In this document: positions 1 to 40,882 of the stretch, one piece after another
How positions within the stretch are numbered: position 1 is the stretch's first letter
Layout of the letters: every line of letters begins with the position of its first letter
NCBI GenBank assembly: GCA_005787345.1
Contig: SYBH01000061.1
Coordinates: forward strand, 1 to 40,882
Length of the DNA stretch: 40,882 nt
Source: Actinomycetota bacterium
Lineage (GTDB): Bacteria; Actinomycetota; Acidimicrobiia; Acidimicrobiales; Acidimicrobilacustridaceae
Direction of reading: 5' to 3'
Made by a program: the position numbers and the translations under genes
The notes under the pieces: model-generated
What the model saw: only the letters and a program-made list of their open reading frames with translations
Database searches by the model: none
Told to the model about the DNA's origin: nothing

Positions 1-1263
1 CACCCCTGTCGGACAGCGATCGGTGTGGCAGCGCTGCGATTGAATACAACCAATGGCGAAAAGCGCCGTCCGGCCGACGTTCACCATGTCGCAGCCAAGC
101 GCGATCGCGCTAAACGCCGCTTCGGGCATACCCAGTTTCCCAGAGCCAATAAAAACAATGTCGTCTGTGATCCCCGCTTCCGCGAAGGCCCGGTAGACCC
201 GGGTAAACCCCCAACGGAACGGAAGAGCAACGTGATCGGTGAAGGCCAACGGCGCTGCTCCGGTGCCACCTTCTCCCCCGTCGATCGTGATGAAGTCAGG
301 ACCGCGACCTGTCGCCGCCATCTTCGTCGCAAGCTCAGTCCAAAACTCGCTTTGACCCACGGCCGACTTGATCCCTACGGGTACTCCAGTCACCTCGGCC
401 AACTCTTCAACAAACGAGATGAGACTGTCGACATCGGTAAATGCCGTGTGGGCTGCCGGGCTTTTACAGGCAACGCCAACTGGGATTCCGCGAATTGCCG
501 CAATCTCAGGAGTGACTTTGTTCGCGGGAAGTAACCCTCCGAGACCAGGCTTCGCTCCCTGACTGAGCTTGATTTCAATTGCCCGAATCGGTGCCGCCTG
601 CACTTGTTCGATAGCGCGCGCAAGATTGAAAGTACCGTCTTCGTTTCGGCAACCGAAATAGCCAGTACCAATCTGCCAAACGAGATCGGCGCCGTGCAGA
701 TGATGCGGAGTGATGCCACCTTCGCCGGTCGTATGCAACGCCCCGGCCATTGCACAGCCTCGGTCGAGCGCCTCAATTGCTGCACCGCTCAACGATCCGA
801 AACTCATCCCGGAGATATTGACAATTGATGCAGGACGAAACGAATGTCGCCGACCGTGTGAAGCCCCGAGAACTTTGGCGCACGGCAATGCCCGCGACGG
901 ATCGGGATGTGCAGGAGCATCGGCTGGACCGTCGAGCGGAAACATCGACTGCTTGATGATCGTGTAGTTACGCGATTGATCAAGATCGTTGTCCGTGCCG
1001 AAACCAAAATAGGCGTTCTGCTGTTTGGCTGTTGAATACACCCACCGGCGATCGTCGCGACTGAAAGGACGTTCTTGATTGTTGTCTGTGACGATGTACT
1101 GACGAAGTTCAGGACCAACTGCCTCAAGGATGTAGCGCAAGTGTCCGATAACAGGGAAGTTCCTGAGGACTGCATGCTTTCGCTGCACGAGGTCATAGAC
1201 CGCCAGCAGAACCAGAAACACGATGATGACGACAAAAATGATGAGTCCCACTGACCACGACAT
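1..1263 (-). CDS. FMN-binding glutamate synthase-family protein (C-terminus cut by window start)
   Basis: The visible 421 codons match the FMN/3Fe-4S synthase domain of glutamate synthase without an N-terminal glutaminase domain. Residues 2-22 form one hydrophobic helix, so the protein is probably membrane-anchored. Family motifs read directly are GMSFGSLSG, a glycine-rich IDGGEGGTGA phosphate/FMN segment, and, at the truncated end, three cysteines spaced C-X5-C-X4-C (CIQSQRCHTDRC) that in GltB hold a 3Fe-4S cluster. Known relatives are about 500 residues, so roughly 100 are missing. Whether it makes glutamate or oxidises another substrate cannot be told: no GltD-like partner is visible. The ATG at 1263 sits 6 bases after a TAGGCT hexamer, which supports this start. 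Confidence 0.9.
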   Translation of the reverse strand, partial: MSWSVGLIIFVVIIVFLVLLAVYDLVQRKHAVLRNFPVIGHLRYILEAVGPELRQYIVTDNNQERPFSRDDRRWVYSTAKQQNAYFGFGTDNDLDQSRNYTIIKQSMFPLDGPADAPAHPDPSRALPCAKVLGASHGRRHSFRPASIVNISGMSFGSLSGAAIEALDRGCAMAGALHTTGEGGITPHHLHGADLVWQIGTGYFGCRNEDGTFNLARAIEQVQAAPIRAIEIKLSQGAKPGLGGLLPANKVTPEIAAIRGIPVGVACKSPAAHTAFTDVDSLISFVEELAEVTGVPVGIKSAVGQSEFWTELATKMAATGRGPDFITIDGGEGGTGAAPLAFTDHVALPFRWGFTRVYRAFAEAGITDDIVFIGSGKLGMPEAAFSAIALGCDMVNVGRTALFAIGCIQSQRCHTDRCPTGV

Positions 1264-1269
1264 AGTCGA

Positions 1270-1275
1270 AGCCTA
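1270..1275 (-). promoter_or_regulatory. -10 box TAGGCT, probable leaderless start
   Basis: TAGGCT ends 6 bases before the ATG at 1263 and lies just outside the stop of the upstream YhhN gene, so the synthase-like gene can be transcribed separately from that operon. No convincing -35 at 16-18 bases; a TTGACC lies 22 bases upstream. Confidence 0.5.
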
Positions 1276-1299
1276 CGGGGCAGTATCGCAACTGGTCGG

Positions 1300-1950
1300 T
1301 CAAAGAACCGCGAGAACCAACCCGGCTTGGCCGAGGTGATAGGTGACCATCACGATTATTCGGCTGCGGGGGAAACCGTTCAGGAACCGAGTCCAACCCA
1401 ACACCGCATCACTTGCACCGAAGAGCAGAGCCCCAGTTATGGCGAAGAATTGTCCGGTTCCAATTGCCGCAGCGACCATCAGCGAAATGACCGACATGTA
1501 CGCAGCGACTGGACCTGCCATCGCCCTATCGACTCTCGCTGCCCCTTGAACGATCCGCCGGCCAAGCACGACCGCTACCACCGTCATCAGGACGACACCG
1601 GTGACAAATCCCGTGAGCGAAATACCAAGCGACAACAACGCGATCACATAGAAAACATGCGCGACTAGAAACGCTCCGAGACCGGCAATGAACCAGTCTT
1701 TCGGGAGCATCAGGGCAATATCGCCGATCATCGACAGCACAAGCCCGATCACCAACATCGCTCTTGCAAAATCAGATGAAGGATCGATCGACATTGCGAC
1801 TGCGATGAGGAAAACCATCACAAGCGGTTTGAGAAGGTACTCCGCTACCCGGTAATTGTTTGCAACCGCAAGCCAGTCGCTGACAGCCACCACGGCCGTC
1901 AGCGAAAGAAGAAGAAAAGCGAGTGCAGTCACCGGTGACTCACGGCGCAT
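1300..1950 (-). CDS. YhhN/TMEM86-family membrane protein (putative lysoplasmalogenase)
   Basis: A 216-residue, almost wholly hydrophobic protein with about seven or eight membrane helices, typical length for the YhhN/TMEM86 family, whose characterised members hydrolyse the vinyl-ether bond of lysoplasmalogen. Family-like acidic and polar residues inside helices are seen at GDIALMLP and in the C-terminal FGASDAVLGW segment. The ATG at 1950 overlaps the end of the Nudix gene by 11 bases, so the two are probably translationally coupled. The reading frame stays open upstream to 2130, but that part is polar and lies inside the Nudix gene. Substrate in this organism is unknown. Confidence 0.8.
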   Translation of the reverse strand: MRRESPVTALAFLLLSLTAVVAVSDWLAVANNYRVAEYLLKPLVMVFLIAVAMSIDPSSDFARAMLVIGLVLSMIGDIALMLPKDWFIAGLGAFLVAHVFYVIALLSLGISLTGFVTGVVLMTVVAVVLGRRIVQGAARVDRAMAGPVAAYMSVISLMVAAAIGTGQFFAITGALLFGASDAVLGWTRFLNGFPRSRIIVMVTYHLGQAGLVLAVL

Positions 1951-2446
1951 CAAGCCGTGGCAGAACGAGGGCCATGCTGTCTGGGCACACCGAACGGCCA
2001 ACGAGCCATTCGCGGACGCTTTCCATCGGAACCCATAGCGCTTCGGAAATTTCGTTATCCGCAAATTCGAATGGACCCTCGGTGCGTGCTTGGTAAATCC
2101 GCGCAACTTCGCGGACGTCATCATCGGCAAACGATCCTTCGCCGAGATACGCGAGTTCGGCAGAAATGCCTAGTTCTTCTGCTAATTCCCGAGTAGCCGC
2201 CAACTCCCAAGCTTCACCGGCAGCAACAACGCCACTGACCGAAATATCCCAAGCGTCGGGCCAGAGGTCTTTCCACGATGCCCGCTGGTGAACAAGTAAC
2301 TCATCAGCATCGTTGCGAACAACCACGAAAACAGACCTGTGAAGGAGATTGTTCGAGCGCATCTCGGCACGAGTCACTGTTCCAACAACAGTGCCCACCT
2401 CATCAAGCTCATCGACAAGTTCCTCGCTTGCAGCGCCGTCACTCAT
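1940..2446 (-). CDS. Nudix hydrolase (IPP isomerase/YfcD-like)
   Basis: 168 residues. The complete Nudix box G-X5-E-X7-RELAEELGI is at residues 72-94 with all metal-binding glutamates present. The N-terminal part (VGTVTRAEMRSNNLLHRSVF) resembles the isopentenyl-diphosphate isomerase / YfcD branch rather than MutT. Such proteins hydrolyse nucleoside diphosphate-linked compounds or isomerise IPP; the substrate here is not deducible. The start codon overlaps the stop of the ferredoxin-reductase gene by one base (TGATG at 2448-2444), so it is co-translated with it. Confidence 0.85.
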   Translation of the reverse strand: MSDGAASEELVDELDEVGTVVGTVTRAEMRSNNLLHRSVFVVVRNDADELLVHQRASWKDLWPDAWDISVSGVVAAGEAWELAATRELAEELGISAELAYLGEGSFADDDVREVARIYQARTEGPFEFADNEISEALWVPMESVREWLVGRSVCPDSMALVLPRLDAP

Positions 2447-3678
2447 CAGAGAGTTGCCGCTCGTTCACAAGCTTCTGAGAATGATGCGCCTTCTTCAAAG
2501 AGTGCTCGAAGCTGGACGACGTGTCGGGGGCGATTCATGCCGAGCACGCCGGTGAGACGATCACCATCGCCGTAGAGCGCGACAAAACGGAACTCGTCGG
2601 TACTTCCATGGACGACAACACACGTATCTGACGGCATCGGACGACCAGCAAGCTGAATTTTGCGGTCGTATTGATCACTCCAGAACCACGGGATCGGATC
2701 AAACGCAACTGGAGTTTCGCCACTGGCCTCAGCCAGCAGCCGTCGGGCTGCGGCTTCACCACCGGCAATAGCGGTTTCCCAGTGTTCGACGCGAAGCATG
2801 CGCCCGAACCGAGCGCTCGGGTATCGAGCGATATCGCCTGCAGCGACAACGCCGGGAGCAGCGAGGAGTGTGTTGTCACAAACAACGCCATCGTCGAGCG
2901 TGAGCCCCGAACCTTCAAGCCAGTCGATGTTCAGAGTGACACCGATACCGACGACGACGATTTCGGTTGCGACAGTTGTTCCATCAGTCAGTGCAACTCC
3001 GATGACCTTCTCAACACCATCAACAGTTTCGGTTTCAAGTTGTAGAACGCCAACGCCGAGTCGAAGGTCGACACCGTTTTCGATATGCACCTGTGCACAA
3101 ACTTTCCCCATCTCGGTGCCAAGAATCCGCTCGAGCGGTAACGGCATGGCCTCGACAAGAGTGACCTCAATGCCTCGCTTACGACAGCTCGAAGCGACTT
3201 CAGCGCCAATAAACCCAGCGCCAATCACAACGACTCGTGAAGGACCGGCATCAAGTTCCGCTCGCAACGCAAGACTGTCGGCCAACGTTCGAACAACATG
3301 AACCCCTGCGATACCGGCGGAATCTGGTAATCGGCGCGCAGATGCACCACTCGCGATGATCAGTGAATCGAAAGCTGTGTTCGCGACTGCCCCGTCTACG
3401 CCTTCAAGCGTGATCTGACGTGCACCGAGGTCGACGGCCTTAGCCCGCACCCCCAGACGGAACTCGAGATCAAGATCTTCCTTGCCCGCCGGCAGGAGAA
3501 TCTTTTCGGGCTCCCACTCGCCAGTAAGTATCTGTTTCGACAACGGTGGTCGGTCGTAGGGTCGCTCGGAATCCGCGTCAACAACGATGATCGAACCAGT
3601 GTGCCCCTGAAGCCGAAGGGTTCGAGCCGCGTTGATGCCAGCAAGAGACGCGCCGACGATGACTGTGGTGGAGTCCAT
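2446..3678 (-). CDS. FAD-dependent ferredoxin/rubredoxin reductase
   Basis: 410 residues, the usual size for NAD(P)H:ferredoxin reductases that feed cytochromes P450 and ring-hydroxylating oxygenases. The N-terminal FAD loop is VGASLAGINAA (classical GxGxxG with Ser/Leu variation), the NADH-binding loop is GAGFIGAEVA near residue 150, and the FAD-contacting VVAAGDIAR and C-terminal WFWSDQYDRKIQLAG segments are typical of the rhodocoxin/putidaredoxin reductase group. A ferredoxin gene lies 43 bases upstream on the same strand and should be its electron acceptor. No cytochrome P450 is visible, so the terminal oxygenase is encoded elsewhere. TAGTCT sits 5 bases before the ATG and may be an internal promoter. 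Confidence 0.92.
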   Translation of the reverse strand: MDSTTVIVGASLAGINAARTLRLQGHTGSIIVVDADSERPYDRPPLSKQILTGEWEPEKILLPAGKEDLDLEFRLGVRAKAVDLGARQITLEGVDGAVANTAFDSLIIASGASARRLPDSAGIAGVHVVRTLADSLALRAELDAGPSRVVVIGAGFIGAEVASSCRKRGIEVTLVEAMPLPLERILGTEMGKVCAQVHIENGVDLRLGVGVLQLETETVDGVEKVIGVALTDGTTVATEIVVVGIGVTLNIDWLEGSGLTLDDGVVCDNTLLAAPGVVAAGDIARYPSARFGRMLRVEHWETAIAGGEAAARRLLAEASGETPVAFDPIPWFWSDQYDRKIQLAGRPMPSDTCVVVHGSTDEFRFVALYGDGDRLTGVLGMNRPRHVVQLRALFEEGASFSEACERAATL

Positions 3679-3683
3679 GGATC

Positions 3684-3689
3684 AGACTA
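3684..3689 (-). promoter_or_regulatory. -10 box TAGTCT before ferredoxin reductase
   Basis: TAGTCT ends 5 bases before the ATG at 3678, within the 43-base gap behind the ferredoxin gene. A small GGCGA/TCGCC hairpin (3700-3712) lies next to it. The spacing is the shortest of the set, so this is one of the weaker cases. Confidence 0.35.
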
Positions 3690-3721
3690 TGAACTGAGCG
3701 GCGAAAATCGCCATTCGGGGT

Positions 3722-3916
3722 TCAGTCTTCGGCGATGGAGATGGCCTGCTTAGGACACCGCTGCACCGACTCTTCCATCTTGGCGCGCATGGATTCCGGT
3801 GGGTTCTCGTCGAGGACGTAGAGGAAGTCGTCGTCACGAACCTCGAAGATCTCTGGGGCGATGCCCATACAGACGGCGTTGCTTTCACACAGATCGAAAT
3901 CGACCACGATTCGCAT
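3722..3916 (-). CDS. 3Fe-4S-type ferredoxin with CxxNxxC motif
   Basis: 64 residues, the usual size of the small actinobacterial ferredoxins that serve P450s. Cluster cysteines are C10, C16 and C54 (followed by Pro). The fourth-ligand position within C10-E-S-N-A-V-C16 is Asn13 where a 4Fe-4S protein would have Cys, so a 3Fe-4S or atypical cluster is expected. The ATG at 3916 follows a GAAGGGGA ribosome-binding site at good spacing, and upstream in-frame codons lack one. It is the first gene of the ferredoxin / reductase / Nudix / YhhN run. Confidence 0.88.
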   Translation of the reverse strand: MRIVVDFDLCESNAVCMGIAPEIFEVRDDDFLYVLDENPPESMRAKMEESVQRCPKQAISIAED

Positions 3917-4041
3917 GACGGTCCCCTTCTCAGAGCGATGACAATGAATTGATCGGTGGCAAGCGCCTCCGCACTCCCATCTTGCCCCATCTGCCACCGT
4001 CAGGGTGACGAGAGCCCTGACGACGTGACAGATTGGTAGGT

Positions 4042-5271
4042 ATGACTGAAATTGCTCCCCTTAAAGGAGTCCGCATTATCGAGGCTTCGATGCTCGGACC
4101 CGCCGCTGTCACTACCAATCTCGCCGAACTCGGCGCCGACGTCATCAAGGTCGAAGCCCCCGGGGGCGACTATGGCCGTCAGATGACTTGGCCCATCGTC
4201 GAAGACACGTCTTTGCTCTTCCTTCACTGCAATAGAGGCAAGCGTTCAATCGTGCTCGACCTCCGGACCGAAGAAGGCGTCCAAGCATTCAAGGAACTCG
4301 CCGCCGATGCCGACGTTGTCGTCGAGGCCATGCGCCCTGGCGCGCTCGCTCGTCGCGGCCTTGGCTACGAGGACCTGAAAGCCATCAACCCCAAAATCGT
4401 GTTCATGACGATTAGTGGCTACGGAATGACCGGGCCCTACCGCGATCTGCCGAGTCATGGAATTGCCTACGACACATGGGCAGGCATTATTGAACCGGCC
4501 TACGACGAAGAGGGCTACTGCTACATCCCGCCACATATCTCTATTGGCATCAACGCCGGTCCGATGTTCGGCGCCCTGGGCATCCTTGCGGGAATCATCA
4601 AAGCCCGCGCCACCGGCGAAGGTTGCTACATGGAAATCGCGCAGTCAGACGCCGCCGCTGCGTTCGACTGGTACCGCAGCGAGTCATTCAAGGCCTACGA
4701 ACGACCGCAATCAGAAGTTACCGGGAACAAAGCCGACAACTACGAACGACGCGCTCCGGGCACCGCTGGCATGAAAGAAGGTGTCCGCTATCAGATGTAT
4801 GAAACCTCTGACGGGCACATCCTCTTCATGGCATCGGAACAGGAGTTCTGGAAGAACTTCTGCAAGGGCATTGGACGCGACGACCTCTTCGAGAAGTTCC
4901 CGGGCTCGAAGTATGCCGACCACGCTCGCAACAACCGCGAACTTCTCGCCGAACTCACAACAATTTTCAAGACGAAGAGTTCGAAAGAGTGGATGGACTT
5001 TGGCGGCGAATGGAATACCCCACTTGCTCCGGTGAACACTCCGTCCAACATGCAAGACGATCCGCAGTTCCAGGACCGTATGCCTTGGATTCCCAAAGAA
5101 ATCCTTGGCGCTGACATGTTGCCGAACCCGGTAAAGATCATCGGAGGCGAACTTCCGATTCCTCGAAAGGCTCCCGAGTGCGGTCAGCACAGCGATGAAA
5201 TCCTTAGCGAGGTCCTCGGCTACGACGCGGCACGGATCGCCGAACTGCATGAAAAGGGCGTCCTCGGCTGA
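4042..5271 (+). CDS. CaiB/BaiF family III CoA-transferase
   Basis: 409 residues, full length for family III CoA-transferases, which move CoA from one acyl-CoA to a free carboxylic acid through a covalent aspartyl intermediate. The N-terminal LKGVRIIEAS...GPAAVTTNLAELGADVIKVE region is the canonical CoA-binding entry. The catalytic aspartate is probably Asp203 in MEIAQSDA, somewhat later than in formyl-CoA transferase because of an insertion containing PAYDEEGYCYIPP. Substrates are unknown; close relatives act on bile acids, carnitine or branched acids. Start: ATG at 4042; a TTG nine bases upstream is also in frame but has no better signal. CAGATT ends 7 bases before the ATG, a weaker form of the -10 seen elsewhere here. 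Confidence 0.92.
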   Translation: MTEIAPLKGVRIIEASMLGPAAVTTNLAELGADVIKVEAPGGDYGRQMTWPIVEDTSLLFLHCNRGKRSIVLDLRTEEGVQAFKELAADADVVVEAMRPGALARRGLGYEDLKAINPKIVFMTISGYGMTGPYRDLPSHGIAYDTWAGIIEPAYDEEGYCYIPPHISIGINAGPMFGALGILAGIIKARATGEGCYMEIAQSDAAAAFDWYRSESFKAYERPQSEVTGNKADNYERRAPGTAGMKEGVRYQMYETSDGHILFMASEQEFWKNFCKGIGRDDLFEKFPGSKYADHARNNRELLAELTTIFKTKSSKEWMDFGGEWNTPLAPVNTPSNMQDDPQFQDRMPWIPKEILGADMLPNPVKIIGGELPIPRKAPECGQHSDEILSEVLGYDAARIAELHEKGVLG

Positions 5272-5306
5272 GTCCGCCTGACGAACTTCTCCCGCCACCG
5301 ACGGAC

Positions 5307-6365
5307 GTGGCAACAGGGTTAACGCCCGCGCGACATGTCTCGCGTCTGCGAATCCTTGGGCGCGTTGTTTTTCTCGCCGTCATGGCGTTTGCGTTCTACG
5401 GACTCGCACCAAGGCTGCTCGATATGTGGGACCAAGTCCCACAACTTCGAACAGTCAGCATTTACTGGTTCGTTGCCATTCTCCTTTGTGAGGTTGGTTC
5501 GTACGCGTGCGCCTGGGATCTCACTCGCATCGCACTTCCGCGCGTGTCGTGGTTTGTCGCAGCAACAGCGCAACTCACTTCGAATGCAGTTGCCAAAGTT
5601 GTTCCGGGAGGCGCAGCTATAGGGGCAGCCACTGGATTCCGAATGTTGTCAGTCTCTGGAATCGACAAAGGTTCCGCTGGGGCCGCGCTCACCGCGACGT
5701 CAATCATTTCCAATGGCGTCCTGCTCTGCCTCCCGATGGTTGCTCTTTTTCTTTCAATCCTGGGAGCTCCCATCCCGGGCGGAATGATCCATGTCGCATG
5801 GGGCGGTGCAGTTCTCGCGGTCGTTCTCTTTGGCTTTACGTTTTCACTCGTTCGTTTTGATCGACCAATTCACTGGTTTGCGAGGACCATTACAACGGTT
5901 GCCGGATGGATCAATAAGCGTCGTGGCCGATCCGGAGGACCGACGGTGGAAGGCATCGTTCACCAGCGCGACCAGATGGTGAGCAGCCTCGGCGCCAGAT
6001 GGCGCACTGCGCTCCTCGCCGCGGTTGGCAACTGGCTGCTTGATTACTTCGCGTTGGTCTGCGCTCTCAAAGCATGTGGCGTGGACCCTCGTCTGAGTTT
6101 GGTATTGCTTGCCTACGCGGTCGCGGCCGTGCTCGGCATGATCCCGATCACTCCAGGTGGCGTGGGATTTGTCGAAGCCGGACTCACTGCGATGCTTGTG
6201 CTCGCTGGCGTTCCTAGCGAGAAGGCACTCCTGGCCGTCCTTGCCTACCGCATCGCCTCCTACTGGTTGCCGCTGCCGGCTGGCCTTGGAGCCCATTTCG
6301 TTTTTCGCCACAGATTTGGCAAGAAATCGGCCCTGTCAGAGACCGATGCCACTTCTTCTTCCTGA
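5307..6365 (+). CDS. Flippase-like (UPF0104/YbhN, LPG synthase TM-domain) membrane protein
   Basis: 352 residues with about eight membrane helices and the family signatures NAVAKVVPGGAAIGA near residue 92 and PITPGGVGFVEAGL near residue 278. These P-G-G turns mark the flippase-like domain shared by YbhN and the membrane part of lysyl-phosphatidylglycerol synthase. There is no catalytic synthase domain, so a lipid-translocation or glycolipid role is more likely than lipid aminoacylation. The start at a GTG (5307) is the most upstream sensible one and gives a short basic N-terminus before helix 1, but it has no clear ribosome-binding site. It follows the CoA-transferase by 35 bases. Confidence 0.82.
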   Translation: MATGLTPARHVSRLRILGRVVFLAVMAFAFYGLAPRLLDMWDQVPQLRTVSIYWFVAILLCEVGSYACAWDLTRIALPRVSWFVAATAQLTSNAVAKVVPGGAAIGAATGFRMLSVSGIDKGSAGAALTATSIISNGVLLCLPMVALFLSILGAPIPGGMIHVAWGGAVLAVVLFGFTFSLVRFDRPIHWFARTITTVAGWINKRRGRSGGPTVEGIVHQRDQMVSSLGARWRTALLAAVGNWLLDYFALVCALKACGVDPRLSLVLLAYAVAAVLGMIPITPGGVGFVEAGLTAMLVLAGVPSEKALLAVLAYRIASYWLPLPAGLGAHFVFRHRFGKKSALSETDATSSS

Positions 6366-6445
6366 CCCGATTCGACCGGCCCGGGAAAAGTTGCTCACAC
6401 ATTGGCGTTTCGTGCCGACAAGACAGGAAAGACCTCACGATGCAT

Positions 6446-6460
6446 TGACATCACCTGTCA
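6446..6460. promoter_or_regulatory. Inverted repeat TGACA-N5-TGTCA, possible operator
   Basis: A perfect five-base dyad 28 bases before the small orphan gene at 6488, overlapping a TTGACA hexamer that could be a -35. No clear -10 follows at 17 bases. It could bind a dimeric repressor but might be chance. Confidence 0.25.
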
Positions 6461-6487
6461 TGCCCGAAGAGCACAGAGGAGCCAGAC

Positions 6488-6733
6488 ATGACAATCACAA
6501 CGCTTTCAATCTTGCCCACCACGGCGGTGACCGAGTCCCCAGTCGCCGAGCCACCTGAAATCGATCTCTCTCGCTTGCACTACCGCGCCGATTCCTTGCG
6601 CCGGCTTGCAACGTCAGTCGACCCAATCCTGGCCATGTCCTACCGGCGTCGAGCATGCGAACTTGAGCTTGAAATGTGGATCCACATCGTCCGAAGCGGA
6701 CTCTCACCAGAAGATTCCCCTCTCGCCGCATAA
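6488..6733 (+). CDS. Small orphan protein, 81 aa
   Basis: I do not recognise this protein. It has a low-complexity Thr/Pro/Val N-terminus (residues 1-25) and then a helical charged region (HYRADSLRRLATSV... to MWIHIVRSGL) that could pair with another protein. A strong ribosome-binding site (AGAGGAG) stands 6 bases before the ATG, which is the main reason to believe it is translated. It lies between the flippase-like gene and the amidohydrolase-fold gene, 71 bases before the latter. Confidence 0.55.
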   Translation: MTITTLSILPTTAVTESPVAEPPEIDLSRLHYRADSLRRLATSVDPILAMSYRRRACELELEMWIHIVRSGLSPEDSPLAA

Positions 6734-6741
6734 GAACGATC

Positions 6742-6765
6742 AGGAGGTGTCGTTCCATGTCCTAG
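6742..6765 (+). other. Two-codon minimal ORF (Met-Ser-stop) with a strong Shine-Dalgarno
   Basis: AGGAGGT at 6742-6748 is the best ribosome-binding sequence in this part of the window, yet the ATG eight bases later (6757) is followed by TCC and a TAG stop (6763). It sits in the leader of the amidohydrolase-fold gene, 40 bases before that start. It could be a regulatory start-stop element or the remnant of a decayed gene start. Confidence 0.3.
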
Positions 6766-6804
6766 ATTCGCTCCGTTCAACTTCTTCAAGGAGCGACGGA
6801 CCCC

Positions 6805-7668
6805 ATGGGATTCCCCACCGATATCAACATCATCGAGACCTTTGTTGGCATGCCAAGCCGCAACCGCAAAGAGGTCTACAAATTCCTCGCCCCCCATCTG
6901 CGCGATCAGGAGTCAAAGGACTTCCGGTTTCCTGCGCAGTACATGTTCAAAGACGTCCCGCCCGACACTGAAGAAGGAGTCGATCCAGTTGCTCTGCTCA
7001 TCGACAACTTCGAACGTCACAACATCGAAAAGGCGATGCTCGGCTACAACCCGAACAACCCCGATTGTCTTCGTGCCCTCACCGATCATCCCGATCGGTT
7101 CTTCACCTGCTTCGAATTCGATCCCACCGACGTCATGCCTGGTATCGAAAAGATCCGCGAAGTTCATGCAAGCGGTGTGAACCTCCGAGCTATCAGCACA
7201 TTCCCTGCCGGCTATCGCACACCGTTGAATGACAAGAAGATGTATCCGTTCTACGCGCTCGCAGTGGAACTTGACCTTCCCATCTTCTGCTGTGTCGGCA
7301 TTCCTGGCCCCCGGGTTCCGTTCGCACCGCAGCATGTCGAACTCATCGATGAAGTCATGTACGACTTCCCCGATCTCACGTTTGTGATGCGCCACGGTGC
7401 CGAGCCTTGGACCGAACTCGCCATGAAGCTCATGCTCAAGTGGCCGAACCTGTACTACTCAACCTCCGCGTTCGCGCCGAAGCACTATCCGAAGGCCATC
7501 GTCGACTACGCGAATAGTCGCGGCGCTGACAAGGTCATGTACGCCGGCTATTTCCCAGCAGGCCTTAGCTATGACCGCATCTTTGAGGAACTCCCGAAGG
7601 TTCCGTTCAAAGACGAGGTCTGGCCAAAGTTCCTCCGCGAAAACGCCAAGAAGGTTCTGAAGCTCTAA
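6805..7668 (+). CDS. Amidohydrolase-fold protein lacking the metal-binding HxH
   Basis: 287 residues, full length for the amidohydrolase-2 (TIM-barrel) family common in actinobacteria. The fold signatures are visible (SGVNLRAIS, LPIFCCVG, FVMRHGAEPW, C-terminal FLRENAKKVLKL). The N-terminal strand that normally ends in His-x-His reads INIIETFVGM, and the late GSD-type aspartate position reads YAGYFPAG, so the usual metal ligands are missing. I recall other actinobacterial proteins of the same shape with these replacements, so this is a subfamily trait rather than a local mutation. Decarboxylase, hydratase or non-catalytic roles are all possible. The ATG follows AAGGAG at 11 bases. Confidence 0.85.
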   Translation: MGFPTDINIIETFVGMPSRNRKEVYKFLAPHLRDQESKDFRFPAQYMFKDVPPDTEEGVDPVALLIDNFERHNIEKAMLGYNPNNPDCLRALTDHPDRFFTCFEFDPTDVMPGIEKIREVHASGVNLRAISTFPAGYRTPLNDKKMYPFYALAVELDLPIFCCVGIPGPRVPFAPQHVELIDEVMYDFPDLTFVMRHGAEPWTELAMKLMLKWPNLYYSTSAFAPKHYPKAIVDYANSRGADKVMYAGYFPAGLSYDRIFEELPKVPFKDEVWPKFLRENAKKVLKL

Positions 7669-7676
7669 CGCAAATC

Positions 7677-7693
7677 AGCCCCTCTTTTGGGGC
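7677..7693 (+). terminator. Short GCCCC/GGGGC hairpin
   Basis: A five-pair stem with a TCTTTT loop 9 bases after the amidohydrolase stop. There is no T-tract after it, so it would be a weak terminator; it lies immediately before the next gene's promoter. Confidence 0.3.
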
Positions 7694-7700
7694 GAGGTAG

Positions 7701-7706
7701 TACCAT
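7701..7706 (+). promoter_or_regulatory. -10 box TACCAT, probable leaderless start
   Basis: TACCAT ends 8 bases before the ATG at 7715, directly after the hairpin closing the preceding gene. Confidence 0.5.
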
Positions 7707-7714
7707 CCCTTCGC

Positions 7715-8251
7715 ATGACACAGGGCGGGGACACCACCGGTAACGAATCCGCAATCGATCCGGCACGACAGCACGGTGCTGACCCAAGACCATCGCGCTT
7801 GGTGATGATCATTACCTACCTCATCGGCGGCATAGGTCTGGCGATCGGTTTCGGCACAGTCCGCGAGACTCCCGCGGAACTGAGTTTGACGTGCCTGCTT
7901 AGTGTTGGTGCTGTAGGTGTGCTCTCGTTCGTACGCCACAGCCTCATGCATCGGTCCGACGCCACCCGGATGGGCTGGGATTACGGCATCCGCAACAACT
8001 TCCAAATTGAAGTTGGCATCGCGAATCTCGCTTGGGGAATCGTGGCAATTCTCGCTGTCATCCTCGGTTGGGGACTCGAAGTTGAGTCCGCTCTCATGCT
8101 GACGCTTGGGATCTACATAACAAGTGTCGCTGTGATGAAGGCGTTTATCTCTGGTGGCCAGAGTCGGCGACTTGGTCCGATTCTTGGAGCGTCAGTCTTT
8201 GGACTCGCCCTTCTCTATATGGGCATCCTCGGAATGGCAGCAGCAACCTGA
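7715..8251 (+). CDS. Multi-pass membrane protein of unknown function
   Basis: 178 residues. A polar N-terminus of about 28 residues is followed by four or five hydrophobic helices; the segment MGWDYGIRNNFQIEVGIANLAWG between helices 2 and 3 is the most distinctive part. I do not recognise a named function; it resembles small conserved membrane proteins of unknown role (possibly a DUF6790-like family, unverified). It is monocistronic: a promoter precedes it and the next gene is convergent, with 17 bases between stops. Confidence 0.65.
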   Translation: MTQGGDTTGNESAIDPARQHGADPRPSRLVMIITYLIGGIGLAIGFGTVRETPAELSLTCLLSVGAVGVLSFVRHSLMHRSDATRMGWDYGIRNNFQIEVGIANLAWGIVAILAVILGWGLEVESALMLTLGIYITSVAVMKAFISGGQSRRLGPILGASVFGLALLYMGILGMAAAT

Positions 8252-8268
8252 CGTCCAGACTCTGGAGG

Positions 8269-9501
8269 CTAAGCCTTCAGAATGTCCTTCCATGGAAGGT
8301 CTTTGTCGGGCGAGACGTCACGCGGAAGGCCAAGGGCGCGTTCAGCGATCATGTTGCGGTGCACCTCGGTTGTACCTCCACCGATTCGTGAACCGAACTG
8401 ACCCATGTGAACCGACTGCCAGAAACCGTTCTGCGGTGCATCGGTCTTATCGAGCATTCCATCCGGACCTTCGAGTTCAAGTGCGAGGTCGTATCGCTTT
8501 TCGGCAGCCTGCACCATGAAGTTCTTCATGACCGAGGGATCAGGAGGATTTCCACGTCCGTTAAGGATGAATGACTGCATGCGCAGTCCAAGAAGTTGCA
8601 GCATACGCTCGCGCGCATACGCGTCGGCCAAACGCAAACGAATCTCAGGGTCCTCAGTCCGCCCATACTTACGAGCAAGACCAAGCACACCTTCGAAACC
8701 ATTTGAACCGCCGGCGCCGGAACCAATCATTCCGGCTTCGCTGCTGAGCACCGTGCGGGTAACCGCCCATCCTTCGTTGATCTCGCCAACAACGTTCTCG
8801 ACAGGAATGATGACGTCGTTGAAGAAGACCTCGTTGAAGTGCGCCTGACCAGTTGACTGCACAAGCGGACGAACCTCGATGCCCGGCGTTGCCATGTCGA
8901 CAAGGAAGAACGTGACGCCCTTGTGCTTCGGTGCATCAGGATCGGTACGTGTAACGAGGATGCCCCAATCGGCGAATTGCGCTTGGGTGTTCCACACCTT
9001 TTGACCATTGACAATGAATGAATCACCGTCACGGACTGCACGGGTTGAAAGTGCTGCGAGATCAGAGCCAGCGCCTGGTTCAGAAAACAACTGACACCAA
9101 TTCACCGAACCGTCAAGAAGGCCCGGAAGAAACCGTTGCTGCTGTTCAGGAGTTCCATGGCGCATGATCGGCGGACCGACGAGTGACTGCACTGCGCCGA
9201 TGAACCCAGCAGTGACGTCGTACTTCGATGCTTCTTGACCGAAGATCACCGAGACTGCAGCACTGTCGCCGCGACCACCGAACGATTTTGGCCAAGTAAT
9301 GCCAGCCCATCCGTTCTCCGACAGCACCTTCTGCCATGCACGACAACGTTCCATATAGGCACGGGCGGCTTCTTCAGAATCGTCGACTGGTCCTCGAGAC
9401 CAATCGGATTCTGTACCGGTCTTGAGGGTGGCGTTTGCATCGAGGAACGCCCGGATCTCGGCCCGGAGTTCTGCTTCTTCTGGAGATTCGTCGAAGTTCA
9501 C
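8269..9501 (-). CDS. Acyl-CoA dehydrogenase (FadE-type)
   Basis: 410 residues, full length. It oxidises acyl-CoA to enoyl-CoA with FAD, passing electrons to ETF. Visible motifs are CQLFSEPGAGSDLA (acyl-CoA/FAD contacts near residue 136), KVWNTQAQFADWG, and the C-terminal RIGGGTTEVHRNMIAERALGLPR. The usual Tyr-Glu pair of short-chain enzymes is Gly-Gly here, so the base is more likely Glu255 in the helix VTRTVLSSEAG, as in isovaleryl-CoA-type enzymes; this is inference. Start is GTG at 9501, giving the typical MxFDxSPEEA N-terminus, with TAGAGT 8 bases upstream. Confidence 0.93.
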   Translation of the reverse strand: MNFDESPEEAELRAEIRAFLDANATLKTGTESDWSRGPVDDSEEAARAYMERCRAWQKVLSENGWAGITWPKSFGGRGDSAAVSVIFGQEASKYDVTAGFIGAVQSLVGPPIMRHGTPEQQQRFLPGLLDGSVNWCQLFSEPGAGSDLAALSTRAVRDGDSFIVNGQKVWNTQAQFADWGILVTRTDPDAPKHKGVTFFLVDMATPGIEVRPLVQSTGQAHFNEVFFNDVIIPVENVVGEINEGWAVTRTVLSSEAGMIGSGAGGSNGFEGVLGLARKYGRTEDPEIRLRLADAYARERMLQLLGLRMQSFILNGRGNPPDPSVMKNFMVQAAEKRYDLALELEGPDGMLDKTDAPQNGFWQSVHMGQFGSRIGGGTTEVHRNMIAERALGLPRDVSPDKDLPWKDILKA

Positions 9502-9509
9502 GAAATCTG

Positions 9510-9515
9510 ACTCTA
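9510..9515 (-). promoter_or_regulatory. -10 box TAGAGT for acyl-CoA dehydrogenase
   Basis: TAGAGT ends 8 bases before the GTG at 9501. It faces the TAGTCT box of the divergent lipoprotein gene; the hexamers are 47 bases apart, so polymerases on the two strands would compete. Confidence 0.5.
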
Positions 9516-9562
9516 GATGCGGCCGACAGCCCCGTTGAACGAGGACCGACGGCGCCGGGCCG

Positions 9563-9568
9563 TAGTCT
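9563..9568 (+). promoter_or_regulatory. -10 box TAGTCT for I42-like lipoprotein
   Basis: TAGTCT ends 7 bases before the ATG at 9576. No ribosome-binding site lies between it and the start codon. Confidence 0.5.
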
Positions 9569-9575
9569 CAGCACA

Positions 9576-10181
9576 ATGCGATCTCACCCCAGAACCCCAA
9601 GCGATCGCCTTGTCCGGCGGTCCAGCCTCGGCCGCCGTCGACAGACTCTTGTTCTTGCGATCGGCGTCTTTGCGCTCCTCGCTGGCTGTTCGGGTGGATC
9701 CTCGGCGGGTTCCGATGATTCCGCCACAACGACAACCGCCGCCCCTCCTGAAGCGATCGCTACCTACGTGGACCCGGCCGCCCCGATCACAACCACGATC
9801 GGCAAGGAGTTTGTGATCATGCTTCCGGCCGATCCCGGTTCAGGATGGCGCTGGGTGCTCGCCCCGATTGACAACTCCCGCCTCATCGCACTCGGCTCCC
9901 GTTTCAGCGATGACCCGGAGCTGTTAGGCAAGGCCGAGAGCGCAATGACAACCACAACCACTGGGGTTCGTGCGGGGAATCCCAGCACGAGTTCAACCAC
10001 GCAAACAACGCTTCCTGCAGTCCTGCCGCTCGTCCAGATCATTTCTTTTGCGGGTCGTGCTGTTGGCCCCGCGACAATCTCGTTGAGCTACGACCAAATA
10101 GTGGGTGCACCACAGGCCGAAAACAAGGTGGTGACCTTCAGCGTCCAGATAGTTCCTGCGACGCCGTCGACAACCAGCTGA
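9576..10181 (+). CDS. Chagasin (I42)-like lipoprotein, putative cysteine-protease inhibitor
   Basis: 201 residues. A basic N-terminus and hydrophobic helix end in the lipobox LLAGC with Cys38, so it is a lipoprotein at the outer face of the membrane. A Ser/Thr-rich linker follows. The rest looks like the chagasin fold: GKEFVIMLPADPGSGWRWVLAP matches the L-x-x-N-P-T-T-G-Y-x-W loop in modified form, and SFAGRAVGPATISLSYDQ matches the later F-x-A-x-x-x-G-x-A-x-I strand. A long low-complexity insert (MTTTTTGVRAGNPSTSSTTQ) splits the domain. Chagasins block papain-like proteases; the substitution of NPTTGY by DPGSGW leaves activity unproven. Confidence 0.7.
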   Translation: MRSHPRTPSDRLVRRSSLGRRRQTLVLAIGVFALLAGCSGGSSAGSDDSATTTTAAPPEAIATYVDPAAPITTTIGKEFVIMLPADPGSGWRWVLAPIDNSRLIALGSRFSDDPELLGKAESAMTTTTTGVRAGNPSTSSTTQTTLPAVLPLVQIISFAGRAVGPATISLSYDQIVGAPQAENKVVTFSVQIVPATPSTTS

Positions 10182-10199
10182 GCGATTCAGGTGTCGTCG

Positions 10200-10646
10200 T
10201 TACTCCCCGTTTTCCTGCGCCTTCCGTTCCGATTCAAGTTGCGCTTGATCACCGCCGAGAACGAAGCCGGGAGCCACGCCCTCGTCATAATCGAGCGGAC
10301 GCATCGCAAGATCAATCGCCGTCCAGAGCGTTCTCGAATACGGGAAGAACAAAAACGGAACGATGATCGCTGAGGCTGCCGTTGCTCCGCCGATGATCCA
10401 CATTGGCGGATCGGGCCATGTCACTGCGACGCTGATGATGAGGAGCAGAACGACGACAAGTTGCACAAGGCAGATATTCAAAAACCACGATCCGAGCCAG
10501 TGCCCCGGAAGTCGGCCGAAAACTAAACCGCATCGCGGACACTCCGGAACCATCTGAACCCAATTGTGAAACAACCCACGCTGGGCGCAGATAGGACACT
10601 GGAGTCGAGCAGCTCGACGCATCAGGGTTCCGGCAGGCACGGTCAC
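10200..10646 (-). CDS. DUF983 membrane protein (copy A)
   Basis: 148 residues. A zinc-ribbon-like N-terminus carries two CPxC pairs (CPICAQRG and CPRCGLVF), followed by GHWLGSW, two hydrophobic helices and the conserved FFPYSRTLWTAIDLAMRPLD. This is DUF983, a family of unknown role common in actinobacteria and alphaproteobacteria. Start is uncertain: GTG 10646 gives 16 residues before the first Cys-Pro, matching copy B (12345-12746); ATG 10622 is the alternative. CACAAT lies 6 bases before the GTG. Confidence 0.8.
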   Translation of the reverse strand: MTVPAGTLMRRAARLQCPICAQRGLFHNWVQMVPECPRCGLVFGRLPGHWLGSWFLNICLVQLVVVLLLIISVAVTWPDPPMWIIGGATAASAIIVPFLFFPYSRTLWTAIDLAMRPLDYDEGVAPGFVLGGDQAQLESERKAQENGE

Positions 10647-10693
10647 TTCCCTATTGTGCTGCGATTCGATCGCCAACACCTGACCCAGAGCGA

Positions 10694-10699
10694 TACCCT
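10694..10699 (+). promoter_or_regulatory. -10 box TACCCT for DUF2332 gene
   Basis: TACCCT ends 7 bases before GTG 10707 and decides among several in-frame GTG codons, since the upstream candidates (10566, 10656) have no comparable signal. Confidence 0.5.
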
Positions 10700-10706
10700 C
10701 GAATTC

Positions 10707-11831
10707 GTGAGCGAACGAGACGCCATCGAGGAACTTTCAGACCTCTTCGTCTTCCTCGCCGATCATGACTTTGCTGGCTACAGCCCCACCTACGAACAGC
10801 TCGCTCGTTCCATCGCTGCGAACACGCAACTTCTGGAATTTGTACTGACATCGGCGAGCCCCAACACCCGCCGCGGTCGCATTCCTGTTCTGTTTTTCGC
10901 AGCGACCCACGATCGTATCCTCGCCAACCCCTATAGCGAGATTGCCGCGATGTACCGAGGCGACTCCACCGGCAATCCCTTCCCGCCATTCATGGACCTC
11001 GTCGACAAAGAACGCGAAGCCATCGTCACGAACATGCGCACTCGCTCGGTGCAAACAAACGAGGCCGGCAGAAGCTCGATCCTCTCGCTTGCATTCGGAC
11101 GCGCCCGAAACGGTGTTGTTGCACCAACCACGCTTTTTGAGATCGGGCCAAGTGCCGGACTCAATCTGTTCTTTGACCTATTTCGGATTGACTTCATGCG
11201 CGAAGACACGCTCCTCGCTTGTGCTGGCCCCCAAGAAGCGAGTGTTCGACTCACCTGCGACGTGCGCGGACCGAACCTGCCGCCGTTCCCCGCCGACCAG
11301 TTCACACCGATTTCCCGCAGCGGAATCGACCCCAACCCCATCGATGTTCGCTCCGAAGATGAGCGTCGATGGTTACAGGCCTGTGTCTGCTGGCCTGGGA
11401 TCGCGGATCGCCCTCAGCGGCTTGCTGCCGCACTCGAGGTTGCACGAACGTCTCCGCCACACCTCATCTCCGGCGATGCAGTGACCGATCTTGGTCAGGC
11501 ACTCACACAGATCCCGACGAGTGAGCACCTCATCGTCTTCGCAACCTGGGCACTGGCATACATCAACGCCGAAGGACGACAAAAAGTCCTCGCCACCATC
11601 GACGAACTCGGAACAACTCGCGACCTCGACTTCATCACGTTCGAAGAACCACGTTTCACCAGTTGGGTAGAGCCCGCAGATGCCGAAGTGTTCGAGACCT
11701 ACCTCGGCGAAGGCACTCCGACGCAGCTAAGCCTGCGATCATGGCGCGGTGGCGTTTGCACAACGACGGCACTTGCAATTGCGCATCCGCACGGACGATG
11801 GATTCACTGGCTGGAGGAGAACCATGGCTGA
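10707..11831 (+). CDS. DUF2332 domain protein
   Basis: 374 residues, the size of actinobacterial DUF2332 proteins, whose function is unknown. The family-specific core is FEIGPSAGLNLFFDLFRID, which resembles a glycine-rich nucleotide or SAM loop, and the later HLIVFATWALAYINAEGR and GGVCTTTALAIAHPHGRWIHWL. A methyltransferase-like fold is suggested by that loop but is not proven. The start at GTG 10707 is chosen from its promoter; the open frame extends to 10566 but would then collide with the divergent DUF983 gene. It overlaps the next gene by 8 bases and supplies its ribosome-binding site. Confidence 0.8.
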   Translation: MSERDAIEELSDLFVFLADHDFAGYSPTYEQLARSIAANTQLLEFVLTSASPNTRRGRIPVLFFAATHDRILANPYSEIAAMYRGDSTGNPFPPFMDLVDKEREAIVTNMRTRSVQTNEAGRSSILSLAFGRARNGVVAPTTLFEIGPSAGLNLFFDLFRIDFMREDTLLACAGPQEASVRLTCDVRGPNLPPFPADQFTPISRSGIDPNPIDVRSEDERRWLQACVCWPGIADRPQRLAAALEVARTSPPHLISGDAVTDLGQALTQIPTSEHLIVFATWALAYINAEGRQKVLATIDELGTTRDLDFITFEEPRFTSWVEPADAEVFETYLGEGTPTQLSLRSWRGGVCTTTALAIAHPHGRWIHWLEENHG

Positions 11832-12342
11832 CTGGGTACTGAAACGAACCGCAGCGCGAGTTGTGGTGCTCGACCAACATGGCCACGTCCTTCTTCTCGA
11901 AGCTCGCGATCCCGCCGATGCATCGAAGGGCCAATGGTGGGAAATCCCCGGCGGCGGAATCGAACAAGGCGAAACAAGCGCTGAAGCGGCTCGTCGTGAG
12001 CTCTATGAAGAGACCGGCATTGTCGAAGCCGAAATCGGACCGTGCGTCTGGACCCAACATTCGAAGTTCACATTTGCGGGCTGGAAATTCGATCAGCATG
12101 AGCACGTTCATGTCGCTTGGACCGACCGTATTGATCTCTCCACTCGCAAACCCGGCGGTCTCGAAGCTTTCGAAGCAATGGCATTCGGCGGCCATCACTG
12201 GTGGGGTTTGGATGAACTCTTGCAATCAGATGTTCAGGTACTCCCCCGCCGTTTACGCGAGTTCCTTCCCGATGTTGTTTCTGGAAACCTCCCTACCGAA
12301 CCACTCGACATCACCCATATCGATCCAGATATGTGGTTCTGA
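11824..12342 (+). CDS. Nudix hydrolase (MutT-like)
   Basis: 172 residues. The Nudix box is complete at residues 44-66 (G-X5-E-X7-RELYEETGI) behind the IPGGG turn, the classical MutT/NUDT layout. The C-terminal half (WWGLDELLQ) follows the usual Nudix helix. The substrate is not deducible. The ATG at 11824 lies inside the end of the DUF2332 gene, with AGGAG 6 bases before it, and the DUF983 copy B starts 2 bases after its stop. The three genes thus form one coupled unit. Confidence 0.88.
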   Translation: MADWVLKRTAARVVVLDQHGHVLLLEARDPADASKGQWWEIPGGGIEQGETSAEAARRELYEETGIVEAEIGPCVWTQHSKFTFAGWKFDQHEHVHVAWTDRIDLSTRKPGGLEAFEAMAFGGHHWWGLDELLQSDVQVLPRRLREFLPDVVSGNLPTEPLDITHIDPDMWF

Positions 12343-12344
12343 AG

Positions 12345-12746
12345 ATGTCACCAAACAAACGAGTCTTCGTGCGCGGTTGCATGAAACGCTGCCCTGTCTG
12401 TGGGCAGGGTCATCTCTTTCGCCGCTGGTTCACGATGCTCGAACGCTGCCCCAAGTGCGATCTGAAGTTTGAACGAATTGAAGGGCACTGGACTGGCGAT
12501 CTCGGCATCAACACAATCGTGAGTTTCGGCGCACTTCTCATCGTGCTTCTGGTCGGGTTTCTTGCCTTCTGGCCGACTCCACCCATTGTTGTGATCATCA
12601 TCGCTGCGATTGCTGCAGCGGGACTACTTCCCCTCGCGTTCTTTCCTTTCTCGAAGACGATCTGGCTCGCGCTCGACATCTTGATGCGACCAATTGAACC
12701 CGGCGAAGTGCGCCCCGGCTTCGGGCCACAAGCAGACACCATCTAG
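12345..12746 (+). CDS. DUF983 membrane protein (copy B)
   Basis: 133 residues. It shares the whole plan of copy A at 10200-10646: two CPxC pairs (CPVCGQGH, CPKCDLKF), EGHWTGD, two hydrophobic helices, FFPFSKTIWLALDILMRPIEPGE and a closing PGF. Zinc binding by the four cysteines is expected. Start at ATG 12345 leaves 2 bases after the Nudix stop; an in-frame GTG at 12333 is less likely because it lies inside the Nudix gene. Its TAG stop also forms the first three bases of the next gene's -10 box. Confidence 0.85.
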   Translation: MSPNKRVFVRGCMKRCPVCGQGHLFRRWFTMLERCPKCDLKFERIEGHWTGDLGINTIVSFGALLIVLLVGFLAFWPTPPIVVIIIAAIAAAGLLPLAFFPFSKTIWLALDILMRPIEPGEVRPGFGPQADTI

Positions 12747-12749
12747 CCT
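12744..12749 (+). promoter_or_regulatory. -10 box TAGCCT overlapping an upstream stop codon
   Basis: TAGCCT ends 7 bases before ATG 12757. Its first three bases are the TAG stop of DUF983 copy B. Confidence 0.5.
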
Positions 12750-12756
12750 TCGCTTA

Positions 12757-14031
12757 ATGCCGACTGAACCTTCAACCACCGACTCCGCGTCAGCCGGAGA
12801 CACGAAGGTCGATGTCCTCGTGGTCGGAGCAGGTCCTTCCGGTTGCGCTGCTGCACTCACACTCTCTCGTGCAGGTCACACCGTTGTCGTCATCGACAAA
12901 GCAACATTTCCGCGCGACAAGATCTGTGGCGACGGTCTCACCACCTCGGCACTGCGCGAACTCGATGCTCTCGGTCTCGACCCAAAGACTGTGCCCTCGT
13001 GGGTCAGCGTTGACGATGTCGTCGTCCGATCGCCCAGCGGTCGCGAAGTTGTCTTTCCGCTGCCGAGAGACAGTGGAACGTATGCAGCGGCGAGCCGCCG
13101 ACAAGACCTCGATCTAGCGCTGGTCCAACTTGTTCGATCTGAAGGCATTGAGATTCGCGAGAACGTTGCTCTTTCCTCGATGACACAAAACAATTCCTCA
13201 GCAACGGTTCTTACCGATGCTGGCGACACCATTAGTTCCTCCTATGTCATTGCCGCCGACGGAATGTGGTCGCCAACCCGCAAGGCACTCGGCATCGCCC
13301 AACCCGGCTACCGCGGCGAATGGCACGCGTTTCGTCAGTACTTCAAAAACGTTTCTCCGCGCGCTTCGAGCGAACTCATCGTTTGGTTCGAACCTGATCT
13401 TCTCCCCGGCTATGCGTGGTCGGTCCCCCTTGCCGACGGAACTGCGAATATCGGCTTTGGAATTCTGCGGGACGACAGTTCGTACAAAGTCAGCGATATG
13501 GGGCCACTTTGGCGCGAACTTCTTGCCCGACCCCATGTGCGCGAGTTCCTCGGTCCCGATGCCGAACCGGAAAGTCCGCACCGCGCATGGCCCATCCCCG
13601 CACGAGTCGATCGCATCGCCCTTACGTGCGAGCGCACCCTCTTTGTTGGCGACGCGGCGGCGGCAACCGATCCCATGACAGGTGAAGGAATCGGTCAAGC
13701 GCTCCTCACCGGCCGCTGGGCCGCCGAAGCAATCATCTCCAATCCCACAAACGTGACAGCGTGCGCCTCGGCCTACGAACATTCGGTTGAGACTGAACTC
13801 TCCGTTGACCATCGCTTCGCTGAACGTCTCATGGCCATCCTCCGGCGGCCACTTGGCGCCCGAGGTGCCGTTCGCATCGCCGGGATGAGCGGGTGGACAC
13901 GTCGCAATTTTGGCCGATGGCTGTTTGAGGATTACCCACGCGGTCTTTTGCTCACACCTCGACGCTGGCATAGGCGCATGCTCACCGGCCCGGGGGCGTA
14001 CCGTGGCAGTCATGCGAACTCAGCTGACTGA
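12757..14031 (+). CDS. Geranylgeranyl reductase-family FAD oxidoreductase
   Basis: 424 residues. A 15-residue polar leader precedes the FAD loop VLVVGAGPSGCAAALTLSRAG; the family hallmark KATFPRDKICGDGLT follows, and the second FAD motif LFVGDAAAATDPMTGEGIGQAL is near residue 300. Members reduce isoprenoid double bonds, for example in menaquinone (MenJ) or geranylgeranyl lipids; related proteins are halogenases and monooxygenases. Menaquinone saturation is a reasonable guess for an actinobacterium but nothing nearby confirms it. The end overlaps the next gene by 20 bases. Confidence 0.87.
   Translation: MPTEPSTTDSASAGDTKVDVLVVGAGPSGCAAALTLSRAGHTVVVIDKATFPRDKICGDGLTTSALRELDALGLDPKTVPSWVSVDDVVVRSPSGREVVFPLPRDSGTYAAASRRQDLDLALVQLVRSEGIEIRENVALSSMTQNNSSATVLTDAGDTISSSYVIAADGMWSPTRKALGIAQPGYRGEWHAFRQYFKNVSPRASSELIVWFEPDLLPGYAWSVPLADGTANIGFGILRDDSSYKVSDMGPLWRELLARPHVREFLGPDAEPESPHRAWPIPARVDRIALTCERTLFVGDAAAATDPMTGEGIGQALLTGRWAAEAIISNPTNVTACASAYEHSVETELSVDHRFAERLMAILRRPLGARGAVRIAGMSGWTRRNFGRWLFEDYPRGLLLTPRRWHRRMLTGPGAYRGSHANSAD
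13999..14004 (+). promoter_or_regulatory. -10 box TACCGT inside the upstream gene
   Basis: TACCGT ends 7 bases before ATG 14012 and lies within the last codons of the flavoprotein gene, so it could act as an internal promoter. Being in coding sequence, it may be chance. Confidence 0.35.
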
Positions 14032-14974
14032 CCTTCTCGAAATCGAACACCCCGTGATGCTCGCGGGCATGGGGGGCGTGAGCTATCACGAACTTGTTGC
14101 CGCTGTGAGCGAGGCAGGTGGTTTCGGATGCATGGGGGCGTCAACGATGAACCTCGACCGCATGGTCGAACAGATGCACCTTGTTCGCGCCGCAACAGAC
14201 AAACCTTTCGGCGTTGATCTTCTAACCGCAGCGCCAGGCGATATGCCGGCACAAGTGCAAGCCATCATCGACAACGGCGGCCGCGTGTTTGTTGCCGGAC
14301 TCGGCGTTCCGCGTGATGTCGTCAACCTCTGCCATGACAACAACGTTCTCGTCGCGAGCATGTGCGGAAAGGTTCGACACGCAGTCGCCGCAGTCGCTGC
14401 CGGTTGTGATCTCGTCATCGCCCAGGGAACTGAGGCTGGCGGACATACAGGCACGGTCGCCACGATGGCGCTCGTTCCTCAAATCGTTGATGTCGTCGAA
14501 GACAAGGTTCCAGTTGTCGCTGCTGGCGGCCTGTTCGACGGTCGCGGTCTGGCCGCTGCGCTCAGCCTTGGCGCTGAAGGCGTTTGGATGGGAACGCGTT
14601 TCATTGCCACACCCGAAGCATGGGGAACTCCCGGGTACAAAGAGAAACTTCTTTCGATGGCCGAAGACGACACCGTCGTCTCAAAGGGTTTCACCGGAAA
14701 GACCTGCCGAGTCGCTCGTAACGACTACACGCAGTATTGGGAAGAACACGCGAGCGACATCGAGCCCTTCCCCGCTCAGTTCATTCGCTCCATCAACGAT
14801 GGCGCCAATCATCTTGGCGCAGGGCCCAACACAGAGGTCGACCCTTCACGCGAGTTCTGGCCAGCCGGTCAGGGCGTTGGCGCAATCAACGAACTCGTAC
14901 CCGCAGGCGATCTCGTTCGGTCGATTGTGGCCGAAGCTGAAGCGGTCATCGACCGCATCGGTGCACTGCGCTGA
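14012..14974 (+). CDS. Nitronate monooxygenase / 2-nitropropane dioxygenase-family FMN enzyme
   Basis: 320 residues, full length. The N-terminal LTDLLEIEHPVMLAGMGGVS, the AQGTEAGGHTG loop with the catalytic-type His, and VPVVAAGGLFDGRGLAAALSLGAEGVWMGTRFIAT (FMN phosphate site) are diagnostic. The family oxidises alkyl nitronates, but some members are enoyl reductases (FabK) or quinone reductases, and in acyl-CoA-rich neighbourhoods the physiological substrate is often unknown. The ATG at 14012 overlaps the end of the preceding flavoprotein gene by 20 bases. It is convergent with the next gene, leaving 3 bases between stops. Confidence 0.9.
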   Translation: MRTQLTDLLEIEHPVMLAGMGGVSYHELVAAVSEAGGFGCMGASTMNLDRMVEQMHLVRAATDKPFGVDLLTAAPGDMPAQVQAIIDNGGRVFVAGLGVPRDVVNLCHDNNVLVASMCGKVRHAVAAVAAGCDLVIAQGTEAGGHTGTVATMALVPQIVDVVEDKVPVVAAGGLFDGRGLAAALSLGAEGVWMGTRFIATPEAWGTPGYKEKLLSMAEDDTVVSKGFTGKTCRVARNDYTQYWEEHASDIEPFPAQFIRSINDGANHLGAGPNTEVDPSREFWPAGQGVGAINELVPAGDLVRSIVAEAEAVIDRIGALR

Positions 14975-14977
14975 AAC

Positions 14978-16009
14978 TCACGACACCCAGGTCTTGAGCT
15001 TTTCAATTGTTGCTGTTGGGTTTCCACCAACAGGGATGATGTTCAGCACGTTCACGCCAGAAGCGGCGTAGGCCTCGATGCGCTCGCGCACGAATCCTTC
15101 AGGACCACAAAGGTTTGTGAGTTTCAAGAACTCTGACGGAACGAGTGCAGCCGCTTCATCCTTTTTGCCCTCGAGATAGAGATCCTGGATCTTGGTGGCT
15201 TCTTCTTCGTATCCGTAACGGCACATGAGATCGTTATAGAAGTTGCGACCCTTGGCTCCCATGCCGCCTACGTAGAGCGCAACCATCGGCCGTGCCATTT
15301 CGGCGACCTCAGACATGTCATCACCAATCGCAACAAGGCCGCCAGCACAAATCTCAAGAGGTCCAAGATTTGGATCACGCTTTGCTGCTCCGGCGGCAAG
15401 GTCGGCACCCCAAACATCTTGGGCGCGTTCAGGCATATAAAAAATCGGTAACCAACCGTCTGCGATCTCTGCTGTCATCGCAACGTTCTTGGGACCAAGC
15501 GATGCAATCCATACGGGGATGTCTTCACGGATCGGCTTGGCAATCATCTTGAGTGGCTTACCAAGACCGGTGCCCTGATCGGCAGGCAATGGCAACGTGT
15601 AGTACTTGCCGTTGTAGGTCACCCGTTCGCGCTTCCATACAAGTCGACAGATGTCGATGATCTCGCGCGTGCGTCCAAGTGGTGCGTCGTACTTCACGCC
15701 ATGGAAGCCTTCGATGACCTGCGGGCCCGAAGCTCCGAGACCAAGAATGAATCGGCCGTTGGTCAGCGTGTCCATGCTGGCCGCTGTCATCGCCATAAGT
15801 GTTGGCGTGCGCGTGTAGATGGGAAGAATTCCGGCACCGATCGTGATCGATTCGGTTTTGGCAGCCAGATAACCCATAAAGGTCGGAGCGTCGAAGCCAT
15901 AAGCCTCGGCAACCCACGCGATATCAAGGCCGGCCTTTTCGAACTCGGCGACCTTTGCGGCGGACTCAGCAAAGCCACCCGCGTAGTCGATCTGCATACC
16001 GAACTTCAT
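14978..16009 (-). CDS. LLM-class F420-dependent oxidoreductase
   Basis: 343 residues of the luciferase-like monooxygenase TIM barrel. MKFGMQIDYAGGF at the start, SITIGAGILPIYTRTPTLMAM, RFILGLGASGPQVIEGFHG and IPVWIASLGPKNVAMTAEIADGWLP are typical of the F420 branch found in mycobacteria. Cofactor assignment to F420 is by family resemblance only. SD GAAGGGG lies 7 bases before the ATG. It is 42 bases downstream of a small gene on the same strand and probably co-transcribed with it. Confidence 0.9.
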   Translation of the reverse strand: MKFGMQIDYAGGFAESAAKVAEFEKAGLDIAWVAEAYGFDAPTFMGYLAAKTESITIGAGILPIYTRTPTLMAMTAASMDTLTNGRFILGLGASGPQVIEGFHGVKYDAPLGRTREIIDICRLVWKRERVTYNGKYYTLPLPADQGTGLGKPLKMIAKPIREDIPVWIASLGPKNVAMTAEIADGWLPIFYMPERAQDVWGADLAAGAAKRDPNLGPLEICAGGLVAIGDDMSEVAEMARPMVALYVGGMGAKGRNFYNDLMCRYGYEEEATKIQDLYLEGKKDEAAALVPSEFLKLTNLCGPEGFVRERIEAYAASGVNVLNIIPVGGNPTATIEKLKTWVS

Positions 16010-16051
16010 GGTGACGCCCCTTCAGTGCCGCGATGCGACGTTGGAATGTGA

Positions 16052-16375
16052 TCAGTGCGAAGCAGGACCAGTCGCAAGATTGGCCAGTGCCTCAGCACGT
16101 GCGACTTCACGAGCCGCGGCTCGTTCAATGTCGAGTGCTTCTTGGTCACGAACCGATTGCTCAGCGAGCCATACCTTGCGGTCGATGATCTGTGCGCCAT
16201 CGACATTGGCGATTTCCACGTCGTTGTCGAATGCCACGTGATAGCGGATCCAGGTAACGCCCGAAACGAACCACACCTTGCCGAAGGTGCCCGCCGGAAC
16301 GCCGGGCAGGTCGACGGCAGCGGCGATCTTCTGTCGACGGCGGAACATCTTTTCGGTGCTGATCTTCGGGGCCAT
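16052..16375 (-). CDS. Small SH3-like beta-rich protein, 107 aa
   Basis: I do not recognise a named family. Residues 25-65 (GVPAGTFGKVWFVSGVTWIRYHV and on) read like a small SH3-type barrel with alternating hydrophobic strands; the C-terminus is a charged alanine-rich helix. Start is ATG 16375, with TAGCGT 7 bases before it; a GTG three codons upstream is less likely. It precedes the F420-type oxidoreductase on the same strand. A second small SH3-like protein sits beside another luciferase-like gene at 22540-22854. Confidence 0.65.
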   Translation of the reverse strand: MAPKISTEKMFRRRQKIAAAVDLPGVPAGTFGKVWFVSGVTWIRYHVAFDNDVEIANVDGAQIIDRKVWLAEQSVRDQEALDIERAAAREVARAEALANLATGPASH

Positions 16376-16382
16376 GGAGGCC

Positions 16383-16388
16383 ACGCTA
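16383..16388 (-). promoter_or_regulatory. -10 box TAGCGT for small protein and F420-type oxidoreductase
   Basis: TAGCGT ends 7 bases before ATG 16375. It would drive both minus-strand genes from 16375 to 14978. Confidence 0.5.
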
Positions 16389-16454
16389 CCGAACTACCGG
16401 CCGCTGCGACGACTGCGGGCTTCGCCCACCCCTGAAGGAGGAGGACCCGAGCCA

Positions 16455-16544
16455 ATGTGGTCCCCTGCCAGTCGCCCTGAGTACGATCCCTCCGTTCGAA
16501 CAACACAGTCCGCGCTCACGCCGCGGAGAGGATGGACTCAATGA
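16455..16544 (+). CDS. Possible 29-aa leader ORF coupled to the SDR gene
   Basis: An ATG at 16455 follows an AAGGAGGAGG stretch and opens 29 codons (Met-Trp-Ser-Pro-Ala... to Gly-Trp-Thr-Gln). Its TGA overlaps the SDR start as ATGA at 16541-16544, the usual form of translational coupling. Against it, a TACGAT promoter-like hexamer at 16482-16487 lies downstream of its ATG, so the main SDR transcript may not include this start. Confidence 0.25.
   Translation: MWSPASRPEYDPSVRTTQSALTPRRGWTQ
16482..16487 (+). promoter_or_regulatory. -10 box TACGAT upstream of SDR gene (leadered)
   Basis: TACGAT would start transcription near 16494, giving a leader of about 47 bases that contains the GGAGAGG ribosome-binding site at 16525-16531. 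Confidence 0.4.
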
Positions 16545-17443
16545 CTGACATCGGTTTCGACGGCCAAGTAGCGATCATCACCGGCGCCGGCGGTGGCCTT
16601 GGTCGCCAGCACGCACTTGAACTCGCTCGGCGCGGTGCTCGCATTGTTGTCAACGATCTCGGCGGATCGGTCAGCGGCGACGGCGGTGGGGTCGGCCCAG
16701 CGCAGTCGGTCGTGCAAGAAATTCTCGACCTCGGTGGCGAAGCTGTCGCCGATGCCAATTCGGTCGCAACTCCCGACGGCGGCAAGGCCATCGTCAAGAC
16801 TGCAGTCGACGCGTTCGGCACTGTCGACATCGTTGTGAACACCGCGGGCATCCTGCGCGACAAGTCCTTCCACACTCTCGATCAACAACTGATCGAGTCA
16901 GTCATCCAGGTGCACTTACTTGGCGCGTTCTATGTCACGCAGCCGGCCTACCAAATCATGCGTGAAAAGGGCTACGGCCGAATCGTTTCAACCTCGTCGA
17001 ACTCAGGCATTCTCGGCAACTTCGGTCAGGCCAACTACGGCGCCGCCAAGATGGGGCTTGTTGGCCTCACCCGCGTACTCGCCATCGAGGGTCGCAAGTT
17101 CAATGTGAAGGCCAATGCTGTTGCTCCAGTCGCTGCAACCCGCATGACCGAGGGTTTATTCGACGGTCTCATGGACGCAATGGACCCAGCACTTGTGAGC
17201 CCACTGGTCGCCTACCTCTCGTCATCGGCTTGCGACGTAAGCGGCGAGGTCTACTCTGCCGCCGGCGGCGTCATCTCCCGTTTCTTTATCGGCCTCACCC
17301 CGGGCTATTTCAATCCGAACCTCACGGCCGAAGACATCGCTGCAAACTGGGACACCATCCGCAACGAAGACGGTTACATCGTTCCCGATGACAACAACGG
17401 GGAACTCTCGAAGATCCTCCACACTCTTAAGGGCAACGCCTGA
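16541..17443 (+). CDS. SDR-family dehydrogenase (17-beta-HSD4/MFE-2-like)
   Basis: 300 residues. The NAD-binding TGAGGGLGRQHAL is at residues 14-26, an NDLGG turn at 38-42, NTAG at 100-103, and the catalytic set Ser153, Tyr166, Lys170 is intact in SSNSGILGNFGQANYGAAK. The long loop after NDLGG and the C-terminal extension match the hydroxyacyl-CoA dehydrogenase part of multifunctional enzyme 2 and mycobacterial relatives, so a 3-hydroxyacyl-CoA or steroid substrate is likely. Start: ATG 16541 is 9 bases after GGAGAGG; the ATG at 16532 touches that site and is too close to use it. Confidence 0.9.
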   Translation: MTDIGFDGQVAIITGAGGGLGRQHALELARRGARIVVNDLGGSVSGDGGGVGPAQSVVQEILDLGGEAVADANSVATPDGGKAIVKTAVDAFGTVDIVVNTAGILRDKSFHTLDQQLIESVIQVHLLGAFYVTQPAYQIMREKGYGRIVSTSSNSGILGNFGQANYGAAKMGLVGLTRVLAIEGRKFNVKANAVAPVAATRMTEGLFDGLMDAMDPALVSPLVAYLSSSACDVSGEVYSAAGGVISRFFIGLTPGYFNPNLTAEDIAANWDTIRNEDGYIVPDDNNGELSKILHTLKGNA

Positions 17444-17456
17444 GGGCCTGGCCTTC

Positions 17457-17936
17457 CTAGTTGTCGAGGTCGTCGTCGAACTCTTCGTCTGACGCGATCA
17501 TCACCGGCGCACCGTGGTGCGCCACCATTCGCCACTGGCCGTCTTGGACCCGTTCAAAAATATTGAGCGCGTTCACCGTCGCGCTCGCGCCGAAGGTTAA
17601 GAGGTTTTCGTCGCATGACACCCATGCGACGTCACCACTTACCACCACATGTTCATCGGTCACGATGAACTGGATGTTCTGGGGACCATCGAACATTGCC
17701 GCCCAGCTCGAAGCAATGGACGCCCACCCGCGCAACGCAGTCCACCCGGGGTGAACGCACACTGCGTGATCCTCATGTACCCAAAGATCAGACATTGCGT
17801 TGAAGTCTGAGGTTTCAAACGCTTCGTAGAACGCCCGGTTCACTTCAAGCACTGCGGCGTCGACCGGATCACGTGCTTCGAGGCCGGACCATTGGTCGTC
17901 GCCAGTTGCGGAGAAATCGGAGGAATCCGGCACCAT
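17457..17936 (-). CDS. SnoaL/NTF2-like protein
   Basis: 159 residues with the cone-shaped NTF2-like pattern: an N-terminal helix (AAVLEVNRAFYEAFETSDFNAMSDLWVHEDH), the HPGWTALRGWASI segment, then strands including VAWVSCDENLL and the closing RMVAHHGAP. This group (SnoaL-3/DUF4440-like) includes ketosteroid-isomerase-like enzymes and non-catalytic binding proteins; which applies is unknown. The tail is strongly acidic (DEEFDDDLDN). It is convergent with the SDR gene and divergent from the hydrolase gene, whose start is 30 bases away. Confidence 0.82.
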   Translation of the reverse strand: MVPDSSDFSATGDDQWSGLEARDPVDAAVLEVNRAFYEAFETSDFNAMSDLWVHEDHAVCVHPGWTALRGWASIASSWAAMFDGPQNIQFIVTDEHVVVSGDVAWVSCDENLLTFGASATVNALNIFERVQDGQWRMVAHHGAPVMIASDEEFDDDLDN

Positions 17937-17943
17937 CTTCTAC

Positions 17944-17949
17944 ACCGTA
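17944..17949 (-). promoter_or_regulatory. -10 box TACGGT for NTF2-like gene
   Basis: TACGGT ends 7 bases before ATG 17936. The whole gap to the divergent ATG at 17966 is 29 bases, so the hydrolase promoter (CAGGAT, 6 bases before its ATG) overlaps this one's upstream region. Confidence 0.45.
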
Positions 17950-17965
17950 GAGGCAGGATGGAGGC

Positions 17966-18796
17966 ATGCGAATCCCCTCCACCGACGGTGTCGAACTCAA
18001 GGTCCACGATCTTGGTGGCGAGGGACCTCCTGTCCTCCTTGCGCACGCAACCGGATTCCACGGTCGTGTTTGGGAACCGCTCGCCGCACACCTCCTTGGT
18101 TACCGCCGGTGGTCGATCGATATGCGCGCCCATGGAGACTCTGATGTTCCAAAAGACCGGCCCCTTGAATGGTATGGATTTGCCGACGACATACTTTCGG
18201 TCATCGATGCCCTCGAACTCGAAAAGCCATTCGGTATCGGACATTCCAAGGGCGCCGCCGCGCTCCTACTCGCCGAACAGGCCCGCCCGGGAACTTTTCG
18301 CGCGCTGTATCTCTTCGAGCCAGTTGTGGTTCCGACCGATTTTGTCACTGACTACAACCCCGACAACCCGCTTTCGAACGGCGCTCGCCGACGTCGAGAC
18401 ACCTTCAACTCGTTTGACGAGGCATTCGACAATTACGCATCGAAACCCCCGTTCAACACGTTGCATCCTGAAGTCCTGCGGGTGTACGTCGACCACGGCT
18501 TTGGCGAAAACGCAGACGGCACTGTTTCGTTGAAGTGCCTCCCAAAGAACGAGGCCGAGGTCTACGCCCACGGGATGTCGCACCGCGCTTTCGCTGCACT
18601 GCCCGAGGTCTCCTGCCCGGTCACCATCGCTCTGGGAGTCGAGAACGCCGTTCCTGCCATCTTCGGGCGAAAGATCACCGAAGCATTGCCCTACGGAACC
18701 GTTGCCTCCTTTCCCGAACTGACTCACTTCGGGCCACTCGAGGACCCCGAAACCATTGCATCGTCGATTCTCGATTCTTTTTCAATGCTGGCCTGA
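17966..18796 (+). CDS. Alpha/beta hydrolase
   Basis: 276 residues of the alpha/beta-hydrolase fold. The nucleophile elbow is GIGHSKGAA with Ser94, the oxyanion part is HATGFHG near residue 27, and the catalytic His is in LTHFGPLEDP near the C-terminus. Lys after the nucleophile Ser is slightly unusual. The long lid region contains NNYASKPPFNTL-type helices. Esterase, epoxide hydrolase or C-C hydrolase activity cannot be separated from sequence. A GGATGGAGG purine-rich stretch abuts the ATG. Confidence 0.88.
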   Translation: MRIPSTDGVELKVHDLGGEGPPVLLAHATGFHGRVWEPLAAHLLGYRRWSIDMRAHGDSDVPKDRPLEWYGFADDILSVIDALELEKPFGIGHSKGAAALLLAEQARPGTFRALYLFEPVVVPTDFVTDYNPDNPLSNGARRRRDTFNSFDEAFDNYASKPPFNTLHPEVLRVYVDHGFGENADGTVSLKCLPKNEAEVYAHGMSHRAFAALPEVSCPVTIALGVENAVPAIFGRKITEALPYGTVASFPELTHFGPLEDPETIASSILDSFSMLA

Positions 18797-18828
18797 CACT
18801 CATCGCGGCAACTGTCGCTGGCTCTGCG

Positions 18829-18834
18829 TAGCCT
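18829..18834 (+). promoter_or_regulatory. -10 box TAGCCT for RecB-like nuclease
   Basis: TAGCCT ends 7 bases before ATG 18842, 32 bases after the hydrolase stop. Confidence 0.5.
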
Positions 18835-18841
18835 GCCAAAC

Positions 18842-19699
18842 ATGGCATTGAAACTCCCCACGTCGCTTTCGCCGTCAAAGGTGTCGTCCTTCACCGATTG
18901 CGCATTGTCCTTTCGCTTCTCGGCAATCGACAAAATTCCGCAGCCTCCAACCGTTGCCACCGTCAAGGGAACACTCGTGCACTCTGCGCTTGAGCGACTG
19001 CTTGCGCTTGATCCCGCCGATCGAACAATCGATGCCGCGATCGCATGCCTTGCCGCTGCGTCAAACGAACTCGATACCGATCCCGAGTGGGCAGAACTCG
19101 CGCTCAACCCCGACGAACAAGTGACCTTCTTCCGCGATGCCGATGTACTCGTGCACAAATACTTCGACGTCGAAGATCCCACCACCATCGAACCCATCGG
19201 ACTTGAACTTCATGTCGAACATCAGCTCCCTGTAAAAAGCGGTTCGAGCGTCACATTGCGCGGCATCATCGACCGGCTCGAACGCGATGCAAATGGTCAA
19301 CTCGTCGTGAGTGACTACAAAACCGGCAAAGCGCCCGCCGAGGGCTACCAGCAGTCGCGCCTCACCGGCGTGCATATCTATGCCTACCTCTGCGAACAGA
19401 TCTACGGCGAGCGACCAAGCAAGGTGCAATTGATTTATCTCGGCGGCACACCAACCATCGTTGAAACAACCCCGACTGAACAATCAACCCGCCAAATCGA
19501 ACGCAAAGTCACCTCAATCTGGTCAGCAATTGAAACGGCATGCGAGCGCGAGGATTTTCGACCAAAGAAGTCGAAACTTTGCTCTTGGTGCTCCTATCAG
19601 CAGTGGTGTCCGGAATTCGGCGGAAACCCCGACGACGCCCGGAAAGCCTTTGAGGGAGTGGAACGTCCCGTTCGTCCCAGTGGTTTCACTCAGGCCTGA
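18842..19699 (+). CDS. RecB/Cas4-like PD-(D/E)XK nuclease with Fe-S cysteines
   Basis: 285 residues. The opening LSPSKVSSFTDCALSFRF is the standard start of RecB-like nuclease domains; GTLVHSALERLL supplies the motif I His, and LRGIIDRLE ... LVVSDYKTGK supplies the Asp and the D-x-K active site. Four cysteines (C20, C247, C250, C256; the last three spaced C-X2-C-X5-C) match the iron-sulphur staple of AddB and Cas4. No helicase, cas or addA gene is adjacent, so it acts alone or with a distant partner. DNA repair is the likely field. Confidence 0.88.
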   Translation: MALKLPTSLSPSKVSSFTDCALSFRFSAIDKIPQPPTVATVKGTLVHSALERLLALDPADRTIDAAIACLAAASNELDTDPEWAELALNPDEQVTFFRDADVLVHKYFDVEDPTTIEPIGLELHVEHQLPVKSGSSVTLRGIIDRLERDANGQLVVSDYKTGKAPAEGYQQSRLTGVHIYAYLCEQIYGERPSKVQLIYLGGTPTIVETTPTEQSTRQIERKVTSIWSAIETACEREDFRPKKSKLCSWCSYQQWCPEFGGNPDDARKAFEGVERPVRPSGFTQA

Positions 19700-19721
19700 A
19701 CGAGAGGCTTCGGTCCTCCCC

Positions 19722-19727
19722 TAGCAT
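19722..19727 (+). promoter_or_regulatory. -10 box TAGCAT for PAP2 gene
   Basis: TAGCAT ends 8 bases before GTG 19736 and supports that codon over the TTG at 19727. Confidence 0.45.
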
Positions 19728-19735
19728 TGTCACCC

Positions 19736-20398
19736 GTGACGAGACCCGACGAGACTGAATCGCTGCCACCAGAGAACTTCATCGACGCCGCCGTCGAAAA
19801 GTTCGCAGCCGATCACCCGGACCTCCCCCTCCCTCACCACGACCACGAATCGCCTCATCAGTTGAGCGCTGTCGATCGCTTTGACCACAAGGTCGACGAG
19901 TTCTTCGATCGTTTCCGCGGCACCGAACCCACCGACCGAATCATTTATGCGCTAACCGAACTCGGCGACTTCGGACTCATCTGGGTACTTCTCGCGTTTC
20001 TCCGTGGCCTCAAGTCCGAAGAAGACGCTCGCGCCGCCTGGCGCCTCACTGCGATCCTGGCCGCAGAGTCCGTCATCATCAATGGCATCGTCAAGACGCA
20101 GTTCAAGCGTGAGCGCCCAGTCATTCAAGAACCCCGACCCCACCGCCTTCGCATTCCGCTTTCGACGAGCTTCCCAAGCGGACACTCCAGCACGGCAATG
20201 GTCGCTGGCGTTCTGTTGGCCCAGAAATCGTCGACCCCGACGAAGGTTGCAATCTTCGGCCTCGGGGGACTTGTCGCTGTGAGTCGCATCCATGTTCGCA
20301 TTCATCACGCGTCTGACGTGGCTGGCGGGCTTGCCGTCGGGCTCGGACTCGGCGCCATTGCCCGAGCTGTCTTCCCGCTGTATCGCCGTCGCCGCTAA
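19736..20398 (+). CDS. PAP2-family membrane phosphatase
   Basis: 220 residues. All three PAP2 motifs are present: KTQFKRERP, PSGHSS and SRIHVRIHHASDV, with the catalytic histidines in the last two. An acidic, histidine-rich N-terminus of about 60 residues precedes the membrane helices. Such enzymes remove phosphate from undecaprenyl diphosphate, phosphatidic acid or phosphatidylglycerol phosphate at the outer face of the membrane; which substrate applies is unknown. It follows the nuclease gene by 36 bases. Confidence 0.9.
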   Translation: MTRPDETESLPPENFIDAAVEKFAADHPDLPLPHHDHESPHQLSAVDRFDHKVDEFFDRFRGTEPTDRIIYALTELGDFGLIWVLLAFLRGLKSEEDARAAWRLTAILAAESVIINGIVKTQFKRERPVIQEPRPHRLRIPLSTSFPSGHSSTAMVAGVLLAQKSSTPTKVAIFGLGGLVAVSRIHVRIHHASDVAGGLAVGLGLGAIARAVFPLYRRRR

Positions 20399-20451
20399 GA
20401 GCGCCGCCACTCTCCTACCTCTTCTCGCAAACCAAACGATTGGCCATCACC

Positions 20452-21051
20452 ATGACTCTTGAATTCGCCATCACATGGGACTACCGCTGCCCCTTCGCCC
20501 GTATCGTTCATGCCCATGTCGTCGAGGGCATCGCCGATGGCGCGGACTGGAACGTCCGATTCGTACCGTTCTCTCTGGGTCAGGTACACATCGAGGACGG
20601 CGAGGCACCTATCTGGGAGCACCCCGAAGATGACACCGGCCTCCTCGCCCTTCAGGCCGCCGTTGTTGTGCGCGACACCGACCCAGATCGCTTTCCGCTC
20701 CTGCATCGAGCGCTGTTCGAGGCTCGCCACGCCGAAGGCGCACAACTGCGCGACGAAGCCGTTCTCCGTTCACTCTTCGAGGCGAATGGCTTCGACCCCG
20801 ACCCGGTCTTCGCCGAGATCGCCACCGGCACACCACTCGCCATAATCCGCGACGAGCACACCGCTGCCGCCCGCGACCTCGACGTTTGGGGCGTCCCCAC
20901 GTTCATGACCGACGAGCACGCAGCATTCGTTCGTCTCATGGAACTTCCTGTCGACGCCGCCGACGCCCGTCGATCAGTTGAACGAATCGTCGAAATGCTG
21001 GCTGGGTGGCCCTCGCTCAACGAGTTCAAGCACACCAGCCTCGATCGCTGA
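20452..21051 (+). CDS. DsbA-fold thioredoxin-like protein (single-Cys CPF motif)
   Basis: 199 residues. The N-terminal strand and active-site helix read FAITWDYRCPFARIVH with one cysteine rather than CxxC, and the cis-proline loop is WGVPTFM, both as in the DsbA/FrnE/2-hydroxychromene-carboxylate-isomerase fold. Single-cysteine members often work with a low-molecular-weight thiol; mycothiol is plausible because mca is in the same window. ATG 20452 is preferred over the in-frame TTG at 20440. A strong hairpin follows 12 bases after its stop. Confidence 0.8.
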   Translation: MTLEFAITWDYRCPFARIVHAHVVEGIADGADWNVRFVPFSLGQVHIEDGEAPIWEHPEDDTGLLALQAAVVVRDTDPDRFPLLHRALFEARHAEGAQLRDEAVLRSLFEANGFDPDPVFAEIATGTPLAIIRDEHTAAARDLDVWGVPTFMTDEHAAFVRLMELPVDAADARRSVERIVEMLAGWPSLNEFKHTSLDR

Positions 21052-21063
21052 TGCTCCCAACGC

Positions 21064-21095
21064 AACGATGCGCGACCCAAAGGTCGCGCATCGTT
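21064..21095. terminator. Strong bidirectional terminator hairpin
   Basis: A perfect 14-base-pair stem (AACGATGCGCGACC and its complement) closed by a CAAA loop, between the DsbA-fold gene and the convergent small gene ending at 21154. It can serve both. The plus side is followed by GTTTCTC, only weakly T-rich. Confidence 0.8.
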
Positions 21096-21153
21096 TCTCA
21101 ACTCTGAAAAACAACTCTGTGGCGAGTCGACCGAGCACGGGACTCGGTGATGC

Positions 21154-21324
21154 TCAACTCTGAACGAGAACAGCAGCCTCGGAAGCAACCAATGATCGGA
21201 TGTCGAGCAGGAGATCGGCGACCTCGTTGGTGCTAACCAACTCGCGGTGGAGCATTTCGCCCAGTGCACGATCGATGATCGAAAGCGCCTCGGTGAGTGC
21301 GTCCATCTCTCGGGTTTCAGTCAT
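21154..21324 (-). CDS. Small helical protein, 56 aa
   Basis: Not a family I recognise. The sequence (MTETREMDALTEALSIIDRA and on to LLLDIRSLVASEAAVLVQS) is a nearly uninterrupted pair of amphipathic helices, as in small dimerising or adaptor proteins. The ATG at 21324 follows AGGAGA at 6 bases, which decides the start; the frame is open to 21396 but that part is basic and unlike protein. About 95 bases upstream on its strand is a TACGAT hexamer. It stands alone between a terminator and a divergent gene. Confidence 0.6.
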   Translation of the reverse strand: MTETREMDALTEALSIIDRALGEMLHRELVSTNEVADLLLDIRSLVASEAAVLVQS

Positions 21325-21487
21325 GTGTTTCTCCTGTCGTAGCCGGCGGTTGAGATTCGCTCGCTTCGGAGGGTTCCGAAGGTTGCGGTAGTTCACTTGC
21401 CACTGCGGTTACTAAGGCATCGTAGAGGCCAATGTGTGCAACGCGTGGGTCATATTCGAAGATTTACGCGAAGGATTCCACACTCGT

Positions 21488-21499
21488 TGACCGAGGTCA
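21488..21499. promoter_or_regulatory. Dyad TGACC-GA-GGTCA upstream of LLM gene
   Basis: A perfect 12-base palindrome, 43 bases before ATG 21542. It could be an operator in the divergent region between the small helical gene and the luciferase-like gene. Confidence 0.3.
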
Positions 21500-21512
21500 C
21501 CCGTTCGGCACT

Positions 21513-21541
21513 GTCATCGGCCCGCACTAGCGTCATCGGCC
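21513..21541 (+). repeat. Direct repeat GTCATCGGCC, 19-base period
   Basis: Ten bases repeated exactly at 21513-21522 and 21532-21541, the second copy ending right at the ATG and covering the last base of the -10 hexamer. Confidence 0.5.
21528..21533 (+). promoter_or_regulatory. -10 box TAGCGT for LLM gene at 21542
   Basis: TAGCGT ends 8 bases before ATG 21542; there is no ribosome-binding site in between. Confidence 0.5.
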
Positions 21542-22537
21542 ATGAGCGCTGCTCCATCCCACCCACTGGGACTCACCTTCGCCAGCTTCGCCGGGCTCGG
21601 CCCTGCCGCCGGGTTCACTGCTGCCGATTGGGCAGTCAGTGCTGGCTACGGTTCGTTCTGGGTCGCCGAAACCACTGGCCTCGAGGCGTTCTCCACCTTG
21701 GCCGCTGTCGGCGCCGCTCAACCCACTCTCAGCCTCGGCACAGGCGTGCTGGCAACTCAACTCCGCACTCCCGGCGTTACTGCCATGGGCGCGGCCACGC
21801 TCCAGGCACTGCATCCCGACAGAGACATTCTTTTAGGCATCGGTATTTCCTCCCCCGCCGTTGTCCGTCGCTGGCACGGTGCCGAGTACGGCGATCGCCC
21901 ACTCGCTCAAATGCGCGAAGAACTCACACTCCTCCGACTCTGCCTCAGTGGCGAAAAAGTCGACTTCGCCGGCGATTTTCACACAGTGAGAGGTTTCCGC
22001 CTCGGAGTGCGTCTTGGCGAAAAGCGCCCAAAGATCATCCTTGCGGCACTCAATCCACTCATGCTGAAACTGGCCGGCGAACTCGCCGACGGCGTGCTAC
22101 TCAATTACTTGCCCGCTTCGCATGTTGCATGGTCTGTTGAGCAAGTGCGCTCTGGTGGCGACGCAACCGTGTACGGCTATGTACACGTCGGCGTTACCGA
22201 TCCCGAGCCACACCGCGATCTTGCTCGCAAAGATTTGTTCTCCTACATCGTTGTCGATGCCTATGCCGACAATTTCATCCGTGCCGGATTCGCCGACGAA
22301 GTCGCACAGGTTCGCGAGTGTCACGCAGCGGGCGATCGCGACGCCGCACTTGCTGCCGTGTCCGACCGCATGGTCGACGCCATCGACGTGCTCGGCGACG
22401 CCGCTCATGTCCATGCAACCGTGCAGTCTTATGTCGATGCTGGTGTCGACGTTCCTGTCGTGATGCCCATGCCTTGGGGAACCGACCGCATGGGCGTCAT
22501 CGCCGACACCATCAACGCCGCCGCAGGCCGGTTCTAA
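21542..22537 (+). CDS. LLM-class flavin/F420 oxidoreductase
   Basis: 331 residues of the luciferase-like barrel: LGLTFASFAGLGPAAGFTAADWA at the start, SLGTGVLATQLRTPGVTAMGA, ILLGIGISSPAVVRRWHG and KIILAALNPLMLKLAGELADGVLLNYL. It belongs to the same subfamily as the gene at 22859-23830 (for example GFRL...AALNPLMLKLAGELADG against GFKL...AALREGMLNLAGREGDG), which lies convergent to it. The cofactor, F420 or FMN, is not settled by sequence. It shares a transcript with the small gene that begins 2 bases after its stop. Confidence 0.88.
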   Translation: MSAAPSHPLGLTFASFAGLGPAAGFTAADWAVSAGYGSFWVAETTGLEAFSTLAAVGAAQPTLSLGTGVLATQLRTPGVTAMGAATLQALHPDRDILLGIGISSPAVVRRWHGAEYGDRPLAQMREELTLLRLCLSGEKVDFAGDFHTVRGFRLGVRLGEKRPKIILAALNPLMLKLAGELADGVLLNYLPASHVAWSVEQVRSGGDATVYGYVHVGVTDPEPHRDLARKDLFSYIVVDAYADNFIRAGFADEVAQVRECHAAGDRDAALAAVSDRMVDAIDVLGDAAHVHATVQSYVDAGVDVPVVMPMPWGTDRMGVIADTINAAAGRF

Positions 22538-22539
22538 CC

Positions 22540-22854
22540 ATGCCCCCCGTTCGCCGCCCCAAGGGCAAGAAAGCCGAAGCCACCGACCCATTCCCCGCCG
22601 ACGGTCTGAGCGAGATTGGGCTCAGCCCTGGATCAGCGGTTCGATTCCGACGCCGCGACACAGAGCGCTGGAAAGACGGCACCGTTACACGCCGCGAAGC
22701 CGACGGCAGTCTTGGCGTCTGCGATTCAAAAGGCGCGATGCGAGCCATGCCCCTCGATGCCGTTGAGGTCAAAGAGCGCGGCCCGCGTGGTGGCGCCATG
22801 TGGGTGCCGCTCACCGAATGGGCTGAGCGCACCGAACAACTCAAACTTCTGTAG
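22540..22854 (+). CDS. Small basic SH3-like protein, 104 aa
   Basis: Not a named family to my knowledge. A Lys/Arg/Pro-rich N-terminus is followed by a Tudor/SH3-like pattern (GSAVRFRRRDTERWKDGTV ... DGSLGVCDSKGAMRAMPLDAVEV), suggesting a small five-strand barrel, and a short helical end. ATG 22540 lies 2 bases after the oxidoreductase stop, so the pair is coupled. The 3-prime end is 4 bases from the stop of the convergent oxidoreductase gene. The basic character would allow nucleic-acid binding. Confidence 0.65.
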   Translation: MPPVRRPKGKKAEATDPFPADGLSEIGLSPGSAVRFRRRDTERWKDGTVTRREADGSLGVCDSKGAMRAMPLDAVEVKERGPRGGAMWVPLTEWAERTEQLKLL

Positions 22855-22858
22855 GCCG

Positions 22859-23830
22859 TTATCGCGGCGTGAGCTGCCGCACTGCCTCTTCTGTATCGAC
22901 ACCAGCCATGCCCAAGACTGCGAGCGCGGGCGTGGTAACACCATTTTTGATGTAGCGCTGGATATGAGCACGGCACTGCTTATACGAACCGTGCACGATG
23001 AGTTGATCAACGACCTCATCGGGAATCGCAGCAAGCGCCGCAGCGCGATCGCCCGCCTTCCATGCGTCCCACATTCCTTGCAGTTGCGGCCCACGACCTA
23101 GCCATTCGTGGAACGCGGCGTAGACCGGAACGTTCAGATACGCAGCAATTGCGAACTTTGCTTGCGCTCGCACTGTTTCGGTGTCTTCTGAAGGAACCAC
23201 AAAGATACGAGCGACGATTTCTTTGTCTTCACCATGGGCCTTGACGATCGGCGCAACACGAGCAACATCGTCGGCCGACAACCAGTTAATGATCGCGCCA
23301 TCGCCTTCACGGCCAGCGAGGTTCAACATGCCTTCGCGTAGTGCGGCAATGAGAATGGGTACACGTTGCTCGGGAACGGCACTGAGTTTGAATCCACGAA
23401 TCGAAAACGTGTCGTAGGTCTCGGTGACTTTTTCGCCAGTGAATGCAGATCGAATGAAACGCACAGTGTCGCGAACCCGCTTGTAGGGCTCGTCGAAGGC
23501 AATGCCATTCCAGCGACCAACGATGACATCGGATGACGTTCCGAGACCCAGCACGAAGCGGCCGGGTGCAGCTTGCGCCATCGCTAACGCGCTTTGAGCG
23601 ATTACTGCAGGACCACGAGTGAAAACCGGGACGATGGCCGTACCAAGGCGCAACGACGGCGCCCATTGCGAAGTGAGCGCGAGCGGCGTAAACGCGTCGG
23701 TGCCGTCGGTTTCGGCTGACCATGCGTCGGTGTACCCAAGGTCGGCGAGTTCAGCGATGCGGTCACGTTGCGCGTGCAACGGAACCCGATCAAACGGAAG
23801 AGTGATGCCGTAACCGCGATAAGGCTCCAT
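22859..23830 (-). CDS. LLM-class F420/flavin oxidoreductase
   Basis: 323 residues. GYGITLPFDRVPLHAQRDRI, LRLGTAIVPVFTRGPAVIAQSA, RFVLGLGTSSDVIVGRWNG and VPILIAALREGMLNLAGREGDGAIINWL mark the luciferase-like family and its close relation to 21542-22537. The ATG at 23830 overlaps the stop of the thioesterase-like gene by one base (TGATG), so the two are co-translated. Substrate unknown; in acyl-CoA catabolic neighbourhoods such enzymes often act on lipids or terpenoids. Confidence 0.9.
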   Translation of the reverse strand: MEPYRGYGITLPFDRVPLHAQRDRIAELADLGYTDAWSAETDGTDAFTPLALTSQWAPSLRLGTAIVPVFTRGPAVIAQSALAMAQAAPGRFVLGLGTSSDVIVGRWNGIAFDEPYKRVRDTVRFIRSAFTGEKVTETYDTFSIRGFKLSAVPEQRVPILIAALREGMLNLAGREGDGAIINWLSADDVARVAPIVKAHGEDKEIVARIFVVPSEDTETVRAQAKFAIAAYLNVPVYAAFHEWLGRGPQLQGMWDAWKAGDRAAALAAIPDEVVDQLIVHGSYKQCRAHIQRYIKNGVTTPALAVLGMAGVDTEEAVRQLTPR

Positions 23831-24606
23831 CAGGGCCCCTTCCAAGGACGGATCATGGCTGACTGACTTGCCGTTGCCATGAGCGTGCCGTCTTCGGCCC
23901 ACAGATAGATGTGCCCGTGACCAAACCCGCGAGCCACTGCTTCGATACGAACGTCAGCAAGTACCCATTTGGTGGGCACGATGTTCATCACACGAATGGT
24001 GTTGTCGAGACTGTTGGAGTTGATTTCCGACGTAATGGCCATGCCGAGACCCATCGGAACGAAATCGCCCAGCACCGCAAGTGATGCAGCAGAAGCTTCG
24101 AGGATCTCGGGCATGCGAACCCAGAACGCGGTGCGGCCGGTGCCAGGCTCATCGATAGCCATGCGCATGTCGAGACGACTGGAGATGGAGTTCCCCGGGT
24201 CGAATCGAAGTTGACGTGGAGGACAATCGGCCGGAAGCGGCACATCTGGCGCAGTAATCCACTGTCCTTCCTCGGCACTATCGCGACTTCCGAGTGACGC
24301 GTTGACAATGAAAATCGTGGTGTCGCCAACCTGACCAGTGACCCGAGCTTGGGTAGTGGTCCGACCAGAAGCATCGATCCGAATATCGAGATCGACCACC
24401 GAGGGCGGCTTTGTGTAGTTGATGTACTGCGCGCAGGCCCACACCACAGGCCGTTCGGTCACCCGTTCAAGAGCGTCGATCGCTGCACCGAGGCCGCATC
24501 CGCCGAAGAGGGTCCCCAGACCGCTGCAAATGCCCTCGGTGACGGGCAGATACCAACGCATCGGGTTGTGTGTGGGCTGGAGTCCCAGCCATTCCTTTGC
24601 ATCCAC
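23830..24606 (-). CDS. Hot-dog fold acyl-CoA thioesterase-like protein
   Basis: 258 residues, which fits a double hot-dog (TesB/acyl-CoA thioesterase) layout: the first repeat includes GICSGLGTLFGGCGLGAAIDALERV and YINYTKPPSVVDLDIRI, the second VLGDFVPMGLGMAI ... and GHGHIYLWAEDGTLMATASQ. It should hydrolyse or bind acyl-CoA. Start: GTG 24606 has TACGCT 7 bases before it; GTG 24645 with GAAGGGG is the alternative and would add 13 residues. The frame is open to 24840 but that stretch covers the divergent small gene. It forms a coupled pair with the LLM gene. Confidence 0.8.
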   Translation of the reverse strand: MDAKEWLGLQPTHNPMRWYLPVTEGICSGLGTLFGGCGLGAAIDALERVTERPVVWACAQYINYTKPPSVVDLDIRIDASGRTTTQARVTGQVGDTTIFIVNASLGSRDSAEEGQWITAPDVPLPADCPPRQLRFDPGNSISSRLDMRMAIDEPGTGRTAFWVRMPEILEASAASLAVLGDFVPMGLGMAITSEINSNSLDNTIRVMNIVPTKWVLADVRIEAVARGFGHGHIYLWAEDGTLMATASQSAMIRPWKGP

Positions 24607-24613
24607 CGCAGGG

Positions 24614-24619
24614 AGCGTA
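24614..24619 (-). promoter_or_regulatory. -10 box TACGCT for thioesterase/LLM pair
   Basis: TACGCT ends 7 bases before GTG 24606, and is the reason for preferring that start. Confidence 0.4.
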
Positions 24620-24674
24620 GATGGCCCGCCGTTCTTTACCTCCACTGTCACACCCCTTCGGCACACTGACTCCC

Positions 24675-24875
24675 ATGAAGAAGCAACCCACCCTCCATAC
24701 CAGCGGTGTTCATCGCCTCCCCGAGGGGCCTGCCTCTTGGCAGATCGACGACACCACCCGCCAACTCGCCCTCGCCGGCATTGCCCAGGCCCGTGCTGCG
24801 CTCGCCGCAGCCTTGGCCTCCCACAGTCCCGAGCCACCAACGCTTGAGCTGCGCGATCACGCAGAGGCGGCCTAG
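24675..24875 (+). CDS. Small hypothetical protein, 66 aa
   Basis: Unrecognised. It begins MKKQPTLHTSGVHRLPEGPA and continues with an alanine-rich helix (LALAGIAQARAALAAALAS) and a short acidic tail. No ribosome-binding site; CACACT lies 7 bases before the ATG. Codon use and open length are compatible with a gene, but it is short and supported only by position between a divergent operon and the thiolase gene. Confidence 0.45.
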   Translation: MKKQPTLHTSGVHRLPEGPASWQIDDTTRQLALAGIAQARAALAAALASHSPEPPTLELRDHAEAA

Positions 24876-24918
24876 CGCCACCACGTCTGTGTCCTCAACA
24901 ACTCCAAGCGTCGGGGCC

Positions 24919-24924
24919 TAGGAT
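24919..24924 (+). promoter_or_regulatory. -10 box TAGGAT for thiolase
   Basis: TAGGAT ends 6 bases before ATG 24931, in the 55-base gap after the small gene. Confidence 0.5.
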
Positions 24925-24930
24925 CGGCCC

Positions 24931-26109
24931 ATGCGTGAAGTCGTGATTGTTGATGCCGTCCGTACCCCTGTTGGCCGCCGCAATGGGGCATTGTCCTCGA
25001 TGCATTCGGCCGACCTTCTTGCCGTGCCATTCAAGGCGCTGTTCGACCGAACCGGCATGGACCCTGCGCAGGTTGGCCAGGTTGTCGGCGGTTGTGTGAG
25101 CCAAATCGGCCAGCAGGCGTTCAACATCACCCGCACCGCATGGCTCACTGCGGGCCTTCCCCTTGAAGTCGCCGCTACCACGGTCGACACTCAGTGTGGT
25201 TCGAGCCAACAAGCGCTCGACATCGCCTACGCCCTCATTGCCGCTGGCGTTATCGATAGTGCCGTTGCTGGCGGTGTTGAAGTCATGAGCAAGGTTCCGA
25301 TCGGCTCGAATGTTGCCAAGGGTCTTGACATGGGTTCACCCATTCCGAAGTCGTACTTCCCGCAGTACGAGTACACCTCACAGTTCGACGGCGCCGAGCG
25401 CATCGCTAAGAAGTGGAACATCACCCGCGAAGAGACCGACGCACTTGGTTTGTCATCACAAGAGCGCGGCGCACGGGCATGGGCCGAAGACCGTTTCGCG
25501 ACACAGATCATTCCGGTTGACGCACCCGACCTCGGTGAAGACGGCAAGCCCTCTGGCACCACGCACCACGTTGCTCGCGACGAAGGCCTTCGTGACACCA
25601 CCGCCGAAAGCCTTTCCGGCCTCAAGCCCGTGTTCGGCGAAGACGGCGTGCATACCGCTGGCAACGCCTCCCAGATTTCCGATGGCGCTGGTGCTGTCCT
25701 TCTCATGACGCCCGAAAAGGCCAAGGAACTCGGCCTCACCCCCATCGCTCGTATCGTCGACACCTGCCTGGTAGGCGTCGATCCCGTACTCATGCTTACC
25801 GGCCCCATCGATGCCACTCAGCATCTTCTTGAGCGCAACAACTTGTCGGTCGACGACATTGATCTGTTCGAAATTAACGAAGCGTTTGCATCAGTGGTTC
25901 TGGCATGGGCCCGCGAACTCGATGGCGACCTTGAGCGCGTCAACCCCAACGGCGGCGCAATTGCCCTCGGTCATCCGCTCGGCGGCACCGGCTCCATCCT
26001 CATCACCAAAGCCGTGCACGAATTGCAGCGCACAGGCGCCAAGCGTGCGATCGTCACGATGTGCTGTGGCGGCGGTCTAGGCACCGGCACACTTATCGAA
26101 CGAATCTGA
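24931..26109 (+). CDS. Thiolase (acetyl-CoA acetyltransferase / 3-ketoacyl-CoA thiolase)
   Basis: 392 residues, full length. The nucleophile is Cys89 in DTQCGSSQQA, and the remaining catalytic elements are NEAFAS, the His in GGAIALGHPLGGTG and the Cys in CCGGGLGTG near the end, all intact. It cleaves 3-ketoacyl-CoA with CoA or condenses two acyl-CoAs; the neighbouring SDR, thioesterase and acyl-CoA dehydrogenase favour degradation. A hairpin terminator lies 47 bases after the stop. Confidence 0.95.
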   Translation: MREVVIVDAVRTPVGRRNGALSSMHSADLLAVPFKALFDRTGMDPAQVGQVVGGCVSQIGQQAFNITRTAWLTAGLPLEVAATTVDTQCGSSQQALDIAYALIAAGVIDSAVAGGVEVMSKVPIGSNVAKGLDMGSPIPKSYFPQYEYTSQFDGAERIAKKWNITREETDALGLSSQERGARAWAEDRFATQIIPVDAPDLGEDGKPSGTTHHVARDEGLRDTTAESLSGLKPVFGEDGVHTAGNASQISDGAGAVLLMTPEKAKELGLTPIARIVDTCLVGVDPVLMLTGPIDATQHLLERNNLSVDDIDLFEINEAFASVVLAWARELDGDLERVNPNGGAIALGHPLGGTGSILITKAVHELQRTGAKRAIVTMCCGGGLGTGTLIERI

Positions 26110-26156
26110 GCTACAGCCGAATTTTCGGTCGCAAGCCATACGAATCAATTCCTCAC

Positions 26157-26187
26157 GAAGAGCCTCGGCATGAAGCCGGGGCTCTTC
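26157..26187 (+). terminator. Terminator hairpin after thiolase
   Basis: GAAGAGCC-TCGGC pairs with GCCGG-GGCTCTTC (13 pairs, one G-T) around an ATGAA loop. No T-run follows, but the stem is long and lies between two genes on the same strand. Confidence 0.7.
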
Positions 26188-26263
26188 CACTTCACGCTTC
26201 CATCTTCTATGGTCGCGATATCGCCGCGTGTGCTGCCAGAACAACCTCAACTCCGAGGCAAAC

Positions 26264-26890
26264 ATGGCAACAACGACACGAACAGTCCATCACGCACAAC
26301 GAGTTCCTTCAAGGCTCGAACGACACAATGCCCGTCGACGTCAATCGGCTCGCGTCATTGCCCTCATCGGCCTCTTGGGTGCGGTGTTGTTTATCGGATC
26401 GCTATCGCTCTTTGTTCTCCTCCTCAACACCGTTGCCCGAAACAGTTCAACGCCGTATGCAGCCGAGCCCACCGTCATCGAGACCATTGATGGAGACACC
26501 ATCGATGTGCGCATCGGATACAAGCGCCAACGCATCCGCCTACTCGGCATCGACACCCCAGAAACCAAAGACCCACGAAAACCAGTGCAGTGCTTTGGGC
26601 GCGAGGCCAGCAATCGCACAGAGGAACTGCTGCCAACCGGAACTATCGTCCGACTCGAACACGACATCGAAAAATACGATGCGTACAACCGTCTCTTGGC
26701 CTATGTCTGGCGGGCCTCCGATGGGCTGTTCGTCAATCTTGACCTCGTCGCCGGCGGCTACGCCGACATCCTTTCCATCGCACCAAACACCGCCCATGCT
26801 GACGTGCTCCGGGCGGCCATGACTACCGCCAAGGCCACCCCAGTGGGGCTTTGGGCCATCTGCGGAGGACCGGATCAACCCGCTTCATGA
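26264..26890 (+). CDS. Membrane-anchored thermonuclease (SNase-like)
   Basis: 208 residues. A basic N-terminus and one membrane helix (residues 31-56) place the catalytic domain outside the cell. The domain has TIDGDTIDV (Asp78), IRLLGIDTPE (Arg92, Asp97, Thr98, Glu100) and YNRLLAYVW (Arg143), which match all catalytic and calcium-binding residues of staphylococcal nuclease. It should cut DNA or RNA at the surface. ATG 26264 follows GAGG; a TATGGT at 26208-26213 may be its promoter. Its TGA overlaps the next start as ATGA. Confidence 0.9.
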   Translation: MATTTRTVHHAQRVPSRLERHNARRRQSARVIALIGLLGAVLFIGSLSLFVLLLNTVARNSSTPYAAEPTVIETIDGDTIDVRIGYKRQRIRLLGIDTPETKDPRKPVQCFGREASNRTEELLPTGTIVRLEHDIEKYDAYNRLLAYVWRASDGLFVNLDLVAGGYADILSIAPNTAHADVLRAAMTTAKATPVGLWAICGGPDQPAS

Positions 26891-27759
26891 GGGCCGATGC
26901 CGTCTCGGGCGATACCGTGACATCCGTGACGACACTCGCCGAACGCTTGGGCTATGCCGCCGATGCCCGATTGGTCATCATTAACAGCGACGATCTCGGC
27001 CTATGTCACGCCGCCAATACCGGCACCTACGAGTCACTTCGACAAGGCGTCTGCACCAGCGCAACGCTCATGGTGCCTTGCGCATGGGCTCGCGAAGCAG
27101 CATCGGACTTCCGTGGCGAAGACATCGGCGTGCACCTCACGCTCAATGCGGAGTTTGAGCGCTATCGATGGGGACCAATCACCCACGCGCCATCGTTACT
27201 CGATGGCGACGGCGGATTTCCCCGAACCGTTGCCGACCTCTGGGACCATGCCGACCTCGACGAGGTTCGCCGCGAATGTCGCGCACAAATTGAACGAGCC
27301 ATCTTGTGGGGGTTCGATGTCAGCCACCTTGACTCCCATATGGGCGCTCTCCAACTTCGTCCCGAATTTTTCGACGTCTACCTTGACCTCGCTGTTGAGT
27401 TCGCGTTGCCGCTTCGACTTTCAGGTGCTTCAACAGAGCGAAGCATCGGCTTCCCCTTCCGTCGCCTCGCCGCCGAAGAAGGGATCATCTCCCCCGACCA
27501 CTTCCTGTACGTCAATGGTGTTGGAAGTCGACGAGTGATCGAAAACGCGGTCTTTGAACTACGTCCTGGCGTTACCGAGATGTATGTCCATCCCGCCACC
27601 GACACGCCCGAACTTCGCGCTATCGGTACCGATTGGGCCTCACGAGTCGACGACCTGCACCTCGTCTGTCACGACTCGCGACTTCGCACGTTGCTTGAAC
27701 GTTCAGGTGCTGTGCTCATCGGATATCGCGAACTGCGCGAACTCCAGCGCGCGGGCTGA
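26887..27759 (+). CDS. YdjC/ChbG-type polysaccharide deacetylase
   Basis: 290 residues. The metal site is visible as INSDDLGLCHAAN near residue 34 and VSHLDSHMGALQL near residue 147, and the closing HPATDTPEL is also typical. ChbG removes acetyl groups from chitooligosaccharides and HpnK acts on glycosylated hopanoids; the substrate here is unknown. Start: ATG 26887 overlaps the nuclease stop (ATGA), but GTG 26926 with TACCGT 7 bases upstream is a real alternative and keeps the full domain. Confidence 0.88.
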   Translation: MRADAVSGDTVTSVTTLAERLGYAADARLVIINSDDLGLCHAANTGTYESLRQGVCTSATLMVPCAWAREAASDFRGEDIGVHLTLNAEFERYRWGPITHAPSLLDGDGGFPRTVADLWDHADLDEVRRECRAQIERAILWGFDVSHLDSHMGALQLRPEFFDVYLDLAVEFALPLRLSGASTERSIGFPFRRLAAEEGIISPDHFLYVNGVGSRRVIENAVFELRPGVTEMYVHPATDTPELRAIGTDWASRVDDLHLVCHDSRLRTLLERSGAVLIGYRELRELQRAG

Positions 27760-27769
27760 CTACAGCTTT

Positions 27770-28627
27770 CTAAAGCCGCTTCGACATTCGCTGATAGCGC
27801 GTTGACGCGACTGCACCAGTCGATTCGATAAACGAGCGCGCAGCCTCGTCAGGCAGATCGGCAACAATCACCCGATCAAATTCAGCGATCATCAAGTCGC
27901 GGCAGATTTGCCCAAGCAATGCTTTACCAACGCCGCGACGACGTGCCGACTCATCCACAATCAGCGGACCAGTCCAACCAGCTCGAGTGATCGAATGACA
28001 AGCGATTCCAACGACAACGGGATCGACATCGCCCCGCAACGCCACGTGACAAGTGCCGTGTTCAAGTGCACGTGCAATTTCATCGGCGCTCCGAGGCCAA
28101 CCCGAAGTGGCTGCGAGGAGCACCCGCGTGACGTCTTCGTCATGCACTGCACGGCGAATAGTGATGCCCGCCGGCGGTTCCGCCCGAAACGATGTCACGA
28201 CGTCGTAGGACTGCCAGAACTCATGCGTTTCGTAGCCGCGCTTCGAACACAATGCCGCGATCGGCGACTCGACGGGAACTCCCGGCCACAGCGAGAACGA
28301 AAGCTCGCCGCCGACATGGATGCGCTGTGCCCCTCGTTCGGCCGCCCATTGCTCAGCATGATCAAGCAGGTCGGCGCCCCGCCCGGTGCGTTGAACACGA
28401 GGGCCGACTGCAATTAGACGAATCGATGCGATGAGTTCGCCGTCTACATCGCGATCGACGCCTACGGCGATCACAGATTCACCATCGGGGGTGGCCATCA
28501 CAATCCCTGAACGTTCGTGGCAGGCGGTGAGGAGTTCATCAGGAGTCAGGTCTTCATCACCAGCCGCGCGCAACATCAGATCGACAAGATCGTCGACGCG
28601 ATCAGCACCCCAAGGAACGAGTTCCAT
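27770..28627 (-). CDS. Tandem GNAT acetyltransferase
   Basis: 285 residues with two GNAT halves. Acetyl-CoA loops are seen at RTGRGADLL (residues 80-88) and RRRGVGKALL (229-238). The N-terminal half continues with VGGELSFSLWPGVPVESP; the C-terminal half ends in a charged RYQRMSKRL. The tandem layout recalls mycothiol synthase MshD, which joins acetate to Cys-GlcN-Ins, but I do not see the MshD-specific segments, so I leave the symbol blank. The ATG overlaps the preceding stop by one base (TGATG). It is the last gene of the set led by mca. Confidence 0.8.
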   Translation of the reverse strand: MELVPWGADRVDDLVDLMLRAAGDEDLTPDELLTACHERSGIVMATPDGESVIAVGVDRDVDGELIASIRLIAVGPRVQRTGRGADLLDHAEQWAAERGAQRIHVGGELSFSLWPGVPVESPIAALCSKRGYETHEFWQSYDVVTSFRAEPPAGITIRRAVHDEDVTRVLLAATSGWPRSADEIARALEHGTCHVALRGDVDPVVVGIACHSITRAGWTGPLIVDESARRRGVGKALLGQICRDLMIAEFDRVIVADLPDEAARSFIESTGAVASTRYQRMSKRL

Positions 28628-29715
28628 CACGCTGCTGGAGCCGCTACATCGTCCGGAGCATTGGGACGACTGCGCGACGAGAAGATTGCTGCGATCAGGC
28701 CCACGACAAAGGCAACGGCCGCGAGCGCACAGGCAACGAGCAGTGCCCTGTCGAGTCCCGAAAGCACTTCATCGACAATGACAGCAGCCGACGCGACGCC
28801 AAGTACACCGCCCGAGATCTCTTCGATCGCTCGATCTCGGCCGGTTGATGTGATGAGAGCGACAACTCCTGCTCCCACCAAGACACCAACTGCGCCTGCC
28901 ATCACAGCAAACCAACGGCGCCGAGCAACTAGCAACCCACCCACCGCAGCGATCACTGCTACCGCAGGAAACACAATCGAACCAGTGCGAAGTAAGCGCA
29001 CCCAAGTTTGGATTTTTTCCAGACCGGGAGCATCAATCAACGGAATCTTTAGGCCGATCGACGCAAGATTGACGTTGTCGAGGATATCGATACCTCGTTG
29101 GTCGAGTTGCTTGTCGATTTCTGCAAGCGAGGATCCGAGGTCTAGCGACAATCCTGTGGAATCAATGCTCACAAATCGACCGCTTCCATCGACAGCGCGC
29201 ACGAACTCACTATGCGTGGCTCGAACCGCCGATTCCCAGACGCGCACAAAGGCATCGGTCTTCACGACCTGCACGGTGGCGACGGAGACGAGTTCAGTCA
29301 CCCTCTCGGTCACCGTGCCCGATAACGAGCCGAGGGGACCGGGGAGCACTCCACTAACTAAATCATCAATGCCCACAACCGTGACGATCTGCGTCGCGAT
29401 TGCGCGAGCAACATCATCTTGAACCTTTGGGTTGTTCACGATCGCTTTACTTGTTGCGACCCAGGTGTCTTCGTCGAGAATGGCTCGTTCCGTCCAGAAC
29501 GACGTAAATCCGAATATTGCCGAGATGCCGGCAAAGAACAACAACACGATGCCGATGATCATTCGGACACGGCTGGGTCGTTTCTCCGCCCTTGCCTCGG
29601 AAGGACTCGTCGTACGCGATGTTTCAGCGATTTCCGGCCGTGAAGAGACAACAGAAATCGGTTCGGTCGGCGGTTGTGCCGGAGGTTGGGTGGGTGGAGA
29701 ATCAGGCCACGACAT
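28627..29715 (-). CDS. Actinobacterial multi-pass membrane protein
   Basis: 362 residues. A Pro/Ser-rich cytoplasmic N-terminus (1-50), one helix (52-72), a long extracellular domain of about 150 residues (LDEDTWVATSKAIVNNPKVQDDVARAIATQI onward), then about four helices in the C-terminal third. The extracellular start matches a widespread actinobacterial family of unknown function. It has no transporter signature. Its ATG abuts the TAG stop of mca directly (TAGATG) and its stop overlaps the GNAT start, so all three are made together. Confidence 0.75.
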   Translation of the reverse strand: MSWPDSPPTQPPAQPPTEPISVVSSRPEIAETSRTTSPSEARAEKRPSRVRMIIGIVLLFFAGISAIFGFTSFWTERAILDEDTWVATSKAIVNNPKVQDDVARAIATQIVTVVGIDDLVSGVLPGPLGSLSGTVTERVTELVSVATVQVVKTDAFVRVWESAVRATHSEFVRAVDGSGRFVSIDSTGLSLDLGSSLAEIDKQLDQRGIDILDNVNLASIGLKIPLIDAPGLEKIQTWVRLLRTGSIVFPAVAVIAAVGGLLVARRRWFAVMAGAVGVLVGAGVVALITSTGRDRAIEEISGGVLGVASAAVIVDEVLSGLDRALLVACALAAVAFVVGLIAAIFSSRSRPNAPDDVAAPAA

Positions 29716-30567
29716 CTAGTGAATCCCTGCGAATAAGTCGGTCTCAGGCAAGTGTGTCTCCACTCGAGAATGGGCGAGGATGTAGTCCTCGAAGGGATGA
29801 ACCGAACGAGCGATCTCGCGGGGAAGCCCAAACCAAAAGGCTGATTCAGGGTCGACCTGCGTCGCATGCGCCAGCAACGCCTCTAAACGAACATCGAACC
29901 ACGGGCCGATGTCAATTGATGTTGTCACTCGTTCGTCTTGGTTCGGTCTCGTAAACCAATCATCGGAGAAGGGTGACTCGAGACCGAGTTCCACGAACTT
30001 GTTGTGGGTTGCCTCAACTCGCGCGCGCGACCATACCGAGTAGTACATCTTGAGCGGCGTGAATGGTTCGCCAAGATCTGGCCGATACGAAGGGTCGCCC
30101 GCACGTTCAAACGCAGGTAATGAAATATCGTGAACACGCAGATGGTCGGGGTGGGGGTAACCCTGCTGATCGTCTCCGTAAGTAAGGATTACTTGCGGAC
30201 ATTCGCGGCGAATGATTGCAACGAGCCGAGCAACTGCTTCATCGAGATCGGCGTTTGCGAACGCTTCGGGACGAGCATTCGCTTCGGAATCGGGCATCCC
30301 CGAATCCCGATAACCAAGCAAGACGACTTCGTCATACCCAATGAGCGCCGATGCAACTTCAAGTTCACGCTTACGCACCGCCGCAAGATCAGCTCTGACC
30401 TCGGGGAGATCCATCGCCGGATTCAGGATGTCGCCCTCTTCGCCTCCGGTGCAGGTGACAAGTACTGCTCGCACACCTTCGGTCTTGTACTTCGCGACAG
30501 TTGGGGCGCCCTTGGAGGCTTCATCGTCGGGATGAGCATGGATCGAGAGCAGACAGCGGTCAGCCAT
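29716..30567 (-). CDS. mca: Mycothiol S-conjugate amidase Mca
   Basis: 283 residues, the usual length. Mca cleaves mycothiol S-conjugates to a mercapturic acid, which is excreted, and GlcN-inositol, which is recycled. The zinc site is HAHPDDEASKG (His12, Asp15) and YPHPDHLRVH (His142). Lys19, following Asp-Asp-Glu-Ala-Ser, is the residue that separates Mca from the deacetylase MshB in family comparisons. TGGEEGDILNPAMDLPE is also Mca-like. TAGCGT ends 6 bases before the ATG, and there is no ribosome-binding site. Confidence 0.93.
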   Translation of the reverse strand: MADRCLLSIHAHPDDEASKGAPTVAKYKTEGVRAVLVTCTGGEEGDILNPAMDLPEVRADLAAVRKRELEVASALIGYDEVVLLGYRDSGMPDSEANARPEAFANADLDEAVARLVAIIRRECPQVILTYGDDQQGYPHPDHLRVHDISLPAFERAGDPSYRPDLGEPFTPLKMYYSVWSRARVEATHNKFVELGLESPFSDDWFTRPNQDERVTTSIDIGPWFDVRLEALLAHATQVDPESAFWFGLPREIARSVHPFEDYILAHSRVETHLPETDLFAGIH

Positions 30568-30573
30568 TGCCGC

Positions 30574-30579
30574 ACGCTA
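30574..30579 (-). promoter_or_regulatory. -10 box TAGCGT for the mca set
   Basis: TAGCGT ends 6 bases before ATG 30567. It faces TAGTCT of the divergent lipoprotein gene, 44 bases away between hexamers. Confidence 0.5.
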
Positions 30580-30623
30580 CCGGTCAACGGGAGGGGCGGC
30601 ACCGCGTCGAAGCCGCAAACGCA

Positions 30624-30629
30624 TAGTCT
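30624..30629 (+). promoter_or_regulatory. -10 box TAGTCT for PEBP-like lipoprotein
   Basis: TAGTCT ends 7 bases before ATG 30637. Confidence 0.5.
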
Positions 30630-30636
30630 CCCTCCG

Positions 30637-31305
30637 ATGAGTGAGACCCCATCCACCCCCCGCACACGAAGTGCCCGTCGTCGAGGTCTCGCCGCACTTG
30701 CCGTTGCTGTACTTGCTATTTCCCTGACAGCGTGCGGAACCAGCGGCCGAACCATGGACGAGCCAAAGCCTGGAGCCACCGCTCCGGCACGGAAGAACGC
30801 TGGTTCCACTATTCCGGCAAACACCAACGCCGACGCCGTCAACAGCTCTGTGAGCCCCCAAATCCGCTCGACGGCATTCACCCTGACAACAAGCGCTTGG
30901 AAAACGGGCCAGTCCATGCCTAAGCCCTTCACCTGCGATGGGGTCAACACCTCTCCCCCATTTACCATTAGTGGCGTTCCTGCCGGCACCACAGAAATGG
31001 TCTTTGTCGCGTCCAATCAGAGCGATCTCAATCAGACGTTATGGCTTCTCGCAGGCATCGGCCCGGCAACTGTTTCGATACCGCAGGGTGGCGTTCCAAC
31101 TGGTGCGATCCAGATGACGAATAGTTCAGGCACCCCTCGCTGGTCTGGCCCCTGCCCCACATCAGGAGCAAACGGTTACGAGTTCGCCCTTTACGCATTG
31201 GCCTCGCCTTCAGGTCTCACCACGAGCTCGACGCTTGGCGAGGTCAATGCCGCAATTGCGAAGTCGACTGCAGCTTCAGTTATCAGCGGTACCTACTCGC
31301 GCTGA
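30637..31305 (+). CDS. PEBP (YbhB/YbcL)-like lipoprotein with altered ligand site
   Basis: 222 residues. RSARRRGLAALAVAVLAIS and the lipobox SLTAC (Cys33) make it a surface lipoprotein. The C-terminal domain follows the Raf-kinase-inhibitor-like fold: PFTCDGVNTSPPFTISGVPAGT, and GPCPTSGANGYEFALYAL. The usual Asp-Pro-Asp-Ala-Pro and later His-Trp of the anion-binding pocket are replaced by ASNQSDLNQTLWLLAGI, so phosphate-type ligand binding is doubtful. The stop is 2 bases from that of the convergent thioesterase gene. The same frame is open back to 30130, but that part overlaps mca on the other strand. Confidence 0.82.
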   Translation: MSETPSTPRTRSARRRGLAALAVAVLAISLTACGTSGRTMDEPKPGATAPARKNAGSTIPANTNADAVNSSVSPQIRSTAFTLTTSAWKTGQSMPKPFTCDGVNTSPPFTISGVPAGTTEMVFVASNQSDLNQTLWLLAGIGPATVSIPQGGVPTGAIQMTNSSGTPRWSGPCPTSGANGYEFALYALASPSGLTTSSTLGEVNAAIAKSTAASVISGTYSR

Positions 31306-31307
31306 GT

Positions 31308-32120
31308 TCAAGCCATCGGCAGTAACGCCATCAATTGGCGCGTGTGGGCAAGGAGTGTTCCGTCGCTCGCCCAAATGATCCCGTCTTCTTCACAGAAACC
31401 ATCAAGACTCGCGGTGGAATGAAAGAGAACGAAACACCAGCCATCGTGATCAACCGGCGGCAATGACCGAACGTGAACCGTCAGATCAACCGTCGTAATT
31501 CCCCATGGTCCACTCACACGACTAAACATCGCCGGCATCCATGCATCGGCGAATGCTGCAAGTACTGCACCATTGACTTGTTGTGGCTCGGGCAGACGGA
31601 TCCAACCACCGATACGCGCTTGGTCACCACCACTGAAGGCGCGCGCACCAAGGACCCATTTCTGTTCATAACGCTTCGCCATTTCGGGAAACGCCAAATC
31701 GTGAATCGCAGGTTCGTACCCTGGCGAAAAAACATCTTCAGGCCGGGGAATATCAGGCATCACGACATCGCTAAACGAAGGACCTTCTCGACCAGTTGAA
31801 AAGGCTCCGATGGAAATCGCAATTGTCCGACCCTGTTGCGTCATCGAGACGCGAACCGAACTCAGTGACCGACCTGACCGTTCCGTAACGACCTCAAGTT
31901 CTACTGGCCCCTCAGAGGCCCGCGACAAGAAATGTGTCGTGAACGATCGACAGGTACGTGATGCATCGTTGATCTCGGCTTCACATGCATGCACGAGGAT
32001 GGCGTTGAGATATCCGCCGTTTGGTCCGGCACCGACCCACCATCCCGTATCAAGGCGCGCCTCATAGCGACCATTGCCGAGCGGTTGGACAGCGGTGTCA
32101 GTTTCGAAACGTGTGTTCAC
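31308..32120 (-). CDS. Acyl-CoA thioesterase family protein (TesB-like)
   Basis: 270 residues with two hot-dog repeats. The N-terminal part has WWVGAGPNGGYLNAILVHACEAEI and FTTHFLSRASEGPVELEVVTERSGRSLSSVRV, the C-terminal part VNGAVLAAFADAWMPAMF and TVDLTVHVRSLPP, then DGTLLAHTRQLMALLP. This is the thioesterase superfamily layout of long-chain acyl-CoA thioesterase II. Substrate length is not inferable. Start is GTG 32120 with TAGTCT 6 bases upstream. It is a different protein from the thioesterase at 23830-24606. Confidence 0.87.
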   Translation of the reverse strand: MNTRFETDTAVQPLGNGRYEARLDTGWWVGAGPNGGYLNAILVHACEAEINDASRTCRSFTTHFLSRASEGPVELEVVTERSGRSLSSVRVSMTQQGRTIAISIGAFSTGREGPSFSDVVMPDIPRPEDVFSPGYEPAIHDLAFPEMAKRYEQKWVLGARAFSGGDQARIGGWIRLPEPQQVNGAVLAAFADAWMPAMFSRVSGPWGITTVDLTVHVRSLPPVDHDGWCFVLFHSTASLDGFCEEDGIIWASDGTLLAHTRQLMALLPMA

Positions 32121-32126
32121 GCTCTG

Positions 32127-32132
32127 AGACTA
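32127..32132 (-). promoter_or_regulatory. -10 box TAGTCT for thioesterase
   Basis: TAGTCT ends 6 bases before GTG 32120. The rest of the gap to 32211 holds only a TAGAAC motif and no further gene. Confidence 0.5.
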
Positions 32133-32210
32133 GGCATCACCCACACGTAGCAACTACCGCAAGCGTGCGCTAGAACCTGTTCACACATTGCTCTGTCTCC
32201 GGGGGTTTCC

Positions 32211-33254
32211 ATGAAGGCATTCCAGTTGCTCGGCGGTTCGGCCGAGGTCGACGTCACTACTGCACTCAACGAGGTCGCTCAGCCCGATCCCGGCCCAGGC
32301 CAGGTACTCATTCGCATCGGCGGCGCCGGCGCATGCCACAGCGATATCAGCCTGATGGAATTCTCCGCTGGCGGCCCTCGCGAAACGCCCATGACCCTCG
32401 GCCACGAAAACGCCGGTTGGATCGAAGCATTCGGTCCCGCCACCGTGCCGACTCCCGGTCTCGAAATCGGTTCCCCCGTGGCTGTCTATGGCGCATGGGG
32501 TTGCGGTCAGTGTTCGAACTGCCGCAAGGGCATGGAGAACTACTGCCTGAACATTTCTGCCAGCGGTCCGGGCCTCAGCGTCGATGGCGGCATGGCCGAG
32601 TACCTCCTTGTACCTGCCGCCCGCTACCTCGTTCCGCTCGGCGATATGGCGCCAGCAGAAGCAGCTCCGCTCACCGATGCTGGCCTTACGCCCTATCACG
32701 CGATCAAGCAGGCTCTTCCGCTGCTTGTTCCTGGTTCATTCGTTGTGGTCATCGGTGCTGGTGGCCTTGGCCATCTTGCCGTGCAATTCCTCAAGGCACT
32801 GTCACCCGCAACCGTTATTTCGGTTGATCAGCGCGAGTCAGCCCTCAAGGTCGTTGCTGGTCTTGGCGCCGACCACACCGTAGTGATGGGCCCCGATGCT
32901 GCTGCTGAAATCCGTGGCATCACCGGTGGTCGTGGCGCTGAAGTCATTCTCGACATTTGCGGCTATGACGACACGCTTGCTCTTGCTGCTGCAGTTGCGG
33001 CACCGCTTGGCCGACTGACGGTCGTAGGCGTTGGCGGTGGCACGTTGCCGTTTAGTTTCTTCACCTTCCCCTACGAATGCAGCGTGCAAAGCACGTATTG
33101 GGGAAGCATCACTGAACTTGGCGAATTGCTTGAGCTTTCACGCAGTGGCGGTTTCCGCGTTCACGCCGAGACCTATGCACTCGATCAAGCCCGTGACGTT
33201 TACAACAAGATGGTTGACGGAACACTGCAGGGTCGAGCCGTCATCGTTCCCTGA
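32211..33254 (+). CDS. Zinc-dependent NAD(P) alcohol dehydrogenase (MDR)
   Basis: 347 residues. The catalytic zinc ligands are Cys42 (GACHSD) and His65-Glu66 (GHENAG); the structural zinc cysteines C98, C101, C104 and C112 are all present in GCGQCSNCRKGMENYC. The cofactor loop is VVVIGAGGLGHLAVQ, followed by an acidic residue after the second strand (VISVDQRE), which favours NAD over NADP. It oxidises alcohols or reduces aldehydes; the exact substrate is unknown. A GGGGG tract 5 bases before the ATG is a poor ribosome-binding site. Confidence 0.93.
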   Translation: MKAFQLLGGSAEVDVTTALNEVAQPDPGPGQVLIRIGGAGACHSDISLMEFSAGGPRETPMTLGHENAGWIEAFGPATVPTPGLEIGSPVAVYGAWGCGQCSNCRKGMENYCLNISASGPGLSVDGGMAEYLLVPAARYLVPLGDMAPAEAAPLTDAGLTPYHAIKQALPLLVPGSFVVVIGAGGLGHLAVQFLKALSPATVISVDQRESALKVVAGLGADHTVVMGPDAAAEIRGITGGRGAEVILDICGYDDTLALAAAVAAPLGRLTVVGVGGGTLPFSFFTFPYECSVQSTYWGSITELGELLELSRSGGFRVHAETYALDQARDVYNKMVDGTLQGRAVIVP

Positions 33255-33279
33255 TTGCTCGCATTTTGAAGTCCGGAAA

Positions 33280-33320
33280 AACGAAAGGGCCCGCAGCGCG
33301 TGCTGCGGGCCCTTGTCGTT
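33280..33320. terminator. Bidirectional terminator between ADH and DoxX genes
   Basis: AAGGGCCCGCAGC (33285-33297) pairs perfectly with GCTGCGGGCCCTT (33302-33314) around a GCGT loop, with flanking AACGA/TCGTT extending the stem past one bulged base. On the minus strand it is followed by a T-rich tract (TTTCGTTTTTCC), so it fits both the alcohol dehydrogenase and the DoxX gene. Confidence 0.88.
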
Positions 33321-33335
33321 CTCGGTTGGTGAGAA

Positions 33336-33917
33336 TTAGTTCGATGCGACCGACTTCGGACGCCAGAACGTTGCGAGCTGCAACAGGCCGCCACCGATAC
33401 CGGCGACCAGCACGATGATGAGCCCCTTGGGAACGCCTGCCCAGTGGATATCGGCAGCATGATCGATGGACCATTCACCAGCGCCGGTGCAGGCGAGACC
33501 GATACCAACAGCAGCTAGTACGACGACGTATTCAATGCCGCCGCCCGGGTTAAAGATGAACCAGCCGTTCTTCCTATGCGTGGTGATCAGTGCGACCACC
33601 ATGATGGCGACCATGCCCGCCGCAGCAAGTGGCGTGAGGAAACCAAGCGCAAGAAGTGCACCTGAGCCGATTTCGGTGAGCGCAGCGATCCAGGCGTTGG
33701 CCTTCGGCATTTTCATGCCCATGGATCCAAACCAACCGGCGGTGCCAGCAATTTTGCCGCCACCAAAGATCTTGTTCAGACCATGCGTAGCAAGCGTGAC
33801 ACCAACGACAACACGGATGATGAGCAGACCAAGACTGAGTCCATTCGCCATTTCGTCTGTGGCATACATATCGGTGGACATCATCGTTACAGGCATGTCC
33901 ATCATTTGGGCGAACAT
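33336..33917 (-). CDS. DoxX-family membrane protein with Met-rich N-terminus
   Basis: 193 residues, four membrane helices with the DoxX signatures LLIIRVVVGVTLATHGLNKIFGG and ITTHRKNGWFIFNPGGGIEY. DoxX proteins are quinone-linked redox or oxidative-stress membrane proteins. The first 23 residues contain eight methionines (MFAQMMDMPVTMMSTDMYAT and on), which the family does not usually have. The ATG at 33917 is fixed by AGGAGG 6 bases upstream; the frame is open to 34190 but the extra part lies antisense-side in the dnaE2 end. A TACTCT at 33952-33957 gives a leader of about 28 bases. It lies 76 bases downstream of dnaE2. Confidence 0.85.
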   Translation of the reverse strand: MFAQMMDMPVTMMSTDMYATDEMANGLSLGLLIIRVVVGVTLATHGLNKIFGGGKIAGTAGWFGSMGMKMPKANAWIAALTEIGSGALLALGFLTPLAAAGMVAIMVVALITTHRKNGWFIFNPGGGIEYVVVLAAVGIGLACTGAGEWSIDHAADIHWAGVPKGLIIVLVAGIGGGLLQLATFWRPKSVASN

Positions 33918-33993
33918 TCGGTTCCTCCTCGAGAGGGTTGCTAACGGGCAAAGAGTACGACCGACACACTCGTTGGCGGTGGACTCTCGACAA

Positions 33994-36900
33994 TTAACGA
34001 AAGTCGCGTGATCTGTAGCCCCCAACCACCGGAAGAACCTCGAGTTTGTCGGCCACCACGTTGATGACACCGTCGATACGTTCAAGACGACCTCGTACCA
34101 ATAGCGCTGGCGCGCCCCGAGCCACCCGCCGGTAGCGCTTCCATAACCCAGGAGAACACACCACGTTGATGAGACCGGTTTCGTCTTCAAGATTTACGAA
34201 AGTGATGCCGTGTGCGGTTGATGGCCGTTGGCGATGGGTAACGACTCCTCCGACCAACACGCGCGTATCGGTCGGGGCGGTACGTAGTTCCGCTGCAGTG
34301 AGCACACCGAGCGACGCGAGATGTTCTCGTTCAAACAATGTGGGGTGCCCGTCAGGAGAGACGCCAGTGGCCCAAAGATCAGCACCTGCGAGTTCACGAT
34401 CTGAAAGCCCTGGGAGCGACGGCGCATCGGCCCCGGTAACGATGCCAGGAAGTCGGTCAGCGCTGGTTTCGGCCACTGCGCCAGCCACCCACAGAGCACG
34501 ACGGCGGTCGAGGTTTGTGCCACTTCGATCAGTGCAGTTCGAAAACACCCCTGCGGTTGCCATTGCTTCAAGCGCAGTCCGATCGATATCAATGCGTTGC
34601 GCGAGATCAGTCATTGACGCATAGGGCCCGTTTGTTTCACGTTCAGTCACGATGCATTCAGCGAGTTCGTCACCGACTGAACGAACTGAAGACAACCCCA
34701 GCCGAACAGCAGGTTGAGGAACCTCGACACCGCCCACCGGAAACGCATCGATAGGGAAAGGGACATCGGCGGTTGTAGCCGCCCGACCCTCGACCCATTC
34801 AAGAGTGGCGCCCACGCCCGACGCTGCGAGATCGGGAGTGCGCACCGCCACGCCGTGGCGCCGAGCATCGGCCACCAGTGTGTGCGGTGAATAGAAGCCC
34901 ATGGGTTGCGCGTTCAACAGACCAGCACAAAACGCTGCGGGAAAGTACCGCTTGAGGTACGAACTCGAATAGACCAGATAGGCGAATGACACCGAGTGGC
35001 TTTCGGGAAAGCCGAAGTTCGCGAATGCTGCGAGTTTGTCGAAGATCTGTTCAGCGATATCGCCAGTGATGCCGCGTTCAGCCATGCCTTCAAACAATCG
35101 ACCACGCAAACGTTCCATACGTTCAGAACTTCGCTTTGACCCCCTGGCTTGGCGCAACTGATCGGCCTCACCCGGGCTGAAACCGGCGATATCGATTGCC
35201 ATTTGCATGAGTTGTTCTTGAAACAACGGAATGCCCAAGGTCTTGGCCAACGAAGGTTCAAGCAACGGATGCAGATAGGTGACGTTTTCGAGACCGTTGC
35301 GGCGGCGGATATACGGATGCACCGAGTTGCCTTGAATCGGACCAGGACGAATAAGTGCAACCTCAACCACAAGGTCGTAAAACTTGCGCGGCTTGAGCCG
35401 AGGAAGCGTAGCCATTTGCGCGCGACTCTCGACCTGAAAGACCCCGACAGAATCGGCAACACACAACATGTCGTAGACGGCATCGTCTTGAGGGACTTCG
35501 GCAATATCGATAGCAAACCCGTAGGCCTCGGCAACCGCATCGACGGTGTTATGCAATGCAGTGAGCATGCCGAGACCGAGAAGATCGAACTTCACCAAAC
35601 CCGCTGCGGCGCAATCGTCCTTATCCCATTGCAAAACACTTCGATTCTCGCGACGAGCCCACTCGACGGGACACACCTCGATGATGGGACGGTCACAGAG
35701 CACCATGCCGCCAGAATGAATACCGAGATGTCGCGGCGCGTGTTCAATCTGTGCAGCCAACTCAATGACAGCTTGCGGAATGGCGTCGGAATCGGGCTCA
35801 GGCGTAACCGTGTTGGCATTGTCTTCGAGTTGGGCGATGAGCGAACCCCAACGATCGACATTTTTGGCCCATGCATCGGCCTGACCGGGCGCATACCCGA
35901 GCGCGCTGGCCATATCGCGTACTGCCGAACGCGGCCGATAGGTAATGACATTGGCAACCTGTGCGGCGTAGTGACGACCATGACGTTGGTAGACGTACTG
36001 AATGACTTCTTCGCGTCGACCAGATTCGATGTCAATGTCGATATCGGGCGGACCATCGCGCTCAGGCGAAAGAAAACGTTCGAATAACAAACCCAACTCG
36101 ATGGCGTCGGCTTTGGTAACACCTAACGCGAAACACACCGCAGAGTTGGCAGCCGACCCACGACCTTGGCAGTAGATATCGTTGCGACGACAAAAATCGA
36201 CAAGGTCATACACAATCAGGAAGTAACCAGGGAAACCGAGCTGTTCGATGATGGCCAGTTCGTGATCGATCTGCGCCCAAGCCCCGGCAACGCGTTCACG
36301 ATGGCGAGGCCCATAGCGACGTTCGGCACTGCGTTCGGTCAGACGCCGTAGATACCCCATTTCATCGAGCCCATCGGGACACGGAAATGGTGGAAGGTTG
36401 GGCGCCACAAGTTTCAAATCGAACGCGCAGGCCTGACCCAGTTCCCCCGCTCGTTCCACTACACCGGGGTAACGAGCAAATCTTCGGGCTTGTTCAGAAC
36501 CTGAACGAAGATGCGCACCAGCACCTGCCGGTAGCCAACCATCGATTTCGTCGAGACTACGACGAGAACGCACTGCGGCTAACGCGGTTGCGAGTGGACG
36601 TTCTGCTGGCGTTGCGTAATGCGCGTTCGTAGTAGCAACAAGATCGACATCGCCGCGCAGTGCGATCTGCATTAACGCGTCGTTACGAACTGAATCAAGC
36701 GGATGGCCGTGATCCCATAACTCGACTGCGAGATTGTCGCGACCAAAGGCATTGACGAGTAACGCGAGTTGATCGGCCGCTGCCGCAGGACCGTGATGTT
36801 CGAGCGCGGAAGCAACAGCACCTTTACGGCAGCCCGTGAGCACCAACCAGTGATTGCGATCGGCCACCGGTGCCGCTGCGCCACCAAGCGCGCACAGTTC

Positions 36901-37281
36901 GGCAAGCGATGCGCGCGGTGCGCCCTTTTCGCCCCGCAACTGCGCTTCGCTCAGCGCCCGCGCCAACAATGCATACCCGCGAGGATTACGGGCAAGAACG
37001 ATGAGATGCGATTCACCAGCTGCTGAGCCTGGGTCGGGGTCGGCCACTGGCGGTGCCGTGCGCCCCAAGGTGAGTTCAGCACCGAAGATGGTGGGCAATC
37101 CGACCGCACGTGCCGCCTCGGCGAAACGAACAACGCCGTAGAACCCGTTGTGGTCGGTAAGGGCGAGCGCGCTGAGTTCTAGTCGTATTGCCTCGGCGGC
37201 CAGCGCTTCGGGCGTGCTGGCCCCGTCGAGGAAACTGAACTGAGAATGGCAATGCAGTTCTGCATAGGACTCCGACCCCAT
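33994..37281 (-). CDS. dnaE2: Error-prone DNA polymerase DnaE2
   Basis: 1095 residues, the length of DnaE2. An N-terminal PHP domain (ELHCHSQFSFLDGAS, ALTDHNGFYGVVRFAEAAR) is followed by the polymerase core with PDIDIDIESGRR near residue 411 (two catalytic Asp), a helix-hairpin-helix region, and a C-terminal OB fold (GGVVTHRQRPSTAHGITFVNLEDETGLINVV). DnaE2 is the mutagenic, damage-induced translesion polymerase of actinobacteria, working with ImuA' and ImuB, neither of which is visible. The start is ATG 37281: the frame is open to 37401, but the LexA box and TACGGT hexamer lie directly before 37281. It is the only gene here with a recognised operator. Confidence 0.96.
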   Translation of the reverse strand: MGSESYAELHCHSQFSFLDGASTPEALAAEAIRLELSALALTDHNGFYGVVRFAEAARAVGLPTIFGAELTLGRTAPPVADPDPGSAAGESHLIVLARNPRGYALLARALSEAQLRGEKGAPRASLAELCALGGAAAPVADRNHWLVLTGCRKGAVASALEHHGPAAAADQLALLVNAFGRDNLAVELWDHGHPLDSVRNDALMQIALRGDVDLVATTNAHYATPAERPLATALAAVRSRRSLDEIDGWLPAGAGAHLRSGSEQARRFARYPGVVERAGELGQACAFDLKLVAPNLPPFPCPDGLDEMGYLRRLTERSAERRYGPRHRERVAGAWAQIDHELAIIEQLGFPGYFLIVYDLVDFCRRNDIYCQGRGSAANSAVCFALGVTKADAIELGLLFERFLSPERDGPPDIDIDIESGRREEVIQYVYQRHGRHYAAQVANVITYRPRSAVRDMASALGYAPGQADAWAKNVDRWGSLIAQLEDNANTVTPEPDSDAIPQAVIELAAQIEHAPRHLGIHSGGMVLCDRPIIEVCPVEWARRENRSVLQWDKDDCAAAGLVKFDLLGLGMLTALHNTVDAVAEAYGFAIDIAEVPQDDAVYDMLCVADSVGVFQVESRAQMATLPRLKPRKFYDLVVEVALIRPGPIQGNSVHPYIRRRNGLENVTYLHPLLEPSLAKTLGIPLFQEQLMQMAIDIAGFSPGEADQLRQARGSKRSSERMERLRGRLFEGMAERGITGDIAEQIFDKLAAFANFGFPESHSVSFAYLVYSSSYLKRYFPAAFCAGLLNAQPMGFYSPHTLVADARRHGVAVRTPDLAASGVGATLEWVEGRAATTADVPFPIDAFPVGGVEVPQPAVRLGLSSVRSVGDELAECIVTERETNGPYASMTDLAQRIDIDRTALEAMATAGVFSNCTDRSGTNLDRRRALWVAGAVAETSADRLPGIVTGADAPSLPGLSDRELAGADLWATGVSPDGHPTLFEREHLASLGVLTAAELRTAPTDTRVLVGGVVTHRQRPSTAHGITFVNLEDETGLINVVCSPGLWKRYRRVARGAPALLVRGRLERIDGVINVVADKLEVLPVVGGYRSRDFR

Positions 37282-37287
37282 GGGCCC

Positions 37288-37293
37288 ACCGTA
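37288..37293 (-). promoter_or_regulatory. -10 box TACGGT for dnaE2, overlapping the LexA box
   Basis: TACGGT ends 6 bases before ATG 37281, implying a leaderless mRNA. A TTGCCG at 37312-37317 stands 18 bases upstream as a plausible -35, so the LexA site fills the spacer. Confidence 0.6.
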
Positions 37294-37312
37294 TCGAACA
37301 TGTGTTCGATAC
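37291..37312. promoter_or_regulatory. LexA (SOS) box, GTATCGAAC-N4-GTTCGATAC
   Basis: A perfect nine-base inverted repeat around four bases. Its core TCGAAC-N4-GTTCGA is the known mycobacterial/actinobacterial LexA operator. LexA bound here would cover the dnaE2 -10 and spacer. It is also 88 bases upstream of the divergent secreted-protein gene, too far from that gene's likely TACGAT -10 (37348-37353) to block it directly. Confidence 0.92.
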
Positions 37313-37347
37313 GGCAAGTCCCTTTTCCTTCCCTCGCCCCCCGGTTC

Positions 37348-37353
37348 TACGAT
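37348..37353 (+). promoter_or_regulatory. -10 box TACGAT for the Tat-type secreted protein (leadered)
   Basis: TACGAT would start the transcript near 37361, leaving about 39 bases of leader that hold a GATGGC-GGGGG-GCCATC hairpin (37363-37379) and a GGGGGTGG stretch before ATG 37400. Confidence 0.35.
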
Positions 37354-37399
37354 CCCCGACCAGATGGCGGGGGGCCATCGACATACCGGGGGTGGACTC

Positions 37400-38443
37400 A
37401 TGTCCGAGAACGAACTCGACGCATTGCGTCAGGAAATCGCTCAGTTGCGCAACGAACTCCATGAACTGCAACCAGCAACTGCGATCTCGCGACGTCACGC
37501 CTTGCGCAGTGCCGGAGTCGTGGCGGCAGGCGCGCTCGCTGGCGGCATCGCCACTATTGCCAGCGCCGGACCAGCGGCTGCAGCTTCGGGAAACTTCACC
37601 GGGGATCCCGCAGTTACCGCCGATGCCACGACAGGGACTGGTATTGCTGCGACCTCGGTGTCTGGCTCTGCGATTACCGCATCGACATCGTCACAAGCAG
37701 ACGCCGCAATTGCGGCCACGAATCCCAACTGGTTCGGTGTTGCCGGAACCGGAACAATCGGAGTTGTAGGTACAGCAACATCGGCGGGAACGACGGGAGT
37801 GAGCGGCATCGCCGACGGCACAGTTAGCGGAAATGGCGGAATGTTCTCGGGTCCAAATGGGATCTCGATCAATGGATCTTCTGTGACAATCCAAATGCAG
37901 TCTGCAAGCAGCGGAGCTCCGCCATCGACACAGAATGCATACACCCGAGGTGCACTCGTCGTCGATAACGCTGGCGCGCTTTGGTACTGCGTTACGAGCG
38001 GTACACCCGGAACCTGGCGACAACTTTCCGGTGCCACCACCGCTGGGGCATATCACCCCGTCACTCCCGGGCGGGTCTATGACAGTCGCCGTCCGCAACC
38101 GTCGCCGGGACCAATTTCTTCGGGCGGCATACGACTACTTTCCGTCGCCGCACAACGCAACATCAACACCGGCGCAGTCACGAACGCGAATTTCATTCCC
38201 GCAAATGCAACTGCGGTCTTCGCCAACGTTGCGGTCGTGAATACTGTCAACTCGGGATATCTCACTATTAATCCCGGCGGCGTCACTACGGTGAGTGCGT
38301 CGACCATCAACTGGGGAACTAGCGATCAAACTCAGTCCAATGGGGTGAGTCTCACCCTTGACAATGCTCGACAAGTCACTGTGATTGCTGGCGGCCCAGG
38401 CGCCACCGATTTCCTTATCGATGTTTTCGGCTACTGGCTCTAG
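37400..38443 (+). CDS. Secreted protein, Tat-type signal and C-terminal V-D-V-F-G-Y module
   Basis: 347 residues. An N-terminal heptad helix (MSENELDALRQEIAQLRNEL) is followed by SRRHALRSAGVVAAGALAGG, a Tat-like signal with Arg31-Arg32 and a likely cut near AAAASG (residue 63). The middle is a Gly/Thr/Ser-rich region with short GVxG turns. From codon 225 (38072) to the end it carries one copy of the module found three times in the neighbouring S8 peptidase: it opens with R-V-Y-D-S-R, contains ATAVFANVAVVNTVNSGYLTINP, and ends IDVFGYWL. The two genes converge, their stops 15 bases apart. Function unknown; cell-surface attachment or assembly is a guess. Confidence 0.78.
   Translation: MSENELDALRQEIAQLRNELHELQPATAISRRHALRSAGVVAAGALAGGIATIASAGPAAAASGNFTGDPAVTADATTGTGIAATSVSGSAITASTSSQADAAIAATNPNWFGVAGTGTIGVVGTATSAGTTGVSGIADGTVSGNGGMFSGPNGISINGSSVTIQMQSASSGAPPSTQNAYTRGALVVDNAGALWYCVTSGTPGTWRQLSGATTAGAYHPVTPGRVYDSRRPQPSPGPISSGGIRLLSVAAQRNINTGAVTNANFIPANATAVFANVAVVNTVNSGYLTINPGGVTTVSASTINWGTSDQTQSNGVSLTLDNARQVTVIAGGPGATDFLIDVFGYWL
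38072..38440 (+). repeat. VVGYF-type module, single copy in secreted protein
   Basis: About 123 residues. Same order of elements as the S8 peptidase repeats: R-x-x-D-(S/T)-R, an A-V-x-x-N-V-x-V-V strand, a (Y/L)LT(I/V)xP turn, a Q-x-x-x-N strand and a final (I/V)D-V-(F/V)-G-Y. It lacks the CxxC pair. Confidence 0.7.
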
Positions 38444-38458
38444 GAAGCAATCAGTTTC

Positions 38459-40882
38459 CTAACTCGGGAACCATCCAACCACATCGACCAATACCGGCGT
38501 GAACCCGGAATTATTGAAGAGCGTGATCTTTCCCGTGTTCACTCCGCCAGTCCCAAGTTTCACGATCACCATATTGGGGACGGTCTGACCCGCAACAAAA
38601 TTCAGATTGGACACCGTCGGGACTGCGCCTCCGGCAGGGAACACAGTGAGGTAGTTGCTTGCGGTCGACCCCACAACGGTGACATTGAGTGCCACGGCGC
38701 CAGCCGAAGCCGCAACGTTGCCTCGACCAGCCATCGTTACCGTCAAGGAACCACCCGGTGCAATCGGGCCGATCCCTTGATTCTGTCCGTCAACCGTCAG
38801 GCAGATGCTGCAATTTCGAGTATCAACAAATCGTTGGGGAACGATTGCTGAGTATTCGGAAAGCACGGGGAAGTAGCCAACGACATCGACCAACACCTGC
38901 GTTGAACCTGCGTTGTTGAAGAGGTTGATCTTGCCATCGGCCCCTACTTTTGCGATCACCATGTTGGCGATCGTTTGACCAGCAGTGAAATTCAGATTTG
39001 AAGAATTCGGTGTGGCCGAGCCTGATGGGAACACTGTCAGATAGTTCGACGCCGTTGGTGCCACAACTGTCACATTGAGTACAACCGCACCTACACCACC
39101 AACAGTCGGAATCGATCCGCGGCCAGCGACGAGCAACCCGTAAGTTTGATTTTGACTGAGTGCTCCGATCCCTTCGAACTGCCCATCAAAGGTGTCGCAC
39201 CCCGCACACGATCTCGTGTCAAGCAACCGCTGAGGCGAGGTCGTCGCTGTGTAATCGGAACCGTCAGGAAACCAGCCCACGACGTCGATGACTATCTGCG
39301 TTGCACCTTGTTCGTTGTAGATCGCAATTCTTCCGTCTACCCCGACTCGGACTATCGCCATATTCGGAAGAGTTTGACCAGCAGCAAAATTGATGTTCGA
39401 CGCATTGGGTTTTGGTGTGCCGTTGGGATAAATCGTGACGTAATTCGAAGCCGTCGGCGAAACGACTGTCACGTTTACTGCAACCGCATCAACACCAGAA
39501 CTGGGTACACCGCCGCGCCCCTCGACCACGAGCGTGCGCACATTCGACAAACCTTGACCAACCGCTCCACAGCCAAGGTCATTTCCGTCGAAGGTACTCG
39601 CACCTAGTGAAACCGAACGTGTGTCGAGAAAACGTTTGGGAACGAGGGGCACATAGTCGGTAGGGACTGGCGGAACATTTGGCATAGGAACTGATGCCGA
39701 CGACCGCCCTGGTCCGACACCACTTGTTCCGGTGGGGACCACCGTAAAGACATACGACTTTGTGGGATCAAGCCCGGTGACGAGGCACGTAAGCCCCGAG
39801 GTCGTGCACGTCTGGCCGCCTGGCGCAGCAGTCACCTTGTAACTACTGAGCGTTCCCGGACCTGGTGATCCTGCCGACCATGACACCGCGACTTGTGAAC
39901 CCGAAGCAACGCCACTTACGGGCCCGGTTGGTCCCGGGAGCCCGATAATCGCAGTGTTGAGCTTCACGCTTGGTTGCGAATAACCAGCAACCGGTCCGCC
40001 AGAATCTTCAAGCAGTGCAACAGTGGAACCAACTGTCGCCTGCCGAAGGATCGCAATTGAACCCGACACCGCTGGTGTTGCCATCGAGGTTCCCGACTTA
40101 GCCACAACGCCGCCGCAGGGGATCGATGACGTCAGCGTTCCGGGAGCAAAGACATTTACTTGTGGTCCAATATTCGAATAACTGGCGCGCTGATCCGAAC
40201 CCGAGCCGCCAGTGAGCGCCGACACGGTAACAACGTTGGAAAGACATGCCGGCGCCGACACCCCAGTGGTGCGCGATTCATTTCCGGCGGCAACAACGGT
40301 CACGATTCCGACATTGAGCAATTGCTGCACCTTGCTGTAGGTGCTTGCTTCGCTCACATTGCAAAAACCTGTGTACAGCAGTCCATCGCCAAGACTGAGA
40401 TTGACCGCCGTGAGTCCGGGAAAATCCGCACGACGGTTGTAGAGCCACTGGAGCGCATTATCGATGTCCACTCTTTGCGAGGTGATGCTATTTGTGGCGT
40501 ACTTATAGGAAAATACTTGCACCGAAATCAGCGATGCTTCCGGGGCAATTCCCGAGTTCCCAGTTCCGTTTCCACCCACTGCAATTCCGGCAACGTGAGT
40601 CCCGTGATCGCATCCTCTTTGCCCCTGGGCGTCGATGTCAATCGGACACGGCGCGCCGGCCCCAACTTTCGATGGCTCATTCACACTCATGGCTACTCCG
40701 CCGGGGCATGTCGTTGAATAGCCGTCTTTCGAAGCGAAACATGCTTCACCAACGGTTTTCTGTACCGTCCCGTTCATCAAGAATGGATGATCGGTCTGCA
40801 CGCCGGTATCGAGCACCGCGATCGTCTTACCAGCGCCTTTGAATCCCGACGCCCATGCGCCCGTTATTGGCGTGCTTGCGCC
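38459..40882 (-). CDS. S8 (subtilisin) peptidase with fn3-like domain and three C-terminal modules (N-terminus cut by window end)
   Basis: 807 visible residues; the signal peptide and any propeptide lie beyond the window. The catalytic triad is complete: Asp25 in IAVLDTGVQTDH, His93 in CDHGTHVAGIAV, and Ser in KSGTSMATPAVSG, with the oxyanion Asn in VAAGNES. Several cysteines in the catalytic domain suggest disulphides and secretion. A fibronectin-III-like domain (VAVSWSAGSPGPGTLSSYKV to PGRSSASVP) links to three tandem modules of 122-124 residues, each opening R-(F/L)-(L/V)-D-T-R and closing V-V-G-(Y/W)-F-P. The protein should be an exported protease held at the cell surface. Substrate unknown. 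Confidence 0.93.
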   Translation of the reverse strand, partial: GASTPITGAWASGFKGAGKTIAVLDTGVQTDHPFLMNGTVQKTVGEACFASKDGYSTTCPGGVAMSVNEPSKVGAGAPCPIDIDAQGQRGCDHGTHVAGIAVGGNGTGNSGIAPEASLISVQVFSYKYATNSITSQRVDIDNALQWLYNRRADFPGLTAVNLSLGDGLLYTGFCNVSEASTYSKVQQLLNVGIVTVVAAGNESRTTGVSAPACLSNVVTVSALTGGSGSDQRASYSNIGPQVNVFAPGTLTSSIPCGGVVAKSGTSMATPAVSGSIAILRQATVGSTVALLEDSGGPVAGYSQPSVKLNTAIIGLPGPTGPVSGVASGSQVAVSWSAGSPGPGTLSSYKVTAAPGGQTCTTSGLTCLVTGLDPTKSYVFTVVPTGTSGVGPGRSSASVPMPNVPPVPTDYVPLVPKRFLDTRSVSLGASTFDGNDLGCGAVGQGLSNVRTLVVEGRGGVPSSGVDAVAVNVTVVSPTASNYVTIYPNGTPKPNASNINFAAGQTLPNMAIVRVGVDGRIAIYNEQGATQIVIDVVGWFPDGSDYTATTSPQRLLDTRSCAGCDTFDGQFEGIGALSQNQTYGLLVAGRGSIPTVGGVGAVVLNVTVVAPTASNYLTVFPSGSATPNSSNLNFTAGQTIANMVIAKVGADGKINLFNNAGSTQVLVDVVGYFPVLSEYSAIVPQRFVDTRNCSICLTVDGQNQGIGPIAPGGSLTVTMAGRGNVAASAGAVALNVTVVGSTASNYLTVFPAGGAVPTVSNLNFVAGQTVPNMVIVKLGTGGVNTGKITLFNNSGFTPVLVDVVGWFPS
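38465..38836 (-). repeat. VVGYF-type module, peptidase copy 3
   Basis: 124 residues from QRFVDTRNCSIC to VDVVGWFP. It has a CxxC pair (C-S-I-C) soon after the DTR start and lies one codon before the stop. Confidence 0.8.
38867..39232 (-). repeat. VVGYF-type module, peptidase copy 2
   Basis: 122 residues from QRLLDTRSCAGC to VDVVGYFP. CxxC pair present (C-A-G-C). It is closest to copy 3, sharing ASNYLTVFP and LNF(T/V)AGQT(I/V). Confidence 0.8.
39266..39637 (-). repeat. VVGYF-type module, peptidase copy 1
   Basis: 124 residues from KRFLDTRSVSLG to IDVVGWFP. It lacks the CxxC pair but has a lone cysteine a little later (GNDLGCGAV). Confidence 0.8.

Follow-up and report, generated by a model that had tools for sequence, protein, structure and literature searches.

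The TANNNT hexamers that stand a few bases ahead of many start codons in this DNA from the little-studied Acidimicrobiia are very probably, as judged from sequence, the -10 promoters of leaderless mRNAs. Under this reading RNA polymerase would use the boxes as -10 elements, the start codon would itself be the transcription start, giving an mRNA without a leader, and the ribosome would initiate at the 5'-terminal AUG or GUG without a Shine-Dalgarno (SD) sequence. Between about a fifth and a quarter of genes would have this arrangement, mostly those able to head a transcription unit, the remaining genes being without a box and many of them carrying SD-like words. Leaderless promoters are strongly supported by the sharp onset of the boxes at a gap of six bases to the start codon, their near-absence in overlapping gene pairs, their conservation at a fixed gap and the lack of TTG among their start codons.

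The window (the whole 40,882-nt stretch of DNA analysed) contains all 19 TA(G/C)NNT hexamers listed by an earlier sequence-only reading, each followed by a start codon at a gap of 5-8 bases. On the forward strand these are TACCAT (7701..7706, gap 8) ahead of ATG 7715 (DUF6790); TAGTCT (9563..9568, gap 7) ahead of ATG 9576, the start of a gene that scores weakly; TACCCT (10694..10699, gap 7) ahead of GTG 10707 (DUF2332; box at 7/7 homologous starts and in 11/12 aligned relatives); TAGCCT (12744..12749, gap 7) ahead of ATG 12757 (FAD-binding oxidoreductase; 6/6 homologous starts, two of these with a gap of 9 or a shifted start), in which the TAG at 12744-12746 doubles as the stop of the called upstream gene 12435-12746; TACCGT (13999..14004, gap 7) ahead of ATG 14012 (nitronate monooxygenase; 1/2); TAGCCT (18829..18834, gap 7) ahead of ATG 18842 (PD-(D/E)XK nuclease family; 14/15); TAGCAT (19722..19727, gap 8) ahead of GTG 19736 (PAP2 family; 3/3); TAGCGT (21528..21533, gap 8) ahead of ATG 21542 (luciferase-like monooxygenase); TAGGAT (24919..24924, gap 6) ahead of ATG 24931 (thiolase; 19/23); and TAGTCT (30624..30629, gap 7) ahead of ATG 30637 (PEBP family; 3/3, one shifted). 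On the reverse strand they are TAGGCT (1270..1275, gap 6) for ATG 1263 (glutamate-synthase-domain protein); TAGTCT (3684..3689) for ATG 3678 (pyridine nucleotide-disulphide reductase), at a gap of 5, which lies outside the genome-wide peak; TAGAGT (9510..9515, gap 8) for GTG 9501 (acyl-CoA dehydrogenase; 8/8); TAGCGT (16383..16388, gap 7) for ATG 16375, whose 107-aa product has no Pfam match; TACGGT (17944..17949, gap 7) for ATG 17936 (SnoaL-like; 3/3); TACGCT (24614..24619, gap 7) for GTG 24606 (acyl-CoA thioesterase-like; 7/7); TAGCGT (30574..30579, gap 6) for ATG 30567 (PIG-L deacetylase family; 29/30); TAGTCT (32127..32132, gap 6) for GTG 32120 (acyl-CoA thioesterase; 1/1); and TACGGT (37288..37293, gap 6) for ATG 37281 of the presumed dnaE2, whose product is of the DNA polymerase III alpha type.

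Starts were called by our own coding-score gene caller, which is blind to any box. Among the starts called in this way in the window, TANNNT was found at gaps 5-8 in 17/41 against 0.33 expected, the background being taken at gaps 14-49 of these starts, so that the excess over chance was upheld and the earlier estimate of about two chance matches was cautious; at gaps 6-9 the count was 16/41 assessable starts. The caller picked different starts for 2 of the 19 genes, namely 10656 instead of 10707 and GTG 14003 instead of 14012. The three starts flagged as chosen partly for their box (10707, 19736 and 24606) agree with all of their homologous starts, and the boxes help to fix these start codons. 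Support for start 14012 is weak, given one of two homologous starts and the caller's preference for 14003.

The genome-wide search for a peak that the sequence-only reading had proposed was run on a 498-kb sample of the same genome, and the peak is present at gaps 6-9, with TANNNT at 89/443 starts (20.1%) against 7.6 expected. Gaps 4, 5, 6, 7, 8 and 9 hold 1, 1, 47, 23, 14 and 5 of the 443 box-blind starts, respectively, so gap 6 is the mode and the onset is sharp. Four further families gave 52/335 starts against 3.7 expected, and an E. coli control showed no peak (2/92 against 7.1 expected). The caller hit 29/42 typed E. coli starts exactly, so the true share of boxed starts is probably higher than counted here. 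Allowing any start within 60 nt raised the fraction to 24% of all and 36% of divergent starts over a shifted-gap background of about 3%. Leaderless -10 promoters are therefore predicted as the earlier reading had proposed, whereas its description of them as the rule does not hold, since only 20-24% of genes are concerned. Boxed starts were commoner in the window than in the rest of the sampled genome (16/41 versus 73/402, Fisher p = 0.003), a post hoc comparison, as the feature had been picked in the window. Totals vary slightly by script (705 or 706 unboxed starts; 441 or 443 genes) owing to differing demands on upstream length.

The distribution of gaps also bears on the alternative that the boxes are promoters but that many transcripts carry a very short leader, from one nucleotide to a few. 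Gaps of 8-9 (19/89 boxes) would place the canonical transcription start 2-3 nt before the start codon, in keeping with such leaders, but the sharp onset and the mode at gap 6 (47/89) fit transcription that begins on the first nucleotide of that codon, and this alternative is considered unlikely.

Gene context separates promoters from a second alternative, in which the hexamer is no promoter but a translation signal, a ribosome-binding motif other than SD, on mRNAs that have leaders. The fixed distance between hexamer and start would suit such a motif, as would the scarcity of SD-like words at boxed starts (an SD-like 4-mer at gaps 3-10 in just 4/89, partly a mechanical result because the box fills much of the SD zone); SD-like 4-mers precede 29% of all starts, i.e. 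more than carry a box. A ribosome-binding motif should, however, also serve operon-internal genes, and the box is found in 45/136 divergent starts (33%) but in 0/69 starts overlapping a co-directional upstream gene in the genome sample, and in 3/151 overlapping co-directional starts versus 173/710 across four genomes of the genus (p = 8e-13). The hexamer has, in addition, the sequence of a -10 element and abuts an operator-like palindrome at dnaE2. The ribosome-motif explanation is thus regarded as very improbable, and leaderless promoters remain the preferred reading. Against this reading stands the absence of the box from two thirds of divergent starts and from 67/76 starts whose co-directional neighbour is over 80 nt away.

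Conservation points in the same direction. TANNNT was found 5-9 bases upstream in 101/108 homologous starts of 12 window genes (dnaE2 excluded), the comparison being without the genes starting at 1263, 3678, 7715, 9576, 16375 and 21542. The box persists ahead of orthologous starts although the flanking DNA diverges; that of the PIG-L gene is kept in 19/19 relatives, and over five aligned genes, wherever a start is 1-6 codons further upstream, a box precedes that start at gaps 6-9. The least probable explanation, that TA-rich coincidences, starts picked to fit and TAG triplets that are merely upstream stops account for the pattern, could draw on the part played by the box in choosing three starts and on six genome-sample boxes that use an upstream stop, but as a general account it is refuted by the box-blind counts and by the homologous starts, and divergent genes have no co-directional upstream stop at that place, although chance may hold for single boxes.

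The third base of the box had been described as always G or C. No TAWNNT occurs at box gaps among the box-blind window starts, but A or T is found in 16/89 genome-sample boxes and also in orthologous boxes, which contradicts that description. TASNNT was rejected as a motif stricter than TANNNT in the genome sample, where S (G or C) is found in 73/89 boxes versus 71/88 matches at other upstream gaps (p = 0.29 against a wider background of 77/102). When four genomes of the genus were pooled, S reached 154/178 versus 132/177 (p = 0.005) and G alone 97/178 versus 72/177 (p = 0.011), so that G is mildly favoured and T disfavoured as a preference and not a rule. The 178 boxed start codons comprise 132 ATG and 46 GTG; TTG occurs in 0/178 boxed versus 16/706 unboxed starts (p = 0.053), and GTG versus ATG usage does not differ between boxed and other genes (p = 0.78). 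A pyrimidine precedes the start in 125/178 boxed versus 383/706 unboxed genes (p = 1e-4), and in 50/80 versus 106/192 when only divergent genes are counted (p = 0.28). No column or word indicative of a -35 element was enriched over the 178 promoters, TTG at spacers of 16, 17, 18 and 19 being present in 1, 0, 2 and 3 cases, and the predicted promoter would therefore rest on the -10 alone.

The dnaE2 box is directly adjoined by the palindrome TCGAACNNNNGTTCGA (37294..37309, unstranded), which resembles an SOS box. Passages of a study of LexA/SOS boxes in Streptomyces venezuelae (PMC9380542) support this naming and describe the same palindrome type at DNA-repair genes; there the LexA site of dnaE2 was scored as intragenic, whereas here the palindrome often abuts a start-proximal -10 box. 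The dnaE2 box is kept in position in the 5 closest relatives having the same N-terminus and is missing at the homologous codon in the other 13 aligned relatives. The fixed homologous-start test gave a box in only 15/96, a low score because the length of the N-terminus varies, and a search allowing the start to move is the better test. In many relatives, too, palindrome and -10 box adjoin, the box standing 6-9 bases ahead of the start codon. This exploratory observation of an SOS-like operator adjoining a leaderless dnaE2 -10 is new, and the pair may represent a compact way of placing a leaderless gene under LexA.

A second compact design, also new and exploratory, is the use of a stop codon as the -10 of the next gene. 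In actinobacterial samples, the distance from the stop to the following start is 9-12 nt in 28/85 close pairs with TAG/TAA versus 22/222 with TGA (p = 4e-6). TANNNT is read in 19 of these 28, and two of the 19 look orthologous to two others. The result was not replicated in four fresh families (6/35 versus 2/21, one-sided p = 0.36, two TANNNT), and E. coli, which has no leaderless peak, shows TAG/TAA at 9-12 nt in 9/23 pairs with only one TANNNT. In the genome sample the upstream stop provides the TA(G/A) of 6 boxes, which may be coincidence.

CarD and RbpA, which assist initiation of the mycobacterial type, were searched for in the genome and 20 relatives. The CarD model PF02559, which also matches E. 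coli, has matches in 21/21 genomes, 19 of which have a short frame of CarD size (176-234 aa); the other two have a long frame only, probably Mfd. The RbpA model PF13397 matched 0/21 genomes, although it could miss a diverged form; in the phylum it matched 11/119 genomes, none of them in the same class. This lack of matches is a new, exploratory finding and contrasts with mycobacteria, where RbpA is essential (PMC5302886); if real, it would make -10-only leaderless initiation independent of RbpA.

The pattern is the known actinobacterial leaderless type (Zheng 2011; Cortes 2013). A limited literature search found no leaderless study on Acidimicrobiia, and the words TAGNNT and Acidimicrobium are absent from the main text of Zheng 2011 (PMC3160421). 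That study placed TANNNT some 12 bp ahead of the start codons of leaderless genes in Actinobacteria, at a mean of 19.2% of genes over 86 genomes (range 2.3-29.8); the position matches that found here, as does the average (20.1% of our sampled starts), and the mild third-base G preference sets our boxes apart. In Mycobacterium tuberculosis (Cortes 2013, PMC3898074), a TANNNT -10 without a conserved -35 was reported, with purine starts and C commonest at -1, and at 505 genes transcription begins no more than 5 bp from the start codon; divergent promoters set close together are a further likeness, although leaderless starts were mapped experimentally there and are predicted here. Corynebacterium glutamicum has about 33% leaderless mRNAs, mapped by RNA-seq, with only AUG (79%) or GUG (21%) starts (PMC3890552), the same restriction to these two codons as in our boxes, which were recognized from DNA alone. 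Together, the -10-only leaderless mode of mycobacteria, corynebacteria and streptomycetes is indicated for Acidimicrobiia too, and the addition to the known pattern consists of this little-studied group and, as exploratory findings, a few unusually compact promoter designs.

Within the draft genome of 2.29 Mb (174 contigs, 82% complete), of which the window forms contig 41 with a G+C content of 58%, TANNNT hexamers placed just before start codons are very likely the -10 elements of predicted leaderless promoters. MAGs labelled Microthrixaceae, Actinomycetota and Acidimicrobiales gave the best named matches to the window's dnaE2-like protein, and the genome is accordingly assigned to an Acidimicrobiia bacterium. 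All 19 TA(G/C)NNT hexamers proposed in the sequence-only reading were found, each 5-8 bases from an ATG or GTG. The choice of starts was removed by a gene caller written for the analysis, which scores hexamer coding bias and is blind to boxes; with it, TANNNT occurred at gaps of 5-8 bases between box and start codon in 17 of 41 assessable window starts, against 0.33 expected from gaps 14-49. In a 498-kb sample of the same genome (the window plus 40 stretches, 443 box-blind starts), counts at gaps 4 to 11 were 1, 1, 47, 23, 14, 5, 2 and 2, so that the count by distance bore out the proposal with a peak at gaps 6-9 (89 versus 7.6 expected; starts with a box at these gaps are hereafter called boxed). 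If transcription begins with the start codon (+1 at its first base), the sharp onset at gap 6 would have the -10 element span positions -12 to -7. Boxes preceded 20.1% of box-blind starts, or 24% of genes when any start within 60 nt was accepted (3% at shifted gaps), and Shine-Dalgarno (SD)-like words stood upstream of 29% of starts; leaderless genes would thus be a large minority rather than the rule that had been claimed. The window is richer in boxes than the other sampled parts of the genome (16/41 versus 73/402, p = 0.003), which may be the source of that impression.

The accompanying claim that the third base is always G or C did not hold, since this applied to 73 of 89 boxes in the genome sample, compared with 71 of 88 TANNNT words at other distances upstream of starts, and orthologous boxes include TAACCT, TATCCT, TATCGT and TAAAGT. 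The G/C share is therefore mainly a matter of base composition. When four genomes of the genus (this one, G002, G004 and G012) were pooled, a mild third-base preference was seen for G (97/178 versus 72/177, p = 0.011) and for the bases G and C taken together (p = 0.005).

If the box instead served ribosomes, it would be expected at genes inside operons too. In the genome sample, boxes were found at 45 of 136 divergent starts, at 14/71, 20/76 and 9/76 starts with a co-directional neighbor at 0-30 nt, 31-80 nt and farther away, respectively, at 1/15 starts at contig edges and at none of 69 genes overlapping the upstream gene. Across the four genomes of the genus, the overlapping class was almost devoid of boxes (3/151 versus 173/710 for the others, p = 8e-13), which argues against a translation signal and indicates that the box tracks transcription units. 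SD-like words occurred at only 4 of 89 boxed starts in the genome sample, in part because the box occupies the SD zone. TTG start codons were found at 0/178 boxed and 16/706 unboxed starts (p = 0.053), and a pyrimidine preceded the start in 125/178 versus 383/706 (p = 1e-4), but among divergent starts alone the difference was not significant (50/80 versus 106/192, p = 0.28). In some divergent pairs (L017, L008, L053 and L063), just 24-45 bp separate two genes that each have a -10 box, a spacing that puts each promoter's upstream region inside the opposite gene.

Five window genes were compared with relatives from 20 genomes by reading the DNA upstream of homologous starts. TANNNT stood at gaps 6-9 in 19/19 relatives for PIG-L; for PD-(D/E)XK, a box lay at gaps 6-7 in 17 of 18 assessable loci and at gap 10 in one, a further locus being cut at the edge. 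DUF2332 had a box in 11 of 12 aligned relatives (two other loci were unaligned and five fetched loci left out) and thiolase in 16/19, where two of the three box-less relatives (50-54% identity) may be paralogues. For dnaE2, the box was present at the homologous codon in 5/19, these being the five closest relatives with this N-terminus; 13 lacked it and one was unaligned. Where a relative's start was shifted one to six codons upstream, a box preceded that start, too, with the usual spacing. A wider test on fetched loci, which took any nearby in-frame start (comparable chance level 2-4% in samples of the genus) and in which some loci overlap or repeat a genome, showed that, in 12 window genes, 101 of 108 homologous starts had a box, compared with 15/96 for dnaE2; for six genes no homologous start was available. 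By eye, a CTGTCAC-like word, conserved in many relatives (L269-L288), precedes the -10 box of the PD-(D/E)XK gene at 18842 by about 10 bases; its spacing to the box is too short for a -35 element, and it is possibly a regulator site.

Upstream of the dnaE2-like gene at 37281 (minus strand), an SOS-box-like palindrome ends where the -10 box begins (the two together span 37288-37309, minus strand), with the ATG 6 bases past the box; this is presumably an SOS box. Sites of the same palindrome type appear in the available portion of PMC9380542. Among 100 dnaE2 loci, 9 were not assessable, 36 came from other actinobacteria and 55 were of Acidimicrobiia type, a label drawn from titles and kinship that takes in unclassified Actinomycetota MAGs, one entry titled Acidobacteria, the window itself and at least one pair (L107, L216) of identical sequence. 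The palindrome (at most one mismatch) was found in 46/55 Acidimicrobiia-type loci, with an immediately adjoining box and start in 32, a box elsewhere in 4 and no box in 10, and in 15/36 other loci, with an attached box in 5/15; one more of the latter had a box with a weaker palindrome. An extended operator could account in part for the TA of the box, the left arm being TAT in many cases. However, the box can move one base relative to the palindrome while remaining 6-7 bases from the start. The divergent gene at 37280-38443 (387 aa, no Pfam match) has a box-blind ATG overlapping that of dnaE2 in CCATGG (37279-37282), so that the upstream signals of each gene would lie within the coding region of its neighbor; the actual start of the divergent gene may instead be ATG 37364, further downstream. 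No literature was found on dnaE2 with SOS box and leaderless; in the partial texts retrieved, one paper combining leaderless, LexA and dnaE2 has the first term in its references only, and the word leaderless was absent for SOS box, LexA, transcription start site and dnaE2.

At 12744-12746, TAG is both the stop codon of the upstream gene and the first three bases of the -10 box that precedes the following gene. In the actinobacterial samples, TAG/TAA stops were over-represented 9-12 nt ahead of starts; a small fresh set did not reproduce the excess, and E. coli often has TAG/TAA at 9-12 nt too. A stop codon that doubles as a -10 element is a suggestive reading.

All other actinobacterial samples showed the box peak at gaps 6-9. 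Boxed starts amounted to 22%, 23% and 13% in the same genus (G002, G004 and G012), 5%, 18% and 15% in the same order (G014, G017 and G018), 21% in named Acidimicrobiia loci, which all flank one gene and so have neighbors in common, 10% in Micromonosporaceae, 17% in Mycobacteriales, 9% (6/67) in Pseudonocardiales and 18% (9/50) in Micrococcales. Four additional genomes gave 52/335 versus 3.7 expected. The E. coli control showed no box excess (2/92 versus 7.1 expected; 1/42 at annotated starts). CarD-family matches were found in 21/21 genomes (this one and 20 relatives), and RbpA (PF13397) had no match in the same 21; across the phylum, 11 of 119 genomes gave an RbpA match, all of them outside this class, and the lack of matches is thus not peculiar to the genus.

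In the partial texts retrieved, no literature on leaderless genes was found under the class name Acidimicrobiia, and for five genus names the word leaderless was absent among the matches listed. No -35 column or word was enriched among 178 boxed promoters, as in M. tuberculosis, which is likewise reported, in the available part of PMC3898074, to lack a conserved -35. In the portions available, Zheng et al. (2011; PMC3160421) reported that TANNNT lies about 12 bp ahead of start codons and that leaderless genes average 19.2% in Actinobacteria, Cortes et al. (2013; PMC3898074) mapped such transcripts, and a GeneMarkS-2 survey (PMC9581028) predicted that 21.6% of bacterial species use leaderless transcription. 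The leaderless pattern is already known from Actinobacteria and is here also predicted for an Acidimicrobiia genome.
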